Part shown: positions 1-64,000 of the stretch, in pieces
Layout of the letters: each line of letters opens with the position of its first letter
Position numbering within the stretch: position 1 is the first letter of the stretch
DNA from: Raoultibacter phocaeensis
GTDB lineage: Bacteria; Actinomycetota; Coriobacteriia; Coriobacteriales; Eggerthellaceae
Length of the DNA stretch: 64,000 nt
Assembly (NCBI RefSeq): GCF_901411515.1
Contig: NZ_CABDUX010000002.1
Coordinates: forward strand, 372,001 to 436,000
Direction of reading: 5' to 3'
Notes under the pieces: generated by a model
The model's database searches: none
What the model saw: the letters and a program-made list of their open reading frames with translations, nothing else
Told to the model about the DNA's origin: nothing
Program-made: the position numbers and the translations under genes

Positions 1-40
1 CGTAGGGCGCATATTCGCAAACAATTTGGAAGGGGAACCC

Positions 41-1327
41 ATGGCAACCGATACTAAGTTCAATTACGGTTGGGTAAGTTTCATCGGCGTGTTTATCTGC
101 ATCTTCTGCACGTTCGGTATCGCGAGCGGCACTCATTCAATCTACAATCCGGAAAACATGGCCCGGCTCGGTGTGAGTACAACGGAGTATATGGCTCCCA
201 TCGGCACGTTCAGCATCATGACGGCCATCGGATGTCTTCTCGACGGTTTTCTAGAAAGGAAGATTACTGCAAGAGGCATTCTTCTTTTGGCGGTTATTGG
301 CGATACCCTAGGCTTTATTCTTCTTGCAAATTCCGTTGACATGACCCTCGTCTGGGTCGCCTATCTCCTTTTGGGTCTCTGCAACGGCTTTGCGTTCATC
401 ACGGTATTCTCGGCGATCACCGATGCTTGGTTCGCTAAGAACAAAGCTCTCATGGCCGGCATCATAGGCTTTGGCGCCAATATCTCGACTACGCTTTGGA
501 CGAACCTTACTCGATTCGTCATTGATTCGTACGGTTGGCAGGCCAGCTACTATGTGTTTGCAGTGACCATGCTGGTGCTCGGCGGTATCGGCGTCCTTCT
601 CGTTCGAAGTAAGCCGAGGACTATCGAGCAGATGATCTGGTACGTGCCTGGCATCTCGCTTGACGAGACCAACGATGAGAAAAAGCGAATTCCTCTCAAG
701 ACGGTGCTGCTCGAAGGGTTCAAAAATAAAAAAGTCATCATTGCTCTCGTCTGCACGTTCTTCATCGGTTTCATTTTCAACCCGATTTCGCAGTCGTTCA
801 CAAACGTTATGGCTGCTAACGGCTTCGACAGCGTAACCATCGCTTCGATGCTCGGTATCTACTATCTCTGCATCGCCGTCTACAAGATCATCGCCGGTAT
901 CATCACCGACAATCTCGGTATCCGCGTGACGCTCATGTCCATTTTTGGTTTCGCTATAGTCGGCCTGATCATCATGCTCAACGCTCCAGCGGGCAATAAC
1001 ACCGTGGGCTATATCGCGGCCATCATTCTCGGTTTTGCGGCCACCGCCACCACCTACGCCACGGCCTGTATGATGATGGCGGCTGTACCACGCCATGATT
1101 ACTACGTGGGAATGCTGAGCTTCACCACGTTTTTGGTGTCGGTCTGCAACGCCATCGCCATTATCGCCATGGCCTTCATCTACGACACCTTCGGCAGCTA
1201 TGTTCCTGCTGTTTACATAATGCTCGGCATGAGCGTAATCTGCCTCATCCTTGGATGGTTCTTCTCCGCAGGCATCAAGCCGCTCAACAAAGCTGCTCAA
1301 GAGCGCGTCGAAGTGGCAAAGGCCTAA
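41..1327 (+). CDS. MFS transporter
   Basis: A 428-residue membrane protein with about 12 hydrophobic segments, the size and pattern of the major facilitator superfamily. The loop after the second segment (DGFLERKITARG) is a variant of family motif A. It probably moves a small organic acid or aromatic compound across the cytoplasmic membrane, but the substrate cannot be read from sequence. The ATG at 41 follows GGAAGGGG at 28-35; an in-frame TTG at 26 lies against that ribosome site and is unlikely. The gene ends before a hairpin terminator at 1368-1397. Its upstream partner, if any, is outside the window. Confidence 0.9.
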   Translation: MATDTKFNYGWVSFIGVFICIFCTFGIASGTHSIYNPENMARLGVSTTEYMAPIGTFSIMTAIGCLLDGFLERKITARGILLLAVIGDTLGFILLANSVDMTLVWVAYLLLGLCNGFAFITVFSAITDAWFAKNKALMAGIIGFGANISTTLWTNLTRFVIDSYGWQASYYVFAVTMLVLGGIGVLLVRSKPRTIEQMIWYVPGISLDETNDEKKRIPLKTVLLEGFKNKKVIIALVCTFFIGFIFNPISQSFTNVMAANGFDSVTIASMLGIYYLCIAVYKIIAGIITDNLGIRVTLMSIFGFAIVGLIIMLNAPAGNNTVGYIAAIILGFAATATTYATACMMMAAVPRHDYYVGMLSFTTFLVSVCNAIAIIAMAFIYDTFGSYVPAVYIMLGMSVICLILGWFFSAGIKPLNKAAQERVEVAKA

Positions 1328-1367
1328 AACCTGAAGTGTCTGAGTTTTGGTAATCGTTGACAACGTG

Positions 1368-1397
1368 CCCTGGCCTCCTTACGGCGGCCAGGGTTTT
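1368..1397 (+). terminator. Rho-independent terminator after the first MFS gene
   Basis: CCCTGGCC (1368-1375) pairs perfectly with GGCCAGGG (1386-1393) around a 10-base loop and is followed by TTTT. It separates the MFS gene from the small membrane protein, whose ribosome site begins at 1404. Confidence 0.8.
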
Positions 1398-1413
1398 CGA
1401 TACGGGAGGCGCC

Positions 1414-1983
1414 ATGAAGATAGCCGATTGCGACTGCACGAAGGCGGATTACGTAGCTTGGTACAAATACAGGGTGTCTTTCGAGGAGAAAGCGGTAAGG
1501 CTCTTGGTGTTTGCGATACTTGTTGGAGCTTTTGTCAGCCTCTTTGGAAGCATGTCGAACGACTTTGCGCTCTTGGCTGCGAGCGTCCTCATCGTAGCCT
1601 CAGGGGCCGGGATCTGGTGCGTCTATAGCAGGATCCGGCTAGATGGAGAGATACGCCGCTATGCGCAGGAAAGAGAAGGCGGAAAGATCGTCGTCAGATT
1701 CGCCAAAAACGGTATACAGGTGAGTGAAAATCAAAAGCGCTTTTTCTATCCGTTCGACAGGATCCGAAAGGCGAGGGAGCTTCCTTGGTATCTCTTTCTC
1801 TGGTTGGATGAAGGGGCGTATCCACTCATGATAGACAAGGAAAAGATTAGGACCGTCGCAGACGATACGGAGCCGTATTACATAGCGAAAAAGCTGCGGG
1901 AGCTTTCACCGGATTACAAATACGTTCGCGGCAATGATCTAACCTATACGGGAAAATACAGCAAGCTGATCAAGCATCGCTAG
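1414..1983 (+). CDS. Small membrane protein, YcxB-like
   Basis: A 189-residue protein. Residues about 27-75 form two closely spaced transmembrane helices; the rest is a soluble domain rich in beta strands and basic residues. Two N-terminal helices followed by a compact beta domain is the layout of YcxB-like proteins, whose function is unknown. The ATG at 1414 is preceded by GGGAGG at 1404-1409; a longer reading from 1357 would run back through the terminator hairpin. It stands alone after a terminator and is convergent with the next gene, so context gives no clue to its role. Confidence 0.7.
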   Translation: MKIADCDCTKADYVAWYKYRVSFEEKAVRLLVFAILVGAFVSLFGSMSNDFALLAASVLIVASGAGIWCVYSRIRLDGEIRRYAQEREGGKIVVRFAKNGIQVSENQKRFFYPFDRIRKARELPWYLFLWLDEGAYPLMIDKEKIRTVADDTEPYYIAKKLRELSPDYKYVRGNDLTYTGKYSKLIKHR

Positions 1984-2116
1984 AATCAACGCGAAGAGCG
2001 CGTTGTGCTCACCGAGATCAGCATGGATCTCTGTTGTATGTAAGAAACGTACGTAGGGGTTGCCCGGTTCCAAAGGAGGAACGCGGAATCGGGCCTATTT
2101 CGCTTCAAAATGCAAA

Positions 2117-2150
2117 GCCACTCCGCACGTAAACGGCGGAGTGGCTATGT
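2117..2150. terminator. Bidirectional terminator between convergent genes
   Basis: GCCACTCCGC (2117-2126) pairs with GCGGAGTGGC (2136-2145) around a 9-base loop. A T-rich run follows on the plus strand and TTTGCATTTT on the minus strand, so it can end transcripts from both the YcxB-like gene and the minus-strand MFS gene. Confidence 0.75.
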
Positions 2151-2192
2151 TGTTGTTTAAACTCCTCCCGAGTGCTCAACGCTGGCGAGCGA

Positions 2193-3596
2193 TTAGTCTT
2201 CGGGTGATACATCGATGCCTAAATCCCGTGCCGCGATTTCGTCGATCGAAAGGTGCATGTTTTCGTTTTTGATGATGAACAACGTCACGAGTATGCCGCA
2301 AGCTGCAGGCAGGCAGAAGAACAGCATCGTTTGAGCGTATGTGCCGTTCATCGCAAGGACGGCGCCGCAGACGATAGGAGCGATCGCTCCGCCGAAGCGG
2401 CCGAATGCGCTCGTCATGCCAGAAGCGCCGTTTCTGAACTCCGTGGGATAGGTCTCGTCTACCATGGAGTTAACGTCCGTCGTGGCGTAATTGACAGCGA
2501 AGCCCAAAAAGATCATGGAGAATATTACGAGTGGGAACGGGCTTTCGACGAAAGCACAAGCTATGCAGGCGAGAATGACGCAGGTAAAGCCAATGAATAA
2601 ATTCTTCCGACGTCCGAGAATATCGTTGAGGGCTCCCACACTGACGTTCGCGCATACTGCCGCTACATTTTGAATGAGGGCTAGCGTGTAAGCCCCTTCG
2701 AGAGAATAGCCCTTTTCCAGAAGCAAGGAGGGCAGCCATGCGTTCACGCCATACACCGTAAACGTTGCGCATAAGTGGCAAAGCCATAGCCCAATAGTCG
2801 TTCTGATATAGGGCTTCGAGAACATCTTCAGAGCGTTTGCGCCCTGGGCTTTGATGGGAACATGCAATAGTTCGGGATCGAATACGTACTCGTCTTTACC
2901 TTTTGTAGCGATTTTCTGACACCATGTGAGCTCTTTGCAGGCTTCCTCCAACCGTCCCCTCATCGCAAGCCACTGGGGGCTTTCGTGCATAAAGAAATGC
3001 AGAAAGACGCCGAAGATAAACGGAATGAATCCCAGCAGATAACAAAATCTCCACCCGAATGCGGGGATCACGAGCATGGACACGACAGCCGCAGATGCCC
3101 AGCCTGCAACCATGTAGGCCATTACGACCGCAATAAAGGTGCCGCGCTTTTTTGAAGGCGCGAACTCTACAATGTAAGTCTGGCATGTGGGAATGCACAT
3201 CCCGGTACCGAAACCCGCCACTACGCGGAATAGAGCGAACAGCTCGTAGTTCGGTGCGAAGTAAATGGCTCCTGTGAAGATCGAGTACCAGAGAATGCCG
3301 ATGGTAAGGTTTTTCCTCCTTCCGATTTTATCGCCGATGGATCCTCCGACTATGCCGCCGATAACCATGCCTATCAATCCCCATGACGCAAGACTGCCCT
3401 GGACAACGGAATCGAGGCTCCATTCAGCGGAGATTTGATGCATCGTGTACGAGACGATCATGTAATCGTAGCCTTCGAAAAATATAGCGAAACCTACCGC
3501 TATGCATACCAAGATCGGCAAACGACTGACGCCCCATGAATCCATCACTTCTGAAACCGTGAATTTTTTGCCATCCCCAAACTTTTGTCTTTCCAT
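2193..3596 (-). CDS. MFS transporter, aromatic acid:H+ symporter-like
   Basis: A 467-residue protein with about 12 membrane segments after a soluble ~25-residue N-terminus. The first cytoplasmic loop carries GDKIGRRKN, the classic MFS motif A, and a short EG-YDY-like stretch sits in helix 1. These features resemble the AAHS and sugar-porter groups, which import aromatic acids or polyols with protons; that assignment is an inference. The ATG (3594-3596) has GAGGGG just upstream. It is monocistronic, convergent with the YcxB-like gene, and lies near two other transporter-containing modules, so an aromatic substrate is plausible. Confidence 0.88.
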   Translation of the reverse strand: MERQKFGDGKKFTVSEVMDSWGVSRLPILVCIAVGFAIFFEGYDYMIVSYTMHQISAEWSLDSVVQGSLASWGLIGMVIGGIVGGSIGDKIGRRKNLTIGILWYSIFTGAIYFAPNYELFALFRVVAGFGTGMCIPTCQTYIVEFAPSKKRGTFIAVVMAYMVAGWASAAVVSMLVIPAFGWRFCYLLGFIPFIFGVFLHFFMHESPQWLAMRGRLEEACKELTWCQKIATKGKDEYVFDPELLHVPIKAQGANALKMFSKPYIRTTIGLWLCHLCATFTVYGVNAWLPSLLLEKGYSLEGAYTLALIQNVAAVCANVSVGALNDILGRRKNLFIGFTCVILACIACAFVESPFPLVIFSMIFLGFAVNYATTDVNSMVDETYPTEFRNGASGMTSAFGRFGGAIAPIVCGAVLAMNGTYAQTMLFFCLPAACGILVTLFIIKNENMHLSIDEIAARDLGIDVSPED

Positions 3597-3982
3597 GCTA
3601 ACCCCTCAGATCTACATTGGAAATTGTATGTTTGCCTTACGGCGGCAGAAGGCATAAACCCGTACCATAGGATGCTGGATTGTTCGGCGTGGGCTACGGC
3701 GGCAAAAGCCCCTGATCTTCAGCATGCTTTCGGGTTTTCAGCATCATATACTGCTCTGTTCCATGGTGCTTCCATGCTGCGCATGTTGAAACAAAAACGA
3801 GCTTTTATCTCATTGCGGGAAAACGAGTGCTTGCTCATCTGGAGCGAAATCTCTGTCAGAAGAAAATCGGTTGGGAGCCTGGTTTATGATGTATGGGAGT
3901 ACAGATATGATACTGGCTTTGCGTTGCATCTGGGAATCGAACTTGGTGATGGGTGCCAAGGTGTTCGATCGCTAACGCGAAA
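3597..3982. other. Intergenic region upstream of a minus-strand MFS gene
   Basis: No credible gene. On the minus strand TATGAT around 3743-3748 could be a -10 box for the MFS gene, but no good -35 box is visible. AGCATG/CATGCT words recur between 3719 and 3785. Confidence 0.4.
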
Positions 3983-4010
3983 GGGACCCAGTATGCGCTG
4001 GGTCCCTTTC
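3983..4010 (-). terminator. Terminator after the small zinc-ribbon gene
   Basis: GGGACCCAG (3983-3991) pairs with CTGGGTCCC (3998-4006) around a 6-base loop. On the minus strand it is followed by TTTCGCG. It lies about 25 bases beyond the stop of the zinc-ribbon gene. Confidence 0.75.
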
Positions 4011-4033
4011 GCTCTGCTTACTTTTCATTCGCC

Positions 4034-4264
4034 TTATTGACCGGGCGCTTTTGGAGCACCAGGAGCGCCAGGTGCCTTGGGCGCACCAGGTGCTCCTGGT
4101 GCTTTGGGGGCTCCAGGCGCACCGGGTACGCCGGGCGCTCCCGGGGCGGCCGTTGCAGGGAGAGGTTTTCCGCAGGAGGCGCACTCGCTCGCCGAAGAAT
4201 CGTTGTCCGCTCCGCACTCGGCGCATTTCTTGTTCGTGTCAATAGTTGGTGGTCTGAAGCACAT
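4034..4264 (-). CDS. Small zinc-ribbon protein with Pro/Gly/Ala repeat tail
   Basis: A 76-residue protein beginning MCFRPP. Residues 14-31 hold two CxxC pairs (CAEC and CASC), a zinc ribbon that should bind one metal. From residue 40 the chain is a collagen-like tail in which the nine-residue unit PGAPGAPKA occurs three times in a row, encoded by a 27-base repeat. Close relatives start at 16078 (minus) and 43459 (plus), sharing MCFRP, two CxxC pairs and the GAP-rich tail. It sits downstream of, and shares a promoter element with, the MFS gene at 4609-5832. Function unknown; a metal-binding adaptor or chaperone is one guess. The ATG follows AAAGAGA. Confidence 0.8.
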   Translation of the reverse strand: MCFRPPTIDTNKKCAECGADNDSSASECASCGKPLPATAAPGAPGVPGAPGAPKAPGAPGAPKAPGAPGAPKAPGQ

Positions 4265-4513
4265 GGGATTCTCTTTTCTGCTTGCTGGTATTTGATGAGG
4301 CCTGAGAATGCGAAACATATTGGGTAAGGCCGAATTCGAATCGCATTCCGATAGAAGAAGTATAGGATTTTGGAAAAATGCTTTCCTATGGAGATTGCTC
4401 CAAAAGACTTTGAGATTTTTTGGAAACTCCTCCGATTCCCAGCTGCGCGATCTTCCTTGAGGCGATTGCGCCGGGGTTTCGCACAGCCAGAAGGCGGTTG
4501 CTTTTCGATCGCG
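4265..4513. other. Regulatory region of the zinc-ribbon gene
   Basis: No gene. It holds a minus-strand promoter (TATACT on the minus strand at 4359-4364) and an upstream dyad (4399-4424) repeated in front of the neighbouring MFS gene. The expected transcript start is near 4352, giving a leader of about 88 bases. Confidence 0.55.
4399..4424. promoter_or_regulatory. Dyad operator TCCAAAA-N12-TTTTGGA, copy 1
   Basis: A perfect 7-base inverted repeat with a 12-base spacer. It lies exactly 34 bases upstream (in the minus direction) of the -10-like TATACT at 4359-4364. Copy 2 at 6037-6062 has the same arms, spacer length and distance to its own TATACT. The position fits an activator site, since neither promoter has a good -35 box. 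Confidence 0.6.
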
Positions 4514-4552
4514 TTCGAAAAAACCCGCCCTGTTGCCAAGGCGGGTTCGAAA
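4514..4552 (-). terminator. Terminator after the minus-strand MFS gene
   Basis: AACCCGCC (4522-4529) pairs with GGCGGGTT (4540-4547), extended by flanking TTCGAA on both sides. On the minus strand it is followed by TTTTTTCG, a good U-tract. Confidence 0.85.
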
Positions 4553-4608
4553 AGCATCGTGCCGGTTTTCGATCTCATGCCGATAGGATAAAGAGCATTC
4601 CCAACCGT

Positions 4609-5832
4609 CTACTTGTTTGCGGATTCTACGGCGTATTTCCCGCAGCGCATCATGAAGACGATGGCGCAGATCACGCCGATGATGCCGACGGCGGCCAACG
4701 GAGCAGCCGTCATCGCCCAGCTGCCCGTAGCGTCGACGATGGCGCCAGCCGATGTTGCAGCTGGAATGCCGCCGAAATTCGACCCGATGGGAAGCGCTGC
4801 CATGACGAGTGCGACGCCCGCGGGGGTTTTCGCAGCCCATTGCGCGTTTTGGAACAGGCAAGGGGGAACGATGTTCGTAGCAAGACCGACTGCGGCGGCG
4901 ATAACGATCATAACGGCCGCTCCCGTGAACGTGAACATGATGGTGCCGACAGCGGCGCAGACGATCATCGCGACAACGAGTACCGCAGGGTGATTTTTGA
5001 CCTTGCTGAGAATGACGCCCATGATAAGCGATCCGATGATGCCCGTGATCGTTGTGATAGACGATACGGAATTGGCCGTTGCCATGTCCATACCGACGAG
5101 CGGCGTTTGGAGGAAGGTCGGGCTCATGGCGGACCACACGGAGAAAATGTAGGCGAAGCAGGCGAACACGATCACCAGGAGCCACGAATTAAGCGAGGTC
5201 AATCCAGCCCATGGCTTCACGTCGCCTCCAGACACCATAGCCATTTCCTCAGCATGGTCGATTCGGATGAAGAAGATGGTTACGAGAAGAGCGATAGCGT
5301 TTACGACGACGCATACCCACCAAACACCCTGCCAGCTGCCGGTTGTCTGAATGAGAAACGCGAATGAGTTGAGCATGATGAGGGAGCCGACCGCCGTCCA
5401 GCATGCCCAAATCGAGTTCGGAAGACCGCGTTTAGAAGGATCTTTGAACAAAAGGGCGATGAGCGTCGGGCCTGCGGTTGCTAAAAAGCCGTTGCCTAAG
5501 CCTCCGATGAAGCGCGAGGCGATGAACACTTCGACATTCGGAGCTAAAACGCCCATGAGAGAATCGACGAGCATGCAGATGAGCGCCGCGATGAGCATAC
5601 CCTTCGGGCCGATCTTCGTCTGAATCATGCCCGTAGCAAACGCGATAATCGTGCCAGCGACAGAGCAGGCCGACATGAACCAACCAGCTTCGCCGAGGCC
5701 GCATTGGAAGTATTCCATGAGCAGCGGCATAGCGGGTGGAACCTTGAAGAATCCGATGGCGAACACTCCGCCCATGATGAATATCAGGATGAAGTTAAGC
5801 CAAGCGTTCCCCGTCTTGCTGTTTTCTGACAT
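4609..5832 (-). CDS. MFS transporter
   Basis: A 407-residue, ~12-helix protein of the major facilitator superfamily starting MSENSKTGN. The pattern of small residues in helices 1, 4 and 5 and the short central loop (about residues 185-205) resemble CynX/NimT- and oxalate/formate-antiporter-like carriers, but the substrate is unknown. The ATG at 5830-5832 has GGGGGT immediately upstream; longer readings extend into a structured leader and are unlikely. It is divergent from molybdoenzyme module A and shares a promoter-operator pair with the downstream zinc-ribbon gene, suggesting joint induction. A terminator follows at 4514-4552. Confidence 0.88.
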   Translation of the reverse strand: MSENSKTGNAWLNFILIFIMGGVFAIGFFKVPPAMPLLMEYFQCGLGEAGWFMSACSVAGTIIAFATGMIQTKIGPKGMLIAALICMLVDSLMGVLAPNVEVFIASRFIGGLGNGFLATAGPTLIALLFKDPSKRGLPNSIWACWTAVGSLIMLNSFAFLIQTTGSWQGVWWVCVVVNAIALLVTIFFIRIDHAEEMAMVSGGDVKPWAGLTSLNSWLLVIVFACFAYIFSVWSAMSPTFLQTPLVGMDMATANSVSSITTITGIIGSLIMGVILSKVKNHPAVLVVAMIVCAAVGTIMFTFTGAAVMIVIAAAVGLATNIVPPCLFQNAQWAAKTPAGVALVMAALPIGSNFGGIPAATSAGAIVDATGSWAMTAAPLAAVGIIGVICAIVFMMRCGKYAVESANK

Positions 5833-5884
5833 CGTACCCCCTTCGTTTGTTGGATGTTCCCCTTGCGCTAGAGGTGTCTCTATC

Positions 5885-5945
5885 CCTCTGCCGCATCGTT
5901 GATGCTGAGTTGCCATTGGGCGTTCGCTCAATGATGCGGCAGAGG
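5885..5945 (-). promoter_or_regulatory. Structured 5' leader with 13-bp inverted repeat
   Basis: CCTCTGCCGCATC (5885-5897) and GATGCGGCAGAGG (5933-5945) form a perfect 13-bp stem with a 35-base loop that can itself fold (ATTGGGCG against CGCTCAAT). It lies inside the predicted ~158-base leader of the minus-strand MFS mRNA, 53-113 bases before its start codon. It has no U-tract, so it is more likely a leader structure than a plain terminator. Confidence 0.55.
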
Positions 5946-5996
5946 AAATGAACACACATGCGAGAGCGCAAGCAGTCAACGGATCGACTTCCGAAG

Positions 5997-6062
5997 AGTA
6001 TAGAAAACGAAGATTCAAGGTTTCTATGGGATTTGCTCCAAAAAAAAGAGCAGTCTTTTGGA
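5997..6062 (-). promoter_or_regulatory. Promoter and dyad operator, copy 2
   Basis: TATACT on the minus strand (5997-6002) is preceded, 34 bases further upstream, by TCCAAAA-N12-TTTTGGA at 6037-6062. The flanks resemble copy 1: both contain CTATGG, TTGCTCCAAAA and a nearby CTCCTCCGAT or TTCCTCCGTAT. The predicted transcript start is near 5990. The element lies in the 488-base divergent gap between this MFS gene and module A. Confidence 0.6.
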
Positions 6063-6243
6063 GATTCCTCCGTATCGCCGACCACAAACGGCTCCCTACA
6101 ATGAACTCGTTTAGGCGAACGGATCCATTTATCCGATTTACGGTTTTTCGTGGGTGGGAACGGCACCGTATATTCCGTTAGCGGCTTATTTCGCCGCATG
6201 CAAACAGGCTTGCGTCGCTCAATACGCATGCAGGCAAACCAAG

Positions 6244-6260
6244 AGATTCGCTTCGAATCT
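6244..6260. promoter_or_regulatory. Short inverted repeat upstream of module A
   Basis: AGATTCG (6244-6250) and CGAATCT (6254-6260) are a perfect repeat with a 3-base loop, 60 bases before the start of the module A large subunit. It could be an operator or a leader hairpin. No clear promoter boxes for module A could be assigned in 6063-6320. Confidence 0.35.
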
Positions 6261-6320
6261 GCCAGATAAGGCGGTTCAGGCGCTGAAAGATCTCAGGAGA
6301 CGAGTAAGAGAGGAAAAGGT

Positions 6321-8714
6321 ATGGAGTACAACAACGAGTACAACATGGACCTGTACCCGAAGCAGCTGCACTGGAAGGAGGGGGACCTCACGGCAACCCG
6401 CACGACCATGTGGTCGGGCCCGGGCTGCCACGAGGGGTGCCAGATCATCTTCTACACCGACGAGGACGGCAAGCTCGTCAAGACGGAGGGCGACCCGAAC
6501 AGCCCGTTCAACCAGGGCAGGCTCTGCATGCGCTGCCTCGAGCTCCCCGAGCTCGTGAACCACAAGGACCGCCTCAAGTACCCTATGAAGCGCGCGGGGA
6601 AGCGCGGCGAGGACAAGTGGGAGCGGGTGAGCTGGGACGAGGCCTACGGCATCATCGAGGAGAAGGTGCGGCAGTTCCAGGAGGAGTCCGGCCCCGAGTC
6701 CATCATCTCGATGATCGGCACCGGCAGAAACGTCTCCCAGGTCATCGCCCATAACCAGTACGCCAACTTCGGCGGCCCCGACCTCACGCTGTGCTTCCTC
6801 TCGGGCGACTCGTGCATGCTGCCGCGCACGGCGCTGTGCTACGTGGTCATGGGCAACCAGTGGGTGGCCGACATGTCGCAGTTCCGTCCCGACCGCTACG
6901 AGAACGACCCGGAGTGGAAGGTTCCCGAGTGCGTCGTGCTCTGGGGAACGAACCCGGTCGTGTGCAACTCCGACGCCTTCCTCGGCCACTGGATCGTCGA
7001 GGCCATGAAGCGCGGCAGCGAGCTCATCACCATCGACCCGCAGCTCACGTGGATGGCGGCGAAGTCCAAGTACTGGCTGCGCCTGCGCCCCGGCACCGAC
7101 GCGGCGCTCGCGCTCGGCATGATGAACGTGATCATCGGCGAGGACCTCGTCGACCGCGACTTCATCGACAAGTGGACCTACGGCTACGAGGCGCTCGCCG
7201 AGCGCGTGAAAGAGTACCCGCCCTCGAAGGTCGCCGAGATCTGCTGGATCGAGGAAGAGCTCATCGTGGAAGCCGCCCGCTTCTACGCAAACGCCCATCC
7301 CTCGACCATCCAGTGGGGCCTCGCGGTCGACATGTCCAAGATCGGCACTCCGACGGCTCATGCCATCGCTTGTCTTGCGGGCATCACGGGCAACATCGAC
7401 AACCCGGGCGGCAACATCCTCATCGACCAGGCGTGCGGTCTCGAGTTCGGGTATAATTCGGGAATAGAGTACCTAAAAGAAGGCATGGTTGAGAAGCGCC
7501 TGGGCAACTCCAAATACAACCTCAAGAAGTACGGCTTTACTGCCTCGTCTCAGTCCGACGCCATCCTCGAAGCCATCGAGACCGGCCTCGACGAGAAGGG
7601 CGACCCGCGCCCGGTGCGGATGCTCTGGATCCAATCCTCGAACCCCATCACCAACATGGGGCAGGATGCTCCGCGCATCTATCGGGCTATGGACAAGGTC
7701 GACTTCATCTGCGTGGTCGATCTGTTCAAAACTCCCTACATTGTTGCCTGCGCGGACCTCGTGCTGCCTTGTGCCATGTCCAACGAGCGCGACTGCATCC
7801 GCGTGTGGTTCGATCCGGTACGATCGCTCACCAAGTGCTCGAGCTACTACGAAGCCAAGGAAGACGAGCAGATCATGATCGATCTGGGCCACAGGCTTGC
7901 ACCGGAAAGCTGGCCCGAGTGGGTCAAGGAGCCGCGCGACTACATGAATTGGCGTCTCGAAGTGGGCAACTGCGGCTTCACCATGGAAGAGCTTGAAGAG
8001 CAAGGCGGCATGATCTACAACGACTTCCGCTACTACAAGTACGAGAAAGGTCTCCTGCGCCCCGACGGCCAGCCCGGCTTCATGACGCCGACGGGCCGCT
8101 ACGAGTTCTACATCAGCCTGTTCGACTCCTGGGGCGTCGACCCGCTGCCCTTCTACGAGGAACCGCCGACGAGCCCCGTCGCCACCCCCGAGCTCGCCGA
8201 GGAGTACCCGCTCGTGCTCACCACGGGCAAGCGCTCCTTCGAGTTCTTCCACTCCGAGTGGCGCCAGGCCGACACGACCTCGCGCGAGCTGCACCCCGTG
8301 CCCTACTTCGACATCCACCCCGACACCGCGGCCGAGTACGGCGTGGCCGAGGGCCAGTGGACCTGGATCGAGAACCAGATGGGCAAGTGCCGCCAGGTCG
8401 CGCGCTTCAACGACACGCTCGACCCGCGCGTGATCTCCACCGAGCACGGCTGGTGGTTCCCCGAGCAGGAGGCGGCCGAGCCGAGCCTGTTCGGCGTGTT
8501 CGACTGCAACCCGAACAACCTCATCCCGATGTGCGAGAACGGGCCCTCGGGCTACGGCGCGCCCATCAAGTGCGGCATGGCGAAGGTCTACCCCGCGACG
8601 CCCGAGAACATGGCACGCGAGGACCAGCCGACCTACCAGGTCACGGCTACCAACGGATACACGCACGGCCCGTCGCACAAGTCCGACGAGCCGAGCTTCT
8701 ACGACTACCGGTAA
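6321..8714 (+). CDS. Molybdopterin oxidoreductase large subunit A (catechol dehydroxylase-like)
   Basis: A 797-residue soluble enzyme of the DMSO-reductase superfamily with no Tat signal, so it acts in the cytoplasm. The N-terminus has C36-x3-C40-x28-C69-x2-C72 in place of the usual CxxCxxxCx27C. Cys165 in LSGDSCMLPR is the likely molybdenum ligand. A C-terminal MGD-binding domain runs from about residue 590. Its ferredoxin partner follows 12 bases later, then an MFS gene. Soluble molybdoenzyme, small ferredoxin and MFS transporter together are the arrangement described for one class of Eggerthellaceae catechol dehydroxylases; the substrate is unknown. Composition is uneven: the outer parts are far richer in GC than the middle (about 7441-8010). 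The ATG follows AGGAAAAGG. Confidence 0.85.
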   Translation: MEYNNEYNMDLYPKQLHWKEGDLTATRTTMWSGPGCHEGCQIIFYTDEDGKLVKTEGDPNSPFNQGRLCMRCLELPELVNHKDRLKYPMKRAGKRGEDKWERVSWDEAYGIIEEKVRQFQEESGPESIISMIGTGRNVSQVIAHNQYANFGGPDLTLCFLSGDSCMLPRTALCYVVMGNQWVADMSQFRPDRYENDPEWKVPECVVLWGTNPVVCNSDAFLGHWIVEAMKRGSELITIDPQLTWMAAKSKYWLRLRPGTDAALALGMMNVIIGEDLVDRDFIDKWTYGYEALAERVKEYPPSKVAEICWIEEELIVEAARFYANAHPSTIQWGLAVDMSKIGTPTAHAIACLAGITGNIDNPGGNILIDQACGLEFGYNSGIEYLKEGMVEKRLGNSKYNLKKYGFTASSQSDAILEAIETGLDEKGDPRPVRMLWIQSSNPITNMGQDAPRIYRAMDKVDFICVVDLFKTPYIVACADLVLPCAMSNERDCIRVWFDPVRSLTKCSSYYEAKEDEQIMIDLGHRLAPESWPEWVKEPRDYMNWRLEVGNCGFTMEELEEQGGMIYNDFRYYKYEKGLLRPDGQPGFMTPTGRYEFYISLFDSWGVDPLPFYEEPPTSPVATPELAEEYPLVLTTGKRSFEFFHSEWRQADTTSRELHPVPYFDIHPDTAAEYGVAEGQWTWIENQMGKCRQVARFNDTLDPRVISTEHGWWFPEQEAAEPSLFGVFDCNPNNLIPMCENGPSGYGAPIKCGMAKVYPATPENMAREDQPTYQVTATNGYTHGPSHKSDEPSFYDYR

Positions 8715-8726
8715 GGGGGAGAAGAG

Positions 8727-9074
8727 ATGGCTGACAAGGGACAATACGGCCTCATGGTCGACTACGAGTACTGCTCGGGCTGCCACGCCTGCGAGGTGGC
8801 CTGCAAGAAGGAGCACGACATGCCCAAGGGCGACTTCGGGATCAAGGTCCTGCAGGACGGGCCCAGGCTCTCGAGCGACGGGGTGTGGGAGTACGACCAC
8901 ATCCCCGTGCCCACCCACCTGTGCGACCTGTGCGAGGCGCGCGTGTCGGCGGGCAAGCTCCCGACCTGCGTGCACCACTGCCAGGCGGGCGTGATGGTCT
9001 ACGGGACCCTCGCCGAGCTCGCCGCCAAGGCGGCGTCGGCCGCCAAGGACAAGGTGGTCATCTTCGCGAAGTAG
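8727..9074 (+). CDS. Small ferredoxin-like subunit A, 2x[4Fe-4S]
   Basis: A 115-residue protein. CSGCHACEVAC (residues 16-26) gives one set of four cysteines; CDLC and a later C-x3-C (CVHHC) give a second, enough for two [4Fe-4S] clusters. It should pass electrons to large subunit A. It is shorter than DmsB- or AthS-type subunits, which carry three or four clusters. It starts 12 bases after the large subunit behind GGGGGAGAAG and shares that gene's high GC, so the two probably moved together. No membrane anchor (DmsC or NrfD type) is encoded nearby, so electrons probably come from a soluble donor. Confidence 0.88.
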   Translation: MADKGQYGLMVDYEYCSGCHACEVACKKEHDMPKGDFGIKVLQDGPRLSSDGVWEYDHIPVPTHLCDLCEARVSAGKLPTCVHHCQAGVMVYGTLAELAAKAASAAKDKVVIFAK

Positions 9075-9083
9075 CGTAACCGG

Positions 9084-9113
9084 GGTCCGGGTTTCGTTGA
9101 CGAGACCCGGACC
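9084..9113 (+). terminator. GC-rich hairpin after module A, first of two
   Basis: GGTCCGGGTTTCG (9084-9096) pairs with CGAGACCCGGACC (9101-9113), one G-U pair, loop of 4. There is no U-tract. Its last two bases are shared with the next hairpin, so the two compete at their junction. Confidence 0.6.
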
Positions 9114-9157
9114 GCTTGCGGCCACAGCGGCATGCGTGGTGCTGTGGCCGCAAGCGG
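9112..9157 (+). terminator. GC-rich hairpin after module A, second, 17-bp perfect stem
   Basis: CCGCTTGCGGCCACAGC (9112-9128) is perfectly complementary to 9141-9157 with a 12-base loop. There is no U-tract. It lies between the ferredoxin gene and the MFS gene and may end or stabilise the module A mRNA. Confidence 0.6.
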
Positions 9158-9324
9158 CGGGCGGACGTCTTGTTCGCGCCGCCTAACCTGCGATATCAAG
9201 ATCGGCTGGTCGGTGAAACGACCGGCTAGCGGCATATCGGACGAAAACGGGGGACCGTTGGCGTCCGGCCCGGCACGCAAGGGGCTTGCCGGGTACATGC
9301 ACCATGTATATAAGGGGGTTAACC

Positions 9325-10596
9325 ATGGAAGAAAAACTCTATCCTTGGCGATGGGCTATCCTCGTAGGCATGACGATTCTTCTCATCAGCCTACAATTCT
9401 CGTTCATCGTTCCCGGCGGCGCAGCGATACTCGTTATGCAGGAGTACCAATGCGAGCCGATGATGTTTTCCATGATCATGTCCATTCCGTACTTCTCGGG
9501 GGTACTCTTCTGCATGGCCGGAGGCGTCCTTGCCGACCGCCTCGGCCTCGGCAAGGTGTTTGCCGTTGCTTTCGTCATCTCGCTTCTGGGGGCACTTGCC
9601 CGTTGCTTCACCATGGACTACTGGACCTTGTTCGTCTCGAGCTTCTTTATGGGAATGGGAGTCGCAGCGCTCAACGCGAACTCCGCGAAACTCTTGCGCC
9701 TATGGTTTCCCGGTACGGCTAACTCGTTTGCCATGGGGGTCTACACCGCCGGCATGTCCGGCGGTGCCGCCTTGGCTATCTGGTTCGGCTCCCGCGTGGC
9801 TGCCATCCAGGATGCGTGGTGGTTCAGCTTCGGGCTCATGGTCGTCGGCGTCATTGCATGGTTCGCGGTGTATCGCAAGCATCCCGGCGGGGAATTTCGA
9901 TCGGAGGAGCCCGTCGGCGATTATCTGCGTGTCGTGGTGAAAAACTGGCACGTTTGGGCTGTGGCCATCGTCGCGTTTTTGGTGTTCGGCATGACGAACG
10001 TCAACGGCTCGTACATGGTCGCCGCAGTCACCACGCTTATGGGCGATCCGAGTTTGACCGCCGTTGCGGGTGACATGTCTACGCTAAACACCGTCATAGC
10101 CTGCATAGCCTCGATGGCGCTGCCTGTGGTGTTCGCGAAACTGTTCAAAAACATGCGAGCGCCGTTCATCATATGCCTTGTGGGTACTGCCGTATGTTTC
10201 GCGCTCGTGTTCTTCCTTCCGTACGGACCGATCACCTGGGTGCTGTTCTGCATCCAGCCTATCCTTATGGCATCGGTCATGCCGTTTACGAAGATGCTTC
10301 CGACGCTGCTTCCCAGCGTTAAGCCTGAGCACTACGGCGTGGTCGGCGGCATTCAGGCAACGCTCCAGAACTTCGGCATGTTCCTGATCGCCTCCTACAT
10401 CATTTCGCCGATTGCCATAGCGGCTACCGGAGCGGTTGACGGTGTTCCGTACTATCAGGGAGTATACGTCGCGACGGCGGTGCTGTGCCTCATAGCCGCG
10501 TTGTCGCTCTTCCTGTTCCCGAACGTGCGCAGCTCCGTTGGCAGGAAGATAGCCGACGAGACGGCAGCCGCAAAGGCGAAGAAAGCCGAGCGCTAG
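9325..10596 (+). CDS. MFS transporter of module A
   Basis: A 423-residue, ~12-helix major facilitator protein starting MEEKLYPWRW. The loop after helix 2 (ADRLGLGKV) is a motif A variant, and the C-terminal tail is lysine/alanine-rich. It probably imports the substrate of enzyme A or exports its product. The ATG at 9325 follows AAGGGGG at 9312-9318; a reading from 9286 has no ribosome site. It is separated from the ferredoxin gene by two strong hairpins, so it may be transcribed at a different level. A terminator and a small zinc-ribbon gene follow. Confidence 0.88.
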   Translation: MEEKLYPWRWAILVGMTILLISLQFSFIVPGGAAILVMQEYQCEPMMFSMIMSIPYFSGVLFCMAGGVLADRLGLGKVFAVAFVISLLGALARCFTMDYWTLFVSSFFMGMGVAALNANSAKLLRLWFPGTANSFAMGVYTAGMSGGAALAIWFGSRVAAIQDAWWFSFGLMVVGVIAWFAVYRKHPGGEFRSEEPVGDYLRVVVKNWHVWAVAIVAFLVFGMTNVNGSYMVAAVTTLMGDPSLTAVAGDMSTLNTVIACIASMALPVVFAKLFKNMRAPFIICLVGTAVCFALVFFLPYGPITWVLFCIQPILMASVMPFTKMLPTLLPSVKPEHYGVVGGIQATLQNFGMFLIASYIISPIAIAATGAVDGVPYYQGVYVATAVLCLIAALSLFLFPNVRSSVGRKIADETAAAKAKKAER

Positions 10597-10649
10597 TTTT
10601 GCGTACATGTGCGCTGCGGACAGTGGTAAGCGGTCGGTAGCGCGGGACC

Positions 10650-10685
10650 TCGAGGCCTCTGCTGCGATCGGCGGAGGCCTCTTTT
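10650..10685 (+). terminator. Terminator between MFS and zinc-ribbon genes
   Basis: GAGGCCTC (10652-10659) and GAGGCCTC (10674-10681) pair, with TGC/GCG extending the stem inward, and TTTT follows. The ribosome site of the next gene (GGAGG, 10686-10690) comes right after the stem, so the hairpin may also affect its translation. Confidence 0.65.
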
Positions 10686-10696
10686 GGAGGCTGGAT

Positions 10697-10906
10697 ATGG
10701 GAAGTTGCCATTACTGCATGAATTGCGGGCGATGCCGCGGCGAGAAACCACGTGCATTTTACGTACGGCGGTGCCCTGCGTGCGGGACTATGAACGATAT
10801 GGGAACGAAGCTCTGCAATTCGTGCGGCGGCTCTCTGCTTCTCGAGCCGGGTACGACGAGTTTCGTCGGTAGCGAAAAACCGGGGGATTCCCACGATGAG
10901 ACGTGA
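10697..10906 (+). CDS. Small double zinc-ribbon protein
   Basis: A 69-residue protein with seven cysteines arranged as C-x2-C-x2-C (CHYCMNC, then GRCRGE) near the N-terminus and CPAC plus CNSCGG around residues 27-47. It has no repeat tail. The GCGRCRGE signature recurs in the small protein at 35344, and the second half resembles the CxxCG pairs of the MCFRP proteins. It probably binds one or two zinc ions or an iron; no catalytic function is visible. It follows the module A transporter after a hairpin. The ATG at 10697 follows TTTTGGAGG; the open frame extends upstream but has no other start with a ribosome site. Confidence 0.75.
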   Translation: MGSCHYCMNCGRCRGEKPRAFYVRRCPACGTMNDMGTKLCNSCGGSLLLEPGTTSFVGSEKPGDSHDET

Positions 10907-11098
10907 ACGTACGCAGAGCGGCATATTTGCTTAGGCACGGATTGTTGCAAAGACGATGGAGCCGTTGCAGGTGAAAGCGCCTATGCTTTAAGGCGGCATA
11001 TTGATCAGAATAGCTTGCGATGCTCTATCGTCCGTATACGGAATTGCCCTGCCTGAAAAGAGGTCTGGATTTCTCGATGACTTAGGGCATGGAAACGC

Positions 11099-12820
11099 TT
11101 AGCTTTCCGCATCAGCGAATATCTTCTCGATCGATTCATGGCTGACGGTGAGGAAAAAGACTTTGAAGTCGAGCATCATGCGATCGCGCGCTGTACGCCA
11201 TGAAAGATCGAAATCGAACCGCTTCTGTATCTTCTCGATGTGGTAAAGAACGGTGTTGCGATGCATGTGCAGTCGCTGAGCCACGGCGGTTGCATTGCGG
11301 CCATAGTAGAGGTAAAACCAGAACAGCGCAAGGCAGTTGGTTCCGTTTTGCTGGTCGTCTTCGTATATCTTTTTCAGGATGGTGTGGCTGAAGCAAAACC
11401 GCATGAACCGTTCGTCTTTATCGCTCGGGTCGACAAGATAGTACATGAGCGCATCGCCGAACAGGTAGATCCCCTTGGGCATCTCCTGATCGGAGGCGAA
11501 CTGCTCGCTTGCGATGGTTTGCTTGAGGCCAAGCGCGATTTTCGTTTGCTGGAAAGCGAGGTCGAGGTTCGTGATGTCGGTGAACACCTCCGATACGCCG
11601 CTTACGATGCCGAGCGGTTCGTACATGCGTTCACGGAGTTCCTGGATGGTTTTGACGTGCGAGAGCAAGCTGTCGCTTGGGGGAGTGTGACATAAGGCGA
11701 GCGTCATGTTCTGATGCGGAAAGCAGAACACGTTTCCCTGGTTTAGGCCGCTTGCAGCCCGAATGGCAAGCGCTGCGCGATCGGGCTCCGTGTCGCCGTC
11801 GACCTCAAGTGCGATGAGCTTGTACTCAGTTGAACTATCGAGGCCTATCAGCTCCATTTGGTTGCGTACGTACTCGTCGGTTACGGAAGCATGCTCGAGC
11901 ATTTTGGTGAAGAAGAAGTAATGGGGCATGTCAAGACGCATGCGCGCTCGCCAAAGGTTTTCACAGAGGGGCATGATGCGTTTTTCCAAGATGGAAAAAA
12001 GGTCCACGAGTCCATCGGTAAGCGGCATTTCGTTGCATGACATGGATAGCGATCCGAAATACGTATGGCTTACGTGCAGCGGGCGAGAGAGACGGGCATA
12101 GGGTGTGATGTCTGAGGGTGGCTTTATGTACGATGACTTCTCGGGTAACCGCTGCCGTTTCTCTTCGATCATTTGAGGCGTCAAGCAACCGGTTCCTATT
12201 ATGCGCCGGTGAAGATCGTCGGGTGGTGCAATCAGGGTTGTTCGGGCAATGATGTTGAAGCTGCTATCGGATATGAACATGAAGTTCTTGATGACCGTTG
12301 TGCTGGCATCGAGCATTTCGGTTAAGGTGCCGTGGCGGGCGACGATGCGATCCAGCTCGTTTTGCCAGATGAGCAGTTGGGTGAAATACGATTGCATTTT
12401 GAAGATGAAATAAGCGAACCGACTCGTTTGCCGGATGACGACCATGCGATCGCACTGCAATTCGGGAACGTTTTTGCCTTCTGCTCGCATCAGTTCCTCG
12501 TTGCAAGCATCGGCTGCTTCGTTTTTGCTCGCGAGCACGAGTGCGAAAGCGGTGGGTTTTTCGCGCAGGAGCGCCTCGACTTCATCTTCGCTGCATACAA
12601 ACAGAAGGTGGGCATCTGCAATGCTTGAGGGGGCTGCGCAATCCACGCTTTCTCGAGATACTGCGGCGAACCACTGGAAGGTTCTGCGTGGCAGCGTATT
12701 CGGCTGATAGAGGATTTCGGATTGGGAAAGGAAATCCATGAGCATATTCATGGTAACCGAAGGGAGATTCGCTCCCGTTGCAGGCGAAAAGTCTATATCA
12801 CGTTCGTTGTGATCTGTCAC
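11099..12820 (-). CDS. PucR/CdaR-type transcriptional regulator
   Basis: A 573-residue soluble protein. The C-terminal ~70 residues contain a helix-turn-helix of the PucR family, with the signature NATAVAQRLHMHRNTVLYHI, followed by an R-x-M-L-D-F-KVFF segment. The long N-terminal part (about 1-480) has no clear domain to my eye and should hold ligand sensing. Members of this family activate catabolic operons in response to a metabolite. It lies just downstream of, and on the same strand as, the module B operon, behind that operon's terminator, so it is the natural candidate regulator of module B. GTG at 12820 follows GGGGGTT; a later ATG (MNMLMDF) is possible. Confidence 0.82.
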   Translation of the reverse strand: MTDHNERDIDFSPATGANLPSVTMNMLMDFLSQSEILYQPNTLPRRTFQWFAAVSRESVDCAAPSSIADAHLLFVCSEDEVEALLREKPTAFALVLASKNEAADACNEELMRAEGKNVPELQCDRMVVIRQTSRFAYFIFKMQSYFTQLLIWQNELDRIVARHGTLTEMLDASTTVIKNFMFISDSSFNIIARTTLIAPPDDLHRRIIGTGCLTPQMIEEKRQRLPEKSSYIKPPSDITPYARLSRPLHVSHTYFGSLSMSCNEMPLTDGLVDLFSILEKRIMPLCENLWRARMRLDMPHYFFFTKMLEHASVTDEYVRNQMELIGLDSSTEYKLIALEVDGDTEPDRAALAIRAASGLNQGNVFCFPHQNMTLALCHTPPSDSLLSHVKTIQELRERMYEPLGIVSGVSEVFTDITNLDLAFQQTKIALGLKQTIASEQFASDQEMPKGIYLFGDALMYYLVDPSDKDERFMRFCFSHTILKKIYEDDQQNGTNCLALFWFYLYYGRNATAVAQRLHMHRNTVLYHIEKIQKRFDFDLSWRTARDRMMLDFKVFFLTVSHESIEKIFADAES

Positions 12821-12941
12821 AGGAACCCCCGCTCTGTGTGCCGATCTGGGAAAAGGTTTTTGTTCAGTATACCATTGCGAACGTCTGTCGCATCTTTCAA
12901 GCAGAGGGGATTTACGTATTCCAGGATATCTATAAAGCGGA

Positions 12942-12972
12942 AGGCCGGCTTGTTGAAGCTACAAGCCGGCCT
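12942..12972 (-). terminator. Terminator after module B
   Basis: AGGCCGGCTTGT (12942-12953) pairs perfectly with ACAAGCCGGCCT (12961-12972), loop TGAAGCT. On the minus strand it is followed by TTCCGCTTTAT. It separates the module B ferredoxin gene from the PucR gene. TATACT on the minus strand (12866-12871) between the two could be the PucR -10 box. Confidence 0.8.
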
Positions 12973-13006
12973 AACACGCGGTGCAACGTATACGTTTTTC
13001 GGGCTG

Positions 13007-13369
13007 CTACTCCTTTTCGCCGGGAGCGAACAGCACGCATTTCTTGATGTACGTCATCTTCTTAGCGAGATCTTCAACATCGCCGTATTCCATGACCTTC
13101 GCCTGGCAGTTATGCACGCAAGCGGGAATCTTGCCGATGTTCAGGCGGTCTTGGCAGACGTCGCACAGGTCGGTGGGTACGGGGAGGTAGAAATAATCCC
13201 AGGTACCGTCAGGTTGCTTTGCTGGACCGTATTCCATGATCTTGATGCCAAACTCGCCGTGAGCGAGCTCGTGTTCCTTTTTGCATGCGACTTCGCAGGC
13301 GTGGCAGCCGGTGCAGAAATCGTATTGGATGATGAGGCCCTGATTAGAAGTCGAGATGGCAGCGCTCAT
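13007..13369 (-). CDS. Small ferredoxin-like subunit B, 2x[4Fe-4S]
   Basis: A 120-residue partner of large subunit B. CTGCHACEVAC (about residues 19-29) and CDVC with CVHNC supply eight cysteines for two [4Fe-4S] clusters. It ends in an acidic GEKE tail. Its ATG (13367-13369) lies 26 bases inside the end of the large-subunit gene and is preceded by AGGAGGTT, so the two are translationally coupled. It closely resembles the partners of modules A, C and D. No membrane subunit follows; the operon ends at the hairpin 12942-12972. Confidence 0.88.
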   Translation of the reverse strand: MSAAISTSNQGLIIQYDFCTGCHACEVACKKEHELAHGEFGIKIMEYGPAKQPDGTWDYFYLPVPTDLCDVCQDRLNIGKIPACVHNCQAKVMEYGDVEDLAKKMTYIKKCVLFAPGEKE

Positions 13370-15725
13370 AGTCCCAACCTCCTTTCTCGATGACTTGCTC
13401 GGTGGGAAGAACTTCGCTGTTCGCTTCGGTGCACGGGTATATCTTGCAGAGCAGGCCGTTGTAGGGAGCTCCATATCCGGACTGACCGATGTTGCTTTGC
13501 GTGGTCAGGTTGTTGATGTTGGAATCGAACACGCCAAACAGACGCTCGCGATCGCCCTCGGGGAACCACCAACCGTGCTCGGCCATAACGTATTCGGGGT
13601 TGAGGCCCGGTGTGATCTTGACGCGCTGTCGGCACCGCCCGCGTTGGTTCTCGATCCACACCCAGTCGCCGTCCTGGACGCCTTGCTGCTCGGCCAGTTC
13701 GGGCGCTATCTCGACAAGTGGGTCGGGATGGAACTCGCGCATGGTTTCGAGGTTACGGTGCTCCGAGTGGAAGAACTCCCACGAACGGCGGCCTGTCATG
13801 AGGATGAGAGGATATTGCTCGGCCAAATCAGGAGTTGATTCAGGGCTTTCGCGAGGCTCTTCGTAGTACGGCGCGAGCGGAAGGCCAAACTGCTGGAACA
13901 GAAGCGGCGTAAACTCGAAGCGGCCCGTGTAGGTGTTGAAGCCGGGCTTGCCGTCATAGCGGACCTCGCCGGTTTCATATTTCTTATAATGCCACTCGGG
14001 CCACACGATGACCTTCTTCGTGAGCTCTTCGAAGGTGAGATCGGTGTTCGATTCGGAAAGGATCTGGTTCATCCAGCCGATATCGGTGTCGGGAATGGGG
14101 CTGTCGGGATTTAGGCGGTTGCACAGCTCGGCCACCAGTTCCTCGTCTGTTTTGCACTCGTAGTAGCGATCGGATGCTTTGCGGATGACGCGCAGGGGCC
14201 ACCACCATGCACGCAAAGAGTTGCGTTCCGGGCCCATGGCGATGGGCAGCACTAGCTCGCAGTACGCCATAGCGGAGGGAGTCAGCACATAGTTTATGTC
14301 GACGTTGAACTCGGAGTGGTTCACCATGGCGTCGTAGATGCGCGGTGCCTCGGTGGCCATGTTGCTGATGGGGTTGGTCGAATAAAGCACGAACATTTTC
14401 AAAGGAAAATTTTCGCCGACGTCGTTGAGCTTGCCGTCGGATTCGAGCGTCTCTAAAACCACGTCCTCCTGCGCCATGTTTCCTACATCGCCTTGCGCAT
14501 GCATGGGATAGCGGTTGTTGCCGAGGATCATTTTGCGCTGGTCCTCGGGAACGAAGCGCCAGTTGCTCCCTGTGGAAAGGGCAAGATTGAATGCGTGGTC
14601 GACCATAAGCAGGTTGCCGCCGGGAACGTCGATGTTGCCCGTCATGCCGACGATACCCATGATGGTCTGTCCTGCGGGTGTGGCTGCTACTTGCTGGTCG
14701 AGCTTCAGCCCCCATTGAAGGGAGCAAGGCTTCGCCGACCCGATGAACCGGGCGGAGCTGCGGATGGTTTCGGCATCGAGGCGGCAGATCCGCGCCGCGT
14801 CCTCGACGCTCATGGTGCGGCAGCCCTCGATGAAGGCATCGTAGCCGTAGCTCCATAGATCGATGAATTCGTGATCGATGAGATCCTCTTCGTCGATCAC
14901 GTTGGCGATGGCCATGGCAAGTGCCGCATCGGTCGCGGGACGCAGGGGAAGCCAGTACTTCGCTTTCGCTGCAAGCCACGTAAGGCGAGGATCGACGACG
15001 ACAAGCTCGCTTCCGCGCTTCATGGCTTCGATGATCCAGTGACCCAAGAAGCCGTCGGGGTTCGATACGAGCGGGCTGTTGCCCCATACGAGAATGCATT
15101 CGGGAACAACGTAGTCGGGGGAATCGAAGCGCTCGGGAAGCGCTTGCGACATGTCCGAGATGATGAAGCAGCCGGCCATGAGCGCCATAACCGAAGCGCG
15201 CGGCCCGTAGCACGAGCTGCCCGACAGGAAGCCGCCGGTGTCGGAGGGGCTGTTGAAGCCAACGTAGCACAGGGCCGTGGAATGGAAGAACGTCGTGTTG
15301 CGCCCCGTGCCCTGCTGCACGACGATCGAGCCTGAGCCGTATTCCTTTTGGAAATAGCGAACCTTCTCTTCGATGAGATCGAACGCTTCGTCCCAGCTGA
15401 TGCGCTCCCACGTGTCTTTGCCTCGGTCTTCGAAAGCGCGTTTCATGGGGTACTTTAGGCGATCCTGCGAATACATGGCCTCGACGATGTCAAGGCAGCG
15501 CATACACAGGGCTCCTCTGCTGTAGCCGTTGGCGGGGTCGCCTTCGACTTTCGCAAGCTTTCCATCCTTGTCAACGTAGGCGAGGATGCCGCATCCGTCG
15601 TGGCACCCCGGTGCCGTCCATTGCGTCGTGCGGTAGACCGTGTAATTTCCCTCCTCCCAATGGTCGAGGTCGCTGCGATAGATTTCGGGGTTGTACTGGT
15701 TTCCCTCTAAAAACTTCTTAACCAT
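13344..15725 (-). CDS. Molybdopterin oxidoreductase large subunit B (catechol dehydroxylase-like)
   Basis: A 793-residue soluble DMSO-reductase-family enzyme without a signal peptide. The unusual cluster motif is C41-x3-C45-x28-C74-x2-C77, identical in spacing to A and D. Cys172 in LSGSSCYGPR is the probable molybdenum ligand. The segment GVQDGDWVWIENQRGRC in the last quarter is typical of the C-terminal cofactor-binding domain. It likely carries out a reductive step on an aromatic substrate with electrons from the overlapping ferredoxin. The ATG follows AAGGAAG. Upstream on the same strand is a zinc-ribbon gene, giving the operon order zinc ribbon, large, small, with a PucR regulator behind. 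No transporter is on this strand; the nearest is the divergent MFS gene at 16542. Confidence 0.86.
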   Translation of the reverse strand: MVKKFLEGNQYNPEIYRSDLDHWEEGNYTVYRTTQWTAPGCHDGCGILAYVDKDGKLAKVEGDPANGYSRGALCMRCLDIVEAMYSQDRLKYPMKRAFEDRGKDTWERISWDEAFDLIEEKVRYFQKEYGSGSIVVQQGTGRNTTFFHSTALCYVGFNSPSDTGGFLSGSSCYGPRASVMALMAGCFIISDMSQALPERFDSPDYVVPECILVWGNSPLVSNPDGFLGHWIIEAMKRGSELVVVDPRLTWLAAKAKYWLPLRPATDAALAMAIANVIDEEDLIDHEFIDLWSYGYDAFIEGCRTMSVEDAARICRLDAETIRSSARFIGSAKPCSLQWGLKLDQQVAATPAGQTIMGIVGMTGNIDVPGGNLLMVDHAFNLALSTGSNWRFVPEDQRKMILGNNRYPMHAQGDVGNMAQEDVVLETLESDGKLNDVGENFPLKMFVLYSTNPISNMATEAPRIYDAMVNHSEFNVDINYVLTPSAMAYCELVLPIAMGPERNSLRAWWWPLRVIRKASDRYYECKTDEELVAELCNRLNPDSPIPDTDIGWMNQILSESNTDLTFEELTKKVIVWPEWHYKKYETGEVRYDGKPGFNTYTGRFEFTPLLFQQFGLPLAPYYEEPRESPESTPDLAEQYPLILMTGRRSWEFFHSEHRNLETMREFHPDPLVEIAPELAEQQGVQDGDWVWIENQRGRCRQRVKITPGLNPEYVMAEHGWWFPEGDRERLFGVFDSNINNLTTQSNIGQSGYGAPYNGLLCKIYPCTEANSEVLPTEQVIEKGGWDYERCHLDF

Positions 15726-15823
15726 CGTCTCACTTCCTTCCGTTTGAACTCGTGTACCTGTATCGTAAAAAGCCTCGCTCGCGCGCCATCCCCTTGCTGG
15801 TGCCACGATCGGCGCTGCGGCGC

Positions 15824-16078
15824 TTAGCTGTTTTTCGGCGCTTCGGGAGCCTGGGGAGCACCTGGTGCGGCGGGGGCGCCGGGAGCCTGGGGTGCTCCTG
15901 GGGCGGCAGGAGCACCGGGAACTCCGGGAGCGCCGGGAGCGCCGATATTCGGGACGGGCATGGCGCTTGCGGGAAGCTCGGCTCCGCAGTCGGGACAGAC
16001 CGTGTCGTTGGGTTGGCAGGTCTTCCCGCATGCGGGGCATTTCTTGTCGGCGGATATGGCAGCAGGTCTAAAACACAT
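15824..16078 (-). CDS. Small zinc-ribbon protein with GAP-repeat tail
   Basis: An 84-residue protein beginning MCFRP. CPAC and CPDC (residues 14-31) form one zinc ribbon; from about residue 46 the chain is built of GAP triplets with the 12-residue unit PGAPAAPGAPQA present twice. It is the first gene of the module B operon, 98 bases before the large subunit. It is a paralogue of the proteins at 4034-4264 and 43459-43674. No membrane segment or signal peptide, so it should be cytoplasmic beside the enzyme. The tail may act as a flexible spacer or oligomerisation element; its role is unknown. Confidence 0.8.
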   Translation of the reverse strand: MCFRPAAISADKKCPACGKTCQPNDTVCPDCGAELPASAMPVPNIGAPGAPGVPGAPAAPGAPQAPGAPAAPGAPQAPEAPKNS

Positions 16079-16541
16079 ACGTATTCCTTTCGCGAGATTT
16101 GAAAAGGGGATCGTGGATCGGTGGCCAATGGGTTTGGCCCGACTCCTTGCTGCATCGTATCAACCGGTTTCGGGTCTGTCCCTCGTCTGGCAGTTTGCAC
16201 GTGGAAAAGGTGCCTCATACTACCTGTATGAATTGGTTGGATGGGGGGAATGCATACTGTTCGATAATGGTTCGACAACGAAGATTTTGAGAAGGTAAGC
16301 CGTAGCGGCGGGGCCTGAGGAAATGCGGCGGGTCCAGAGCGCATATATGGCTGCTGAACTGCATGTATAAAACAGTGGGTCAAATCGATTACGCGATGGT
16401 GTACTGGCAGAAAAGCGGCGAAGCGGTACTTTGGTGCGGGGTCGGCACCGGGTTTTCTCGTCGACGTACAACGTTTCGAAGAGCAGTTTCAGGTATTCCG
16501 GCGGGTCGAACGATTGGCGGCAATCTACAAGGGGGTAGACG
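16079..16541. other. Divergent intergenic region between module B and a transporter pair
   Basis: No credible gene. CATAC-N5-GTATG at 16216-16230 is a small perfect dyad that could be an operator for either direction. The direct words GTTCGATAATG and GTTCGACAACG occur side by side near 16258-16280. I could not assign promoter boxes with confidence. Confidence 0.35.
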
Positions 16542-17765
16542 ATGGAATATGCTCGCAAGCACGATGAATCGCAGTGGGGGAAAGGCAGGAAATCGAAAGT
16601 CGGCGCCAAGGCGGCGTTATTGCTAAGCGGCGATGACGGTATGGTGCAGACAGCGCTTATATCACCGTTGCTGGCAAGCATTGCGATCGCGTACCCTGAT
16701 GCAACCGAGCTTTTGCTCGATCAAGCCATGTCGGTGACTGCGATGACGATGCTTCCCGCCATGCTGTGCTCGAGCGTTCTGGCCCGTTATTTCAATAAGA
16801 AGCGGCTAATCATGTTCGGCACAGTGCTTTTCATGCTTGCGGGGCTTTCAGCTATGCTGGCTCCCGACATGGGGGTTCTAATTCTTACGCGGGCGATTCT
16901 CGGTATCGGTGCCGGCATCGCATTCCCGCTTGTTCCTTCATCGATAGCCTACCTGTTCGGCGAGCATGAGAAAAACCAGATGCTCGGATGGATGAACGCA
17001 TGCGGTTCGTTTCTCTCTTTCACGTTGAGCATGGCTGCGGGGTGGGTTGCCCTTGTCGATTGGAAACTGGCATTCTTGTTCTATTTGATCTTCATTCCGA
17101 TTCTCGTTCTGCAGTATCTGTTCCTCCCGAACTTCAAACCGGAAAAACGCGAAGCATCCGAGCATGGACTTGCCAAAGAACCCTTGAACTGGAAGATGTG
17201 GTTTGTGGGCATCAGTATGCTCTTGTTCATGGTGCTCGCCATGGTTGCAACCTTCAAGTTGTCGCTTTTCGTCGAACTCAACGGGTTGGGGACTTCGGCT
17301 GACAGCGGTATGGGCATTTCGTTCATGACGTGCGCATCGTTTCTTATCAGCCTCTTTTTCGCACCGTATCTCGAAAAGCTCAAGCGGTTCGCTCCTGCGC
17401 TCTCGTTGTGCTTTGCCGCTGCTGCTTTTTTCACGCTTTCCGCCGCCCAGAGCGTTTGGATGGTGTTTGCGGGCATGGTGTTGCTCGGATTATGCATGGG
17501 TACCATCAACCCCTTCTTCATGTCCGCCATGTCGATCGTTGCACCCGATACGCGCAAGACGCTTGGGATGACCATGATGTGCATCTTCCAACTTGGGGGT
17601 CAGATATTCACGCCGTATTACATGATGCTGGTCGGTTCTCTGGGCTTCGCCGATGAACGCGCTTTGTTCGGTTTCACGGCTGGTGTGTTTTTTGTTGTTG
17701 CCATCGCCGTTGCCGCGTTCGCACTTCTCGTGATGGGTAAGGAAAGGAGGCAACCTGCAGAGTAG
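16542..17765 (+). CDS. MFS transporter, first of a tandem pair
   Basis: A 407-residue membrane protein with about 12 helices after a basic 30-residue N-terminus rich in Lys, Arg and Gly. The pattern (ARYFNKKR after helix 2, LTRAILGIGAGIAFPLVPS in helix 4) fits the drug-efflux-like (DHA) part of the major facilitator superfamily. It may be an exporter of an enzyme product rather than an importer. The ATG at 16542 follows AAGGGGG. A second MFS gene starts 57 bases after its stop, and then module C, so all four genes could be one operon. Confidence 0.86.
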   Translation: MEYARKHDESQWGKGRKSKVGAKAALLLSGDDGMVQTALISPLLASIAIAYPDATELLLDQAMSVTAMTMLPAMLCSSVLARYFNKKRLIMFGTVLFMLAGLSAMLAPDMGVLILTRAILGIGAGIAFPLVPSSIAYLFGEHEKNQMLGWMNACGSFLSFTLSMAAGWVALVDWKLAFLFYLIFIPILVLQYLFLPNFKPEKREASEHGLAKEPLNWKMWFVGISMLLFMVLAMVATFKLSLFVELNGLGTSADSGMGISFMTCASFLISLFFAPYLEKLKRFAPALSLCFAAAAFFTLSAAQSVWMVFAGMVLLGLCMGTINPFFMSAMSIVAPDTRKTLGMTMMCIFQLGGQIFTPYYMMLVGSLGFADERALFGFTAGVFFVVAIAVAAFALLVMGKERRQPAE

Positions 17766-17822
17766 TTCGTTGCATTGCGGCGAAAGCCGTCTGTCTCGTA
17801 CGTATCGTTTAAGGAGGGTTTT

Positions 17823-19046
17823 ATGTCAAGTATAGCGAAGGCCTTGAATATGAAAGAGGCCTGGGGTGTCTATGCTCTCTACATCATGGTTGCGGGCGCT
17901 GGGGCCGTTACGCCCGCGTTGGCGGCGTTCGGCGCGGCGTTTCCCGATGCCGATCCGGTGACGATCAGCTTGATCCAGAGCTTGCCGTCGCTGACCACTA
18001 TCATCGGCACGTTGTTCATCGGAGCCGTCGCTGGCAAGAAGATTCCGTTCAAGGTGGCGGGCATCGTGGCTTTGCTCGTGTACTTCGTGTTCGGCTGCCT
18101 GCCTGCCGTTTGGAACGATTCGCTCACGTCGATCCTCATTGCGCGCGCCTTGGTTGGGTTCGGCATGGGTATGGTTTCTCCCCTCGGCGCCGCGATTTTC
18201 CTCCGTCTCGTCGACAAGAAGGAAGACCGCTCCAAATACCTCGGTCGCGGCGGAGCCGTGCAGCAAGCGGGGTGCGTCGTCCTCACGCTTCTTGGGGGAT
18301 TCCTCTGTGCCATCGATTGGCGACTGACGTTTTGGGCGTACGGTCTCGCTCTGGTTGCCCTTCTTATCTTCGTCATCTGCTTCAAGGAGCCGCCAACGCT
18401 TGCGGAGGAAGCCGCTGCCGAAGGTAAGACCGAGGAGAAGTCGCGCATCCCTTCGACGGCGTGGTTCTTCATCGTCGTGTTTTTGCTTGCCCAGGTGGTG
18501 TGCAGTCCGACCATGATGAATTTCTCCACGCTCATGGCTACGAATATTCCCGGCGAAGATCCGACAACGGTTGCAGGTATCGCTGGCACGCTGCTTTCGG
18601 TCTTCGTGCTCGCAGGCGTTGTTTCGTCGGTGCTCATGGATAAGCTCGTAGGACTCTTCGGCAAGTTCACTGGTGCTGCCGCGTTGGTCATCACCCTTGT
18701 CGGCAATATCATCATCGCCAATGCCAACTCGGTCGTGTTGTTCACGATCGGTATCCTCATCTTCGGCTTCGGCTGGTGCCTCGTCATTCCCGTGATCAAC
18801 CTCGAATGCGGCAATGTGACCAACAAAGCGGGCCTCGCGATGGTCGCCTCGCTCGTCATGGTTGCCATGAACCTCGGTAACTTCGCCGCATCCTACTACA
18901 TGGGAGCTGTGTTCTCGATCGTCGGCAACAACCCGTCGATGTGTCTGCTTGTCGACTCCGCAGCGTTTGCGGTGCTTGCGATCGTGTGGGCAGTATTCAA
19001 CATGCGCAACAAAGCATGGAGCAAAGACGCTTCAATAGAGAAGTAA
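17823..19046 (+). CDS. MFS transporter, second of a tandem pair
   Basis: A 407-residue, ~12-helix major facilitator protein starting MSSIAKALN. It shares the general layout of its upstream neighbour but is not a recent duplicate. The basic loop VDKKEDRSKYLGRGGA follows helix 4-5, and ALVGFGMGMVSPLGAA resembles MFS motif C-like glycine patterns. Two transporters in front of one enzyme suggest substrate import and product export, which is inference. The ATG at 17823 follows TAAGGAGGG. A hairpin separates it from the module C large subunit. Confidence 0.86.
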   Translation: MSSIAKALNMKEAWGVYALYIMVAGAGAVTPALAAFGAAFPDADPVTISLIQSLPSLTTIIGTLFIGAVAGKKIPFKVAGIVALLVYFVFGCLPAVWNDSLTSILIARALVGFGMGMVSPLGAAIFLRLVDKKEDRSKYLGRGGAVQQAGCVVLTLLGGFLCAIDWRLTFWAYGLALVALLIFVICFKEPPTLAEEAAAEGKTEEKSRIPSTAWFFIVVFLLAQVVCSPTMMNFSTLMATNIPGEDPTTVAGIAGTLLSVFVLAGVVSSVLMDKLVGLFGKFTGAAALVITLVGNIIIANANSVVLFTIGILIFGFGWCLVIPVINLECGNVTNKAGLAMVASLVMVAMNLGNFAASYYMGAVFSIVGNNPSMCLLVDSAAFAVLAIVWAVFNMRNKAWSKDASIEK

Positions 19047-19089
19047 GCCATATTGCGCAGGATTTGGACGAACTTGCAAGAAAGATAAG

Positions 19090-19115
19090 CGGGCGGCACG
19101 GCTGCGTGCCGCCCG
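19090..19115 (+). terminator. GC-rich hairpin before module C
   Basis: CGGGCGGCAC (19090-19099) pairs perfectly with GTGCCGCCCG (19106-19115), loop of 6. There is no U-tract. It lies 19 bases before the GTG start of the next gene, so it could reduce read-through or protect the upstream mRNA. Confidence 0.55.
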
Positions 19116-19134
19116 TGAAGAGAAGGGAGAAACC

Positions 19135-21438
19135 GTGGCATTTGGAACGTTTACAACGCCGATTTCGTGGCAAGAGGGGGAGTATACCGTTACGCGCACC
19201 AACTCTTGGTCGCCGCCGGGCGATCATCCGACTGGTGCCGGCATGCTTCTGTACGTGAAGGACGGCATTCTCGAGAAAGTCGAGGGCGATCCCGAGCAGT
19301 CTATCACAAAAGGTGCCATGCCCATCCGCATGCTGTCTCTTCCCGAATACGTGTACAGCCCGTACCGTATACTCCACCCCCTGAAGCGTGCCCGCGAAGA
19401 GCGCGGCAACGATGCTGCATGGGAGCAGGTGTCGTGGGATGAGGCGTACGACCTTATTGTCGAGAATGTGCGTCGCTGCACGGAACAGTACGGCTCGAAC
19501 TCGATCGCGACGTTCGTGGGCACCGGTCGCGAGGCGGGAAACTGGGGTCCCACCATGTCGTGCCGTGTGTTCAACAGCCCCAACATAGTCTACATGCAAT
19601 CTGGATGGTCGTGCTACGGACCGCGCATGGCCTGCACGTCGTACGTGCTCGGTGCGCCGTACCCCGAGCTCGATTACGCCTCCCAGTATCCGACGAGCTA
19701 CGACGATCCCCGTTGGAAGTGCCCCGAGGTCATCCTTATCTGGGGCAAAGAGCCGTTGAAGTCGAACCCCGACGGATTCTGGGGCCATTCGATCGTCGAC
19801 ATGTATGCCATGGGGACCAAGTTTATCGTCGTAGATCCGCGCTTGACGTGGGAAGCGGCTCGCGCCGACATCTGGCTTCAAGTGCGTCCGGGCACTGATG
19901 CTGCTCTCGGTATGGCATTTTGCAACGTCATCATCTCGGAAGACCTGTACGATCACGACTTCGTGGAAAAGTGGTGCTTCGGGTTCGAGCAGTTCGCTGA
20001 ACGCGTGCAAACCATGAGCCCCGCCCAGGCAGCGAAGATCTGCGAAGTACCCGAGGAGAAGATCGTCGAAGCAGCCCGCATGTACGCGAAAGCCGATCCC
20101 GCCGCTCTGCAGTGGGGGCTTGCCGTTGACCAGAAGCCAAACGGCATCCAGATGGGTTTCTGCTGTCTAGCCATGATGGCTATCACGGGCAACATCGACA
20201 ATCCAGGCGGCAACATCATGGGCGCCATCGACATCGGCGGTTTGGGTTCGGGCTATACCGATCTCGATCCGCAAAGCAAAGTCAACGAGATGATCGGCGT
20301 CGACGAGTACCCTGCCATGGTCCGCACTCAACAGTTCACGCATCCCGATACCGTGCTCGACGAGTTGGAAAAAGAGGACACGATCTTCCATATGGGGTTC
20401 TTCACGAGCGCCAACGCGATAGCAAATCCCTGCAACTTGCCCGAGCGCTGGGAGAAGGCCCTGAACAAGCTCGAGTTCAACGTTGTCATGGACATCGTCA
20501 TGACGCCGACTGCCGAGGCGCTGTGCGATGTGTTCTTGCCCGTGAACACGTACGCCGAGCGCGACATGTATGTAGCGACCCATTACGGCGCATGCGGTAC
20601 GTGGATCGGTGCCATCAAGAAGGCGATCACCGTCGGCGAGGCGAAGTCCGATATTACCATTATGCGGGAGCTTGGCACGCGACTGCGCCCCGAGCTGTGG
20701 GAGCAGTACGAAACCGATATCGAGTACATCGACGACCAGAAGCTCTGTACACTCAGCACGCCCGACGGACGGCCCCTCACTATGCAGGATCTGTTCGATC
20801 ATGGGTGCTATCACGTGGACTACGAGTACAAGAAGTACGAAAAAGGCCTGCTCCGCCCCGACGGCCAGCCGGGCTTTATGACTCCCACGGGTCGTATCGA
20901 GCTGTACTCGACTATGCTCGAAGCGTGGGGCGACGATCCTCTGCCGTACTACGAAGAGCCTCCGACATCCCCTGTTTCAACACCCGATTACGCGAAGGAA
21001 TACCCCTTGGTGCTTTCGACAGGTGCACGCACGTGGTCGTACTTCCATTCCGAGCAGCGCCACGTGCCCCTTCTGCGCGAGGTTGAACCGTGGCCGCTTG
21101 TCGATATCAACCCTAAGGATGCCGCGAAATACGGTTTGAACGACGGCGATTGGGTGTGGTTGGAAAACGACAACGGGCGCTGCAAGATGAAGCTCTCGGT
21201 TGAGCCGGGCCAAAAGGAAGGTGCTCTCGCATCCCAACACGGTTGGTGGTATCCGGAGCGCGAAGCCTCGGCACCGTCGCTGTTCGACGTGTACGAAGTT
21301 AACGTAAACAATCTGGTTCCATACAAGACTATCGGGAAGCTCGGATGGGGCGCTCCGTTCAAGTGCCTCATGTGCAAGGTGTACAAGGCAGATCCCCCCG
21401 CCGACATCGATAGGATCGAGGAGGTCTACCATGGCTAA
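19135..21438 (+). CDS. Molybdopterin oxidoreductase large subunit C, lacking the Fe-S cysteines
   Basis: A 767-residue soluble enzyme closely related to A, B and D. The segment that carries C-x3-C-x28-C-x2-C in those proteins reads PGDHPTGAGM and AMPIRML here, so all four cysteines are gone and no N-terminal [4Fe-4S] cluster can form. The probable molybdenum ligand cysteine is kept (QSGWSCYGPR), as is the C-terminal cofactor domain. Transhydroxylase large subunits also lack this cluster. The C-terminal region (KYEKGLLRPDGQPGF and onward) is very like A. GTG at 19135 follows AAGGGAG. The ferredoxin gene overlaps its last 8 bases, so it still has an electron partner. Confidence 0.85.
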   Translation: MAFGTFTTPISWQEGEYTVTRTNSWSPPGDHPTGAGMLLYVKDGILEKVEGDPEQSITKGAMPIRMLSLPEYVYSPYRILHPLKRAREERGNDAAWEQVSWDEAYDLIVENVRRCTEQYGSNSIATFVGTGREAGNWGPTMSCRVFNSPNIVYMQSGWSCYGPRMACTSYVLGAPYPELDYASQYPTSYDDPRWKCPEVILIWGKEPLKSNPDGFWGHSIVDMYAMGTKFIVVDPRLTWEAARADIWLQVRPGTDAALGMAFCNVIISEDLYDHDFVEKWCFGFEQFAERVQTMSPAQAAKICEVPEEKIVEAARMYAKADPAALQWGLAVDQKPNGIQMGFCCLAMMAITGNIDNPGGNIMGAIDIGGLGSGYTDLDPQSKVNEMIGVDEYPAMVRTQQFTHPDTVLDELEKEDTIFHMGFFTSANAIANPCNLPERWEKALNKLEFNVVMDIVMTPTAEALCDVFLPVNTYAERDMYVATHYGACGTWIGAIKKAITVGEAKSDITIMRELGTRLRPELWEQYETDIEYIDDQKLCTLSTPDGRPLTMQDLFDHGCYHVDYEYKKYEKGLLRPDGQPGFMTPTGRIELYSTMLEAWGDDPLPYYEEPPTSPVSTPDYAKEYPLVLSTGARTWSYFHSEQRHVPLLREVEPWPLVDINPKDAAKYGLNDGDWVWLENDNGRCKMKLSVEPGQKEGALASQHGWWYPEREASAPSLFDVYEVNVNNLVPYKTIGKLGWGAPFKCLMCKVYKADPPADIDRIEEVYHG

Positions 21439-21766
21439 AAAGGGCTTGATGATCGATTATCTGCTGTGCACGGGCTGCCATTCGTGCGAAGTGTCGTGCA
21501 AGCTCGAAAAGAAGCTTTCCACGGGTGCGTACGGCATCAAGCTCGCCGAAGACGCACCGTGGCAGATCGACGAAGACACATGGGAATACAAATGGCTACC
21601 TGTGCCGACCCAGCTCTGCGACCTGTGCGAGGATCGAACGGCCGAGGGCAAAGAACCGAGCTGTGTTGTGCACTGCTGCTCGCATTGCATGCATTACGGC
21701 GATCTCGATGAACTTGCGAAAAAGATGGACGAGCTCGACCGCAAGGCGGTGCTCTATACGATTTAG
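21431..21766 (+). CDS. Small ferredoxin-like subunit C, 2x[4Fe-4S]
   Basis: A 111-residue protein with CTGCHSCEVSC near residue 13 and CDLC plus CVVHC further on, enough for two [4Fe-4S] clusters, and extra cysteines in HCCSHC. Its ATG overlaps the last 8 bases of large subunit C, showing translational coupling. Because the large subunit has lost its own cluster, electron transfer must run directly from this subunit to the cofactor, as in transhydroxylase, if the enzyme is redox-active at all. A hairpin follows at 21793-21827. Confidence 0.87.
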   Translation: MAKKGLMIDYLLCTGCHSCEVSCKLEKKLSTGAYGIKLAEDAPWQIDEDTWEYKWLPVPTQLCDLCEDRTAEGKEPSCVVHCCSHCMHYGDLDELAKKMDELDRKAVLYTI

Positions 21767-21792
21767 CCTGGTTTTCGAATCGGGAACCGTGC

Positions 21793-21827
21793 GGCGGCCT
21801 TCGCCCGAAGCGTACGCGAAGGCCGCC
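21793..21827 (+). terminator. GC-rich hairpin after module C
   Basis: GGCGGCCTTCGC (21793-21804) pairs perfectly with GCGAAGGCCGCC (21816-21827), loop of 11. No U-tract. The ribosome site of the next small gene follows within 15 bases. Confidence 0.6.
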
Positions 21828-21849
21828 GCCAGAAGAGAAAGGAACTGCT

Positions 21850-22059
21850 ATGACAAAAGACGAATTCCTTGCGCTCTCGGAAGAAGCCCAGATCGCATGG
21901 TTGACCGAACAGACCGATGCTGGGCGCGAGGTGGCCGACATCTGCGAGGAAATGGGCTGTACGCGAGCCGATCTCCAAGGGTTCGGCTATACGTGGGCTT
22001 TGGGGCAATGGCGCTATCTTTCGATGAAAGACCGCGCATCGGTTGTTGCCCAAAACTGA
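21850..22059 (+). CDS. Small helical protein, possible helix-turn-helix
   Basis: A 69-residue, probably all-helical protein. The stretch EVADICEEMGCTRADLQGFGY has the spacing of a helix-turn-helix, but it is too short and weak to assert DNA binding. I do not recognise a family. The ATG follows AAAGGAA. It sits between module C and the leader of module D, bracketed by two hairpins (21793-21827 and 22074-22103), so it may be expressed separately. Another small helical protein accompanies module F at 43230. Confidence 0.65.
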   Translation: MTKDEFLALSEEAQIAWLTEQTDAGREVADICEEMGCTRADLQGFGYTWALGQWRYLSMKDRASVVAQN

Positions 22060-22073
22060 TCGTACGGGAAAAG

Positions 22074-22103
22074 CGCTGCGGGCGACACGGGTTGTCCGCA
22101 GCG
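22074..22103 (+). terminator. Hairpin after the small helical gene
   Basis: CGCTGCGG (22074-22081) pairs perfectly with CCGCAGCG (22096-22103), loop of 14. No clear U-tract. Confidence 0.5.
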
Positions 22104-22179
22104 TGAAAGCACACGTTGTTTAGGTAGCGCTGTGTACAAGCAGGTGCGATCGCTGCTGTGAGAGTAAAGGAGGATACCG

Positions 22180-22242
22180 ATGCATGGAGGTGTTGTAATG
22201 CTCAAGCCCCCCGTGCGTGCTGATGCGCCGCTCTTCGTCTGA
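22180..22242 (+). CDS. Possible 20-residue leader peptide before module D
   Basis: A 21-codon frame with ATG at 22180 has one of the best ribosome sites in the region, AAAGGAGG at 22166-22173, six bases before the start. It ends with TGA at 22240-22242, 31 bases before the start of large subunit D. The peptide would read MHGGVVMLKPPVRADAPLFV, with a Pro-Pro pair that could slow ribosomes. A short translated frame just before a large catabolic gene suggests translational or attenuation control. It could also be a chance frame. Confidence 0.45.
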   Translation: MHGGVVMLKPPVRADAPLFV

Positions 22243-22273
22243 CAATTCTTACGACGAGGAAAGGAGCATCGCA

Positions 22274-24577
22274 ATGGACGATGTGCGGGAAACGGGCCGT
22301 GGGGTCACTGAAGATTGGATATGCGGAAAAGACGGTTCGTCTGCTTCGGTCGCGGCAACGGGGAAGGATCTGCCGTGGCGCTGGCAGGAAGGCGAACTTA
22401 CCGTTACGAGAACGTGTGCCTGGTCGGCACCCGGCTGCCATCTGGGATGCGGGGTGAAGGTGTATACCGACGATGATGGCCGATTCGTCAAGCTCGAAGG
22501 CGACGAGGAGAATCCCTTCAACCAGGGTAGGTTATGTGTGCGGTGCCTTTCGTTCGATCAGGTCATCGATCACCCTGATCGCCTTAGATATCCCATGAAG
22601 CGCGCTCGTGAAAACCGGGGGGTTGATGCTTGGGAGCGTATTACATGGGAAGAAGCATACGATCTCATCTGCACGAAATTCGCCGAAATCAAAGAGCGAT
22701 TCGGTCCCGAAGCCGTCATTTTCGCCTCGGGTACGGGCCGCGACATTGCCAACGGCATGTATCGTATGTGCTATTCGTTTGGCAGTCCGAACATCGCCTA
22801 CCTGCAAACGGGCGTCGCATGTTACGGTCCCCGTATTTCAGCGACGTCGATCATGATGGGGAACTACTGCGTTCCCGATTGTTCGATGTATTTTGCTGAT
22901 CGTTATAAAAACCCTGATTGGGATGTACCTGGCGTCCTTTTCATCTGGGGAAACAATCCCCTCATATCAAACGCTGACGGCAACTTCGGCCATTGGATGA
23001 TCGATTGTATGAAACGGGGAAGCAAGCTCGTGGTCGTCGATCCGCGCCTGACGTGGCTCGCGGCGAAGGCCGATCTTTTCTTGAGGCTGCGACCTGGCAC
23101 CGATGCTGCGCTTGCACTCGCAATCATCAATATCATTATCGAAGAGCAAGCCTACGATCACGAGTTTGTTGAGAATTGGACGTACGGGTTCGAAGACCTT
23201 GCAGCTGCAGCAGCGGAATATCCCGTGGCGAAAGCATCCGAGATCACCTGGGTACCCGAAGCGAAGATCCGCGAAGCTGCCCGGATGGCAACCGACATAA
23301 AACCGATGACCATCCAGTGGGGGCTTGCGCTTGATCAGACGCGCGAGGCGATTCCCGGTTCAATGGCGCTTGTCGCGCTTTGGGCCCTCACGGGTTCGAT
23401 CGATGTGCCAGGCGGCATGGTGACTACCCATCAGCCGTTCGGTGCCGAAATTTGGCAGCCGCCTGCGGCGGAAACGTTTTTAGACGAGGCAGTGGTGCGA
23501 AAGCGCATCGGCTATGACGAGTATCCGCTCTACAAGTACAGCGGATGCGTGGTTTCACAGCCCGACATTACGCTCGACGCGTGCATTACCGGCGAGCCGT
23601 ATCCGATCAAAGCCGCGTGGCTTCAAAGCACGAATCCGCTTTCCTGCTGTTCGCAGCAGCCTGAATCCAAGGTGCTCAAAGCGTTGACCAATCTTGAGTT
23701 CAACGTCGTGGTCGACATCTTCATGACACCAACTGCCATGGCCTGCGCCGAGGTTGTGCTTCCCGTAGCGACATTTGCCGAAAAAACGGGTATGCGAAGC
23801 ATCTGGTATTATCTTCAGCCCATCAACGCCGCTGTCGATTCAAGCGATATCGACGTCAAATCCGATCTTCAGATCAATTTCGAACTCGGTAAACGTTGGA
23901 ATCCTGAAAAGTGGCCATGGGATAGCCTCGAGGAGTTCTTTTCCGAACAGATGGGTTCGTCGGGTATCTCCTACGACGATCTTCGGGAGATCAACTGGAT
24001 GTACCCCCGCTTCGAGTATCGCAAGTACCGCACAGGAAAACAGCGAAGCGATGGGCAGCCGGGATTCAATACGCCAACGGGTCGCGTCGAATTCAAGTCG
24101 ACGCTGCTCGATGGTTGGGGTTTTGAGTCGGTTCCGAGCTATCATGAGACCGACTACGGTCCATTGTCCACACCAGAGCTCATGAAGGAGTATCCCCTTA
24201 TTCTGACGACGGGCGCACGACATTGGTCGTACTTTCATTCAGAGGGGCGGCAGATCCCCCGACTGCGCGCGCTCAGACCCGATCCGATCGTCGAGATCCA
24301 TCCTGATACGGCTGAACGATATGGAATACATGAAGGCGATTGGGTAAACGTTGAGAACATGCTTGGCAGCATTCGGATGAAAGCGGAGCTAACCATTGCG
24401 GTACCGCCTTCCGTGGTTAACGTCGATCATGCGTGGTGGTTTCCTGAAAGCGACCCCGAAGACCTGTACCTTACATTTGCATCTAACGCGAATCAGCTGG
24501 TCCCAACTGACTTCGGCAGTACCGGTTTCGGCGCTAACTGCAAATCGCTTATCTGCAAAATATCGAGAGAGTCTTAA
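22274..24577 (+). CDS. Molybdopterin oxidoreductase large subunit D (catechol dehydroxylase-like)
   Basis: A 767-residue soluble DMSO-reductase-family enzyme with a ~35-residue N-terminal extension but no Tat motif. The cluster motif C54-x3-C58-x28-C87-x2-C90 matches A and B. The Mo-ligand region reads QTGVACYGPR. The ATG at 22274 follows GAAAGGAG at 22257-22264; an in-frame ATG upstream at 22217 overlaps the putative leader peptide and has no ribosome site. The ferredoxin gene follows 11 bases later, then two membrane LuxR regulators. No transporter is attached directly; the MFS pair at 16542-19046 may serve both C and D. Confidence 0.86.
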   Translation: MDDVRETGRGVTEDWICGKDGSSASVAATGKDLPWRWQEGELTVTRTCAWSAPGCHLGCGVKVYTDDDGRFVKLEGDEENPFNQGRLCVRCLSFDQVIDHPDRLRYPMKRARENRGVDAWERITWEEAYDLICTKFAEIKERFGPEAVIFASGTGRDIANGMYRMCYSFGSPNIAYLQTGVACYGPRISATSIMMGNYCVPDCSMYFADRYKNPDWDVPGVLFIWGNNPLISNADGNFGHWMIDCMKRGSKLVVVDPRLTWLAAKADLFLRLRPGTDAALALAIINIIIEEQAYDHEFVENWTYGFEDLAAAAAEYPVAKASEITWVPEAKIREAARMATDIKPMTIQWGLALDQTREAIPGSMALVALWALTGSIDVPGGMVTTHQPFGAEIWQPPAAETFLDEAVVRKRIGYDEYPLYKYSGCVVSQPDITLDACITGEPYPIKAAWLQSTNPLSCCSQQPESKVLKALTNLEFNVVVDIFMTPTAMACAEVVLPVATFAEKTGMRSIWYYLQPINAAVDSSDIDVKSDLQINFELGKRWNPEKWPWDSLEEFFSEQMGSSGISYDDLREINWMYPRFEYRKYRTGKQRSDGQPGFNTPTGRVEFKSTLLDGWGFESVPSYHETDYGPLSTPELMKEYPLILTTGARHWSYFHSEGRQIPRLRALRPDPIVEIHPDTAERYGIHEGDWVNVENMLGSIRMKAELTIAVPPSVVNVDHAWWFPESDPEDLYLTFASNANQLVPTDFGSTGFGANCKSLICKISRES

Positions 24578-24588
24578 GGGAGGTTCGC

Positions 24589-24921
24589 ATGTCTCGTAAG
24601 GGAATACTTATCAACTACGAATACTGCACCGGCTGCCATTCGTGCGAGGTTGCGTGCCGTGTCGAGCATGGTTTTGCCGACGGCCAGGGCGGAATTGCTG
24701 TTACCCAGGTGGGACCGTGGGAGTACGCGCCCGACGTGTATCAATATGCTTACATGCCGGTTATCACTGATCAATGCGATCAGTGTCACGATCGGATAGA
24801 GGCGAGCAAAGATCCAATGTGCGTTCACCATTGCCAAGCTTTTGCGATGAGGTACGGTGATATCGATGGATTGCCGCAGGAGGTAGTCGAAGGCTCAAAA
24901 TCTGTTCTGTATTACCTATAA
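24589..24921 (+). CDS. Small ferredoxin-like subunit D, 2x[4Fe-4S]
   Basis: A 110-residue electron-transfer partner for large subunit D. CTGCHSCEVAC (about residues 13-23) and CDQC with CVHHC give two [4Fe-4S] sites. It starts 11 bases after the large-subunit stop behind AAGGGAGG. Its sequence is closest in form to the B and C partners. A terminator follows at 24949-24983. Confidence 0.88.
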   Translation: MSRKGILINYEYCTGCHSCEVACRVEHGFADGQGGIAVTQVGPWEYAPDVYQYAYMPVITDQCDQCHDRIEASKDPMCVHHCQAFAMRYGDIDGLPQEVVEGSKSVLYYL

Positions 24922-24948
24922 TATACACATAGGGTAATGGCCGCTTGC

Positions 24949-24983
24949 GTGCGTCCCGCCGTCTGCAAAGCTGCGGGACGCAC
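24949..24983 (+). terminator. Hairpin after module D
   Basis: GTGCGTCCCGC (24949-24959) pairs perfectly with GCGGGACGCAC (24973-24983), loop of 13. No U-tract. It separates module D from the regulator pair. Confidence 0.6.
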
Positions 24984-25113
24984 AGAGAGCATGGCATTGA
25001 ATCCGCCGTTCAGATATCATGGCCGATTGGGTGGCGGGTGCAGCAGCGAGGCGTGAGGCCGATATGCGGTTCAAAACGCATGCGACTATGTTGAAATCAG
25101 GGGGTGGCTTCAA

Positions 25114-26679
25114 TTGCTGGAGCAAACAACGAAGAATGTCGTAGATACTATTTCCGACGGGAAGAAGCAGGCCGAAGAAGACTTGGCCGATGGCAGTCTC
25201 GCGTTGCTTCCTTTGTGTGACGTAGCCGGATACGCCTGCTTTGTTACGTGGGCGTTTGCTGTTGGATGGGATCGCGGTATAGCGCCGCTTTGGGAAGGGG
25301 GATCAGTCGGATATCTTGCACTGCGGTGCGCATTGTTCGGAGGCGTTGCGCTTGCTACGTGCGTGTTCCTATTCTCAGGCGGTACTGCGCTTGCCGGGAT
25401 CCGGGGCAAAATCCGGGAGGCTTTTGCCCCGGCTCTTTGCATGGGCCTTGCAGCTACGTTCTTTGTACCTCTGCCGCCTGCGGTTGTGATCATGCTTTGG
25501 CTTATTGCTGGAGTCGGCCAGGCAGCTACGTTTTTTCTCTGGGGGTTGCGATTCAGGCTGCTGTCCCGCAAACAGCAGCTCTACACCGTTTGCGGGGCAT
25601 TTGCCATAGGCGGACTGATGCTTTCGCTCTTTCCTTTCGTATCCCAATCGGTAGTTGCTCCTACAGTTGCGCTGCTTCCCGTGGCTTCATACGTCTTCTT
25701 GCGATTTGCATACCGCCAATATGCAGGAAGGGCCGATGAGGCTGTTGAATGGAAGGTCTCTCACGCGCTTTCAGGGGGCTTAAGCAAGCTGAAGGCTCAG
25801 ATACCGTTCGAGGAAGATCGTCGATTCATCATCCTCAAAGGGCTTTTCACGCTTCTGTATTCCGTTTCGCTCGGATTTGTTGCCTGCGCCGCTTTAGCGG
25901 GATGGCTTTATCCAGAAAACGGGGTAGTCATCGGGTTCGCTAACGTTGCCGCTGCGTTGATCATGGTGGTGGTGCTGCGCGAGCGCGAACGAGACGTTTG
26001 CAATGTGCTTCCGAAACTGTTCTTGCCGGTTACCTGTTTTTGCTATCTGCTTCTCGGCATCCTGTGGCCGACGGAGGGAGTTCTTGCCTGTGCGGCCGTG
26101 CTGTTCGTTTTGTTCGGCTGTTACGAGATACTGAATGCCCATACAGCGTACGCGTATTCGTCCTACGATGCCGTCCGCTGTTTATGGGAACTCACGTCGT
26201 CTAAAGCGGGTAATTCGGTCGGATTTTTCTTTGGATGGGTATTGGGGGCTGCGAGCTTGTTTTTCTTCGAAGTGAACACGACGACGTTGCTCGTGTTGTG
26301 CTTCTTCATCGTATCGATTGCCGTTGTAGTTGATACCGCTCTGTTCAAGGAAATGAAGCTCGAGTTCAGGGAGGTGATTATCGACAACGAGCCTTTGCTG
26401 GAGGTTCTCGACCCCAAGGCCATCGAATCAGTGATTCAGGGAAGGGGGAGGTGGAGCCGCACGTGTGACGAACTCGCCGAACAGTACAGGTTGTCGCCGA
26501 GGCAGAAGGAGATATTCCTTTTCCTTGCGAAAGGGCGGAATGTGCAATTCATTCGTGACGAGCTCGTTTTGTCGACGCCGACAGTCAAGAGTCATATTTA
26601 CAACATTTACCAGAAGATGGGTGTCCATTCTCACCAGGAGCTTATCAACCTCGTAGAAGACAGCATCAAAGGGCTCTAG
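25114..26679 (+). CDS. Membrane-bound LuxR-type regulator, first of a pair
   Basis: A 521-residue protein with about 12 hydrophobic segments over residues 30-430 and a LuxR-type helix-turn-helix over the last ~70 residues (LSPRQKEIFLFLAKGRN, then STPTVKSHIYNIYQKMGV). In Eggerthella lenta, proteins of this shape are known to control catechol-dehydroxylase operons, so this one probably senses a small molecule in or through the membrane and activates module D or E. The start is TTG at 25114, preceded by AGGGGGTGG; no in-frame ATG with a ribosome site exists nearby. The second regulator starts 42 bases after its stop. Confidence 0.87.
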   Translation: MLEQTTKNVVDTISDGKKQAEEDLADGSLALLPLCDVAGYACFVTWAFAVGWDRGIAPLWEGGSVGYLALRCALFGGVALATCVFLFSGGTALAGIRGKIREAFAPALCMGLAATFFVPLPPAVVIMLWLIAGVGQAATFFLWGLRFRLLSRKQQLYTVCGAFAIGGLMLSLFPFVSQSVVAPTVALLPVASYVFLRFAYRQYAGRADEAVEWKVSHALSGGLSKLKAQIPFEEDRRFIILKGLFTLLYSVSLGFVACAALAGWLYPENGVVIGFANVAAALIMVVVLRERERDVCNVLPKLFLPVTCFCYLLLGILWPTEGVLACAAVLFVLFGCYEILNAHTAYAYSSYDAVRCLWELTSSKAGNSVGFFFGWVLGAASLFFFEVNTTTLLVLCFFIVSIAVVVDTALFKEMKLEFREVIIDNEPLLEVLDPKAIESVIQGRGRWSRTCDELAEQYRLSPRQKEIFLFLAKGRNVQFIRDELVLSTPTVKSHIYNIYQKMGVHSHQELINLVEDSIKGL

Positions 26680-26721
26680 CATGAGCGTTGAGCACTTTGG
26701 AGATCAAAGGAGGGAGCCGTG

Positions 26722-28233
26722 ATGGCGTCAAGCGACGCAGGCACCTCTTCGTCATCCGGCGATTCGTTCTTTGCAACGTTCAATCTCAGGAGTTTAGGTA
26801 TAGCTTTAGCCATGGCCTGGTTCACCGCAATGCTGTTTTCGCCCGCTGCCGTCTCTCCATATTACCTCGAAGCGGGTCTCGACGGATGGGTGCAGCTGCT
26901 CCGACTCGTTTTTCTCGTTGCGGCTTGCGCTATATGCGGTGCGGCACGCGCGCGCCCTCGTTACGTCTTTAGTAGGGTGATGCGCCGTGGTATCGTTGCG
27001 GGATGTCTGATTCTTTCCGTGCTGCCCTTAGTGGGCGTTGTCGTTTCCGATGCATGTATCGTATGGCCTGGCTATCGCGCACTCGATGTTTTGTTTTGGA
27101 TGTGTGGCGGCGTTTCCGGCTCGGTCATGATGCTCGTGTGGGGCTTTGGAATGGTTGCGAAACAGACCTACGGACAAGGTATCGTCAACGTTGCCGCTGG
27201 AACCGCTTTTTCTGGGGTGCTGTTCGTGCTGCTCTCGTTTTTGCAGTATCCGGTGGCCGCGGTTCTTCTTTCGTGCATCCCGTTTGCGTTGTTTGCTCTG
27301 TGGATTGCGTGTTCGGGCGGTAACCCTACGGAGCGCGCAAGCAATGAAGGACGGGGTGGGGATGAGCAGTCGAGCGTAAAGACGAGCATATATGCTGCAC
27401 TCGGCAAAGGCTCGACGGCGTTCGTGCTCTCGTCGGGGCTTCTTCTCGGATTTGCCGGTTCTGTTGGCACCTGCTTTTCCCTTGCGGGGTATGCTTCTCT
27501 TTACTTCGGAGCAGCAGCGGCCGGATCGGGTATCGTTATGCTTGTTCTTGCGCGTACGGGCCATTTGAGGGTCGGGATGCGAACGTTCGCTCTATTTTTC
27601 CCCTTTGCGAGCGTTTGCTTGTTCGGTTTTTCCCTCGCAACTGAAGCAATGACGGCAGTGCTGCTTTTTGCGGTATTCTTTGCAGAAGGAGCATGCACTG
27701 TCTTGAATACGGCGTACCGCACCGAGGAAAACCCATCGGGCGCAGCGGTTCCGAGCCAGGTGAACCCCGCAGATGCGCTTGCTAAGTTTTCCAGTGAATC
27801 AAGATTCGCGCATACGATTGGCATCGCGTGCGGATGGGCGGGTGGCATAATTGTCCAATTCGCTTTTGACGGTCAAGCGGTTCCATATGGATATTTTCTT
27901 GCGGCAATCGTGGTATCGGGGATAGCATCGCGAGCCTTAAGCTGCGAACATGCAGATGTTGTCGCCAATGACGAGAATTCGTTCACCTCGCTCGCAAAGG
28001 TGTGGGACGAAGGGTGCAACCGTCTTGCTCAAACCCACGGGCTTACCATGCGGGAGCAAGACGTGTTCTTGATGCTCTCACGCGGGCGGGATCGGCAGTA
28101 CATCCATGATGCGCTGCAGATTTCGCCGAATACGGTACGCACCCATGCTTACAACCTGTATCGAAAACTTGGCGTGCATAATCAGCAGCAGCTTATCGAT
28201 CTTGTCGAATCGGAACTATCGAGTTCAAAATAA
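26722..28233 (+). CDS. Membrane-bound LuxR-type regulator, second of a pair
   Basis: A 503-residue protein of the same build as its neighbour: about 12 membrane segments, then a LuxR helix-turn-helix (LTMREQDVFLMLSRGRD, SPNTVRTHAYNLYRKLGV). The HTH halves are clearly related but the membrane parts have diverged, as expected for different ligands. The ATG at 26722 follows AAAGGAGGG with good spacing; GTG at 26719 directly before it is too close to that site. It lies between module D and the transhydroxylase module E, and probably controls one of them. Confidence 0.87.
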   Translation: MASSDAGTSSSSGDSFFATFNLRSLGIALAMAWFTAMLFSPAAVSPYYLEAGLDGWVQLLRLVFLVAACAICGAARARPRYVFSRVMRRGIVAGCLILSVLPLVGVVVSDACIVWPGYRALDVLFWMCGGVSGSVMMLVWGFGMVAKQTYGQGIVNVAAGTAFSGVLFVLLSFLQYPVAAVLLSCIPFALFALWIACSGGNPTERASNEGRGGDEQSSVKTSIYAALGKGSTAFVLSSGLLLGFAGSVGTCFSLAGYASLYFGAAAAGSGIVMLVLARTGHLRVGMRTFALFFPFASVCLFGFSLATEAMTAVLLFAVFFAEGACTVLNTAYRTEENPSGAAVPSQVNPADALAKFSSESRFAHTIGIACGWAGGIIVQFAFDGQAVPYGYFLAAIVVSGIASRALSCEHADVVANDENSFTSLAKVWDEGCNRLAQTHGLTMREQDVFLMLSRGRDRQYIHDALQISPNTVRTHAYNLYRKLGVHNQQQLIDLVESELSSSK

Positions 28234-28405
28234 GAATATGTAACGCCTGATCAAATAACTCATACTGCAATCTGATACTTTTCTGCGATGCTTGGAATCC
28301 CCGATTGATACCGTTCGCATCTTCATGCCTTTCCATTTTGCGTTGGACAATTTTCCTGTGTTTGCTTTGCGTTTACGAACCGCATACGGCCTAAGGGGGA
28401 CCTAC

Positions 28406-30991
28406 GTGAAAAACACCGCAACGTATTACAAGACGCTTGGACTCGGTAGCTTCGGCATGAGCGCATTATCAGCCGAGATCGACGTCAAAGATGGAAGGAT
28501 CGTGCGAACGCGCGGCATGCGCTTCGACCGTTCATACACCGCCGAGTACCTCAAGCCCTGGACGCTTGAAGTAAAAGGAAAGAAGCTCGAAGGTTTGCTC
28601 AAGAACGACATCCCGCCTTTTGCGCTCGTGTACAAGAAACGCGCGTATTCGGACAACCGCATCCTATACCCGCTGAAGCGCGTAGATTGGGATCCTGAGG
28701 GCGAGCGCAATCCGCAAAATCGCGGGAAGTCGAAGTTTGAACGCATCAGTTGGGACGAGGCAACCGACATTATTGCAAAAGAGCTGAGGCGCATTGAGGA
28801 CAAGTACGGCTTATACGCCGTGTTCTGCCAGGGCGACGGGCACGGCGAGACCAAAACCGTCCATGCGACGCATGGCTGCCAAATGCGGCTCATGTCGATT
28901 CTCGGCGGTTTCACCTTCCAGGCGCGCAATCCCGATAGCTGGGAGGGATGGTACTGGGGTGCGAAGCACGTGTGGGGGTGCGATCCTGTTGGGGAGGGCG
29001 ATATCGGAAACCTCTTGCTCGACATTGCCGAGAATTCGAAGTACCTGCTGCATTGGGGATGCGACGAGGAAACGACGCCGTGGGGCTGGTGCGGCCAGCT
29101 TCCGTCGAGGTGGGCTTTTTGGCTCACCGACGTGGGTGTCAAGCAGATATACGTCTGTCCCGACGTGAATTACGGAGCTGCCGTGCACGCTGACAAGTGG
29201 ATCCCCGTCAACCCGAATACCGACGTGGCGCTTCATATGGCCATTGCATACACGTGGATAGAGAATGGCTGGTACGACCAGGAATACCTCGACACGCACG
29301 CGGTCGGCTTCGACTGGGTCAAGTATTACGTCATGGGCGGTGAAGATGGTGTGCCGAAGACGCCTGCATGGGCAGCCCCTATCTGCGGCGTTCCTTCGCG
29401 GCAGATCAAAGCGCTTGCTAAAGCGTGGTATAAGCAAGCTACCTCGATCTCTCATGTCAATGGCGGATCGCTCATTCGCTCGCAGTTCTCTGCTGAGCCG
29501 GGGCGTATGGAGGTCGTGCTCATGGGCATGCAGGGGCTCGGCAAGCCCGGACGCAATGTGATCAAGCTGATCGAATGGGGTTTATACGGCCTACCGTCCC
29601 AATGCCCGAATCCGCGCAGCGATCTGTATATGATGCCCGCTGCGGCGTACCGCTCGCTCGACTACAACAATCCCGAGGTGTGGGATATTCGACAATCGTT
29701 CATCCCGAAGACCATGGTACCGAAAGCCATCCTCGGCGACTACACCGTCGAGAACCCGCTTACGTGGTACGGCACGGGTATTGCAGGATGGCCGAAGGAG
29801 GATCAATTCGTCAAATATCAGTACCCGAGCAAGACCGCAAATACGCGCATTCATATGATCTGGTCTGATACGCCATGCTGGTCAACGTGCTGGAACGGCG
29901 GGAACACACTCGCGAAGGCCGTACAGTCTGAAGAGATTGAATTCGTGCTCATCCAGCATCCGTGGATGGAAAACGATTGCATCTACGCCGACATCCTGCT
30001 TCCCGTCAACACGAAATTCGAAGAGCGCGACATCGCGGTTGATTCGTCCAACGGCTACACCAACGTCATGATGATCGAACCACGATGCATCGAGCCGCGA
30101 GGCGAATCGAAATCCGACTATGAGGCGGTCGCCGAGGTAGCCAAGAAGATGGGCGTGTACGACGAGTTCACCAGCGGGAAAACCGAAGAGGAGTGGATTC
30201 GGGAGGGCTTCGAGAACTCCGGGTGCCAGGAACGTGTGAGTTGGGAGGAATTCAAGGAAAAGGGCTACTATGCCGCTCCGACCTCCGAAGGTTGGGAGAA
30301 CAACCCCCGCGGCTTCGCGCCGTTTTGCGAAGATCCCGAGGCAAATCCGCTCGGAACGCCTTCGGGCAAGCTCGAATTCTACTCGACAGCGCTCGCTCAT
30401 CATTTTCCCGACGACGATTCGCGCCCACCCTTCCCGAAGTTCATCGCATCCGACGACCGGTTGTCCGAATCGCTCCTTACCGAGCGGGGCGAGACGTATC
30501 CGTACCTCATCGTATCGAATCATCCACGCTGGCGCGTGCATGCGAACATGGACGATATCACCTGGTTTCGCGAGATTGAAACGTGCAAGGTGAAAGGGCC
30601 CGACGGGTATTTGTACGAACCCGTGTGGATCAATCCGGTCGACGCCGAGGCTCACGGCATCGTCGCGGGTGACGTTGTGAAGATTTTCAACGACCGCGGC
30701 TGGGTGCTCGGTGGCGCGTACGTGACCGAACGTATCAAGCCCGGCGTCATCTACCAGGATCATGGGGCGCGGCTCGACCCCATCAAGGTGGGTGAAGCTG
30801 ATCGCGGGGGAGCGAACAATCTTATAGCGCCGTCCGAGGTAGCAATGAAGAACACGAATGCAGAAGTAACGAGTGGTTATCTGGTCGATTTCGAGAAAGT
30901 CGACGTGTTCGAGCTTGCCGAGTCCTATCCCGAAGCGTTCGGCCGCGCCTTCAACGAGACGGGCGTGAAGATCGATAACTGGCTCGTCTAG
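28406..30991 (+). CDS. athL: Pyrogallol-phloroglucinol transhydroxylase-like large subunit
   Basis: An 861-residue soluble bis-MGD molybdoenzyme. The N-terminus (KNTATYYKTLGLGSFGMSA) has no Fe-S cysteines, a hallmark of transhydroxylase large subunits. An Asp-Ser-Trp triplet at residues 177-179 matches the Mo-ligand serine region of the Pelobacter acidigallici enzyme (Ser175 as I recall it), and length is close to that enzyme's ~875. The known reaction moves a hydroxyl from 1,2,3,5-tetrahydroxybenzene to pyrogallol, giving phloroglucinol with no net redox change. GTG at 28406 follows AAGGGGG; an upstream ATG-led extension lacks a ribosome site. The matching small subunit starts 11 bases later. 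Confidence 0.82.
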   Translation: MKNTATYYKTLGLGSFGMSALSAEIDVKDGRIVRTRGMRFDRSYTAEYLKPWTLEVKGKKLEGLLKNDIPPFALVYKKRAYSDNRILYPLKRVDWDPEGERNPQNRGKSKFERISWDEATDIIAKELRRIEDKYGLYAVFCQGDGHGETKTVHATHGCQMRLMSILGGFTFQARNPDSWEGWYWGAKHVWGCDPVGEGDIGNLLLDIAENSKYLLHWGCDEETTPWGWCGQLPSRWAFWLTDVGVKQIYVCPDVNYGAAVHADKWIPVNPNTDVALHMAIAYTWIENGWYDQEYLDTHAVGFDWVKYYVMGGEDGVPKTPAWAAPICGVPSRQIKALAKAWYKQATSISHVNGGSLIRSQFSAEPGRMEVVLMGMQGLGKPGRNVIKLIEWGLYGLPSQCPNPRSDLYMMPAAAYRSLDYNNPEVWDIRQSFIPKTMVPKAILGDYTVENPLTWYGTGIAGWPKEDQFVKYQYPSKTANTRIHMIWSDTPCWSTCWNGGNTLAKAVQSEEIEFVLIQHPWMENDCIYADILLPVNTKFEERDIAVDSSNGYTNVMMIEPRCIEPRGESKSDYEAVAEVAKKMGVYDEFTSGKTEEEWIREGFENSGCQERVSWEEFKEKGYYAAPTSEGWENNPRGFAPFCEDPEANPLGTPSGKLEFYSTALAHHFPDDDSRPPFPKFIASDDRLSESLLTERGETYPYLIVSNHPRWRVHANMDDITWFREIETCKVKGPDGYLYEPVWINPVDAEAHGIVAGDVVKIFNDRGWVLGGAYVTERIKPGVIYQDHGARLDPIKVGEADRGGANNLIAPSEVAMKNTNAEVTSGYLVDFEKVDVFELAESYPEAFGRAFNETGVKIDNWLV

Positions 30992-31002
30992 AAAGGGACA
31001 TC

Positions 31003-31977
31003 ATGAAGGTTTTTGTTTTCGACTCGTCCAAGTGCAACGGCTGTTACGGATGTCAGCTTGCCTGCAAAGACGAACATTGGAACAACGAGTGGCCGCCCTA
31101 CGCGGTACCTCAGCCCGATACCGGCCACTTTTGGTGCAAGATGACGCAAGTCGATCATGGGCAGGTGCCTAAAGTGCGCGTAGAATACACGCCTCTTTTC
31201 TGCAACCATTGCGACAACGCACCCTGCATCGATGCAGCGCCCGATGCGGTGTACAAGCGCGAAGACGGCCTCGTTATCGTTGATCCGATCAAGGCGAAAG
31301 GGAACAGGGCTTTAGCCGACGCGTGCCCTTACGGTGCCATCTACTACAACGACGAGCTCGACGTCCCGCAGAAATGTACCGGGTGTGCCCATCTCGTCGA
31401 CGAGGGCGAGCTTCCTCACTGTGTGGATGTGTGCGCGACGGGTGCTCTGCGCTTTGGAGACGAGTCCGAGTTTGCTCAGGAGATACCCCTTGCCGAAGTG
31501 CTGGCGGATCGAGAGCATGGTCCGCGCGTGTACTACCTTAACAGGCCTCATCTGTTCATCGGGGGTGAGGTGTGGGACCCTGCGATCGACGAGATCATCG
31601 AGGGCGCGCGCGTGACGCTGTCCGGAGATGCGGATGCTGTGGTCGAATCCGACGAGTTCGGGGATTTTTGGTTCAGACGTATCGGTGGGGGATCGTATAC
31701 GGTGACGGTAGAAGCTGAAGGCTATGAATCTGAAACGCGTGATATCGAGCTTACGAAGAGTCTCAACATCGGCGATATACCGATGCGCAGAGTTCGGGGC
31801 AACGAGGTCGCTGCTGTAAAGAAGCCGCGTACCGCGCTCGATATCGAAGCGCCTATCGGTGAGCCCGATGTCGATGTCATCGAAGTCGGCGAAGTAACGG
31901 CAGCCATGTCGGTCATGTCGCAGGCGCCGGACGAAGACGGTGGCGTCATGAGTACAGGGGGACTTGCGAAGAACTGA
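31003..31977 (+). CDS. athS: Transhydroxylase-like small subunit with three [4Fe-4S] sites
   Basis: A 324-residue protein. CNGCYGCQLAC starts at residue 11; CNHCDNAPC with CPYGAI, and CTGC with CVDVC, follow, giving cysteines for three [4Fe-4S] clusters. Residues about 185-265 form a beta-sandwich of the Cna-B/transthyretin type (GARVTLSGDAD, YTVTVEAEGYESETRDIEL), as in the known transhydroxylase small subunit. A further ~50-residue acidic, Ala/Val-rich tail appears extra compared with the ~275-residue Pelobacter protein. It pairs with the preceding large subunit; the ATG follows AAAGGGAC. Confidence 0.84.
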   Translation: MKVFVFDSSKCNGCYGCQLACKDEHWNNEWPPYAVPQPDTGHFWCKMTQVDHGQVPKVRVEYTPLFCNHCDNAPCIDAAPDAVYKREDGLVIVDPIKAKGNRALADACPYGAIYYNDELDVPQKCTGCAHLVDEGELPHCVDVCATGALRFGDESEFAQEIPLAEVLADREHGPRVYYLNRPHLFIGGEVWDPAIDEIIEGARVTLSGDADAVVESDEFGDFWFRRIGGGSYTVTVEAEGYESETRDIELTKSLNIGDIPMRRVRGNEVAAVKKPRTALDIEAPIGEPDVDVIEVGEVTAAMSVMSQAPDEDGGVMSTGGLAKN

Positions 31978-32066
31978 AACGGATTGCGTCGGTTCCGCTT
32001 GTGCGAAGCCGACCGTGCGCTGTCGAGTGACGGCGTCTAAACGATACCAACGAAAGGGGACAGCTG

Positions 32067-33617
32067 ATGATTACGAAAGCAGATGATGTGAGGCTCACCG
32101 TGCAGCCCATCTTCCTTGAAATGGAGCATCTGTACAAATACGAGGGGCCGTGTCGGGTTGGGAGGGGCGAGGCGCTCGAACCGGGATTCGATGCTATTAG
32201 AAATGCCGAATGGTACAAGCGATTCCAGAAAAAGCTTGCCGACAACATCCCAGACGATATAGCCGAGGTCAAAGACATTCTCCGCATCAAACGGACTGAC
32301 AACTGGGACCAGGAAGAAGAGTGGTGGACCCGCATAGCAGCCACAACTGCAGATACCGATTTCTATATTGTCCATTCGTTTCTCGGGCTTGATGACATCG
32401 CCGTTGAGTTCGGTGAGCGATTCAAAAAGCCGTTCAGCTTAGAGCCTGAATACGAGAACCCTTGCTCGACTACTTCAGTTGGCGCCGCACTGAACGCTCG
32501 CGATCGCGGATACGAATTCTACGGGTTCAGAACGTGGGATGAGCTTGTGCGGCAGCTCCGTATCCTGCGTGCACGCAAAGTCGTGAGGACATCTCGGATC
32601 CTCATGGCGCCGCGCAACGGGGCAGCGTTGTCGTTTAGCGGCGTTGATGGAGCCTACGATGTCGAGGAGCTCACTCATAATCTCGGGTGCCGTTTCCGCT
32701 ACATGAGCATACACGAGCTGCTTGACCAGACGTCTCCGGCTAAGCCTGCTGGCAATCATACGACGCCCGGTCGCGATACCTGGGACATCACCGATGAGGA
32801 TGCAGCCGAAATCGAGGCCGTGGCAGACGATCTTATCGCGCGCGCCGACGAGGTAGAGGTTGATCGCGAATATGTGATTAATTCTCTGAAATTCTTCAAA
32901 ACGATGCGTAAACATATGGATCGTCTCGACTGCAACGGGTTTACGGCACCATGCCCCGATAGCTGCTCAACACGCCGCTTGAATGAAGAGAAATTTACAT
33001 TCTGCCTTGCGCATTCCCTCAATATGAGGGAGGGGTTGCCCTCGGCGTGCGAATACGATGCATGTTCGGTTATCACCCAGCAAGCGCTCGTCGCCGTATC
33101 AGGGCAGCGGTGCTTCATGGGTAACACGATGCCGGTTGTGAAGGAGTCTGACGGCAGGTGGGCTACCTTCGGACTCGGCGGCATCGAGGACGAGGATATG
33201 CCGTTGCTCGACGAACACGAGGGGCATCTTTACATGATGGTGCACTCTGTCCCTAATCCGCGCATGAATGACCCCGAAAAAGATGCTCCCTACTCGCTTC
33301 GTCACTTTGCCGAAGAGCAGGGTTTTGGAGCGGTGTACCGTTACGATTTCAACCGTGACAAAGGTACGATCATCACCGTGGCGCGTTTTTCGCCCAACGG
33401 GAGCAAGCTCTTAGTTGCGAAAGGAACGATCGTTTGCGGAAACGGATTCCATCAGCATAGCTGCAACACTGCCATCGTGTTTTCCGTCGCCGATCAAAAC
33501 GATTTGTTCCAAAAGCAGATGCTGGTGGGCAATCATCTCGCCACCGTGTATGGCGACTACACGCGAGAAATGGAAGCGCTCGGCAAGGCGCTTGGTGTCG
33601 AGGTTATAACGTCATAG
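32067..33617 (+). CDS. Fucose/arabinose isomerase-like protein of unknown substrate
   Basis: A 516-residue soluble protein. The C-terminal half holds GLPSACEYDACSVITQQAL and then RCFMGN, which resembles the metal-binding GLP-x-xCE-x-D-x-x-x-x-x-T region and the following strand of L-fucose/L-arabinose isomerase-fold proteins. Cysteines are unusually frequent near residue 295 (CPDSC). A ketol isomerase fold beside a transhydroxylase is unexpected; it could isomerise a polyhydroxylated ring product or cosubstrate, which is inference. The ATG at 32067 follows AAAGGGGA, 90 bases after the small subunit. A hairpin at 33629-33657 follows. Confidence 0.65.
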   Translation: MITKADDVRLTVQPIFLEMEHLYKYEGPCRVGRGEALEPGFDAIRNAEWYKRFQKKLADNIPDDIAEVKDILRIKRTDNWDQEEEWWTRIAATTADTDFYIVHSFLGLDDIAVEFGERFKKPFSLEPEYENPCSTTSVGAALNARDRGYEFYGFRTWDELVRQLRILRARKVVRTSRILMAPRNGAALSFSGVDGAYDVEELTHNLGCRFRYMSIHELLDQTSPAKPAGNHTTPGRDTWDITDEDAAEIEAVADDLIARADEVEVDREYVINSLKFFKTMRKHMDRLDCNGFTAPCPDSCSTRRLNEEKFTFCLAHSLNMREGLPSACEYDACSVITQQALVAVSGQRCFMGNTMPVVKESDGRWATFGLGGIEDEDMPLLDEHEGHLYMMVHSVPNPRMNDPEKDAPYSLRHFAEEQGFGAVYRYDFNRDKGTIITVARFSPNGSKLLVAKGTIVCGNGFHQHSCNTAIVFSVADQNDLFQKQMLVGNHLATVYGDYTREMEALGKALGVEVITS

Positions 33618-33628
33618 TAGGTTTGGTG

Positions 33629-33657
33629 GCGGGCGGGCAGCCATGATGTCCGCCCGC
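33629..33657 (+). terminator. Hairpin between isomerase-like and SufS-partner genes
   Basis: GCGGGCGGGCA (33629-33639) pairs with TGTCCGCCCGC (33647-33657), one G-U pair, loop of 7. It is followed by AGTTATTTG, a weak U-tract, and by the next ribosome site at 33669. Confidence 0.55.
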
Positions 33658-33678
33658 AGTTATTTGCAGGAGGCCGAC

Positions 33679-34092
33679 ATGGGAGACGATGCGTCGAACC
33701 GCATCAAGGAGCGAATCGAGGCGTTGTATGAAAAATCGTTTGCGTATCTCGATTCGATCAAGAGTCAAGCGGGTGACGAGGAAGCTGTCCGTGCTCATTT
33801 GAAATCATTTGTGCTACACCGCTTCTTTCTTGTTGACGAGGATCCGGCCTCGGATGATATCGCGACGTTGGCGACGATGAGCACCGAAAAGCTTTTGAGA
33901 ATAGACAGGAAAAACGCGCTAGGCGACATGCCGAACAATTGCGCAGGTACGAGTTCTGAGACGTTGAAAAAAGCCCTTTTGATCATGACCTTGCACAAAC
34001 AGCTCGGAGTTCGGTTTGATCCACTCGAAAACGATACGATAGCGCAGCTGTCTCGCTCAATCGTGCAGCAGCTCGGCGGCGACCATGGGTAA
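33679..34092 (+). CDS. Small helical protein coupled to a cysteine desulfurase
   Basis: A 137-residue, probably all-helical protein I do not recognise. It has a single cysteine, Cys88, in a loop-like stretch (GDMPNNCAGTSS). The last 45 residues (TLHKQLGVRF and onward) vaguely recall acyl-carrier-like helices. Its stop overlaps the start of the SufS-like gene by 8 bases, so the two are made together. No SufE, SufU or IscU is encoded nearby; a lone cysteine in a partner of a desulfurase suggests a sulfur acceptor, but this is inference. The ATG at 33679 follows GGAGG. Confidence 0.65.
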   Translation: MGDDASNRIKERIEALYEKSFAYLDSIKSQAGDEEAVRAHLKSFVLHRFFLVDEDPASDDIATLATMSTEKLLRIDRKNALGDMPNNCAGTSSETLKKALLIMTLHKQLGVRFDPLENDTIAQLSRSIVQQLGGDHG

Positions 34093-35326
34093 GTTCGAGT
34101 TCGATATAGCGCGCGTGCGTTCAGACTTTCCTATTCTTGATCGTAAGGTGAACCGATGCCCTTTGGTGTATCTCGACAATGCGGCAACGACGCATGTGCC
34201 CGATCAGGTTCTTGCAGTAATCGCGAACCACTACCACACGCACAACGCCAACGTGCATCGTGGTGCCCATACACTGAGCCTAGAGGCGACCGGGTATTTT
34301 GAAAAGGCACGTGAGCGAGTTGCGGAGTTTGTCGGAGCGAACCGTAAAAGCGAAGTAGTCTTTACGCGGGGGACAACGGATTCGATCAATCTTGTAGCGC
34401 AGTCATGGGGTGCGGCGAACCGCAAAAGCGGAGTTGCCGTAACTGCGATGGAGCACCACTCCAACTTCATACCGTGGCAGCAGCTCTGCCGGGCTCGCAG
34501 GAAAAAACTCGGAGTCGTTCCGTTGGATTCCAGCGGAGATCTTGACCTCGATGCGCTTGAGGTGATGCTGCGGAAGGACGACATAGGCTTGGTAGCGGTA
34601 ACACAGGTCTCGAACGTGCTCGGTACGGTAAATCCCCTTCGTGACATCGTCGAGCTGGCCCATCGATTCGGCGCGCTCGTGCTCATTGACGCCGCGCAGG
34701 CGGTTCGACACGAAGCTATACAGGCACACGAGCTCGAGTGCGATTTTCTCTGCTTTTCGGGCCACAAGATGATGGGTCCTACGGGTATCGGCGTTCTGTA
34801 CGGGAAAGCGTCGCTTCTCGAGAAGATACCGCCGTTCGCCTTCGGGGGCGAGATGGCTGATCGGGTTGATGCGATAAGGAGCACGTTTCAGCCTGCGCCG
34901 CTCAAATTCGAGGCAGGTACGCCTAACTATGTGGGAGCGATCGGCCTAGCGGCAAGCATCGACTACCTGAAAGGAGTGGGACTATCGGCAATCCGTTTGC
35001 GCGAGCAGGAGCTTTTACGCTATGCGGAAAAGCGGATACGGTCGATAAGCGAGGTAAGGGTGCTGGGAAGCCCGAAGAGGCGGGCGGGATGTTTGTCGTT
35101 TGCAGTTGAAGGTCGAAACCCGTTCGATGTTGCCGCTATGCTCGATGCGCAGGGCATCGCCGTCAGATCGGGGAGTATGTGCGCCCAGCCTCTTGTAAAG
35201 AATCTCGACGTTGCGCAGGTTGTGAGAATCTCACCTGCTTTCTACAACACGTTCGAGGAGCTGGATGCATGCATTGCGGCTCTCGAGGAGACGGTCGCGA
35301 TGCTTCCGCCGGCGCTGCAGGGGTGA
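34085..35326 (+). CDS. SufS-like cysteine desulfurase
   Basis: A 413-residue PLP enzyme of the class V aminotransferase family. YLDNAATTH near residue 30, EHHSNFIPW, SGHKMMGPTGIG (Schiff-base lysine) and RSGSMCAQP (catalytic cysteine loop) are all present, as in group II desulfurases such as SufS. It takes sulfur from cysteine for Fe-S clusters or for sulfuration of molybdenum cofactor. No other suf gene (B, C, D, U) is in the window, so this copy is probably dedicated to the transhydroxylase module. It overlaps the preceding small gene by 8 bases and is followed by a zinc-ribbon gene 17 bases on. Confidence 0.88.
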   Translation: MGKFEFDIARVRSDFPILDRKVNRCPLVYLDNAATTHVPDQVLAVIANHYHTHNANVHRGAHTLSLEATGYFEKARERVAEFVGANRKSEVVFTRGTTDSINLVAQSWGAANRKSGVAVTAMEHHSNFIPWQQLCRARRKKLGVVPLDSSGDLDLDALEVMLRKDDIGLVAVTQVSNVLGTVNPLRDIVELAHRFGALVLIDAAQAVRHEAIQAHELECDFLCFSGHKMMGPTGIGVLYGKASLLEKIPPFAFGGEMADRVDAIRSTFQPAPLKFEAGTPNYVGAIGLAASIDYLKGVGLSAIRLREQELLRYAEKRIRSISEVRVLGSPKRRAGCLSFAVEGRNPFDVAAMLDAQGIAVRSGSMCAQPLVKNLDVAQVVRISPAFYNTFEELDACIAALEETVAMLPPALQG

Positions 35327-35343
35327 GTGGAAGGAGCTACGGT

Positions 35344-35535
35344 ATGTGCGGATATTTATGTACTGGATGCGGTAGATGCAGAGGAGAGCTAAGGGGCATG
35401 AAGTCGTTCGGAACCTGTCTTGTATGCAAAACGGAAAACGAACCAGGTAGAGAGATATGCCGGGCTTGCGGAGCAAAGCTGGTTCCTCCACCTGGAGCCG
35501 CGCTTGAAGTCAACGTGAAGAAAAAACCTACGTAG
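35344..35535 (+). CDS. Small double zinc-ribbon protein
   Basis: A 63-residue protein with eight cysteines: CGYLCTGCGRC in the first 12 residues, then CLVC and CRACG. The GCGRCRGE signature is shared with the protein at 10697. It ends in a short proline-rich and lysine-rich tail. It is the last gene of the transhydroxylase module, with GGAAGGAG before its ATG. Its final 8 bases overlap the end of the convergent GGDEF/EAL gene. Function unknown; metal binding is very likely. Confidence 0.75.
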   Translation: MCGYLCTGCGRCRGELRGMKSFGTCLVCKTENEPGREICRACGAKLVPPPGAALEVNVKKKPT

Positions 35536-37477
35536 GCGATCCCTCGCATGAATCGCTTCCTCCAATAACCCCCAGCGCCTCCCGCCCGTCCATCGGCTTT
35601 GCGTACAGGAAGCCCTGTATCAGCGTACAGCCCGCTTCCTCGATGAACGCGCGTTGCTCGTCGGTTTCCACGCCCTCGGCGAGCACAGTGATTCCCATGG
35701 CGGCGAAGGAGGCAACGAGATGCCCGAGAAAATCGCTTCCCTCGAAATCGCGCCGTGACGTCATCCAGACGATGCTCTTGTCGAGCTTCACGACATCGAT
35801 GGGTAGCCCGAGAATGGTCGAAAGATTCGAATATCCGGTGCCGAAATCATCGAGGCAAAAGGCTATTCCTGCCTCGTGCATTTCGAGCATGAACTGCGCA
35901 ACGCCCTCGGGGTTGGAAACGAGCACGCTTTCGGTGATCTCGATCTTGATATGGCGCGGATCGATCTCGCTGGCCCGTATGATGTCGATTGTGCGCTCGG
36001 GCAGGTCGTTTTGCATGAACTGAACGGCTGAGAAGTTGACCGATACGCTATCGAACGGACTGTCGGGATAGTCGTCGCGTGCGGCTTTGATAAACGCGCA
36101 TACCTTTTCGAGCACCGCGTAGGTCATATCGACGATGATCCCCGTTTCCTCAGCGATGGGTATGAATTCGGCGGGGGATATCGGACCGAGTTCGGTATCT
36201 TCGAGGCGGCAGAGCGCTTCTGCGGCGACGAACTTCTGCTGAGGCACCGACCATATGGGCTGGTAGTGGATCGTGAACCCGTCTTCGGCAAGCGCTCTGC
36301 GCAGGATATCGGCGATGCGGTGCTTGCGCCTGATGGCCCCTACCATCCCCTGGGTACAGCGGCACGGTTCGTTTGGCCCGAGCCGCTTCGATTCCTCGAC
36401 GCTGTACTCGAGCGCGTTGGTCACCGATCCGCTGCTTGCGGCCACATCGGGGTAGTCCACGATGCCGATCGAGCACGAGACGACGAAGTTCGTGTCCCCG
36501 ATCTGCCACGGTTCGGCCATGCGCGCGCGTAATTCGGCGAGAAACCCGTCCACCTCGCTTCGGCGATCTTTTTCGAACAGAGCGACGAACTGATCGCCGC
36601 CGTAGCGGTAGAGCCACGGAGTGCGGGCTGCGGTTTTCAGATACGCCGAAAGCGAGCCGAGGAACGCATCGCCGCTGTCGGTGCCGAACTTATCGTTGAT
36701 GAACTTGAAGTTATCCACTGAAACGAGGACGGCGGTAAACGGGTTCTGGTGTTTCTGCTCGAGTGCGAGCATGTTAGAGAACTCCTGGCGATTGGGGATG
36801 CCGGTGAGGAAATCGATCGATATCTGCTTGTTTTGGAGATAGAGGTACACGATGAGGAGCGAGCATACGGCAGCGGAGCCCGAGAGAATGTAGCTCGGGA
36901 AGACCTGCTGAATCGCGATCACCGCGACGGCGAGCAGCGGGAAGAATATGAGTATGCGCGTGATCGCCGGATCGATGTCGCGGCGCGAGATGTAGGCGCG
37001 CACGAAGCACATTGCGCAGTACAGGTAGAACACAAGGTAGGTGATCGGGATCAGCGGACCTTGGTGGTACGCTCCTGTTTCGTCGAGGTAAAACAGGCTG
37101 CCGGTCCAAGCGTTCGACGCTACGCATGCAAGATAGATAAGATAGGGGATTGATCCGAGCGCGGCACGCGCGGCGTGCCGAGGGCGCGCCTCGGTGAAGG
37201 TCGCGTAAATGTAATAGTAATAGGCAGCGCCGATGAGCGGTGTCGCCGCAAAGTACAGCGTGGTGATAAGCCAGGTGAGTCCGATGAGCTCGATCGCTCT
37301 GTTCTCGATGAGGATCGTCGAGGCGATGTTGAGCCCGATTGCCGCCACCGTGATGATGAGGCATACCTGAAATATCCTGTTCTTCAGGCTCGGCGTCAAG
37401 TAGCTCTTGCGCGAATAGGCCAAGATGATGCATGCGATGACAAATGCGATGCACTCAGCCGTAAGATTCCACGTCAC
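35528..37477 (-). CDS. Membrane GGDEF/EAL cyclic-di-GMP protein
   Basis: A 649-residue protein. About seven membrane helices occupy residues 1-215, then a GGDEF domain (about 225-385) and an EAL domain (about 400-640). The GGDEF signature reads RYGGDQF, with Gln in place of Glu, so cyclase activity may be lost. The EAL domain keeps EALCR, NFS, EITES, DDFGTGYSNL, KLDKS and EGVET, so phosphodiesterase activity is expected. It would break down cyclic-di-GMP at the membrane. The start is uncertain: GTG at 37475-37477 precedes the first helix, with GAGACGGG upstream; longer readings lack a ribosome site. Confidence 0.85.
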   Translation of the reverse strand: MTWNLTAECIAFVIACIILAYSRKSYLTPSLKNRIFQVCLIITVAAIGLNIASTILIENRAIELIGLTWLITTLYFAATPLIGAAYYYYIYATFTEARPRHAARAALGSIPYLIYLACVASNAWTGSLFYLDETGAYHQGPLIPITYLVFYLYCAMCFVRAYISRRDIDPAITRILIFFPLLAVAVIAIQQVFPSYILSGSAAVCSLLIVYLYLQNKQISIDFLTGIPNRQEFSNMLALEQKHQNPFTAVLVSVDNFKFINDKFGTDSGDAFLGSLSAYLKTAARTPWLYRYGGDQFVALFEKDRRSEVDGFLAELRARMAEPWQIGDTNFVVSCSIGIVDYPDVAASSGSVTNALEYSVEESKRLGPNEPCRCTQGMVGAIRRKHRIADILRRALAEDGFTIHYQPIWSVPQQKFVAAEALCRLEDTELGPISPAEFIPIAEETGIIVDMTYAVLEKVCAFIKAARDDYPDSPFDSVSVNFSAVQFMQNDLPERTIDIIRASEIDPRHIKIEITESVLVSNPEGVAQFMLEMHEAGIAFCLDDFGTGYSNLSTILGLPIDVVKLDKSIVWMTSRRDFEGSDFLGHLVASFAAMGITVLAEGVETDEQRAFIEEAGCTLIQGFLYAKPMDGREALGVIGGSDSCEGSPT

Positions 37478-37917
37478 GTTACCCGTCTCTGTCGTCCCCG
37501 TTACTGCAAACCATGACCTATTGTATCGTATTACCGCTTCGAAACGCCGCTTGATGGTCGCCGCATTCTCTCGATGCGTTATTTGGAAAAACGAGCGTGC
37601 TTTCGTCCGAGCAACCCGCGAAGCTCGGCCGCGCCACGGCGCTCGCTTTCGTGGTCGCAGCACGAGACGTTACCAAAATGTAATATAGTATCTTATATAT
37701 AAATTCTGCATGCGAACAGGCATTTCAAAAGATATCATTTCGACTTTAACCTCTTGGGAATCGGCGCGGCCAAAACGGCATTTCAGACACTGTTTCGTTG
37801 CTATAATTACAGAATGAGTTACCTACTATGGGTATCGTCTACCGGGGATCGACGAGCGCTCGGCTCGCCGTATGCCAGGCTGCGGATTCCCCGGTACGGT
37901 TACGGGAGGTTGTATCG
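37478..37917. promoter_or_regulatory. Divergent promoter region, GGDEF/EAL gene and surface protein
   Basis: No gene. 37680-37712 is strikingly AT-rich (ATATAGTATC, TATATATAAA) compared with everything around it. On the plus strand TATAAT at 37802-37807 is a strong -10 box for the surface-protein gene, with only a weak -35 candidate (TTTCAG at 37781-37786). That gives a ~105-base leader ending in GGGAGG (37903-37908). Confidence 0.55.
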
Positions 37918-40560
37918 ATGGGAGTCCACGTTCTCGCAAAGCGAAGCCGGTTGCTCGCTGTTGTCCTTGCTGTTGTTGTTCCCCTCTCGCTCATGCCCGC
38001 GGGGCTTTCCTATGCTCTCGAGCTTCCTGTGGGCGGCGGCGAGAGCGAGACGCAGGAAAGCTCCTCGCACGACGCTCGCGAAAACTCCGAAAGCCTCGAT
38101 GCCGGCAAGGATTTCGAAAGCCCCGACGAGAGCAAGAATTCCGAGGGCTCTGACTCTGGGATAGTCGGTGAAGGCTCAAGCGGCGATGATGCAGCCGACG
38201 GCCCCGACGGAAGAGAAACGGGCGAAGACCTGAGCGGCGACGAAGCAGCCGAAAGCCAAAACGGCATCGAAGCAGCCGAAAGCCTGCGCGGCACCGAGCT
38301 TGTCGCCAATGATTGGATCAGCCTGAAAACCATGGTCGAATCTGCAACCGGAAGCGTTGCGATACTCGTTGCCAACGACTGCACTGCGCTCGGTGCGATA
38401 ATCGTTCCGTCCGGAACCTCGGTCGAAATCAAATCGGCAAGCGATACGAAAACGATCACAGCACAGGGTTCGTTCCGCATTTTCGAGGCTGCATCCGCAA
38501 AGCTTACCTTGGAAAACATCGTTTTGGACGGCAACGGCCTCGGCAGAGGCGTCACCCTTTCATCGGACGCGTCGCTTATGCTCGGAGACGGTGCTGTGAT
38601 TCGGAACTGTGCTGGTAAAAACGGGGGCGATTCAAGCGGTCCGGTCGTTTATGCGCAGGACTCATCAATGGTAATCCAAGACGCAGTTCTCGAAGGTAGC
38701 GTGGTGGGGCAGCTAGGAAGCGGTGCCGGTGGAGCCGTGTTCGCCTCGAATTCCACAATCGACATGAAAGGCGGAACGATCCGCAACAACAGGGCTCTGT
38801 ACGGAGCTGGGCTCTACGTTTCCGGCGCAGGCAGCCAACTTACCATGGACGGCGGATCGATCGAAGCCAACGATGCGTCGGATACAAACTATCCGCGTCC
38901 TCGCGGTTCCGAGAACATCGGGTACGGGGGCGGAGTCCTCGTTACGTCCGGCGCTCGTTTCGTGATGAACGGCGGAAGCGTGCAGGGCAACGAGTGCAAC
39001 TACAGCGGCGGCGGCGTTTTTGTCGGATCGTACGGGGACGATCCGACGATTCCCGATGCTTCTTCCTTTGTCATAAATGGCGGTGCGATCAAGGGTAATT
39101 TCAGCCATTATGCGGGGGGCGGCATCCTCATTCGAGGATTCGGGCCCACGATGACCATGTACGGCGGCGAGATAACCGACAACGAGGCGGCAACCTACGA
39201 ATACAGCGACGGAACGAAAGGCGGCGGGTACGGCGTCGGCATATACGTCTTGAGCGGTGCTGTAACGATCGGAGACCCGATCGGGAATGCGCCGTCGACG
39301 CCTTTGATTTCGAGGAACAAGGCAACGGGCGAGAACAGCCAAGGTGGTGCCCTGTATGCCATATCGTATGCCAATCAGCCGGGTATTGGCGGTCCGTCGG
39401 CTCCCGTCGTCATCAACGATGCCGACATCTCGTACAACACGTTGGTTGTATCCGGCGGCGGCATATCGCTCTACGATTCGGAAGTAACCATGAACGGCGG
39501 CCGCATCCGAGAGAACGCGACGGAGGGGTTCGGCGGCGGCATCTGCCTATACCCGTTCGGCACCGGCTCGTTCAGGCCGTCGTTTACGCTCAATGCCGGT
39601 TCGGTCGAGGGTAACCAAGCCCATGCTTCGAGTTTGGGCGGGGGAGGGGTGTTCGCCGTCGGCGCCTCCGAGAGCGCGACTGCTGAAGTGAACCTCAATG
39701 GCGGCGAAGTAAGCGGCAATGCGTCTGCCGGGCACGGGGGAGGCGTCTACGTCGGCGAGAATACGCTGCTTCGCGCCGAGGGCGCAGCCCTCATCGCAGA
39801 TAACGAAGCCGCTTTCGAGGGCGGTGGCGTATACACGGCCGATTTCAACGGATTCGCGGCGGGCGAGCCGGTGGGGGATTACGGTGCGGTTACGCAGGCG
39901 GATTACGGCAACCTCAACTTCGATGCATCGGTGCGCTTCGAAGGCAATACCGCTTCTCATCCTTTCATGCCCCCGGTGTTTTCCTCCGATATGACGAAAA
40001 TCGCGTATGCGACTTCGAGCCTGCGTTCCGATGGAGCATATCTTCATCCGCTCAACAACTACGACATAAACTATCGAGGAGATGAGATTACGAAGTACCG
40101 GGTCGTGTACCATCCGAACGGCGGTGAAGGCACGCTGCGCACCTACGAGCACTACCGGGGAGAGCTCCATGACGTGCGGGCCAACGAAGGAGATGTCGGA
40201 TTCGCCCGGCCGATGCATGAGTTTTCGGGTTGGTCGCTTGATCCTGCAGCCGAGGGGGGCACGCTGTTCGGCGGGGAGCAGCTTTCGGAAGCCGATGCGA
40301 CCGAAAGCTCCGTGACGCTGTATGCCATATGGAAGCAGGAAGAGGCGCCGATTCCCGACCCGGACCCCGATCCTGATCCGACTGTGCCGCCGGAAGACCC
40401 GACGCCGACGCCCAAGCCTTCTTATGGCACCTCGTTTCCGGCGAAGCTCGCAGCGGCGGGAGACGGGCTTTCGGTCGCCGTGCTTGCCGCGGGGGTCGGT
40501 GTGATTCTTGCGGGGGGAGCACTCCTTTTGGCCGTGCACCGCTCGCGCGAAAAGCGCTGA
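37918..40560 (+). CDS. Secreted beta-helix surface protein with InlB-type repeat
   Basis: An 880-residue exported protein. Residues 1-40 are a signal peptide (basic start, long hydrophobic core, break near SYALE). An acidic, Ser/Glu/Asp-rich linker covers about 45-125. Residues 130-690 contain many repeats of the form MNGG-S-x-x-x-N and GGGV, typical of a right-handed parallel beta-helix of the pectin-lyase type. An InlB B-repeat (YHPNGGEGTL ... LYAIW) follows, then a Pro/Asp stretch and a C-terminal helix with a basic end (HRSREKR). The place of a sortase motif reads LAAAGD rather than LPxTG. Likely an adhesin. The ATG at 37918 follows GGGAGG. Confidence 0.83.
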   Translation: MGVHVLAKRSRLLAVVLAVVVPLSLMPAGLSYALELPVGGGESETQESSSHDARENSESLDAGKDFESPDESKNSEGSDSGIVGEGSSGDDAADGPDGRETGEDLSGDEAAESQNGIEAAESLRGTELVANDWISLKTMVESATGSVAILVANDCTALGAIIVPSGTSVEIKSASDTKTITAQGSFRIFEAASAKLTLENIVLDGNGLGRGVTLSSDASLMLGDGAVIRNCAGKNGGDSSGPVVYAQDSSMVIQDAVLEGSVVGQLGSGAGGAVFASNSTIDMKGGTIRNNRALYGAGLYVSGAGSQLTMDGGSIEANDASDTNYPRPRGSENIGYGGGVLVTSGARFVMNGGSVQGNECNYSGGGVFVGSYGDDPTIPDASSFVINGGAIKGNFSHYAGGGILIRGFGPTMTMYGGEITDNEAATYEYSDGTKGGGYGVGIYVLSGAVTIGDPIGNAPSTPLISRNKATGENSQGGALYAISYANQPGIGGPSAPVVINDADISYNTLVVSGGGISLYDSEVTMNGGRIRENATEGFGGGICLYPFGTGSFRPSFTLNAGSVEGNQAHASSLGGGGVFAVGASESATAEVNLNGGEVSGNASAGHGGGVYVGENTLLRAEGAALIADNEAAFEGGGVYTADFNGFAAGEPVGDYGAVTQADYGNLNFDASVRFEGNTASHPFMPPVFSSDMTKIAYATSSLRSDGAYLHPLNNYDINYRGDEITKYRVVYHPNGGEGTLRTYEHYRGELHDVRANEGDVGFARPMHEFSGWSLDPAAEGGTLFGGEQLSEADATESSVTLYAIWKQEEAPIPDPDPDPDPTVPPEDPTPTPKPSYGTSFPAKLAAAGDGLSVAVLAAGVGVILAGGALLLAVHRSREKR

Positions 40561-40919
40561 TCCGCAGATGATGGTTCGCTGGGTGTAAATATTCTTAATC
40601 AAGGATATTACACCTAGTCATATGGTGTTTTTCTCGGGCAAAACTAGGCATATCGATCCGTTTGGGCATGGAAAAGGATCGCTTCGGCCTCGATACTGAT
40701 TCCAACGATTCGCGCAGGCTCCGGGTGTGCTTGCGCGAACGTCCTCGGATCATGAAACGGGGTTGAGGGAATTGTCTGCATCGGTATCCGTTTGCCCGTC
40801 GAATTCCTATCCGCTTCGTTTTTGCAGAGCTTCGAAATTCTATCGCTTGTGACGTGCGCAGGCCGAATCGGCATGCGAGGTGCGCAGAGTATGCGCGCAA
40901 GACGAGAGAAAGGGGCAGC
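40561..40919. other. Intergenic region before module F
   Basis: No credible gene. GGTGTAA (40582-40588) and TTACACC (40608-40614) form an inverted repeat, with ATATTC/GGATAT nearly pairing inside; it could be a terminator for the surface-protein gene or an operator. The rest shows nothing I can assign, and no clear promoter for module F. Confidence 0.4.
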
Positions 40920-43145
40920 ATGACGGATACGATTGAGGTAAAGCGAGCCGGATGCTTCTTCTGCCACGTGCGCTGCGGCGTGCTCGTGACGAAGAAGAAC
41001 GGCAGGATCGTCGACATCGAAGGCGATCCGGATTGTCCGCACAACAAGGGGTACGTGTGCTCGAGGCTCGAGAAAGGGCGCTACCTCGAGGGGTTCGTGT
41101 ACAACCCCAACCGTTTGAAGCGCCCGCTCAAGCGCAAAGGGGAACGCGGCGGCGGCGAGTGGGAGGAAATCACGTGGGACCAGGCATTCGACGAAATTGC
41201 CGATAAGCTTGCAAAGCTGCGCGACGAGTACGGTGCCGAAACACTCGCGTTCACCGAGGGCACGGCACGCACCTGGAGCTGGCTGCACTACAAGTTCACG
41301 AACCTGTTCGGCACCCCTAACACCGGAGGCAACGGAACCATCTGCTACTCGAGCGACATGTGGCTCGAGCCCTGCACCTACGGAGGATTTTGCTCTGACA
41401 AGGCCGACTGGGTGAACGCCGACCTTGTGGTTCTGTGGGGCCGCAACACCATCGCATCCGAGCCGCTTTTATGGCATTGGGTCGATACGAACCGCAAGGA
41501 ACGCGGTGCGAAGCTGCTTGTCATCGACCCGCGTTTCAGCGAGGTGGCCCAAAAGGCCGATCTGTTCTTGCAGCTGCGCCCCGGCACCGATGCAGCGCTC
41601 GCGCTCGGCTTCATTAACGTCATCATCGAAGAGGACCTCTACGACCACGAGTTCGTGGATGAGTGGTGCATCGGTTTCGACGAGCTCAAAGAGCGCGCTG
41701 CCGAGTATCCGCCCGAGAAGGTCGCCGAGATCACGTGGGTAAGCGCCGATAAGATCAGGGAAGCCGCCCGCATGTACGCTACTACGAAGCCCGCGTGCCT
41801 GCCGTGGGGCCAGAAGGGCGGCGATGCGAGCGGTATCAACGCTTCAAGCGCCATACAGGCCAAAGCGATCCTGCGCGCCATCACGGGCAATCTCGACAAG
41901 AAGGGCGGCGATCAGCTGGCCCCGCCGTCGCGCTTCCCCCCGGCGTTCTACGAGCACTACGCGCTTTCGCAGGAGCAGCGCGACAAGATGATCGGCAACG
42001 ATCGGTTCCCCGGTCTCACGTTCAAGGGATGGGACGTCATCTCGCAGGCCTATCCGTCGTTCTACCCGTACAGCAACGCGCCGCTTCTGTTCCGCGCGAT
42101 GCGCGACGGCGACCCTTATCCGGTCAAGGCCCTCATCGTGCAGGCCGACAATCCGGTCATGGCGTTTTCGAACACGAAGCTCGTGGTCGACGCGCTCATG
42201 AACCTCGAGCTTCTGGTCGTGCACGACTACTTCCTCACGCCGACGGCGGCTCTTGCCGATTACGCGCTGCCTGCGGCCACGTGGCTTGAGCGTCCGGACA
42301 ACTGCTATGCCGTCATGAACCATCGGCCGATGTACTTCGGAGCGCAGGCGCGGGTGATCGAACGGTTCGAGGGCGGTACCGACGTCGATTTCCGCGACGA
42401 TTACGAGTTCTTCTACGGCTTGGCCGTCCGCCTCGGGCAAGAGGACAAGTGGTGGGGCCCGAAGGCCGAAGACATGCTCGATTTCCAGCTGGCTCCCATG
42501 GGCATGACGCACGAGAAGTTCTACAACGAGGTCAAGTACATGGCCGGGCAGAAGAAGTTCGAGAAGTACAAAGAGCCGGGGTTCAAATTCCTCACACCCA
42601 CCGGCAAAGTCGAACTGCGCTCGACGGTAGTCGAGAAGCTCGCCGAGGAAACGGGGATACCGTTCGACCCGCTGCCGCATTTCGAATACCCGGGTTTGAG
42701 CGTGGAAAAGCATCCCGAATGGAAAGACGAATATCCTCTCATCATGATAACCGGTGCGAGGTTCATGCCGTTTTACCACTCCGAACACCGGCAACCCGGC
42801 CCTTACCGCGACCTGCATCCCGATCCGATCTTCGACATCCATCCCGACACGGCGATCGATTTGGATATCCGAGACGGCGACTGGTGCTGGATCGAGACGC
42901 ACAAGGGACGCATTAAGCAGCGCGCCCGCAAGACGTCCATCGTCGATCCGCGCGTCATCAGCGTGCAGCATGATTGGTGGTTCCCCGAGAAAGAAGAGGC
43001 GCTGCCGAGTTTGTTCGGAGCGTTCGAGTCGAACGTGAACGTGCTTTTGGACGACGATCCCGAAACCCTCGACCAGCTCATCGGCGCATGGCAGCAAACC
43101 GGCGTTGCGGTGAAGGTGTACAAGTGCGAGGAGGAAGAAGCGTAG
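40920..43145 (+). CDS. Molybdopterin oxidoreductase F, acetylene-hydratase branch
   Basis: A 741-residue soluble enzyme with the canonical cluster motif C12-x2-C15-x3-C19-x27-C47. Cys142 (GTICYSS) is the likely molybdenum ligand, and the protein ends in KVYKC followed by an acidic tail. Overall layout and many segments (LERP, FLTPTGKVELRS) resemble Pelobacter acetylene hydratase. However, the catalytic Asp of that enzyme, just after its second cluster cysteine, is His16 here, so acetylene hydration is unlikely. It has no ferredoxin partner gene, unlike A to E. A DUF4332-like gene, a zinc-ribbon gene and a TetR regulator follow. The ATG follows AAAGGGG. Confidence 0.82.
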   Translation: MTDTIEVKRAGCFFCHVRCGVLVTKKNGRIVDIEGDPDCPHNKGYVCSRLEKGRYLEGFVYNPNRLKRPLKRKGERGGGEWEEITWDQAFDEIADKLAKLRDEYGAETLAFTEGTARTWSWLHYKFTNLFGTPNTGGNGTICYSSDMWLEPCTYGGFCSDKADWVNADLVVLWGRNTIASEPLLWHWVDTNRKERGAKLLVIDPRFSEVAQKADLFLQLRPGTDAALALGFINVIIEEDLYDHEFVDEWCIGFDELKERAAEYPPEKVAEITWVSADKIREAARMYATTKPACLPWGQKGGDASGINASSAIQAKAILRAITGNLDKKGGDQLAPPSRFPPAFYEHYALSQEQRDKMIGNDRFPGLTFKGWDVISQAYPSFYPYSNAPLLFRAMRDGDPYPVKALIVQADNPVMAFSNTKLVVDALMNLELLVVHDYFLTPTAALADYALPAATWLERPDNCYAVMNHRPMYFGAQARVIERFEGGTDVDFRDDYEFFYGLAVRLGQEDKWWGPKAEDMLDFQLAPMGMTHEKFYNEVKYMAGQKKFEKYKEPGFKFLTPTGKVELRSTVVEKLAEETGIPFDPLPHFEYPGLSVEKHPEWKDEYPLIMITGARFMPFYHSEHRQPGPYRDLHPDPIFDIHPDTAIDLDIRDGDWCWIETHKGRIKQRARKTSIVDPRVISVQHDWWFPEKEEALPSLFGAFESNVNVLLDDDPETLDQLIGAWQQTGVAVKVYKCEEEEA

Positions 43146-43172
43146 GCGAACGGAACCGATCGATCTTATGCA

Positions 43173-43201
43173 GGTTCGCTCGGCCGAGTGCCGGGCGAAC
43201 C
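43173..43201 (+). terminator. Hairpin after the module F enzyme gene
   Basis: GGTTCGC (43173-43179) pairs with GCGAACC (43195-43201); the loop contains the palindrome CTCGGCCGAG. No U-tract. It lies before the next ribosome site (GGAAAGGAG, 43215-43223). Confidence 0.45.
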
Positions 43202-43229
43202 CTCGCGTCAAAGAGGAAAGGAGCATGCC

Positions 43230-43448
43230 ATGGCAACGGATCTGTCCCAGCTGTTCGGAATCGATCCCGATGCGGCCGAGGCCATCAAGGCGCTCGGCAT
43301 CGAGACGATCGAAGCCTTCTACGAAGTGGCCAAGCACCCCGATTCGAGAAACGAGCTTTCCGAGCAGATCGGCGTCGATGCCTTCAAGCTCGAAGAGTGG
43401 TCGTCGACGGCGGGAAACTTTATTTTGATGTCGAATTGCGAATGGTGA
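43230..43448 (+). CDS. Small helix-hairpin-helix protein, DUF4332-like
   Basis: A 72-residue helical protein. Residues about 10-60 (DPDAAEAIKALGIETIEAF, then LSEQIGVDAFKLEEW) have the double helix-hairpin-helix rhythm of DUF4332 domains, which resemble DNA-binding folds but have no settled role. The ATG at 43230 follows GGAAAGGAG. It sits between enzyme F and a zinc-ribbon gene, 10 bases before the latter, so the three are probably one transcript. It may aid assembly of the enzyme; that is a guess. Confidence 0.65.
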   Translation: MATDLSQLFGIDPDAAEAIKALGIETIEAFYEVAKHPDSRNELSEQIGVDAFKLEEWSSTAGNFILMSNCEW

Positions 43449-43458
43449 GGTGATCGTC

Positions 43459-43674
43459 ATGTGTTTCAGGCCTCCGAGCGCAGAGGCGGGCGAGATCGTG
43501 TGCCCGAACTGCTTCATCGTGGCCGAGCCCGATGCGCAGGGCCGCTGCCCTGAGTGCGGCGAGCCGATGAGGCCGGCGGGAAGCGCGCCCGCACCTGCCG
43601 CACCGACGCCACCCGGTGCGCCAGCGCCACCGAGCGCGCCTGGTGCCCCCGAAGCGCCAAAACCGCCGCACTAG
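43459..43674 (+). CDS. Small zinc-ribbon protein with Pro/Ala-rich tail
   Basis: A 71-residue protein beginning MCFRPP, with CPNC and CPEC (about residues 15-36) forming a zinc ribbon. From residue 45 the tail is rich in PAP, PGAP and SAP triplets. It is the third member of the MCFRP group, with a less regular repeat than those at 4034 and 15824. The ATG follows GAGGTGAT; a GTG three codons upstream is less well placed. A GC hairpin at 43685-43715 follows. Confidence 0.8.
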   Translation: MCFRPPSAEAGEIVCPNCFIVAEPDAQGRCPECGEPMRPAGSAPAPAAPTPPGAPAPPSAPGAPEAPKPPH

Positions 43675-43684
43675 ATTCATCCCT

Positions 43685-43715
43685 GCGGGCTTCCGCGTCG
43701 CGTGCGGGAGCCCGC
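43685..43715 (+). terminator. GC-rich hairpin before the TetR gene
   Basis: GCGGGCTTCCGC (43685-43696) pairs with GCGGGAGCCCGC (43704-43715), one G-U pair, loop of 7. No U-tract. Confidence 0.55.
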
Positions 43716-43777
43716 CCGATCTGGACAAGCGAAAGAACCCGTGCCATGATGGGAAAAAGCGATCGGGGGTTGACCGC

Positions 43778-44473
43778 ATGAGGGGAAGCGATTCCAAGCT
43801 GAGCTTCGCCGAGTCGTTCATCGACTTGGCCGAAACGATGCCCATAGACAAGATAACGGTGAACATGATCGTCGAGCGCATCGGCAAGCACCGCAAGACG
43901 TTCTACTACCATTTCTCCGACAAAGACGATCTCATGAGATGGCTCTTTCGATTCGATCTCGCCAGGGGGCTGGAAAGCGAGTTCGGCTCAGCGCAGCTGG
44001 TGTACGAGGATGAGGGAGGATCGTATCCGGAGTTTCCGTTCTACGTGAGAAACGTGCTCGGCAACGGACGGCTCTACAACGCGTTGTTCTTCGAGGCCTT
44101 CGCGCGCTCGCTCGAGAGCAGAAGGGCGTACTACCGGGCAGTCTTCTCGGTCCGCGGTCTCGGTTCGATGGAAAACTACCTGTACGATCTGTATTGCCCT
44201 GAGCTGAAAAAGGACATCGTCCATTTGATCGAGGTCGGTCTCGCCGACAAGCCGGCGCTGCTCCAGGCGGAGTGTCGCGAGCAGCTTGCCCAGGGGGAGG
44301 GTATCGATTTTCTTGCCGGGTTCTACACGGGGGCGTTCATCCAGCGGTTCGTCAAGCGCCTTATCGACGATCCGTCCCGCAGGACCATCGACGACATCAG
44401 GCCCTACGAGAACGTGATCCACGATTCGCTGTGGCTGCTCATCGGGGCGGGGGCGCAGAGCCGTTGCCGCTAG
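43778..44473 (+). CDS. TetR/AcrR-family regulator
   Basis: A 231-residue regulator. The N-terminal ~50 residues hold the TetR helix-turn-helix (ITVNMIVERIGKHRKTFYYHFSDKDDL). The remainder is helical and should bind a ligand and form a dimer. Families of this kind usually repress a neighbouring operon until a small molecule binds; module F just upstream is the obvious target. The ATG at 43778 follows GGGGGT. Its last 35 bases overlap the end of the convergent zinc-ribbon gene. Confidence 0.87.
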   Translation: MRGSDSKLSFAESFIDLAETMPIDKITVNMIVERIGKHRKTFYYHFSDKDDLMRWLFRFDLARGLESEFGSAQLVYEDEGGSYPEFPFYVRNVLGNGRLYNALFFEAFARSLESRRAYYRAVFSVRGLGSMENYLYDLYCPELKKDIVHLIEVGLADKPALLQAECREQLAQGEGIDFLAGFYTGAFIQRFVKRLIDDPSRRTIDDIRPYENVIHDSLWLLIGAGAQSRCR

Positions 44474-44654
44474 CTTCGCCGTGCTCGCCCTTCGTCTCAG
44501 GCGGATTCGGCGGCGATCCCCCGATAAAGGTGTGGCATGCTGGGCAGCAGAGGGCATCGGGCGGAAGGGGGCTTTTGCATTCGGGGCAGGAAAGGGGCCT
44601 CTCGTCGCGGCCCGTGTCGAAGCAGGCGCCGCACATCACGCAGGGTATGCACAT
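44439..44654 (-). CDS. Small triple-CxxC zinc-ribbon protein
   Basis: A 71-residue protein with CIPCVMCGAC in the first 11 residues, then CPEC and CPAC. It ends in a Pro/Gly/Ser-rich tail. It belongs with the group at 10697 and 35344, although GCGRCRGE is reduced to MCGACFD. It is the only one of the six that runs against its neighbour; its 3' end overlaps the TetR gene by 35 bases, so transcripts of the two could interfere. The ATG follows AAAGGAGC on the minus strand. Confidence 0.68.
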   Translation of the reverse strand: MCIPCVMCGACFDTGRDERPLSCPECKSPLPPDALCCPACHTFIGGSPPNPPETKGEHGEASGNGSAPPPR

Positions 44655-45085
44655 GGCAAGCTCCTTTCGATGCGCTCTCGTTCAGTGCGCTCCGGCTTCT
44701 CCGTCTACTGTATAGAGTGTGCACCCGAGTTCTCCCGGGTGTCACTAGCCAGTTTTCGCTCTGTGGGCGAAATGCGGCTACGGATCTAGCCCCTCGCTCG
44801 TCTGAACCATCCGTGTCGGGTAAATGTGCGCAGGTTGTGCAGATGCCCGCACCAGCGGCTTTGCGAAAAAAGCTTCTTGCATCCACGCCGCCGGGCGTAT
44901 ATAATTCTCGGTTGCGTCTGGTTGTGGATGGATACACCCGGGCGCGTGGCAAGCCGGAGTCGTAAACGCTTCACTCCAAAACGGGCGTTAAGCGGCAAGC
45001 GGAACCACATAGGTTATCAGGGTCTTCTGGGGTACGCAAGGAGTGTGCGTGCGAGCAGGGGGCCGCAGGAAAGGAAACTGAGGAC
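44655..45085 (+). promoter_or_regulatory. Leader and promoter of the rplB ribosomal operon
   Basis: TTGCAT (44877-44882) and TATAAT (44900-44905), 17 bases apart, form a strong vegetative promoter. Transcription should begin near 44912, giving a ~174-base leader before rplB. A small hairpin (CACCCG against CGGGTG, 44722-44741) lies further upstream. No trace of rpsJ, rplC, rplD or rplW is present. Confidence 0.75.
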
Positions 45086-45916
45086 ATGGGAGTAAAGCAG
45101 TACAAGCCGACCAGTCCCGGCAGGCGCTTCCAAACGGTCTCGGACTTTGCCGAGATCACGCGCACCACGCCGGAAAAGTCGCTGTTGACGCCGCTGCCCA
45201 ACAAGGCAGGACGTAACAACAACGGCCGCATCACCACCCGCCATCAGGGCGGAGGTGCCAAGCGTCGTTACCGCATCATCGATTTCAAGCGCAACAAAGA
45301 CGGTGTGCCCGCCAAGGTTGCGACCATCGAGTACGATCCGAACCGCTCCGCCCGCATCGCCCTTCTGCATTACGCAGACGGCGAGAAGCGCTACATCCTT
45401 CATCCGAAGGGCCTGTGCGTCGGCGATACCGTCATGAGCGGCGTCGACGCCGACATCAAGCCGGGCAACGCTCTGCCGTTGTCGGCTATCCCCGTGGGCA
45501 CGCTCGTCCACGCCGTCGAGCTCCAGCCCGGCCGCGGTGCTGCCATCGCGCGTTCCGCCGGCACGAGCATCCAGCTCATGGGCAAGGAAGGCGACTACGC
45601 CATCCTCCGTATGCCCTCCTCTGAAATGCGCCGCGTGCTCGTTACCTGCCGCGCCACTGTGGGCGAAGTGGGCAACGCCGAGCATGCTAACATCAAGATC
45701 GGCAAAGCGGGCCGCAATCGCTGGAAGGGCATCCGCCCGAGCGTCCGCGGTACCGTCATGAATCCGGTCGACCATCCGCACGGCGGCGGCGAAGGCAAGA
45801 ACAAATCCGCTGGTCGTCACCCGGTCACCCCGTGGGGCGTTCCCACCAAGGGCCATCGCACCCGCAATCCCAAGAAGGCTTCGAGCCGCTTGATCATCCG
45901 TCGGCGCAAGAAGTAG
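45086..45916 (+). CDS. rplB: 50S ribosomal protein L2
   Basis: A complete 276-residue L2, a core 23S rRNA-binding protein at the peptidyl transferase centre. [16 protein letters not shown] near the N-terminus and [12 protein letters not shown] near the C-terminus, including the conserved functional histidine, are intact. It is the first gene of the block and follows its own promoter; in most bacteria rpsJ, rplC, rplD and rplW precede it. The ATG follows GGAAAGGAAA. Confidence 0.98.
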
Positions 45917-45938
45917 CGCGAGCGCATAAGGAGTAGAT

Positions 45939-46211
45939 GTGAGTAGAAGTTTGAAAAAAGGTCCTTTCGTCGAACCGCGCCTTCTCGATCGCATTGAGGC
46001 GATGAATGCGGCAGGCGAGAAGAACGTCGTCAAGACCTGGTCGCGTGCCAGCACCATCTTCCCGGAAATGGTGGGACACACCATCGCCGTGCACGATGGC
46101 CGCAAGCACGTGCCCGTATACGTAACCGAATCCATGGTTGGCCATAAGCTCGGGGAATTTGCGCCTACGCGTACGTTCCGCGGCCATTCGGCCGACAAAG
46201 GCAAGCGATAG
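45939..46211 (+). CDS. rpsS: 30S ribosomal protein S19
   Basis: A 90-residue S19 ([11 protein letters not shown] at the start), which binds the head of 16S rRNA with S13. The start is GTG at 45939, preceded by AAGGAG; an overlapping ATG at 45937 runs straight into a stop. It follows rplB by 22 bases. Confidence 0.97.
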
Positions 46212-46223
46212 GAGGACGCGAGC

Positions 46224-46565
46224 ATGGAAGCTAAAGCAGTATCGCGTTTCGTGCGCGTCTCGCCTCGCAAGGCCCGCATCGTCATCGATCAGATCCGCGG
46301 CAAGTCCGTTACCCAGGCGCGCGAGATCCTCAGGTTCACCAACCGCGGCATCGCTGAGACGGTCGAGAAGACCCTCAACTCTGCCGTTGCCAACGCCGAG
46401 CACAACCATCACGTTCGTGCCGAGTCGCTGGTCGTCAAAACTGCATTCGCCGACGAAGGCCCCACGCTCAAGCGCATTCGTCCGCGTGCAAAGGGCTCCG
46501 CTTCGCGTATCCGCAAGCGCACGAGCCATATCACCATCATCGTCGCAACACGAGAGGAGGCATAA
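46224..46565 (+). CDS. rplV: 50S ribosomal protein L22
   Basis: A 113-residue L22, which lines the peptide exit tunnel. The conserved [18 protein letters not shown] start and the C-terminal beta hairpin ([14 protein letters not shown]) are present. The ATG follows GGAGG. Spacing to rpsC is 5 bases. Confidence 0.97.
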
Positions 46566-46570
46566 AGCAC

Positions 46571-47284
46571 ATGGGTCAGAAAGTCAGCCCCACCGGATTC
46601 CGTCTCGGCATTACCGAGGAGTGGCGCAGCCGCTGGTATTCGGATAAGGACTATGCGAAGAACCTCGAGAACGACCTGGCTATTCGCAAGTTTTTGGACA
46701 AGTACCTCGCCCGCGCCGCCGTCTCCAAAGTGGAAATCGAACGCGCCGGTGACAAGATCAAAGTCGTCATCACCACGGCTCGCCCAGGCGTTGTGATCGG
46801 CAAGAAGGGTGCCGAGATCGACACGCTTCGCAAGAAGCTCGACAAAATCGCCAACGGTCCCGTTTCCGTCGAGGTGATCGAGATCAAGCGCCCCGAACTC
46901 GACGCCGTGCTCATTGCCCAGAGCGTCGCAGAGCAGCTCGAGGGTCGCGTGGCTTTCCGCCGCGCCATGCGCAAGGCCGTCCAATCCGCCCGCAAGAGCG
47001 GTGCCCAGGGCATCCGCATCCAGTGCGCCGGCCGTCTGGGCGGTGCCGAGATGAGCCGCCGCGAGTGGTACCGCGAGGGTCGCGTGCCGCTGCATACGCT
47101 GCGCGCCAAGATCGATTACGGTTTCGCCACCGCCGCCACCACGATGGGTTCCATCGGTGTGCAGGTGTGGGTTTACCACGGCGAAGTGCTCCCCGGCCAG
47201 AAGGCTCCCCAGCCCGCGCTCGAGGGCAGCTCTCGCCCCAACCGTTCCCGTCGTAACGACCGCAACGAGAGGGGGGCAAAGTAA
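46571..47284 (+). CDS. rpsC: 30S ribosomal protein S3
   Basis: A 237-residue S3 with an intact KH domain ([12 protein letters not shown]) and a C-terminal domain. It binds 16S rRNA at the mRNA entry site. A basic tail ([17 protein letters not shown]) extends beyond the core, common in this phylum. Its stop directly abuts the rplP start. Confidence 0.98.
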
Positions 47285-47707
47285 ATGCTCGTACCTAAGC
47301 GCGTAAAGCACCGCAAGGTGCAGCGTGGCTCGATGAAGGGTAAGGCCAAAGGCGGCACCCGCTTGAACCACGGCACCTACGGCATCCAGGCCCAAGAGGC
47401 CGCTTGGATCACCAACCGCCAGATCGAGGCTGCGCGTATCGCCATGACCCGTCATATGAAGCGCGGCGGTAAGGTGTGGATCACCATCTTCCCCGATAAG
47501 CCGATTACCCAGAAGCCTGCGGAAACCCGCATGGGTTCCGGTAAAGGTAACCCCGAGGCGTGGGTCGCTGTGGTGAAACCCGGCCGCATCATGTTCGAGA
47601 TCGACGGCGTCGACGAAGAGACTGCCAAAGAGGCGCTTCGTCTCGCCATCAACAAATTGCCCATCAAGTGCAAGATTGTTTCTCGCGAAACGGAAGGGCA
47701 GGCGTAA
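47285..47707 (+). CDS. rplP: 50S ribosomal protein L16
   Basis: A 140-residue L16 ([15 protein letters not shown]), placed near the A-site tRNA. Its start follows the rpsC stop with no gap, and rpmC follows its own stop with no gap, so the three are translationally coupled. Confidence 0.98.
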
Positions 47708-47902
47708 ATGAAAGCAGCAGAGATTCGCGAGCTTTCGGCTGACGATTTGCAGGCGAAGCTTAAAGAAGCCCGCGCAGAGCTTTTCAATCTGCGTTTCCAG
47801 ATGGCCACGAGCCAGCTTGACAACACCGCTCGCGTGGGCCAGGTCAAGAAAGACATCGCTCGCATCCAAACCGAGATGCGCGCCCGTGAGCTGAGCGCTT
47901 AA
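47708..47902 (+). CDS. rpmC: 50S ribosomal protein L29
   Basis: A 64-residue, two-helix L29 ([16 protein letters not shown], then [14 protein letters not shown]), part of the platform around the exit tunnel. Starts immediately after rplP. Confidence 0.97.
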
Positions 47903-47930
47903 AGCGAACTGTAGGAAAGGTTGAGAATAC

Positions 47931-48191
47931 ATGAGTGAAGATCGCAATTCTCGCAAGGTTCGCCAGGGCGTCGTCGTAAGCGCCGCGGGCGACAAAACCT
48001 GCGTGGTACAAGTGAAAGAACGCAAGCAGCATCCTGTGTACGGCAAGATGATGACGAGCACGAAGAAATTCCATGCCCATGACGAGGAGAACACCGCCGG
48101 CGTCGGCGACACCGTCCAGATCATGGAAACCCGTCCGCTCTCCAAGCTGAAGCGCTGGCGTTTGCTCAAGATCGTCGAGAAGGCCAAATAG
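47931..48191 (+). CDS. rpsQ: 30S ribosomal protein S17
   Basis: An 86-residue S17 ([39 protein letters not shown]), an OB-fold protein in 30S assembly. The ATG follows AGGAAAGG. It is the last gene of the classical S10 operon; rplN follows after 47 bases with no terminator. Confidence 0.97.
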
Positions 48192-48238
48192 TCTGCGTGC
48201 TTTTCCGGACTATACGAGATGAAAGTTAGGTTACAGCA

Positions 48239-48607
48239 ATGATTCAGATGCAAACCATGCTCGCAGTGGCCGACAACTCCGGCGCTCGCAAGGTGCAGTG
48301 CATCAAGGTCCTCGGCGGCTCGAAGCGCCGTTACGCGGGACTGGGCGATGTCATCATCTGCAGCGTTAAGGAAGCGGCGCCCAACGGCAGCGTGAAGAAG
48401 GGCGAAGTCGTCCGCTGCGTCGTCGTGCGTGTGAAGAAGGAAGTCCGTCGCGCAGACGGCAGCTACATCAAGTTCGATCAGAACGCCGCCGTTCTCATCG
48501 ACAACTCCGGAGCTCCGAAGGGCACCCGTATCTTCGGGCCTGTCGCTCGCGAGCTGCGTGATAAGAAGTACATGAAGATCGTGTCCCTGGCACCGGAAAC
48601 GCTGTAA
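48239..48607 (+). CDS. rplN: 50S ribosomal protein L14
   Basis: A 122-residue L14 ([19 protein letters not shown]), which contacts 16S rRNA across the subunit interface. First gene of the classical spc operon, co-oriented with the S10 part. Confidence 0.98.
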
Positions 48608-48622
48608 GGGGGGATACATACC

Positions 48623-48943
48623 ATGGCAAAGATGAACATCAAGAAGGGCGACAAGGTCAAGGTTCTCACCGGCAAGGATAAGGGCAAAGAGTCCGTCGTC
48701 CTGCGCGCGCTGCCCGAAAAGGAGCGCGTGGTCGTCGAGAAGGTCAACGTCGTCAAGAAGGCGCTGCGTCCGACCCAGCAGAACCCGCAGGGCGGCATCT
48801 CGAGCGTCGAGGCTCCGATCCACGTTTCCAACGTCGCGATCATCTGCCCGAGCTGCAAGCAGGCCACCCGCATTTCGATCAAGCGCGAAGACGGCAAGAA
48901 GGTCCGTTATTGCAAGAAGTGCGGCAAGGCTATCGACGAGTAA
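48623..48943 (+). CDS. rplX: 50S ribosomal protein L24
   Basis: A 106-residue L24, an early assembly protein with a KOW motif ([17 protein letters not shown]). The C-terminal third carries CPSC and CKKC, a zinc-ribbon-like pair kept in many actinobacterial L24 proteins. A string of three hairpins separates it from rplE. Confidence 0.97.
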
Positions 48944-48954
48944 ATGATGAAAAT

Positions 48955-49049
48955 CCGAAGCCCGCTTGGTCGGGCTTTCGGTTTACGGTAAAGTAAGCAA
49001 GCACATGACCCCCGCGCATGCGGGGGACGCAGGGTCGGAAATCCTGCGT
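48955..49049 (+). promoter_or_regulatory. Three consecutive hairpins between rplX and rplE
   Basis: First: CCGAAGCCCG (48955-48964) against CGGGCTTTCGG (48971-48981), followed by TTTACGG. Second: CCCCCGC (49009-49015) against GCGGGGG (49020-49026). Third: ACGCAGG (49027-49033) against CCTGCGT (49043-49049). The first looks like a weak terminator or processing site. The 132-base gap is the largest before rplO in this block. Confidence 0.6.
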
Positions 49050-49075
49050 TTAATTCATCGGAGAGAGGCAACACC

Positions 49076-49621
49076 ATGGCTATTCCTCGTTTGAAGGAAC
49101 TGTACAAAACCGAGATTGTTCCCGCGCTCGAAAAGGAGCTCGGCGTCGACAACGTCAACAAAGTTCCGCGCCTTGAGAAGATCGTCGTGAACATGGGCGT
49201 CGGCGCGGCTTCCAACGATTCGAAACTGCTCGATGCCGCTATGGCCGATCTGCGCGTCATCACGGGCCAGCAGCCCGCCATCACGCGTGCCAAGAAATCC
49301 ATCGCAGGTTTTCACGTGCGCGAAGGCCAGCCCATCGGCTGCAAGGTTACCCTGCGCGGCGACCGCATGTGGGAGTTTCTCGACCGCCTGCTCGCCACGG
49401 CGCTTCCGCGTGTGCGCGACTTCCGCGGCATTCCCGCCACGAGCTTCGACGGACGCGGCAACTACACGCTCGGCGTGACCGAGCAGCTGATCTTCCCGGA
49501 GATCGAGTACGACAAGGTCGATCGCACCCGCGGCATGGACATCACGTTTGTGACCACCGCCGAGGACAACGAGAGCGCGTTTGCGCTTCTGAAGGCGCTC
49601 GGATTCCCGTTCAAGAATTAG
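49076..49621 (+). CDS. rplE: 50S ribosomal protein L5
   Basis: A 181-residue L5, which binds 5S rRNA and the P-site t[14 protein letters not shown] and [20 protein letters not shown] are conserved family blocks. The ATG follows GGAGAGAGG, just after the hairpin string. Confidence 0.98.
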
Positions 49622-49671
49622 GAACCTAAACTCGAATGCCATCGGGTTGGTTATAGGAAAGAAGGATTTGC

Positions 49672-49857
49672 ATGGCTAAGAAATCGATGATCGCCAAAGC
49701 TAAGCGCGAGCCGAAGTTCTCGACGCGCCAGCACAATCGCTGCACTCGCTGTGGTCGCCCCCGTGCGTACTACCGCAAGTTCGGTCTGTGCCGCGTCTGC
49801 CTTCGCGAGCTTGCGAACAAGGGCGAACTTCCCGGCGTGACCAAATCTTCCTGGTAA
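49672..49857 (+). CDS. rpsZ: 30S ribosomal protein S14, zinc-binding form
   Basis: A 61-residue S14 of the short zinc-binding type: CTRCGRPR and CRVCLREL supply four cysteines. It replaces the ~100-residue zinc-free form. The ATG follows GAAAGAAGG. Confidence 0.97.
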
Positions 49858-49966
49858 GACTTACAGGCAACAACGGTACGCAACGGGTGTGCCGTCGGGA
49901 TAGGCGGAGGCGCTACGGGCGCCGACGAACCGACCATTCGGCTCATCACGAACCAAAGGAGAAACA

Positions 49967-50365
49967 ATGAGCATGAACGACCCCATTGCAGATATGCTTA
50001 CGCGTGTGCGTAACGCTAACTCTGCAAGCAAGCCGACGGTTTCCATGCCGTCGAGCAAAAAGCTTGTCGAAATCGCCCGCATCATGCAGGAAGAGGGCTA
50101 CATCGCAGGCTACGAGATCGAGAAGGCGGAGCCCCGCGACATTCTCGAGATCACGCTGAAGTACGGCGACAAGAAGAGCAAGACGATCCGCGGCCTCAAG
50201 CGCATTTCCAAGCCGGGTCTGCGCATCTACGCCGGCAAAGACGAACTGCCCCGCGTGCTCGGCGGTCTCGGCACGGCGGTTATCTCTACAAGCCACGGCG
50301 TCATGACTGACCGCGATGCCCGTAAAGCGGGCGTGGGCGGCGAAGTCATCGCCTACATCTGGTAG
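49967..50365 (+). CDS. rpsH: 30S ribosomal protein S8
   Basis: A 132-residue S8 ([41 protein letters not shown]), a central 16S rRNA-binding protein that in many bacteria also represses this operon by binding its mRNA. The ATG at 49967 follows AAAGGAG. Confidence 0.98.
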
Positions 50366-50384
50366 GAAAGGAAGGGATTTAGAT

Positions 50385-50927
50385 ATGTCTCGTATCGGTA
50401 AACAACCCATCGCCGTTCCTGCTGGCGTCGAAGTTACCATCGACGGAACCACCGTTTCGGTCAAGGGTGCGAAGGGAGAGCTTTCCCGCACGCTTCCCGA
50501 GATGATGATCATCAGCCGCGAGGGCGACGAAATCATCGTCGAGCGCCCGGACGACAGCCGCGAGGCGCGAAGTCTCCACGGTCTCACCCGCACGCTCATT
50601 GCCAATATGGTCGAAGGCGTGTCCGCCGGCTTCAAGAAGAAGCTCGAGCTCGTCGGTGTCGGTTACCGCGCCGCGCTCAAGGGCACTGACCTCGAAATGC
50701 AGCTCGGTTTTTCCCATCCGGTTCTGGTCAAGGCTCCCGAAGGCATCACCTTCGAGGTTCCGAGCCAAACCGAGATCATCGTATCCGGTCCCAGCAAAGA
50801 GGCTGTCGGCCAGGTTGCTGCGAACATCCGCAAGTGGCGCAAGCCCGAGCCGTACAAAGGCAAGGGTATTCGCTACGAAGGCGAGCATGTACGTCGCAAG
50901 CTCGGCAAGGCTGCCAAGTCCGATTAA
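50385..50927 (+). CDS. rplF: 50S ribosomal protein L6
   Basis: A 180-residue L6 ([16 protein letters not shown]), with the conserved C-terminal [14 protein letters not shown]. It sits near the factor-binding site. The ATG at 50385 follows AGGAAAGGAAGGG; an upstream in-frame extension overlaps rpsH and is not used. Confidence 0.98.
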
Positions 50928-50968
50928 TCGAGATACGTTGCCGAGAAAAGGACTGAAGGGAAATTACC

Positions 50969-51337
50969 ATGAAGAAACTTAAAGCAAAGCAAGCCGGGCT
51001 GCGTCGCCGTCACACCCGCGTCCGTGGGAAGATCTCCGGAACGCCGGCCCGTCCTCGCCTGTGCATCACGCGCAGCAATTCGAACATGTACGCTCAGGTC
51101 ATCGATGACGTCGCGGGCAAGACCCTCTGTGCAGTGTCTACGCTCAGCGCCGACTTCAAGGCAAGCGAGAAAAGCGGTGCGACCGTTGAGGGAGCATCCG
51201 TACTCGGTAGCCTGATCGGCAAGAAAGCGATCGAATCCGGCGTCACGGAAGTCGTGTTCGACCGTGGCGGAAACCTGTATCACGGGCGCATCAAGGCCGT
51301 TGCCGACGGTGCCCGCGAAGCCGGACTGAAATTTTAA
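50969..51337 (+). CDS. rplR: 50S ribosomal protein L18
   Basis: A 122-residue L18 with a basic N-terminus ([14 protein letters not shown]), which binds 5S rRNA with L5. The final [26 protein letters not shown] is typical. Preceded by GAAGGGAAA. Confidence 0.97.
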
Positions 51338-51354
51338 AGGGGTGTTTGACGCTT

Positions 51355-51885
51355 ATGGCTCGTAAACAGCAAGAGAACCAGCCGTCCGTTCCTGAGCTCC
51401 AGGAGCGCGTGGTCTATATCAACCGCGTTTCCAAGGTTGTCAAGGGCGGCCGTCGTTTCGCCCTGACCGCGCTCGTGGTCGTCGGTGACGGCAACGGTCG
51501 CGTGGGCGTGGGCATGGGCAAGTCCCAGGAAGTGCCGATCGCCATCAAAAAGGGCGTCGAGGACGCGAAGAAAAACATGTTCACCGTGCCCTTGACCGAC
51601 GAGAAGACGCTTCCGCACGACATTCTCGGCGAGTACGGCGCAGGTCGCGTGCTCATCAAGCCGGCGACTCCCGGTACCGGCGTTATCGCCGGCGGTCCGG
51701 TGCGCGCTATCATGGAGCTTGCCGGTGTGACCGACGTGCTTACCAAGTCGCTCGGCACCAACAACGCCATGAATATCGTGAAGGCAGCCGCAGAGGGCCT
51801 CAAGAATATGGAGAGCCCCGAGGAAGTCGCCAAGCGCCGTGGCATTTCGGTCGGCCAGATCTACGGCTGGAAGGAGAAGAAGTAA
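51355..51885 (+). CDS. rpsE: 30S ribosomal protein S5
   Basis: A 176-residue S5, involved in decoding fidelity. [19 protein letters not shown] and [20 protein letters not shown] are conserved. The ATG at 51355 follows AAAGGGGTG; an in-frame TTG at 51346 is too close to that site. Confidence 0.97.
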
Positions 51886-51887
51886 CC

Positions 51888-52076
51888 ATGGCAGATAAGA
51901 CACTTCGCGTCACCCAGGTCAAAAGCGCCATCGGGTGTCCTGCCGATCAGGGTAAGACCCTGCGTGCCCTCGGGCTCGGCAAGATCGGCCGTACGGTCGA
52001 GCAGGTGGACAACCCCTGCGTCCGCGGCATGATTTTCAAGGTCAAGCATCTTGTGAACGTGGAAGAAGCCAACTAG
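51888..52076 (+). CDS. rpmD: 50S ribosomal protein L30
   Basis: A 62-residue L30 ([30 protein letters not shown]), starting 2 bases after rpsE. A 133-base gap with two GTATATAC palindromes separates it from rplO. Confidence 0.96.
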
Positions 52077-52091
52077 GCTTCTTCCTTTTCC

Positions 52092-52124
52092 GTATATACT
52101 GCTCGATTGAGAATAGTATATACT
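52092..52124 (+). promoter_or_regulatory. Possible internal promoter or operator before rplO
   Basis: Two copies of the palindrome GTATATAC (52092-52099 and 52116-52123) lie 24 bases apart, each containing TATACT, a -10-like word. The site sits in the 133-base rpmD-rplO gap. No convincing -35 box is visible. Confidence 0.45.
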
Positions 52125-52209
52125 TACTCGGAAGTTTGCTGGCGGCGAGCTGCCAGCATCGGATGGACGAGAGAGTCCGTCCGATTAGCGAATATGAAGG
52201 AGAACCACA

Positions 52210-52659
52210 GTGGAACTGAAAGATCTCGTACCTGCAGAAGGATCCAAAAAGGCCCGCAAGCGCGTTGGTCGCGGCCCTGCATCGGGCACCGGCAAAACTG
52301 CAGGCCGCGGTTACAACGGTCAGAAGTCCCGTGCGGGCGGCGGTAAGGGCCCCGGCTTCGAGGGCGGCCAGACCCCCTTGGCGCGCCGTCTTCCCAAGCT
52401 GCCCGGATTCCGCAATATCAACCATGTCGAGTACGTGCCGGTGAACGTGAGCCGTCTCGAGGCCGTGTACGAGGCCGGGGAAGTCGTCGATGGCGATACC
52501 CTCAAGGCCAAGGGCATCATCAAGCATGCCGACGCGCTTGTTAAAGTGCTCGGCGACGGCGAGATCACCAAATCGCTTACCGTGAAGGTCGATAAGGTTT
52601 CTGCTTCGGCGAAGGCGAAAATCGAAGCAGCCGGAGGAAAGGTTGAAGCGCCTTGCTAA
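52210..52659 (+). CDS. rplO: 50S ribosomal protein L15
   Basis: A 149-residue L15 with the glycine-rich N-terminal tail ([22 protein letters not shown]) that threads 23S rRNA. GTG at 52210 follows GAAGGAGAA. Its stop overlaps the secY start. Confidence 0.97.
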
Positions 52660-53936
52660 GCTCAATCGTAGATGCATTCAAAGTCCCGGAGCTGCGTAAG
52701 AAGATCCTCTTCACGCTTGCCATCCTGGCTTTGTATCGCCTCGGAGCCTACATTCCGGTGCCCGGTATTCCGTTCAAGGCGTTCGCCGATGCGTTCGTCG
52801 CTGACGGGCAGGTTGCCATGACGATGCTCGACCTGTTCACCGGAGGCGCGCTCGCGAACTTCTCGGTGTTCTCGCTCGGCATCATGCCCTACATCACCGC
52901 ATCGATCATCATGCAGCTGATGCAGGGTGTCATCCCGGCCGTCGGCAGATGGGCGAAGGAGGGGGACAGCGGCCGCAAGAAGATCACCCAGGTTACGCGT
53001 TATCTTACGCTCGGCCTCGGCCTGATCAATGCGATCGGCTACCTGTTCCTGTTCAAATCGCCGCAGTACGGCATCGTGTTCAGCCCTGAGGTTCCCGAGC
53101 TCCTCACCGACATCATCGTCGTGTTCACGCTCGTGGCGGGCACGGCGTTCATCATGTGGATGGGAGAGCTTATCACGCAGCGCGGCATCGGCAACGGCAT
53201 GTCGCTCATCATCTTCGTGAGCATCGTGAGCCGCGTACCCTCCGCCATCTTCTCGTCGGTAAACCTCCAGGCCGACATGGGCATGGGCATCGCCATCACC
53301 GCGCTTATCGTGGTTGTCGTGCTCGTGTGCATTCCGCTCATCATCTTTGTCGAGCGGGCGCAGCGCCGCATTCCGGTGAACTACGCCAAGCGCATCCAGG
53401 GGCGCAAGATGATGGGAGGCCAGTCCACCTACATCCCCTTGAAGGTGAACGCGGCGGGCGTTATCCCGATCATCTTCGCGAGCTGCCTCATCTACTTCCC
53501 GGCCCAGATTGCGGCGTTGTTCAACGTCGATTGGCTGACAGGCTTCGCCAATGCGATCTCGACGGGTTGGGTCAACTGGATCATCACGCTCGTGCTCATC
53601 GTGTTCTTCGCGTACTTCTACACCTCGATGGTGTTCAATCCCGACGAGACGGCGGATAACCTGCGCAAGCAGGGCGGCTTCATTCCGGGTGTGCGTCCGG
53701 GGACGGCTACCGTGCAGTACATCAAGAACGTGATCCATCGCGTTACGCTGCCCGGCGGCATCTTCATCGCGCTCATCGCAGTCGTGCCGAGCATCGTCTT
53801 CTACTTCACGGGCAATCAGCTCATCCAGGCGTTCGGCGGCACGTCGATCCTCATCATGATCGGCGTCGCGCTCGATACTATGAGCAAGGTCGAATCGCAG
53901 CTGAAGATGCACAACTACGACGGCTTCTTCAAGTAG
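52653..53936 (+). CDS. secY: SecY protein translocase subunit
   Basis: A 427-residue SecY, the channel of the Sec export system, with ten membrane helices. GAYIPVPG in the first periplasmic turn and [12 protein letters not shown] are family blocks. The start is TTG at 52653, overlapping the rplO stop by 7 bases behind GGAGGAAAGG, so translation is coupled. A strong terminator follows. Confidence 0.97.
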
Positions 53937-53980
53937 GGCAAGCACCAACGTAAGTGGGCGAGCACCAATTGCACCTGCTC

Positions 53981-54010
53981 GAGGCCTCCGATTTCGGGGG
54001 CCTCTTTTTT
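53981..54010 (+). terminator. Terminator after secY
   Basis: GAGGCCTCCG (53981-53990) pairs with CGGGGGCCTC (53995-54004), one G-U pair, 4-base loop, then six T. It ends the ribosomal operon and shows that adk has its own promoter. Confidence 0.9.
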
Positions 54011-54032
54011 GACCGTGCGAGGGTGGGCCAAA

Positions 54033-54184
54033 AATCGTCCATATGGATGATCTTGTGCGAGGATAGTTGGCTGGCTCTGCTCCGTCGAGTTCCTGAACAG
54101 GCACGATGCAAACGGTTTTTCGAGGCGACTGGAACGGCGCGCGCAACCGTACCAGAAATCGTCCATATGGACGTTTTCTGGTAC
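54033..54184. repeat. Pair of CCATATGG-centred palindromes
   Basis: A 36-base near-perfect palindrome at 54149-54184 (one mismatched pair; arms begin GTACCAGAAA and end TTTCTGGTAC, centre CCATATGG) and an 18-base relative at 54033-54050 (ATCGTCCATATGGATGAT) share the word AAATCGTCCATATGGA. They bracket ~100 bases of non-coding sequence in the secY-adk gap (525 bases, no gene). This looks like a small non-autonomous repeat or a pair of protein-binding sites. Downstream, TACAAT at 54425-54430 may be the adk -10 box. Confidence 0.55.
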
Positions 54185-54461
54185 AAACGACTGGTGTTCG
54201 TTGCTCAAGCAGAATCAGTGCAACTTCGCAGAGCGCCAAAGGGCGATCCGGTGCTCTAGTGCTCTGAACGGGCGAATGCCGGTCCTGGTCGAGCGAGGGC
54301 CTTGGGTGTGGCTGCAGGTCTTGTTTGCGGAAGGTTGTCGTATCCAGATTTAAGGTTTTCTGGTGCCTATCTGCCGTTTGGGGTGTTTCTCTTGAAAATC
54401 AGGCCAGCTCCCAGCTCCTTTGCTACAATACGGTAATCGTTGATAGCGAAAGGATTCGAAC

Positions 54462-55088
54462 ATGAACATCGTGTTGTTGGGGGCTCCGGGCGCCGGTAAG
54501 GGTACGCAAGCCGCTAAGCTGGTTGAAGAGTACGAACTGCCGCATATCTCGACGGGCGACATGCTGCGCGCAGCGGTCAAGCAAGGAACCCCGCTGGGAA
54601 AGAAAGCCAAGTCTTTCATGGACGCCGGGGACCTTGTTCCCGATGACGTCATCATCGGGCTCGTGACCGAGCGGCTTCAGGCGAAGGACACCGAGAAAGG
54701 CTTCATTCTCGACGGCTTTCCCCGCACGTCGGCCCAGGCTGTCGCGCTCGATGCCGAGCTTTCGAAACTCGGCCGTCCTCTCGATGCGGCTCTGCTCATC
54801 GACGTCGACCCCGAGGTCATCGTGGGCCGCCTCACCTCGCGCCGCATGTGCAAGGATTGCGGCTACATCGGCACTGCTGCTGATGTGACCTGCCCCAAGT
54901 GCGGCGGCGAAATGTATCAGCGCGATGACGACAACGAAGCGACGGTGCGCAACCGCCTCGATGTGTACGAGAAGTCCACAGCTCCCTTGATCGATTACTA
55001 CCGCGGCTGCGATCTGCTTGTCGCTATCGACGGCGACCGCGACCCCAACGTCGTCTACGCCGACGTGAAGAAAAGCCTCGGCCTGTAA
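54462..55088 (+). CDS. adk: Adenylate kinase
   Basis: A 208-residue adenylate kinase converting ATP + AMP to two ADP. GAPGAGKGT at residues 7-15 is the P-loop, STGDMLR and LDGFPRT are AMP-site motifs, and the LID holds a zinc site (CKDC and CPKC). The ATG follows GAAAGGA. The last residues (SLGL and stop) lie inside the first unit of a tandem repeat. In most bacteria map and infA follow; here they do not. Confidence 0.98.
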   Translation: MNIVLLGAPGAGKGTQAAKLVEEYELPHISTGDMLRAAVKQGTPLGKKAKSFMDAGDLVPDDVIIGLVTERLQAKDTEKGFILDGFPRTSAQAVALDAELSKLGRPLDAALLIDVDPEVIVGRLTSRRMCKDCGYIGTAADVTCPKCGGEMYQRDDDNEATVRNRLDVYEKSTAPLIDYYRGCDLLVAIDGDRDPNVVYADVKKSLGL

Positions 55089-55159
55089 AGGGCGAGGCTC
55101 ACAAGGGCTTCGGCCTGTAAGGGGCGAGGCTCGCAAGGCTTCGGCCTGTGAGGGGCGAG
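55075..55159 (+). repeat. 31-32-bp tandem repeat spanning the adk stop
   Basis: Units begin at 55075, 55107 and 55138: GCCTCGGCCTGTAAAGGGCG, GCTTCGGCCTGTAAGGGGCG and GCTTCGGCCTGTGAGGGGCG at their starts. Each is GC-rich with a GAGGCTC or GAGCGGG part. The first unit contains the adk stop codon TAA, so copies 2 and 3 duplicate the end of the gene. Confidence 0.75.
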
Positions 55160-55238
55160 CGGGCCGAAGGGTTGCGCTTGCAAAGCTTAACGTGATCGCG
55201 CAGTGCGAGTTCGCAAGTCTCGGGCGCACGGTACACCG

Positions 55239-55272
55239 AAGCGGGAAGCCGGATTGCCGGTTTCCCGCTTTT
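55239..55272 (+). terminator. Terminator after adk
   Basis: AAGCGGGAAGCCGG (55239-55252) pairs with CCGGTTTCCCGCTT (55257-55270), one G-U pair, 4-base loop, then TTCTT. Confidence 0.85.
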
Positions 55273-55331
55273 CTTATCGAGCGCCGTGTGCGCTGCCGTC
55301 GATTGCCGTCGCATGCCCGTGCTTCATCGCG

Positions 55332-55351
55332 TATAATCTGATTCGTTTATG
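55332..55351 (+). promoter_or_regulatory. -10 box giving a leaderless mRNA
   Basis: TATAAT at 55332-55337 ends 11 bases before the ATG at 55349. Transcription should start at about 55344, leaving about five bases of leader, and there is no ribosome site. The -35 region is weak (TTGCCG at 55303-55308 is too far). Confidence 0.5.
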
Positions 55352-57535
55352 CCAAGCTTATGGGAAAAGATCAGGGTGCTTGTACGCGATTATGCGCGTG
55401 CGAACAAGGCTGCCCTCGTTCACATCGCTAAGTGCATCGTCGTCATCGTGCTCGCGGCCACCATGCTCGAAGCGTTCGTTTTCAACTTCAACTTCTTCTC
55501 GTCGGCGGGCTACAACACGATCAACCTCAGCAGCAAGCTCGATCTTCAGGAGACGGGAACTGCGCTCGAGCCCGAATACCGACTGACCGAGGTCGATCAT
55601 GTCATCGAATTCTCGAACCTCAACACCGAGGTCCGCAACCTCAGGCTCGATTTCGATTTCGAGCAACCTGCGCAGGCGCTCCAGGTGAAAATCCAATTTA
55701 CCGACGAGGCGCACCATACGTACTTCGATTCGACCGAATACACGGTGGGCGTTCCGACGACGATTGTATCGACGTTTGTCGGCCAAAGCGAATACATCAA
55801 TCTCAACACAACGGGGCTTGTCGACAACCTCCGTATCGAAATCGTCGGCGATGACGTGCAGTATCCGATTCTTTTGAGCGGCGTGTACGTCAACGCGCAT
55901 CACCCGTTCGATTTCAATACGACGCGCTATTTGGTTACGCTCGGTATCCTTGCGCTCATCTGCGTGTTCAGGCCTAAATCGAGCATATACCGCTGCTTTA
56001 TCGTCGAGCGCCCGCGTCGCTCGAAAGTCATCATCGTGGCAACGGTTGTTATCGAAGTGTACCTTATGGCGACGTTTCTGCTTCTCGGTTCGAATCTGGT
56101 GGGCGTAGCTACGCCCACGTACAATTACGGTTCATGGGACGGTGTGAGCATCGTCAATACCTTCGAGGTGGGCGGCGACAATGCCCAACAATACGCCGAG
56201 CTTGCAAAATCGATGGCGAAGGGCCAGCTCTACCTAGAAGAGGAGCCGCCTCAGTGGCTCCAAGACATGGCCGATCCGTACGACAAGGGGGCGCGTGACG
56301 AGGCGCAGAAGGTGACGGGCGAGCCGTACCTGTTTGATGTCGCCTATCACGACGGGCACTACTACGTGTACTTCGGGGTGGTTCCCGTGCTTTTGTTCTA
56401 CTTGCCGTTCTTCCTGGTGACGGGGGCGAATTTCCCGACGGCTATCGGGGTGCTTGCCGCGTGCATCGCGTTCGTGCTCGGCTGCTCGGCGCTGCTCGAC
56501 CGATTCGCGCGCTACCATTTCAAACGGGTGAGTTTAGGGTTGTACCTGCTTTTGCAGATACCGCTCGTTTTCTGCTGCGGCGTGCTCTATCTGCTGAAGT
56601 TCCCCACGTTCTACTCGCTTCCCATCATGCTCGGGCTCGCGTTCTCGGTGTGGGGTTTGTACTTCTGGATGAGGGGCCGCACGTCGGCATCGCCCTGCCC
56701 ATGGTATCTTGCGGGCTCGCTGTGCATGGTGCTCGTCGCGGGGTGCCGTCCCCAGTTGCTTGCCTTCTCACTGCTCGCATTCCCGTTGTTCTGGCGTCTG
56801 TTCATTACGAAGCGGCACCTGTTCACGCCGCGGGGAGCACGGGAATTCGCCTGCTTGATCGCACCGTATCTTGTCGTAGCCGCGGGACTCATGTGGTACA
56901 ACTGGGCTCGGTTCGGTTCGCCGACTAATTTCGGGGCGAACTATAACCTGACGGTCAACGATATGACCAAACGCGGATTCAGTTTCGGAAGGCTCGCCCC
57001 GGCTTTCTTCGCGTATTTCTTGCAGCCTCCGAGTGCGTCGGGCGTGTTCCCGTTTATCCAGCCCGCTCCGTTCGACACCACCTACATGGGGCAAACCATC
57101 AAAGAGGTTACGTTCGGCGGCATCCTCGCATGTTTGCCGATCCTGTGGATACTGCCGTTTTCCAAGCGCATTCTGCGGATGCGGATCGCCCAGCGCTCGA
57201 CGCGCACGATCGCCGGCGTCATCCTTGTGCTCCTTTCGGCAGGCGTGCTCGTCGCGCTCCTCGATGCGCAGATGGCGGGCATTCTCCAGCGCTACTACGC
57301 CGATTTCAGCTTCATGTTCCTTGCAGCGGCCGTATTGCTTGCGTTCATCGTGAACGAGAACCTCGATCAGGAATCGGTCACGCGCAACCTGCTCATGAAA
57401 GTGCTCATCGTACTTGTAGCCTTAAGCGTTCTCTACAGTCTGCTCGTCTGCTTCGTTCCCGAGACGGGCTGGTTCTCCGATATCTACCCCTGGGCCTATC
57501 AGGAGATCATCGAGACGGCCCAGTTCTGGACGTAG
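55349..57535 (+). CDS. Large multi-pass membrane protein of unknown function
   Basis: A 728-residue protein. One membrane helix lies at about 25-45, a beta-rich extracytoplasmic domain at about 50-185, then roughly ten more helices to the C-terminus. A polytopic region with large polar loops recalls GT-C glycosyltransferases or YfhO-like proteins, but I see no signature that proves it. Possibly involved in cell-surface glycan assembly. The start has no ribosome site and sits 12 bases after a TATAAT box, suggesting a leaderless transcript. The vsr gene follows 9 bases after its stop. Confidence 0.75.
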   Translation: MPSLWEKIRVLVRDYARANKAALVHIAKCIVVIVLAATMLEAFVFNFNFFSSAGYNTINLSSKLDLQETGTALEPEYRLTEVDHVIEFSNLNTEVRNLRLDFDFEQPAQALQVKIQFTDEAHHTYFDSTEYTVGVPTTIVSTFVGQSEYINLNTTGLVDNLRIEIVGDDVQYPILLSGVYVNAHHPFDFNTTRYLVTLGILALICVFRPKSSIYRCFIVERPRRSKVIIVATVVIEVYLMATFLLLGSNLVGVATPTYNYGSWDGVSIVNTFEVGGDNAQQYAELAKSMAKGQLYLEEEPPQWLQDMADPYDKGARDEAQKVTGEPYLFDVAYHDGHYYVYFGVVPVLLFYLPFFLVTGANFPTAIGVLAACIAFVLGCSALLDRFARYHFKRVSLGLYLLLQIPLVFCCGVLYLLKFPTFYSLPIMLGLAFSVWGLYFWMRGRTSASPCPWYLAGSLCMVLVAGCRPQLLAFSLLAFPLFWRLFITKRHLFTPRGAREFACLIAPYLVVAAGLMWYNWARFGSPTNFGANYNLTVNDMTKRGFSFGRLAPAFFAYFLQPPSASGVFPFIQPAPFDTTYMGQTIKEVTFGGILACLPILWILPFSKRILRMRIAQRSTRTIAGVILVLLSAGVLVALLDAQMAGILQRYYADFSFMFLAAAVLLAFIVNENLDQESVTRNLLMKVLIVLVALSVLYSLLVCFVPETGWFSDIYPWAYQEIIETAQFWT

Positions 57536-57544
57536 GCGGGTTTC

Positions 57545-58063
57545 ATGGCTGTCAATCCTTGCGTACCGAAAGCGTCGTCGGAAGCCGTCCATAAGTCGAT
57601 GGTGTCCAACAAGAGGGCGAACACGAAGCCCGAGCTTCTCGTGCGCAAGCGCTTGCGCGGGGCGGGATTGACGGGCTACCGACTCCAGTGGAAGGTGCCG
57701 GGTCGCCCCGATGTTGCGTGGCCGGGAAAGCGCGTGGCGCTGTTCATCAACGGATGCTTCTGGCATCGCTGCCCTCATTGCAACCTGCCGCTCCCGAAAT
57801 CGAACATCGAGTACTGGCATATCAAGTTCGAGCGAAACGTCGAACGCGACGAGAAAAATCTTGCTTTGCTTGAAGAGCTCGGATGGAAGGTCCACGTTGT
57901 CTGGGAATGCCAACTCAAGAAAAAGAAGATCGACGAGACGTTTTCCGAGCTGCTCCCGCTGCTCGCCGAAGAGCTCGGCAAACCGCTTCGCGCCTTGGAA
58001 GCGGACGATCATGCAAGCGATCGGGCGGACGCGTCGGGGGTTTCTGCTACGACCGAGGCGTAG
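57545..58063 (+). CDS. vsr: Very short patch repair endonuclease (Vsr)
   Basis: A 172-residue Vsr-type endonuclease, which nicks DNA at T:G mismatches made when a 5-methylcytosine deaminates. SNKRANTKPELLVRKRL, GRPDVAWPGKRVALFINGCFWHRCPHC and KFERNVERDEKN are the family's conserved blocks, including the catalytic Asp and the zinc-binding Cys/His set. Vsr genes normally lie beside a cytosine methyltransferase; none is present here, so it is an orphan. A ~25-residue tail after the core is poorly conserved. It starts 9 bases after the membrane gene and is convergent with the GGDEF gene. Confidence 0.92.
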   Translation: MAVNPCVPKASSEAVHKSMVSNKRANTKPELLVRKRLRGAGLTGYRLQWKVPGRPDVAWPGKRVALFINGCFWHRCPHCNLPLPKSNIEYWHIKFERNVERDEKNLALLEELGWKVHVVWECQLKKKKIDETFSELLPLLAEELGKPLRALEADDHASDRADASGVSATTEA

Positions 58064-58216
58064 GCCGTGGGCGCATCGGGGTTGTGGCTGCGGCAGAAGC
58101 CGGCGACCGAATCGTGGGTGCGCAGGCCGGACGGTCTTTGGTCCTGGGCGGTGTCTGATGCAACGAAATGCGGCGGCCACCGCGTTTGTTTATCCGAAAA
58201 CGGCGAAACGCAGCGG

Positions 58217-59353
58217 CTATCGCGCTTGTTTAGCGAGGTAGAGTTGCTTGTCGGCCGCGCGAATGAGATCTTGGAGCGTTCGCATCTCGTCGGTGCACAT
58301 GGCGCAGCCGACGCTCGCTTTCAGGGGGTAGGGGGCTTTCGCCGCCTCTCCGAGCCGCTCAAGCTCTGCGTTCAGAATATCGGAGACGCGGTCCAAGCCG
58401 TGCTCGTCTCCGGTCTCGGCGACGAGCACGAACTCATCGCCTCCGTAGCGCGCCAAGAAATACGAACTGCCGGCAAAGCCCGATCGCATCGCGTCGGCTA
58501 CCCTTTGCAGCGCGCGATCGCCCTCGACGTGGCCGAACGTATCGTTGATGTGCTTGAAGCGGTCGACGTCGATGATGAAGAGGCGCAGGGGCCGCAACGC
58601 GTCTCGATGCCTCATCCTGCTCGAAACGTAGCGGGCAAGCTGGGTTCTGTTGTTGAGCTGGGTGAGGGGGTCGAGCGATATCTTCTGCTCCTGCATATCG
58701 AGATAGACCCACAGAAGGGCGAACGCAACGCCGACGCTCGTAAGCGGAACGCCGGGCAGAAACGCCTGTAGCGTAATGCCGACAAGCGGGAATACCGCGA
58801 ATGAAGCGAGTGCGATGTACTGCGAGCGTTGTGCGAAGTTCTCCTTTTTGAACGCACCGATGAGCGCATGGACGGCGGTGACGGCACCGTAACCGTACAC
58901 GATGCAGAACTGCACAGCGTACCAATCTCCCCGATAGTATGCGCCGTTTGCATCGACCGAGAGTATCCAGCCGGTTTCGGCGGACAGCGCTATCAGGACA
59001 ACTGATACGATCAGGGGCAAAGCGCTCAGCGCGAGCCCTTTTGCCGTCGATGCGAAGCGCGAGTTCTGAACGCGTTCGGAATAGACGAACCAGCAGAAGC
59101 TGCCGACGGATGCGGCGAGGTAATACAGGGCGTTTATGCAGTAGCTACCGAAGCGGCCGAGATGCGCAAAGCCGTTGTCGACGAGGGCCCATGCGACGTC
59201 GAGCCCGCATGCGACGATGTTTGCGATCAGAACCGCTGCGAACCAAACCTGCCGGTCGCGCAAATCGCTACCCAGGTACGTCTTGGCAAGGATCAAGGCC
59301 ATGATGAGAACACACAGGCCGTTTACCTCGATATAGAGCAAAAGCGGATCCAT
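58217..59353 (-). CDS. Membrane diguanylate cyclase (GGDEF)
   Basis: A 378-residue protein: about seven membrane helices over residues 1-205, then a GGDEF domain (about 210-375). LDPLTQLNNR opens the domain, and RYGGDEF is intact, so it should make cyclic-di-GMP. No RxxD inhibitory site is seen before the motif. Its N-terminus is of the same type as that of the GGDEF/EAL protein at 35528-37477, so the two may act on the same signal in opposite directions. The ATG follows GGAGG. TATACT on the minus strand (59403-59408) may be its -10 box. Confidence 0.9.
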   Translation of the reverse strand: MDPLLLYIEVNGLCVLIMALILAKTYLGSDLRDRQVWFAAVLIANIVACGLDVAWALVDNGFAHLGRFGSYCINALYYLAASVGSFCWFVYSERVQNSRFASTAKGLALSALPLIVSVVLIALSAETGWILSVDANGAYYRGDWYAVQFCIVYGYGAVTAVHALIGAFKKENFAQRSQYIALASFAVFPLVGITLQAFLPGVPLTSVGVAFALLWVYLDMQEQKISLDPLTQLNNRTQLARYVSSRMRHRDALRPLRLFIIDVDRFKHINDTFGHVEGDRALQRVADAMRSGFAGSSYFLARYGGDEFVLVAETGDEHGLDRVSDILNAELERLGEAAKAPYPLKASVGCAMCTDEMRTLQDLIRAADKQLYLAKQAR

Positions 59354-59749
59354 GTTCCTCCTTGAACATGATACATGACCTAAACAGTCAGCAATAGGCG
59401 ATAGTATAGCGTATCCTCGCGAATTCCTGCCATTCAGGTATGTTTTCAGGATGCCGTGTGCTTTCGGACCGCCGAGCATCGCTTTCTGTCGTCTATGAGA
59501 ACCTGCTCGTATTCGTTCACGCTTCCACCATAAAAACTGGCCGTTTGCCGATGGGAGCGACCGCGGCAAGCTGCCCGTTGCCCTCGTCGCATAAAGCGAA
59601 GAATTCCTACTGGTATCATGAATGCCGTGTATCCGATCAGACGAAGAGCTCTGAGTGGGGTTGAGGTTTAGGTGACGCTACGGCGCATCGCAAGCCGACG
59701 GTCATCGAAAGCTTCCGATCAGAGCATAATCCCTTCAAAGGAGAGGTGT
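59354..59749. other. Divergent promoter region, GGDEF and PFOR genes
   Basis: No credible gene. TATACT (59403-59408, minus) could serve the GGDEF gene and TATCAT near 59617-59622 (plus) the PFOR gene, both without a clear -35 box. The PFOR leader ends in AAAGGAGAGG. Confidence 0.4.
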
Positions 59750-62700
59750 ATGACGAGAGAACTGAAATCAATGGACGGCAACAATGCTGCTGCGTACGTC
59801 TCCTATGCGTTTACGGAGGTAGCAGGCATTTACCCCATTACCCCGTCGAGCCCTATGGCCGATTTGGTGGATCAGTGGGCCGCTGCCGGACAGAAGAACA
59901 TCTTCGGCACCACGGTGAAGGTATGCGAGATGCAGTCCGAGGGGGGGGCTGCCGGCGCGGTGCACGGGTCGCTTGCCGCAGGCGCGCTGACCACCACCTA
60001 TACCGCCTCGCAGGGTCTGCTTCTCATGATCCCCAACATGTACAAGATCGCAGCTGAAATGCTGCCGTGCGTGTTCCACGTCAGCGCGCGTACGGTTGCC
60101 ACCCAGGCGCTTTCCATCTTCGGCGACCATTCCGACGTTATGGCATGCCGCCAGACCGGGTTCGCCATGCTCGCCGAAAGCAACGTGCAGGAGGTCATGG
60201 ACCTGTCTGCCGTCGCGCACCTCGCCGCCATCAAAGGCCGCGTGCCGTTCATCAACTTCTTCGACGGCTTCCGCACCTCCCACGAAGTGCAGAAGATCGC
60301 CGTGTGGGACTACGACGACTTGGCCGAGCTGTGCGACATGGATGCAGTCGCGGCGTTTCGCGACCATGCGCTCAACCCCGAGCGCCCCGCCATGCGCGGC
60401 AGCCATGAGAACGGCGACATCTTCTTCCAGCACCGCGAGGCCATCAACGGCCACTACGACGCGCTGCCCTCCGTCGTCGAAGAGTACCTGCACAAGGTGA
60501 ACGAGAAGCTCGGCACCGATTACGAGCTGTTCAACTACTACGGTGCTCCGGACGCCGATCGCGTGATCGTGGCCATGGGCTCGTTCTGCGACGTCGTCGA
60601 GGAAGTCATCGACTACCTGAACGCGCACGGCGAGAAGGTCGGCCTCGTGAAGGTGCGCCTGTACCGTCCGTTCGTGTCCGAGAAGTTCGTGGCCGCGCTT
60701 CCCGCCACGGCAACCAAGATCGCGGTCATGGACCGCACCAAGGAGCCCGGTTCGGTGGGCGAGCCGCTCTACATGGACGTGGTCAACGCACTCGCTCAGG
60801 AAGGCCGCACCGATCTCACCGTCGTCGGCGGCCGCTATGGCTTGGGTTCGAAGGACACCCCGCCGTCTTCGGTGTTCGCCATCTACACGGAGCTCGAGAA
60901 GGACGCTCCCGCCCGCGAGTTTACCGTCGGCATCGTTGACGACGTGACGAACCTGTCCCTGCCCGAGGATCCGGCTTCCCCCAACACCGCTGCAGAAGGT
61001 ACCATCGAGTGCAAGTTCTGGGGTCTCGGCGGCGATGGCACGGTGGGTGCGAACAAGAACTCCATCAAGATCATCGGCGACCACACCGATAAGTACGTGC
61101 AGGCCTACTTCCAGTACGATTCGAAGAAGACGGGCGGCGTGACGATCAGCCACCTGCGCTTCGGCGATTCGCCCATTCGTTCCACCTATTACATCAACAA
61201 GGCCGACTTCGTGGCCTGCCACAATCCCTCGTACGTGACCAAAGGCTTCCGCATGGTCAACGACGTGAAGCCCGGCGGAGTCTTCATGATCAACTGCCAA
61301 TGGGATCTCGAAGAGCTCGAACATCACCTGAATGCCGAGGCGAAACGCTACATCGCCGAGAACGACATCCAACTCTACACCATCAACGCCATCGACCTTG
61401 CCCAGGAGATCGGCATGGGCAAGCGCACGAACACCATTCTGCAGTCGGCGTTCTTCTCGCTTGCGAACGTCATGCCGCAGGAAGAGGCCATCCAATACAT
61501 GAAGGATGCTGCCACCGCCTCTTACCTGAAGAAGGGCCAGGAAGTCGTCGATATGAACCACCGCGCCATCGATGCCGGTGCAACGGCCTACAAGAAGATC
61601 GAGGTTCCGGCTAGCTGGGCGCAAGCGACCGACGACGGGGGAGCGCCCGGGCTCGTCGGCCGTCCCGAGGTGGTCACGATGGTCAACTCCATCATGGAGC
61701 CTGTGGGCTGCATGGACGGCGACAGCCTTCCCGTCTCGGTGTTCGCGGCGCATGCCGACGGACAGTTCGAGCTGGGTGCTGCGGCGTACGAGAAGCGCGG
61801 GGTCGCCGTTACCGTTCCCACGTGGGATGCATCGACGTGCATCCAGTGCAACCAGTGCTCGTTCGTGTGCCCGCATGCGACCATCCGTCCGTTCGCGTTA
61901 ACCGCTGAGGAAGCGGCTTCGGCCCCCTCGGCTACTAAGCTCGTGCCGATGAAGGGCAAAGGCAACGAGGGCTATCAGTACACGCTTGCCATCTCGCCGC
62001 TCGATTGCATGGGTTGCGGCGTCTGCATCGGCACGTGTCCCACCGATTCGCTCGCAATGGTTCCCACTGAGGGCGAACTTGCGCAGCAAGAGGTGTTCGA
62101 CTACTGCGTGCAGTCCGTGGCCGATAAGCCCGAGCTGGAAGACGTGAGCGTCAAGGGCAGCCAGTTCAAGCAGCCGCTCCTCGAGTTCTCGGGAGCCTGC
62201 GCCGGCTGCGCGGAGACCGCGTACGCGCGCCTCATCACCCAGCTGTTCGGCGACCGCATGTACGTGGCGAACGCGACCGGCTGCTCGTCGATCTGGGGCG
62301 GGCCTGCGGCGACTTCGCCGTATACGGTGAACAAAGACGGACACGGACCGGCATGGTCGAACTCGCTGTTCGAGGACAACGCCGAGCACGGCTTGGGCAT
62401 GCTCCTCGGCCATGAGGCGGTGCGCAGCAAGCTCGTTGCCGACACCGAAGAGCTCGTGGCGGGAGATGTCAGCGAATCCGTCAAACAGGCCGCTCAGGCG
62501 TGGCTCGACTCCATGAACGAGGGAGATGCGAGCAAAGAGGCATCCGCTGCGTATGCGGCCGAACTTGAGAAGGTCGCAGCAGGCGATACGGGTGCGGCCA
62601 AACTCGCTTCCGCCATTCTCGAGAACAAAGAGTATCTCACCAAGAAGTCCGTCTGGATCTTCGGCGGCGACGGCTGGGCGTACGACATCGGCTACGGCGG

Positions 62701-63298
62701 CCTCGATCATGTGCTCGCTTCGGGCAAAGACGTGAACGTGTTCGTGTTCGACACCGAGGTGTATTCCAACACCGGCGGCCAGGCCTCGAAGGCTTCCAAC
62801 ATCGGCCAGGTCGCCCAGTTCGCGGCTGCGGGCAAAGATATCAAGAAGAAGAGCCTCGCCGAAATCGCCATTAGCTACGGGTACGTGTACGTGGCGCAGG
62901 TTGCCATGGGCGCCAAGCCCGCGCAGACCCTGAAGGCCATCGCCGAAGCTGAGGCGTATCCCGGACCGTCGCTCATCATCGGCTACTCGCCCTGCGAAAT
63001 GCACTCCATCAAGGGCGGCATGGCCAACTGCCAAGACGAGATGAAGAAGGCCGTCGATTGCGGCTACTGGAACCTGCTTCGCTTCAATCCCGCCGCCCCG
63101 GCCGGCAAGAAGTTCGTGCTCGACTCCAAGGAGCCTGCGGGCGGATACAAGGAATTCCTCATGAATGAGGCGCGCTACAGCCGCCTGACGCGTGAGTTCC
63201 CCGATCGCGCGAACGAGCTGTTCGAGCGTAACGAGAAGGCGGCAATGGATCGCTACGACCACCTTCTGAAGCTCAAGGAGGTCTACTCCGAGGCGTAA
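59750..63298 (+). CDS. nifJ: Pyruvate:ferredoxin (flavodoxin) oxidoreductase
   Basis: A 1182-residue single-chain PFOR, which turns pyruvate and CoA into acetyl-CoA, CO2 and reduced ferredoxin. YPITPSSPMADLVD is at the start; CIQCNQCSFVCPHA and CMGCGVCIGTCPTDS make the two-cluster ferredoxin domain (around residues 690-765); CAGC and a later Cys bind the third cluster; the thiamine-diphosphate site is GDGWAYDIGYGG with NTGGQ. All are intact. This is the central oxidative reaction of an anaerobe and a source of low-potential electrons that could feed the small ferredoxins. The ATG at 59750 follows AAAGGAGAGG; longer readings lack a ribosome site. Confidence 0.97.
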   Translation: MTRELKSMDGNNAAAYVSYAFTEVAGIYPITPSSPMADLVDQWAAAGQKNIFGTTVKVCEMQSEGGAAGAVHGSLAAGALTTTYTASQGLLLMIPNMYKIAAEMLPCVFHVSARTVATQALSIFGDHSDVMACRQTGFAMLAESNVQEVMDLSAVAHLAAIKGRVPFINFFDGFRTSHEVQKIAVWDYDDLAELCDMDAVAAFRDHALNPERPAMRGSHENGDIFFQHREAINGHYDALPSVVEEYLHKVNEKLGTDYELFNYYGAPDADRVIVAMGSFCDVVEEVIDYLNAHGEKVGLVKVRLYRPFVSEKFVAALPATATKIAVMDRTKEPGSVGEPLYMDVVNALAQEGRTDLTVVGGRYGLGSKDTPPSSVFAIYTELEKDAPAREFTVGIVDDVTNLSLPEDPASPNTAAEGTIECKFWGLGGDGTVGANKNSIKIIGDHTDKYVQAYFQYDSKKTGGVTISHLRFGDSPIRSTYYINKADFVACHNPSYVTKGFRMVNDVKPGGVFMINCQWDLEELEHHLNAEAKRYIAENDIQLYTINAIDLAQEIGMGKRTNTILQSAFFSLANVMPQEEAIQYMKDAATASYLKKGQEVVDMNHRAIDAGATAYKKIEVPASWAQATDDGGAPGLVGRPEVVTMVNSIMEPVGCMDGDSLPVSVFAAHADGQFELGAAAYEKRGVAVTVPTWDASTCIQCNQCSFVCPHATIRPFALTAEEAASAPSATKLVPMKGKGNEGYQYTLAISPLDCMGCGVCIGTCPTDSLAMVPTEGELAQQEVFDYCVQSVADKPELEDVSVKGSQFKQPLLEFSGACAGCAETAYARLITQLFGDRMYVANATGCSSIWGGPAATSPYTVNKDGHGPAWSNSLFEDNAEHGLGMLLGHEAVRSKLVADTEELVAGDVSESVKQAAQAWLDSMNEGDASKEASAAYAAELEKVAAGDTGAAKLASAILENKEYLTKKSVWIFGGDGWAYDIGYGGLDHVLASGKDVNVFVFDTEVYSNTGGQASKASNIGQVAQFAAAGKDIKKKSLAEIAISYGYVYVAQVAMGAKPAQTLKAIAEAEAYPGPSLIIGYSPCEMHSIKGGMANCQDEMKKAVDCGYWNLLRFNPAAPAGKKFVLDSKEPAGGYKEFLMNEARYSRLTREFPDRANELFERNEKAAMDRYDHLLKLKEVYSEA

Positions 63299-63321
63299 GC
63301 CTCGGCGTGCGGAGATAAGAG

Positions 63322-63356
63322 AAAGAGGCTTGTCGCAAAAGCAAGCCTCTTTTCTT
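63322..63356 (+). terminator. Terminator after the PFOR gene
   Basis: AAAGAGGCTTG (63322-63332) pairs with CAAGCCTCTTT (63342-63352), 9-base loop, followed by TCTTG. TATAGT at 63358-63363 just after it may be the -10 box of the next gene. Confidence 0.85.
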
Positions 63357-63415
63357 GTATAGTATGCAGATGAATCAGTAACCGTGTACGTATCAAGGAA
63401 GGAAAGAGGGACCCA

Positions 63416-64000
63416 ATGGCAGAATTACCCCTGATCTTGGGCCTGGTAGCCGGCATCATCGCAGCCGTCTACGCAGGTGTCTTGATCACCCGGATCAACA
63501 AGATGCCTGCAGGCAATGAAAAAATGCAGAGCATCGCCGCGGCCATTCAAGAAGGAGCGATGGCGTATCTCGGCCGCCAGTACCGCACCGTCGCCATCGT
63601 CGGCGTTATCGTTGCCATCGTACTGCTCGTTCCCGGCTTCATGGGAGTATCGGGCTTCGGCATCTGGACGGCAATCGGCTTCATCGTAGGCGGCGTCGCA
63701 TCGGCTGCAGCAGGCTTCATCGGCATGCGCATCTCGGTTGCGGCGAACGTGCGCACGGCTGAAGCGGCACGCACGGGCCTTGGACATGCCCTGCGCGTGG
63801 CGTTCCAGTCGGGCACCGTCACCGGCATGTTCGTCATCGGACTCGGGATTCTCTCGGTGTCCGTCATGTCGTTTCTCGTGCTGACGGGCACGGCACCGTT
63901 TGCTGCGCTCGTGGGCCTCGGCTTCGGCGGTTCGCTCATCTCGGTGTTCGCGCGTCTCGGCGGCGGCATCTTCACCAAAGCCGCCGACGTGGGAGCCGAC
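63416..64000 (+). CDS. hppA: Membrane-bound proton/sodium pyrophosphatase, 5' part
   Basis: The first 195 codons of an integral membrane pyrophosphatase, which pumps H+ or Na+ with energy from pyrophosphate. Hydrophobic helices from residue 5 onward and GGGIFTKAADVGAD at the window edge match the family's conserved first catalytic region; the other catalytic motifs lie beyond the window. The residue that decides K+ dependence is also beyond the edge. The ATG at 63416 follows GGAAAGAGGG. Confidence 0.95.
   Translation, partial: MAELPLILGLVAGIIAAVYAGVLITRINKMPAGNEKMQSIAAAIQEGAMAYLGRQYRTVAIVGVIVAIVLLVPGFMGVSGFGIWTAIGFIVGGVASAAAGFIGMRISVAANVRTAEAARTGLGHALRVAFQSGTVTGMFVIGLGILSVSVMSFLVLTGTAPFAALVGLGFGGSLISVFARLGGGIFTKAADVGAD

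Follow-up and report, generated by a model that had tools for sequence, protein, structure and literature searches.

What do six small cysteine-rich genes do among the molybdoenzyme modules of Raoultibacter phocaeensis? They lie in a window of 64,000 nucleotides, the whole stretch of DNA analyzed here, and a sequence-only reading had interpreted them as metal-binding adaptors or cofactor chaperones, one per module, an interpretation that was partly supported by our results. Open reading frames with an in-frame ATG and a stop codon were found for all six genes, and the encoded lengths agreed with the range of 63-84 codons that had been claimed (Table 1). Three of the genes (4034, 15824 and 44439) were on the minus strand, a point that the earlier reading had left unstated. 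The six were also rightly seen as one family, as they proved to be members of a large group; the genome contained about 35-40 ribbon genes and about 86 DMSO-reductase-family molybdoenzyme genes.

Two types were distinguished, each with three members in the window. Type A showed an invariant N-terminal MCFRP, a single C4 zinc ribbon and a Pro/Ala/Gly/Lys tail, in line with the earlier description of three proteins that start with MCFRP and end in Pro/Gly/Ala repeats, while type B was composed of an N-terminal cysteine cluster and a ribbon resembling that of type A. The reported CxxC pairs were found in both types: two pairs plus Cys2 in type A, and a CxxCxxCxxC-like N-terminus plus two CxxC in type B. 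The motif GCGRCRGE was common to the proteins at 10697 and 35344, and the third protein of this type, at 44439, contained only an echo of it (MCIPCVMCGACFDTGRDE). Across the family sequences, the CxxC pairs were invariant and the spacing was that of a C4 ribbon; the AlphaFold models, which are small-domain models only, had core pLDDT values of about 80-89. Purifying selection acts on the type A genes, as pN/pS was 0.03-0.25 for the MCFRP-ribbon part in 18 orthologue pairs.

Table 1. Ribbon genes and their neighbors in the window (positions in nucleotides).
Position	Strand	Length (aa)	Feature	Remarks
4034..4264	-	76	Type A ribbon (MCFRP...)	Flanked by two co-oriented MFS genes; divergent from molybdoenzyme 6321
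6321..8714	+	797	Soluble molybdoenzyme catalytic subunit	PF04879, PF00384, PF01568; no Tat motif
8727..9074	+	115	Short 4Fe-4S subunit	Fer4 models sub-threshold
9325..10596	+		MFS transporter of 6321 module	PF07690
10697..10906	+	69	Type B ribbon (MGSCHYCMNCGRCRGE...)	100 bases 3' of MFS gene
11099..12751	-		PucR-type regulator	PF13556; between two modules
13007..13369	-	120	Short 4Fe-4S subunit	
13344..15725	-	793	Soluble molybdoenzyme	
15824..16078	-	84	Type A ribbon	First gene of operon, 98 bases ahead of molybdoenzyme
28406..30991	+	861	Soluble molybdoenzyme	
31003..31977	+	324	Long 4Fe-4S subunit	
34085..35326	+		Class V aminotransferase (cysteine-desulfurase-like)	PF00266
35344..35535	+	63	Type B ribbon (MCGYLCTGCGRCRGE...)	17 bases 3' of aminotransferase
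40920..43145	+	741	Soluble molybdoenzyme (RAGCFFCHVRCGV)	No adjacent FeS subunit
43230..43448	+	72	DUF4332 protein	
43459..43674	+	71	Type A ribbon, loop-11 AEAGE subtype	
43616..44473	+		TetR-like regulator	Actual start is 3' of ribbon stop; assigned from sequence and conserved place
44439..44654	-	71	Type B ribbon (MCIPCVMCGAC...)	Conserved member of 40920 cluster

As described earlier, each ribbon gene was adjacent to a molybdoenzyme, a linked MFS gene or a module regulator. The gene at 15824 heads a molybdoenzyme-FeS operon, as had been stated for one of the six, and this pairing is retained in the sister species and in Gordonibacter avicola. The ribbon at 10697 forms the end of a molybdoenzyme-FeS-MFS run, that at 35344 closes a run opened by a molybdoenzyme, and that at 43459 comes after a molybdoenzyme gene and then the DUF4332 gene, whose product accompanies the 40920-type enzyme in other genera as well as in a Chloroflexota MAG. 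The claim that a TorD-like chaperone is absent was borne out by zero PF02613 (TorD) matches within the window.

The linkage extended well beyond the window. With a rotation null as reference, 20/21 type A genes of the R. phocaeensis genome and 19/20 of those of Gordonibacter were located within 5 kb of a molybdoenzyme gene (PF00384), where 4-5 were expected; in Adlercreutzia, 25/28 were near a molybdoenzyme. The check proposed by the sequence-only reading, enrichment near soluble molybdoenzyme genes in other Eggerthellaceae genomes, was run and passed at a distance of 5 kb. Neither of the refuting results that it had named, a lack of such enrichment or a match to a well-known unrelated family, arose: enrichment was strong, and the database matches were only to generic zinc-ribbon models below threshold. 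The notion of one ribbon per module did not hold, as only 32/56 soluble enzymes of the genome (about 57%) had a ribbon within 5 kb and some modules held two, A and B in tandem.

The linkage was specific to one class of enzyme. In the R. phocaeensis genome, a ribbon was nearby for 0/30 exported molybdoenzyme genes (linked to Tat, TorD or NrfD) versus the 32/56 soluble ones (p = 1.3e-8), and the corresponding values for TorD-linked versus other molybdoenzymes were 0/20 and 29/62 in Gordonibacter and 0/10 and 22/49 in Adlercreutzia. Over 48 genera, the number of ribbons rose with that of molybdoenzymes and fell with that of TorD (R2 0.85). TorD/DmsD proteins are the usual helpers of exported molybdoenzymes. 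Since the ribbons accompany the cytoplasmic TorD-less molybdoenzymes of gut bacteria and not the exported ones, they are strong contenders for the helper role that is vacant at the former.

We also compared the ribbons with TorD/DmsD/NarJ (PF02613) themselves. Both groups are encoded beside, and are specific to, DMSO-reductase-family molybdoenzymes, but the ribbons take the complementary enzyme set, so that their genomic pairing resembles that of TorD/NarJ for TorD-less enzymes only. The PF02613 model has 136 positions, whereas the ribbons have 63-84 residues and were never near TorD-linked enzymes. The six ribbons gave zero PF02613 matches even at E-values up to 1, and homology to TorD was rejected on this profile evidence.

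Gene order was kept in Gordonibacter, Adlercreutzia and a goat MAG, and in an Anaerolineales MAG (Chloroflexota) 3/3 MCFRP genes adjoined molybdoenzymes. Furthermore, the ribbon subtype followed the enzyme subfamily, with matching in 13/18 versus 7/72 cases and in 8/8. In the phylum-wide search, full-length matches starting at MCFRP were found solely within the same family (Eggerthellaceae), and matches outside it began at position 3 at the least, like those of generic zinc ribbons; the scan of the genome collection was done with the closer type A subset, A6. Two Dactylosporangium matches, which covered only residues 25-71 and had no MCFRP, were rejected.

None of the six ribbons reached the gathering score of a Pfam zinc-ribbon family; the best value was 24.8 bits against a cut-off of 25 (PF13240), and the others were relatively lower. 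In a profile search of the PDB, the matches were mainly zinc-ribbon proteins, and the best included eL40, bL32 and RanBP-type fingers. These and the generic zinc ribbons (PF13240, PF13248 and PF12773 DZR) share the C-x2-C ... C-x2-C knuckle and are the best sequence matches, but the MCFRP head, the tail and the genomic setting are the ribbon family's own and are foreign to them. A Foldseek search with the type B model gave zero significant matches, as expected at such a small domain size, and curated families gave no match at cut-off. No description of the ribbons was found in the searched papers, none of which mentions a zinc ribbon along with Eggerthella lenta or Gordonibacter; the family is large and apparently undescribed. 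The searched paper that names both a zinc ribbon and a molybdoenzyme concerns Alcaligenes nitrification.

We propose, with a probability of about 0.45, that the six genes belong to a family whose small zinc-ribbon products work in the cytoplasm as accessory factors (maturation or assembly adaptors), each specific to its partner among the soluble, TorD-less bis-MGD Mo/W enzymes. The genomic linkage is demonstrated here, as is selection on type A; how the proteins work is an inference. The ribbon would form a rigid C4 zinc knuckle, and docking on the catalytic apo-subunit of the cognate enzyme would involve both the ribbon loop and the MCFRP head, which would begin with Cys where Met is cleaved off. 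A second partner (the cofactor-insertion machinery, the FeS subunit or a sulfur donor, for instance) might be recruited or tethered by the disordered Pro/Ala/Gly/Lys tail. At cytoplasmic enzymes, the ribbons would take the part played by TorD/DmsD at exported ones. Slightly more tentatively, the bis-MGD Mo/W enzymes of the cytoplasm may have a class of system-specific maturation factors of their own, unrecognized so far and distinct from TorD: zinc ribbons with an invariant MCFRP head and a polyproline-type tail. Their rise to tens of paralogues in Eggerthellaceae would have kept pace with the expansion of soluble reductases and dehydroxylases, and they would be shared with Chloroflexota.

The linkage to modules and the matching of subtypes would also suit a structural role, in which the ribbon stays bound as a small subunit or tether and joins the soluble enzyme to its FeS subunit, and perhaps to the transporter, with the P/A/G/K tail as a linker. 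The tail, which is long and of low complexity and has KAP-like motifs in 85/94 type A proteins, is consistent with this, and a possible assembly domain is seen in a ribbon that we found fused to one half of a split flavin reductase; however, some soluble enzymes have no ribbon, and A and B often occur in one module, which is needless for a single subunit, and we regard this explanation as unlikely. That type A, as a rubredoxin-like iron protein, or type B, as an Fe-S protein, delivers electrons to soluble enzymes that have no quinol-oxidizing NrfD appeared rather improbable. Ribbons were absent at NrfD-linked enzymes (0/16), and since the absence of TorD coincides with that of NrfD, this pattern alone cannot tell maturation from electron delivery. 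Some members weakly matched a rubrerythrin-like model, the two CxxC pairs are shared with rubredoxin-like iron proteins, and type B has a cysteine-rich CxxCxxCxxC head. Unlike those iron proteins, however, only 14/94 type A proteins have a W/Y in the core, the top PDB profile matches are zinc ribbons, and most of the soluble enzymes come with an FeS subunit of their own.

Zinc ribbons commonly bind nucleic acids or proteins, and LuxR, PucR or TetR regulators are near many modules, so a regulatory role was also considered, in which the ribbon would respond to metal or redox state and act on the module regulator or on transcription. We give it little credence, as the subtype tracks the enzyme subfamily, and enzyme and ribbon stay paired in MAGs whereas the type of regulator differs by module. 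That the ribbons are ordinary small genes inside molybdoenzyme-rich islands is very improbable and already disfavored by the cross-genus order. The soluble modules are indeed clustered, notably at C2:256-416 kb of the R. phocaeensis genome, but about 20 ribbons map elsewhere, and almost all of these have a molybdoenzyme within 5 kb; moreover, 20/21 type A genes are on the strand of the nearest molybdoenzyme, gene order persists across genera and in a second phylum, and ribbon subtype matches enzyme subfamily.

Several observations count against the accessory-factor reading. About 43% of the soluble enzymes of the genome had no ribbon within 5 kb, although factors acting in trans are possible. 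The flavin reductase fusion indicates that the role is not necessarily tied to molybdenum, one MCFRP gene of a Coriobacteriia MAG had no molybdoenzyme in the 13.5 kb covered, and the Mantel distance correlation within one genome was weak (r 0.14, p 0.10). Gordonibacter Cldh was active on expression in E. lenta (PMC11887054), which would weigh against maturation if construct and host were ribbon-free.

A precedent exists in the same bacterial family: the activity of exported Dadh requires cluster-specific accessory genes, one of them TorD-like, and DadhE is an accessory protein without annotation (PMC11887054). DadhD-H of the exported catechol dehydroxylases resemble the ribbons as module-specific molybdoenzyme accessory proteins, but they serve Tat-exported enzymes (PMC11887054). 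Catechols from the diet and the host are dehydroxylated by soluble 'Gordonibacter-type' molybdoenzymes, which are known to be hard to express in standard hosts (PMC11887054). If the ribbons are accessory factors, the cognate ribbon may be a missing ingredient for producing soluble molybdoenzymes, the ribbon subtype would help to group dozens of orphan reductases, and a substitute for TorD at cytoplasmic family members would be suggested. Gordonibacter urolithinfaciens, a host from the appropriate genus, is already open to genetic work (PMC11887054), and the mutual exclusion of ribbon and TorD is a concrete rule that can be checked.

The six small ORFs singled out in the sequence-only reading were found to be real, with three on the minus strand, and they were divided into types A and B according to their heads. 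A search of the six ribbons against Pfam and NCBIfam revealed no model at cut-off, the closest being generic zinc ribbons; a match to a well-known unrelated family, which that reading had named as one of two outcomes that would count against it, was thus not seen. In the first 45 alignment columns, 18 type A orthologue pairs gave pN/pS values of 0.03-0.25, which indicated that type A genes are constrained protein-coding genes. AlphaFold models were confident in the ribbon core alone (pLDDT ~80-89) and low for the head and tail, and PDB profile matches were mainly to zinc-ribbon proteins, such as eL40, bL32, a RanBP2-type finger and RadD. The tail comprised 30% P, 27% A, 14% G and 6% K and carried an average net charge of +1.9; a KAP-like motif occurred near the C-terminal end in 85 of 94 tails.

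Locations and composition of the features described
Feature	Location	Composition
Type A ribbons	window 4034, 15824, 43459	MCFRP, C-x2-C-x10/11-C-x2-C, then Pro/Ala/Gly/Lys tail
Type B ribbons	window 10697, 35344, 44439	N-terminal cysteine cluster (CHYCMNCGRC and variants), then ribbon
Window cluster	window 40920-44654	741-aa enzyme, DUF4332, MCFRPP ribbon, TetR-like gene, MCIPC ribbon
DUF4332 protein	window 43230-43448; L197:1655-1876	72 aa
Split flavin-reductase-like gene	L090 (G000:C1:1771854-1774037); L128:1103-2755; L130:1545-3686	First piece 165-172 aa (Tat-type signal, FAD-binding start); second piece 540-550 aa (MCFRP zinc ribbon start)
MTKDEFLALSEEAQIAWLTEQ... family	e.g. window 21850-22059; G000:C2:1674085	~70-90 aa
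Possible sulfur-handling submodule	window 32100-35326	505-aa protein without Pfam match, 137-aa protein, class V aminotransferase
Peptide repeats	L155:300-3061	HAPTRGAT/FNPRAHEGRD-like, in all ORFs
TGA-containing PF00384 matches	G000:C2:153321-154598; C2:914623-916329	One in-frame TGA

The 3.86-Mb R. phocaeensis genome contained 91 matches to the molybdoenzyme domain PF00384 (~86 genes) and 20 TorD (PF02613) genes, none of which fell in the window, as the sequence-only reading had held. Profile searches identified ~21-22 genes of type A and 11-13 of type B, and an unbiased scan of small Cys-rich ORFs added ~5 ribbon-like genes, among them a third head type, MCFGGCRVTCDTCKP. The proposed enrichment near molybdoenzymes was borne out in R. 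phocaeensis, Gordonibacter and Adlercreutzia. Using a rotation null that preserves the clustering of matches, 20/21 type A genes lay within 5 kb of a PF00384 domain in R. phocaeensis (null mean 4.7) and 19/20 in Gordonibacter (null mean 4.2); the corresponding type B counts were 9/11 and 13/14, and 25 of 28 Adlercreutzia ribbons lay within 5 kb of a molybdoenzyme. Additionally, 20 of the 21 R. phocaeensis type A genes shared the strand of the nearest molybdoenzyme.

This association is limited to one molybdoenzyme class, the soluble enzymes. In particular, a ribbon lay within 5 kb of none of the 30 R. phocaeensis molybdoenzyme genes with a Tat motif or nearby TorD/NrfD, in contrast to 32 of the 56 others (p = 1.3e-8). 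The same was found for TorD-linked enzymes in Gordonibacter (0/20 vs 29/62, p 4e-5) and Adlercreutzia (0/10 vs 22/49, p 0.009). Only one partner among 90 ribbon-enzyme pairs from the sampled genomes carried a Tat motif, and a soluble enzyme was present on that ribbon's other side. Across 138 Eggerthellaceae genomes, type A matches rose with molybdoenzyme candidates and fell with TorD; means of 48 genera, which are not fully independent, gave +0.37 type A per molybdoenzyme and -0.61 per TorD (R2 0.85), where the molybdoenzyme numbers are first-look counts and weak generic ribbon matches add noise of 1-3 per genome.

Ribbon subtype also followed enzyme subfamily. Enzymes with the [PA]PGxHPxG motif partnered 13/18 ribbons with a 13-14 residue loop, compared with 7/72 other ribbons (p 2.6e-7, an optimistic value, as orthologues were counted separately), and all eight ribbons of the loop-11 AEAGE subtype were paired with the 741-aa enzyme. 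Within one genome, the general correlation between ribbon and enzyme distances was weak (r 0.14, p 0.10).

Gordonibacter avicola, Adlercreutzia and a goat-rectum MAG all retained the window cluster, either entirely or for the most part. All three MCFRP genes of an Anaerolineales MAG directly adjoined a molybdoenzyme module, two in the order enzyme-FeS-MCFRP and the third beside a 739-aa enzyme that was 69% identical to the 741-aa enzyme, with a DUF4332 gene on the opposite side. These Chloroflexota genes may reflect horizontal transfer or a binning error, because full-length matches starting at MCFRP were confined to Eggerthellaceae among 396 sampled Actinomycetota genomes. In a Coriobacteriia MAG, four of five MCFRP genes were near a molybdoenzyme; the fifth, whose neighbors were a citrate-synthase-like gene and a transporter, had none within the 13.5 kb fetched. 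The DUF4332 protein accompanied the 741-aa molybdoenzyme and ribbon from Eggerthellaceae to the Chloroflexota MAG, where the enzyme beside it had no adjoining FeS subunit.

Exported Eggerthella-type dehydroxylases have Tat signals and membrane partners, while a small 4Fe-4S protein accompanies the soluble Gordonibacter type, along with an MFS transporter (PMC7028382). Activity of the exported type requires accessory proteins specific to the cluster, among them a TorD-like chaperone (PMC11887054), and the ribbons are distributed as would be expected of counterparts for the soluble type. From this distribution, we propose, with a probability of roughly 0.45, that the ribbons are maturation or assembly adaptors of soluble molybdoenzymes. 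A scaffold subunit, which we consider unlikely, would match this distribution equally, as would an electron or redox carrier, which appears less likely still; a regulator seems the least probable role. Gordonibacter Cldh was active in E. lenta (PMC11887054), which speaks against strict essentiality of the ribbon, unless one was present there. In three genomes of two genera (R. phocaeensis, a sister species and another genus), a flavin-reductase-like protein was split in two, with an MCFRP ribbon at the N-terminus of the second part; the first part, seen in R. phocaeensis and genome G132, opened with a Tat-type signal. Fusion of the ribbon module to a different redox enzyme is thus possible, and this favors docking or assembly over a role strictly dependent on molybdenum.

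Several further features were also observed. Five members of the MTKDEFLALSEEAQIAWLTEQ family, which had no Pfam match, were located near molybdoenzyme FeS genes of R. phocaeensis. The possible sulfur-handling submodule was bordered on one side by a molybdoenzyme-FeS pair and on the other by a type B ribbon. Just upstream of a molybdoenzyme-ribbon cluster in Gordonibacter sp. Marseille-P2775, the peptide repeats suggested a CRISPR array. The TGA-containing PF00384 genes perhaps encode selenocysteine-containing enzymes akin to formate dehydrogenase.
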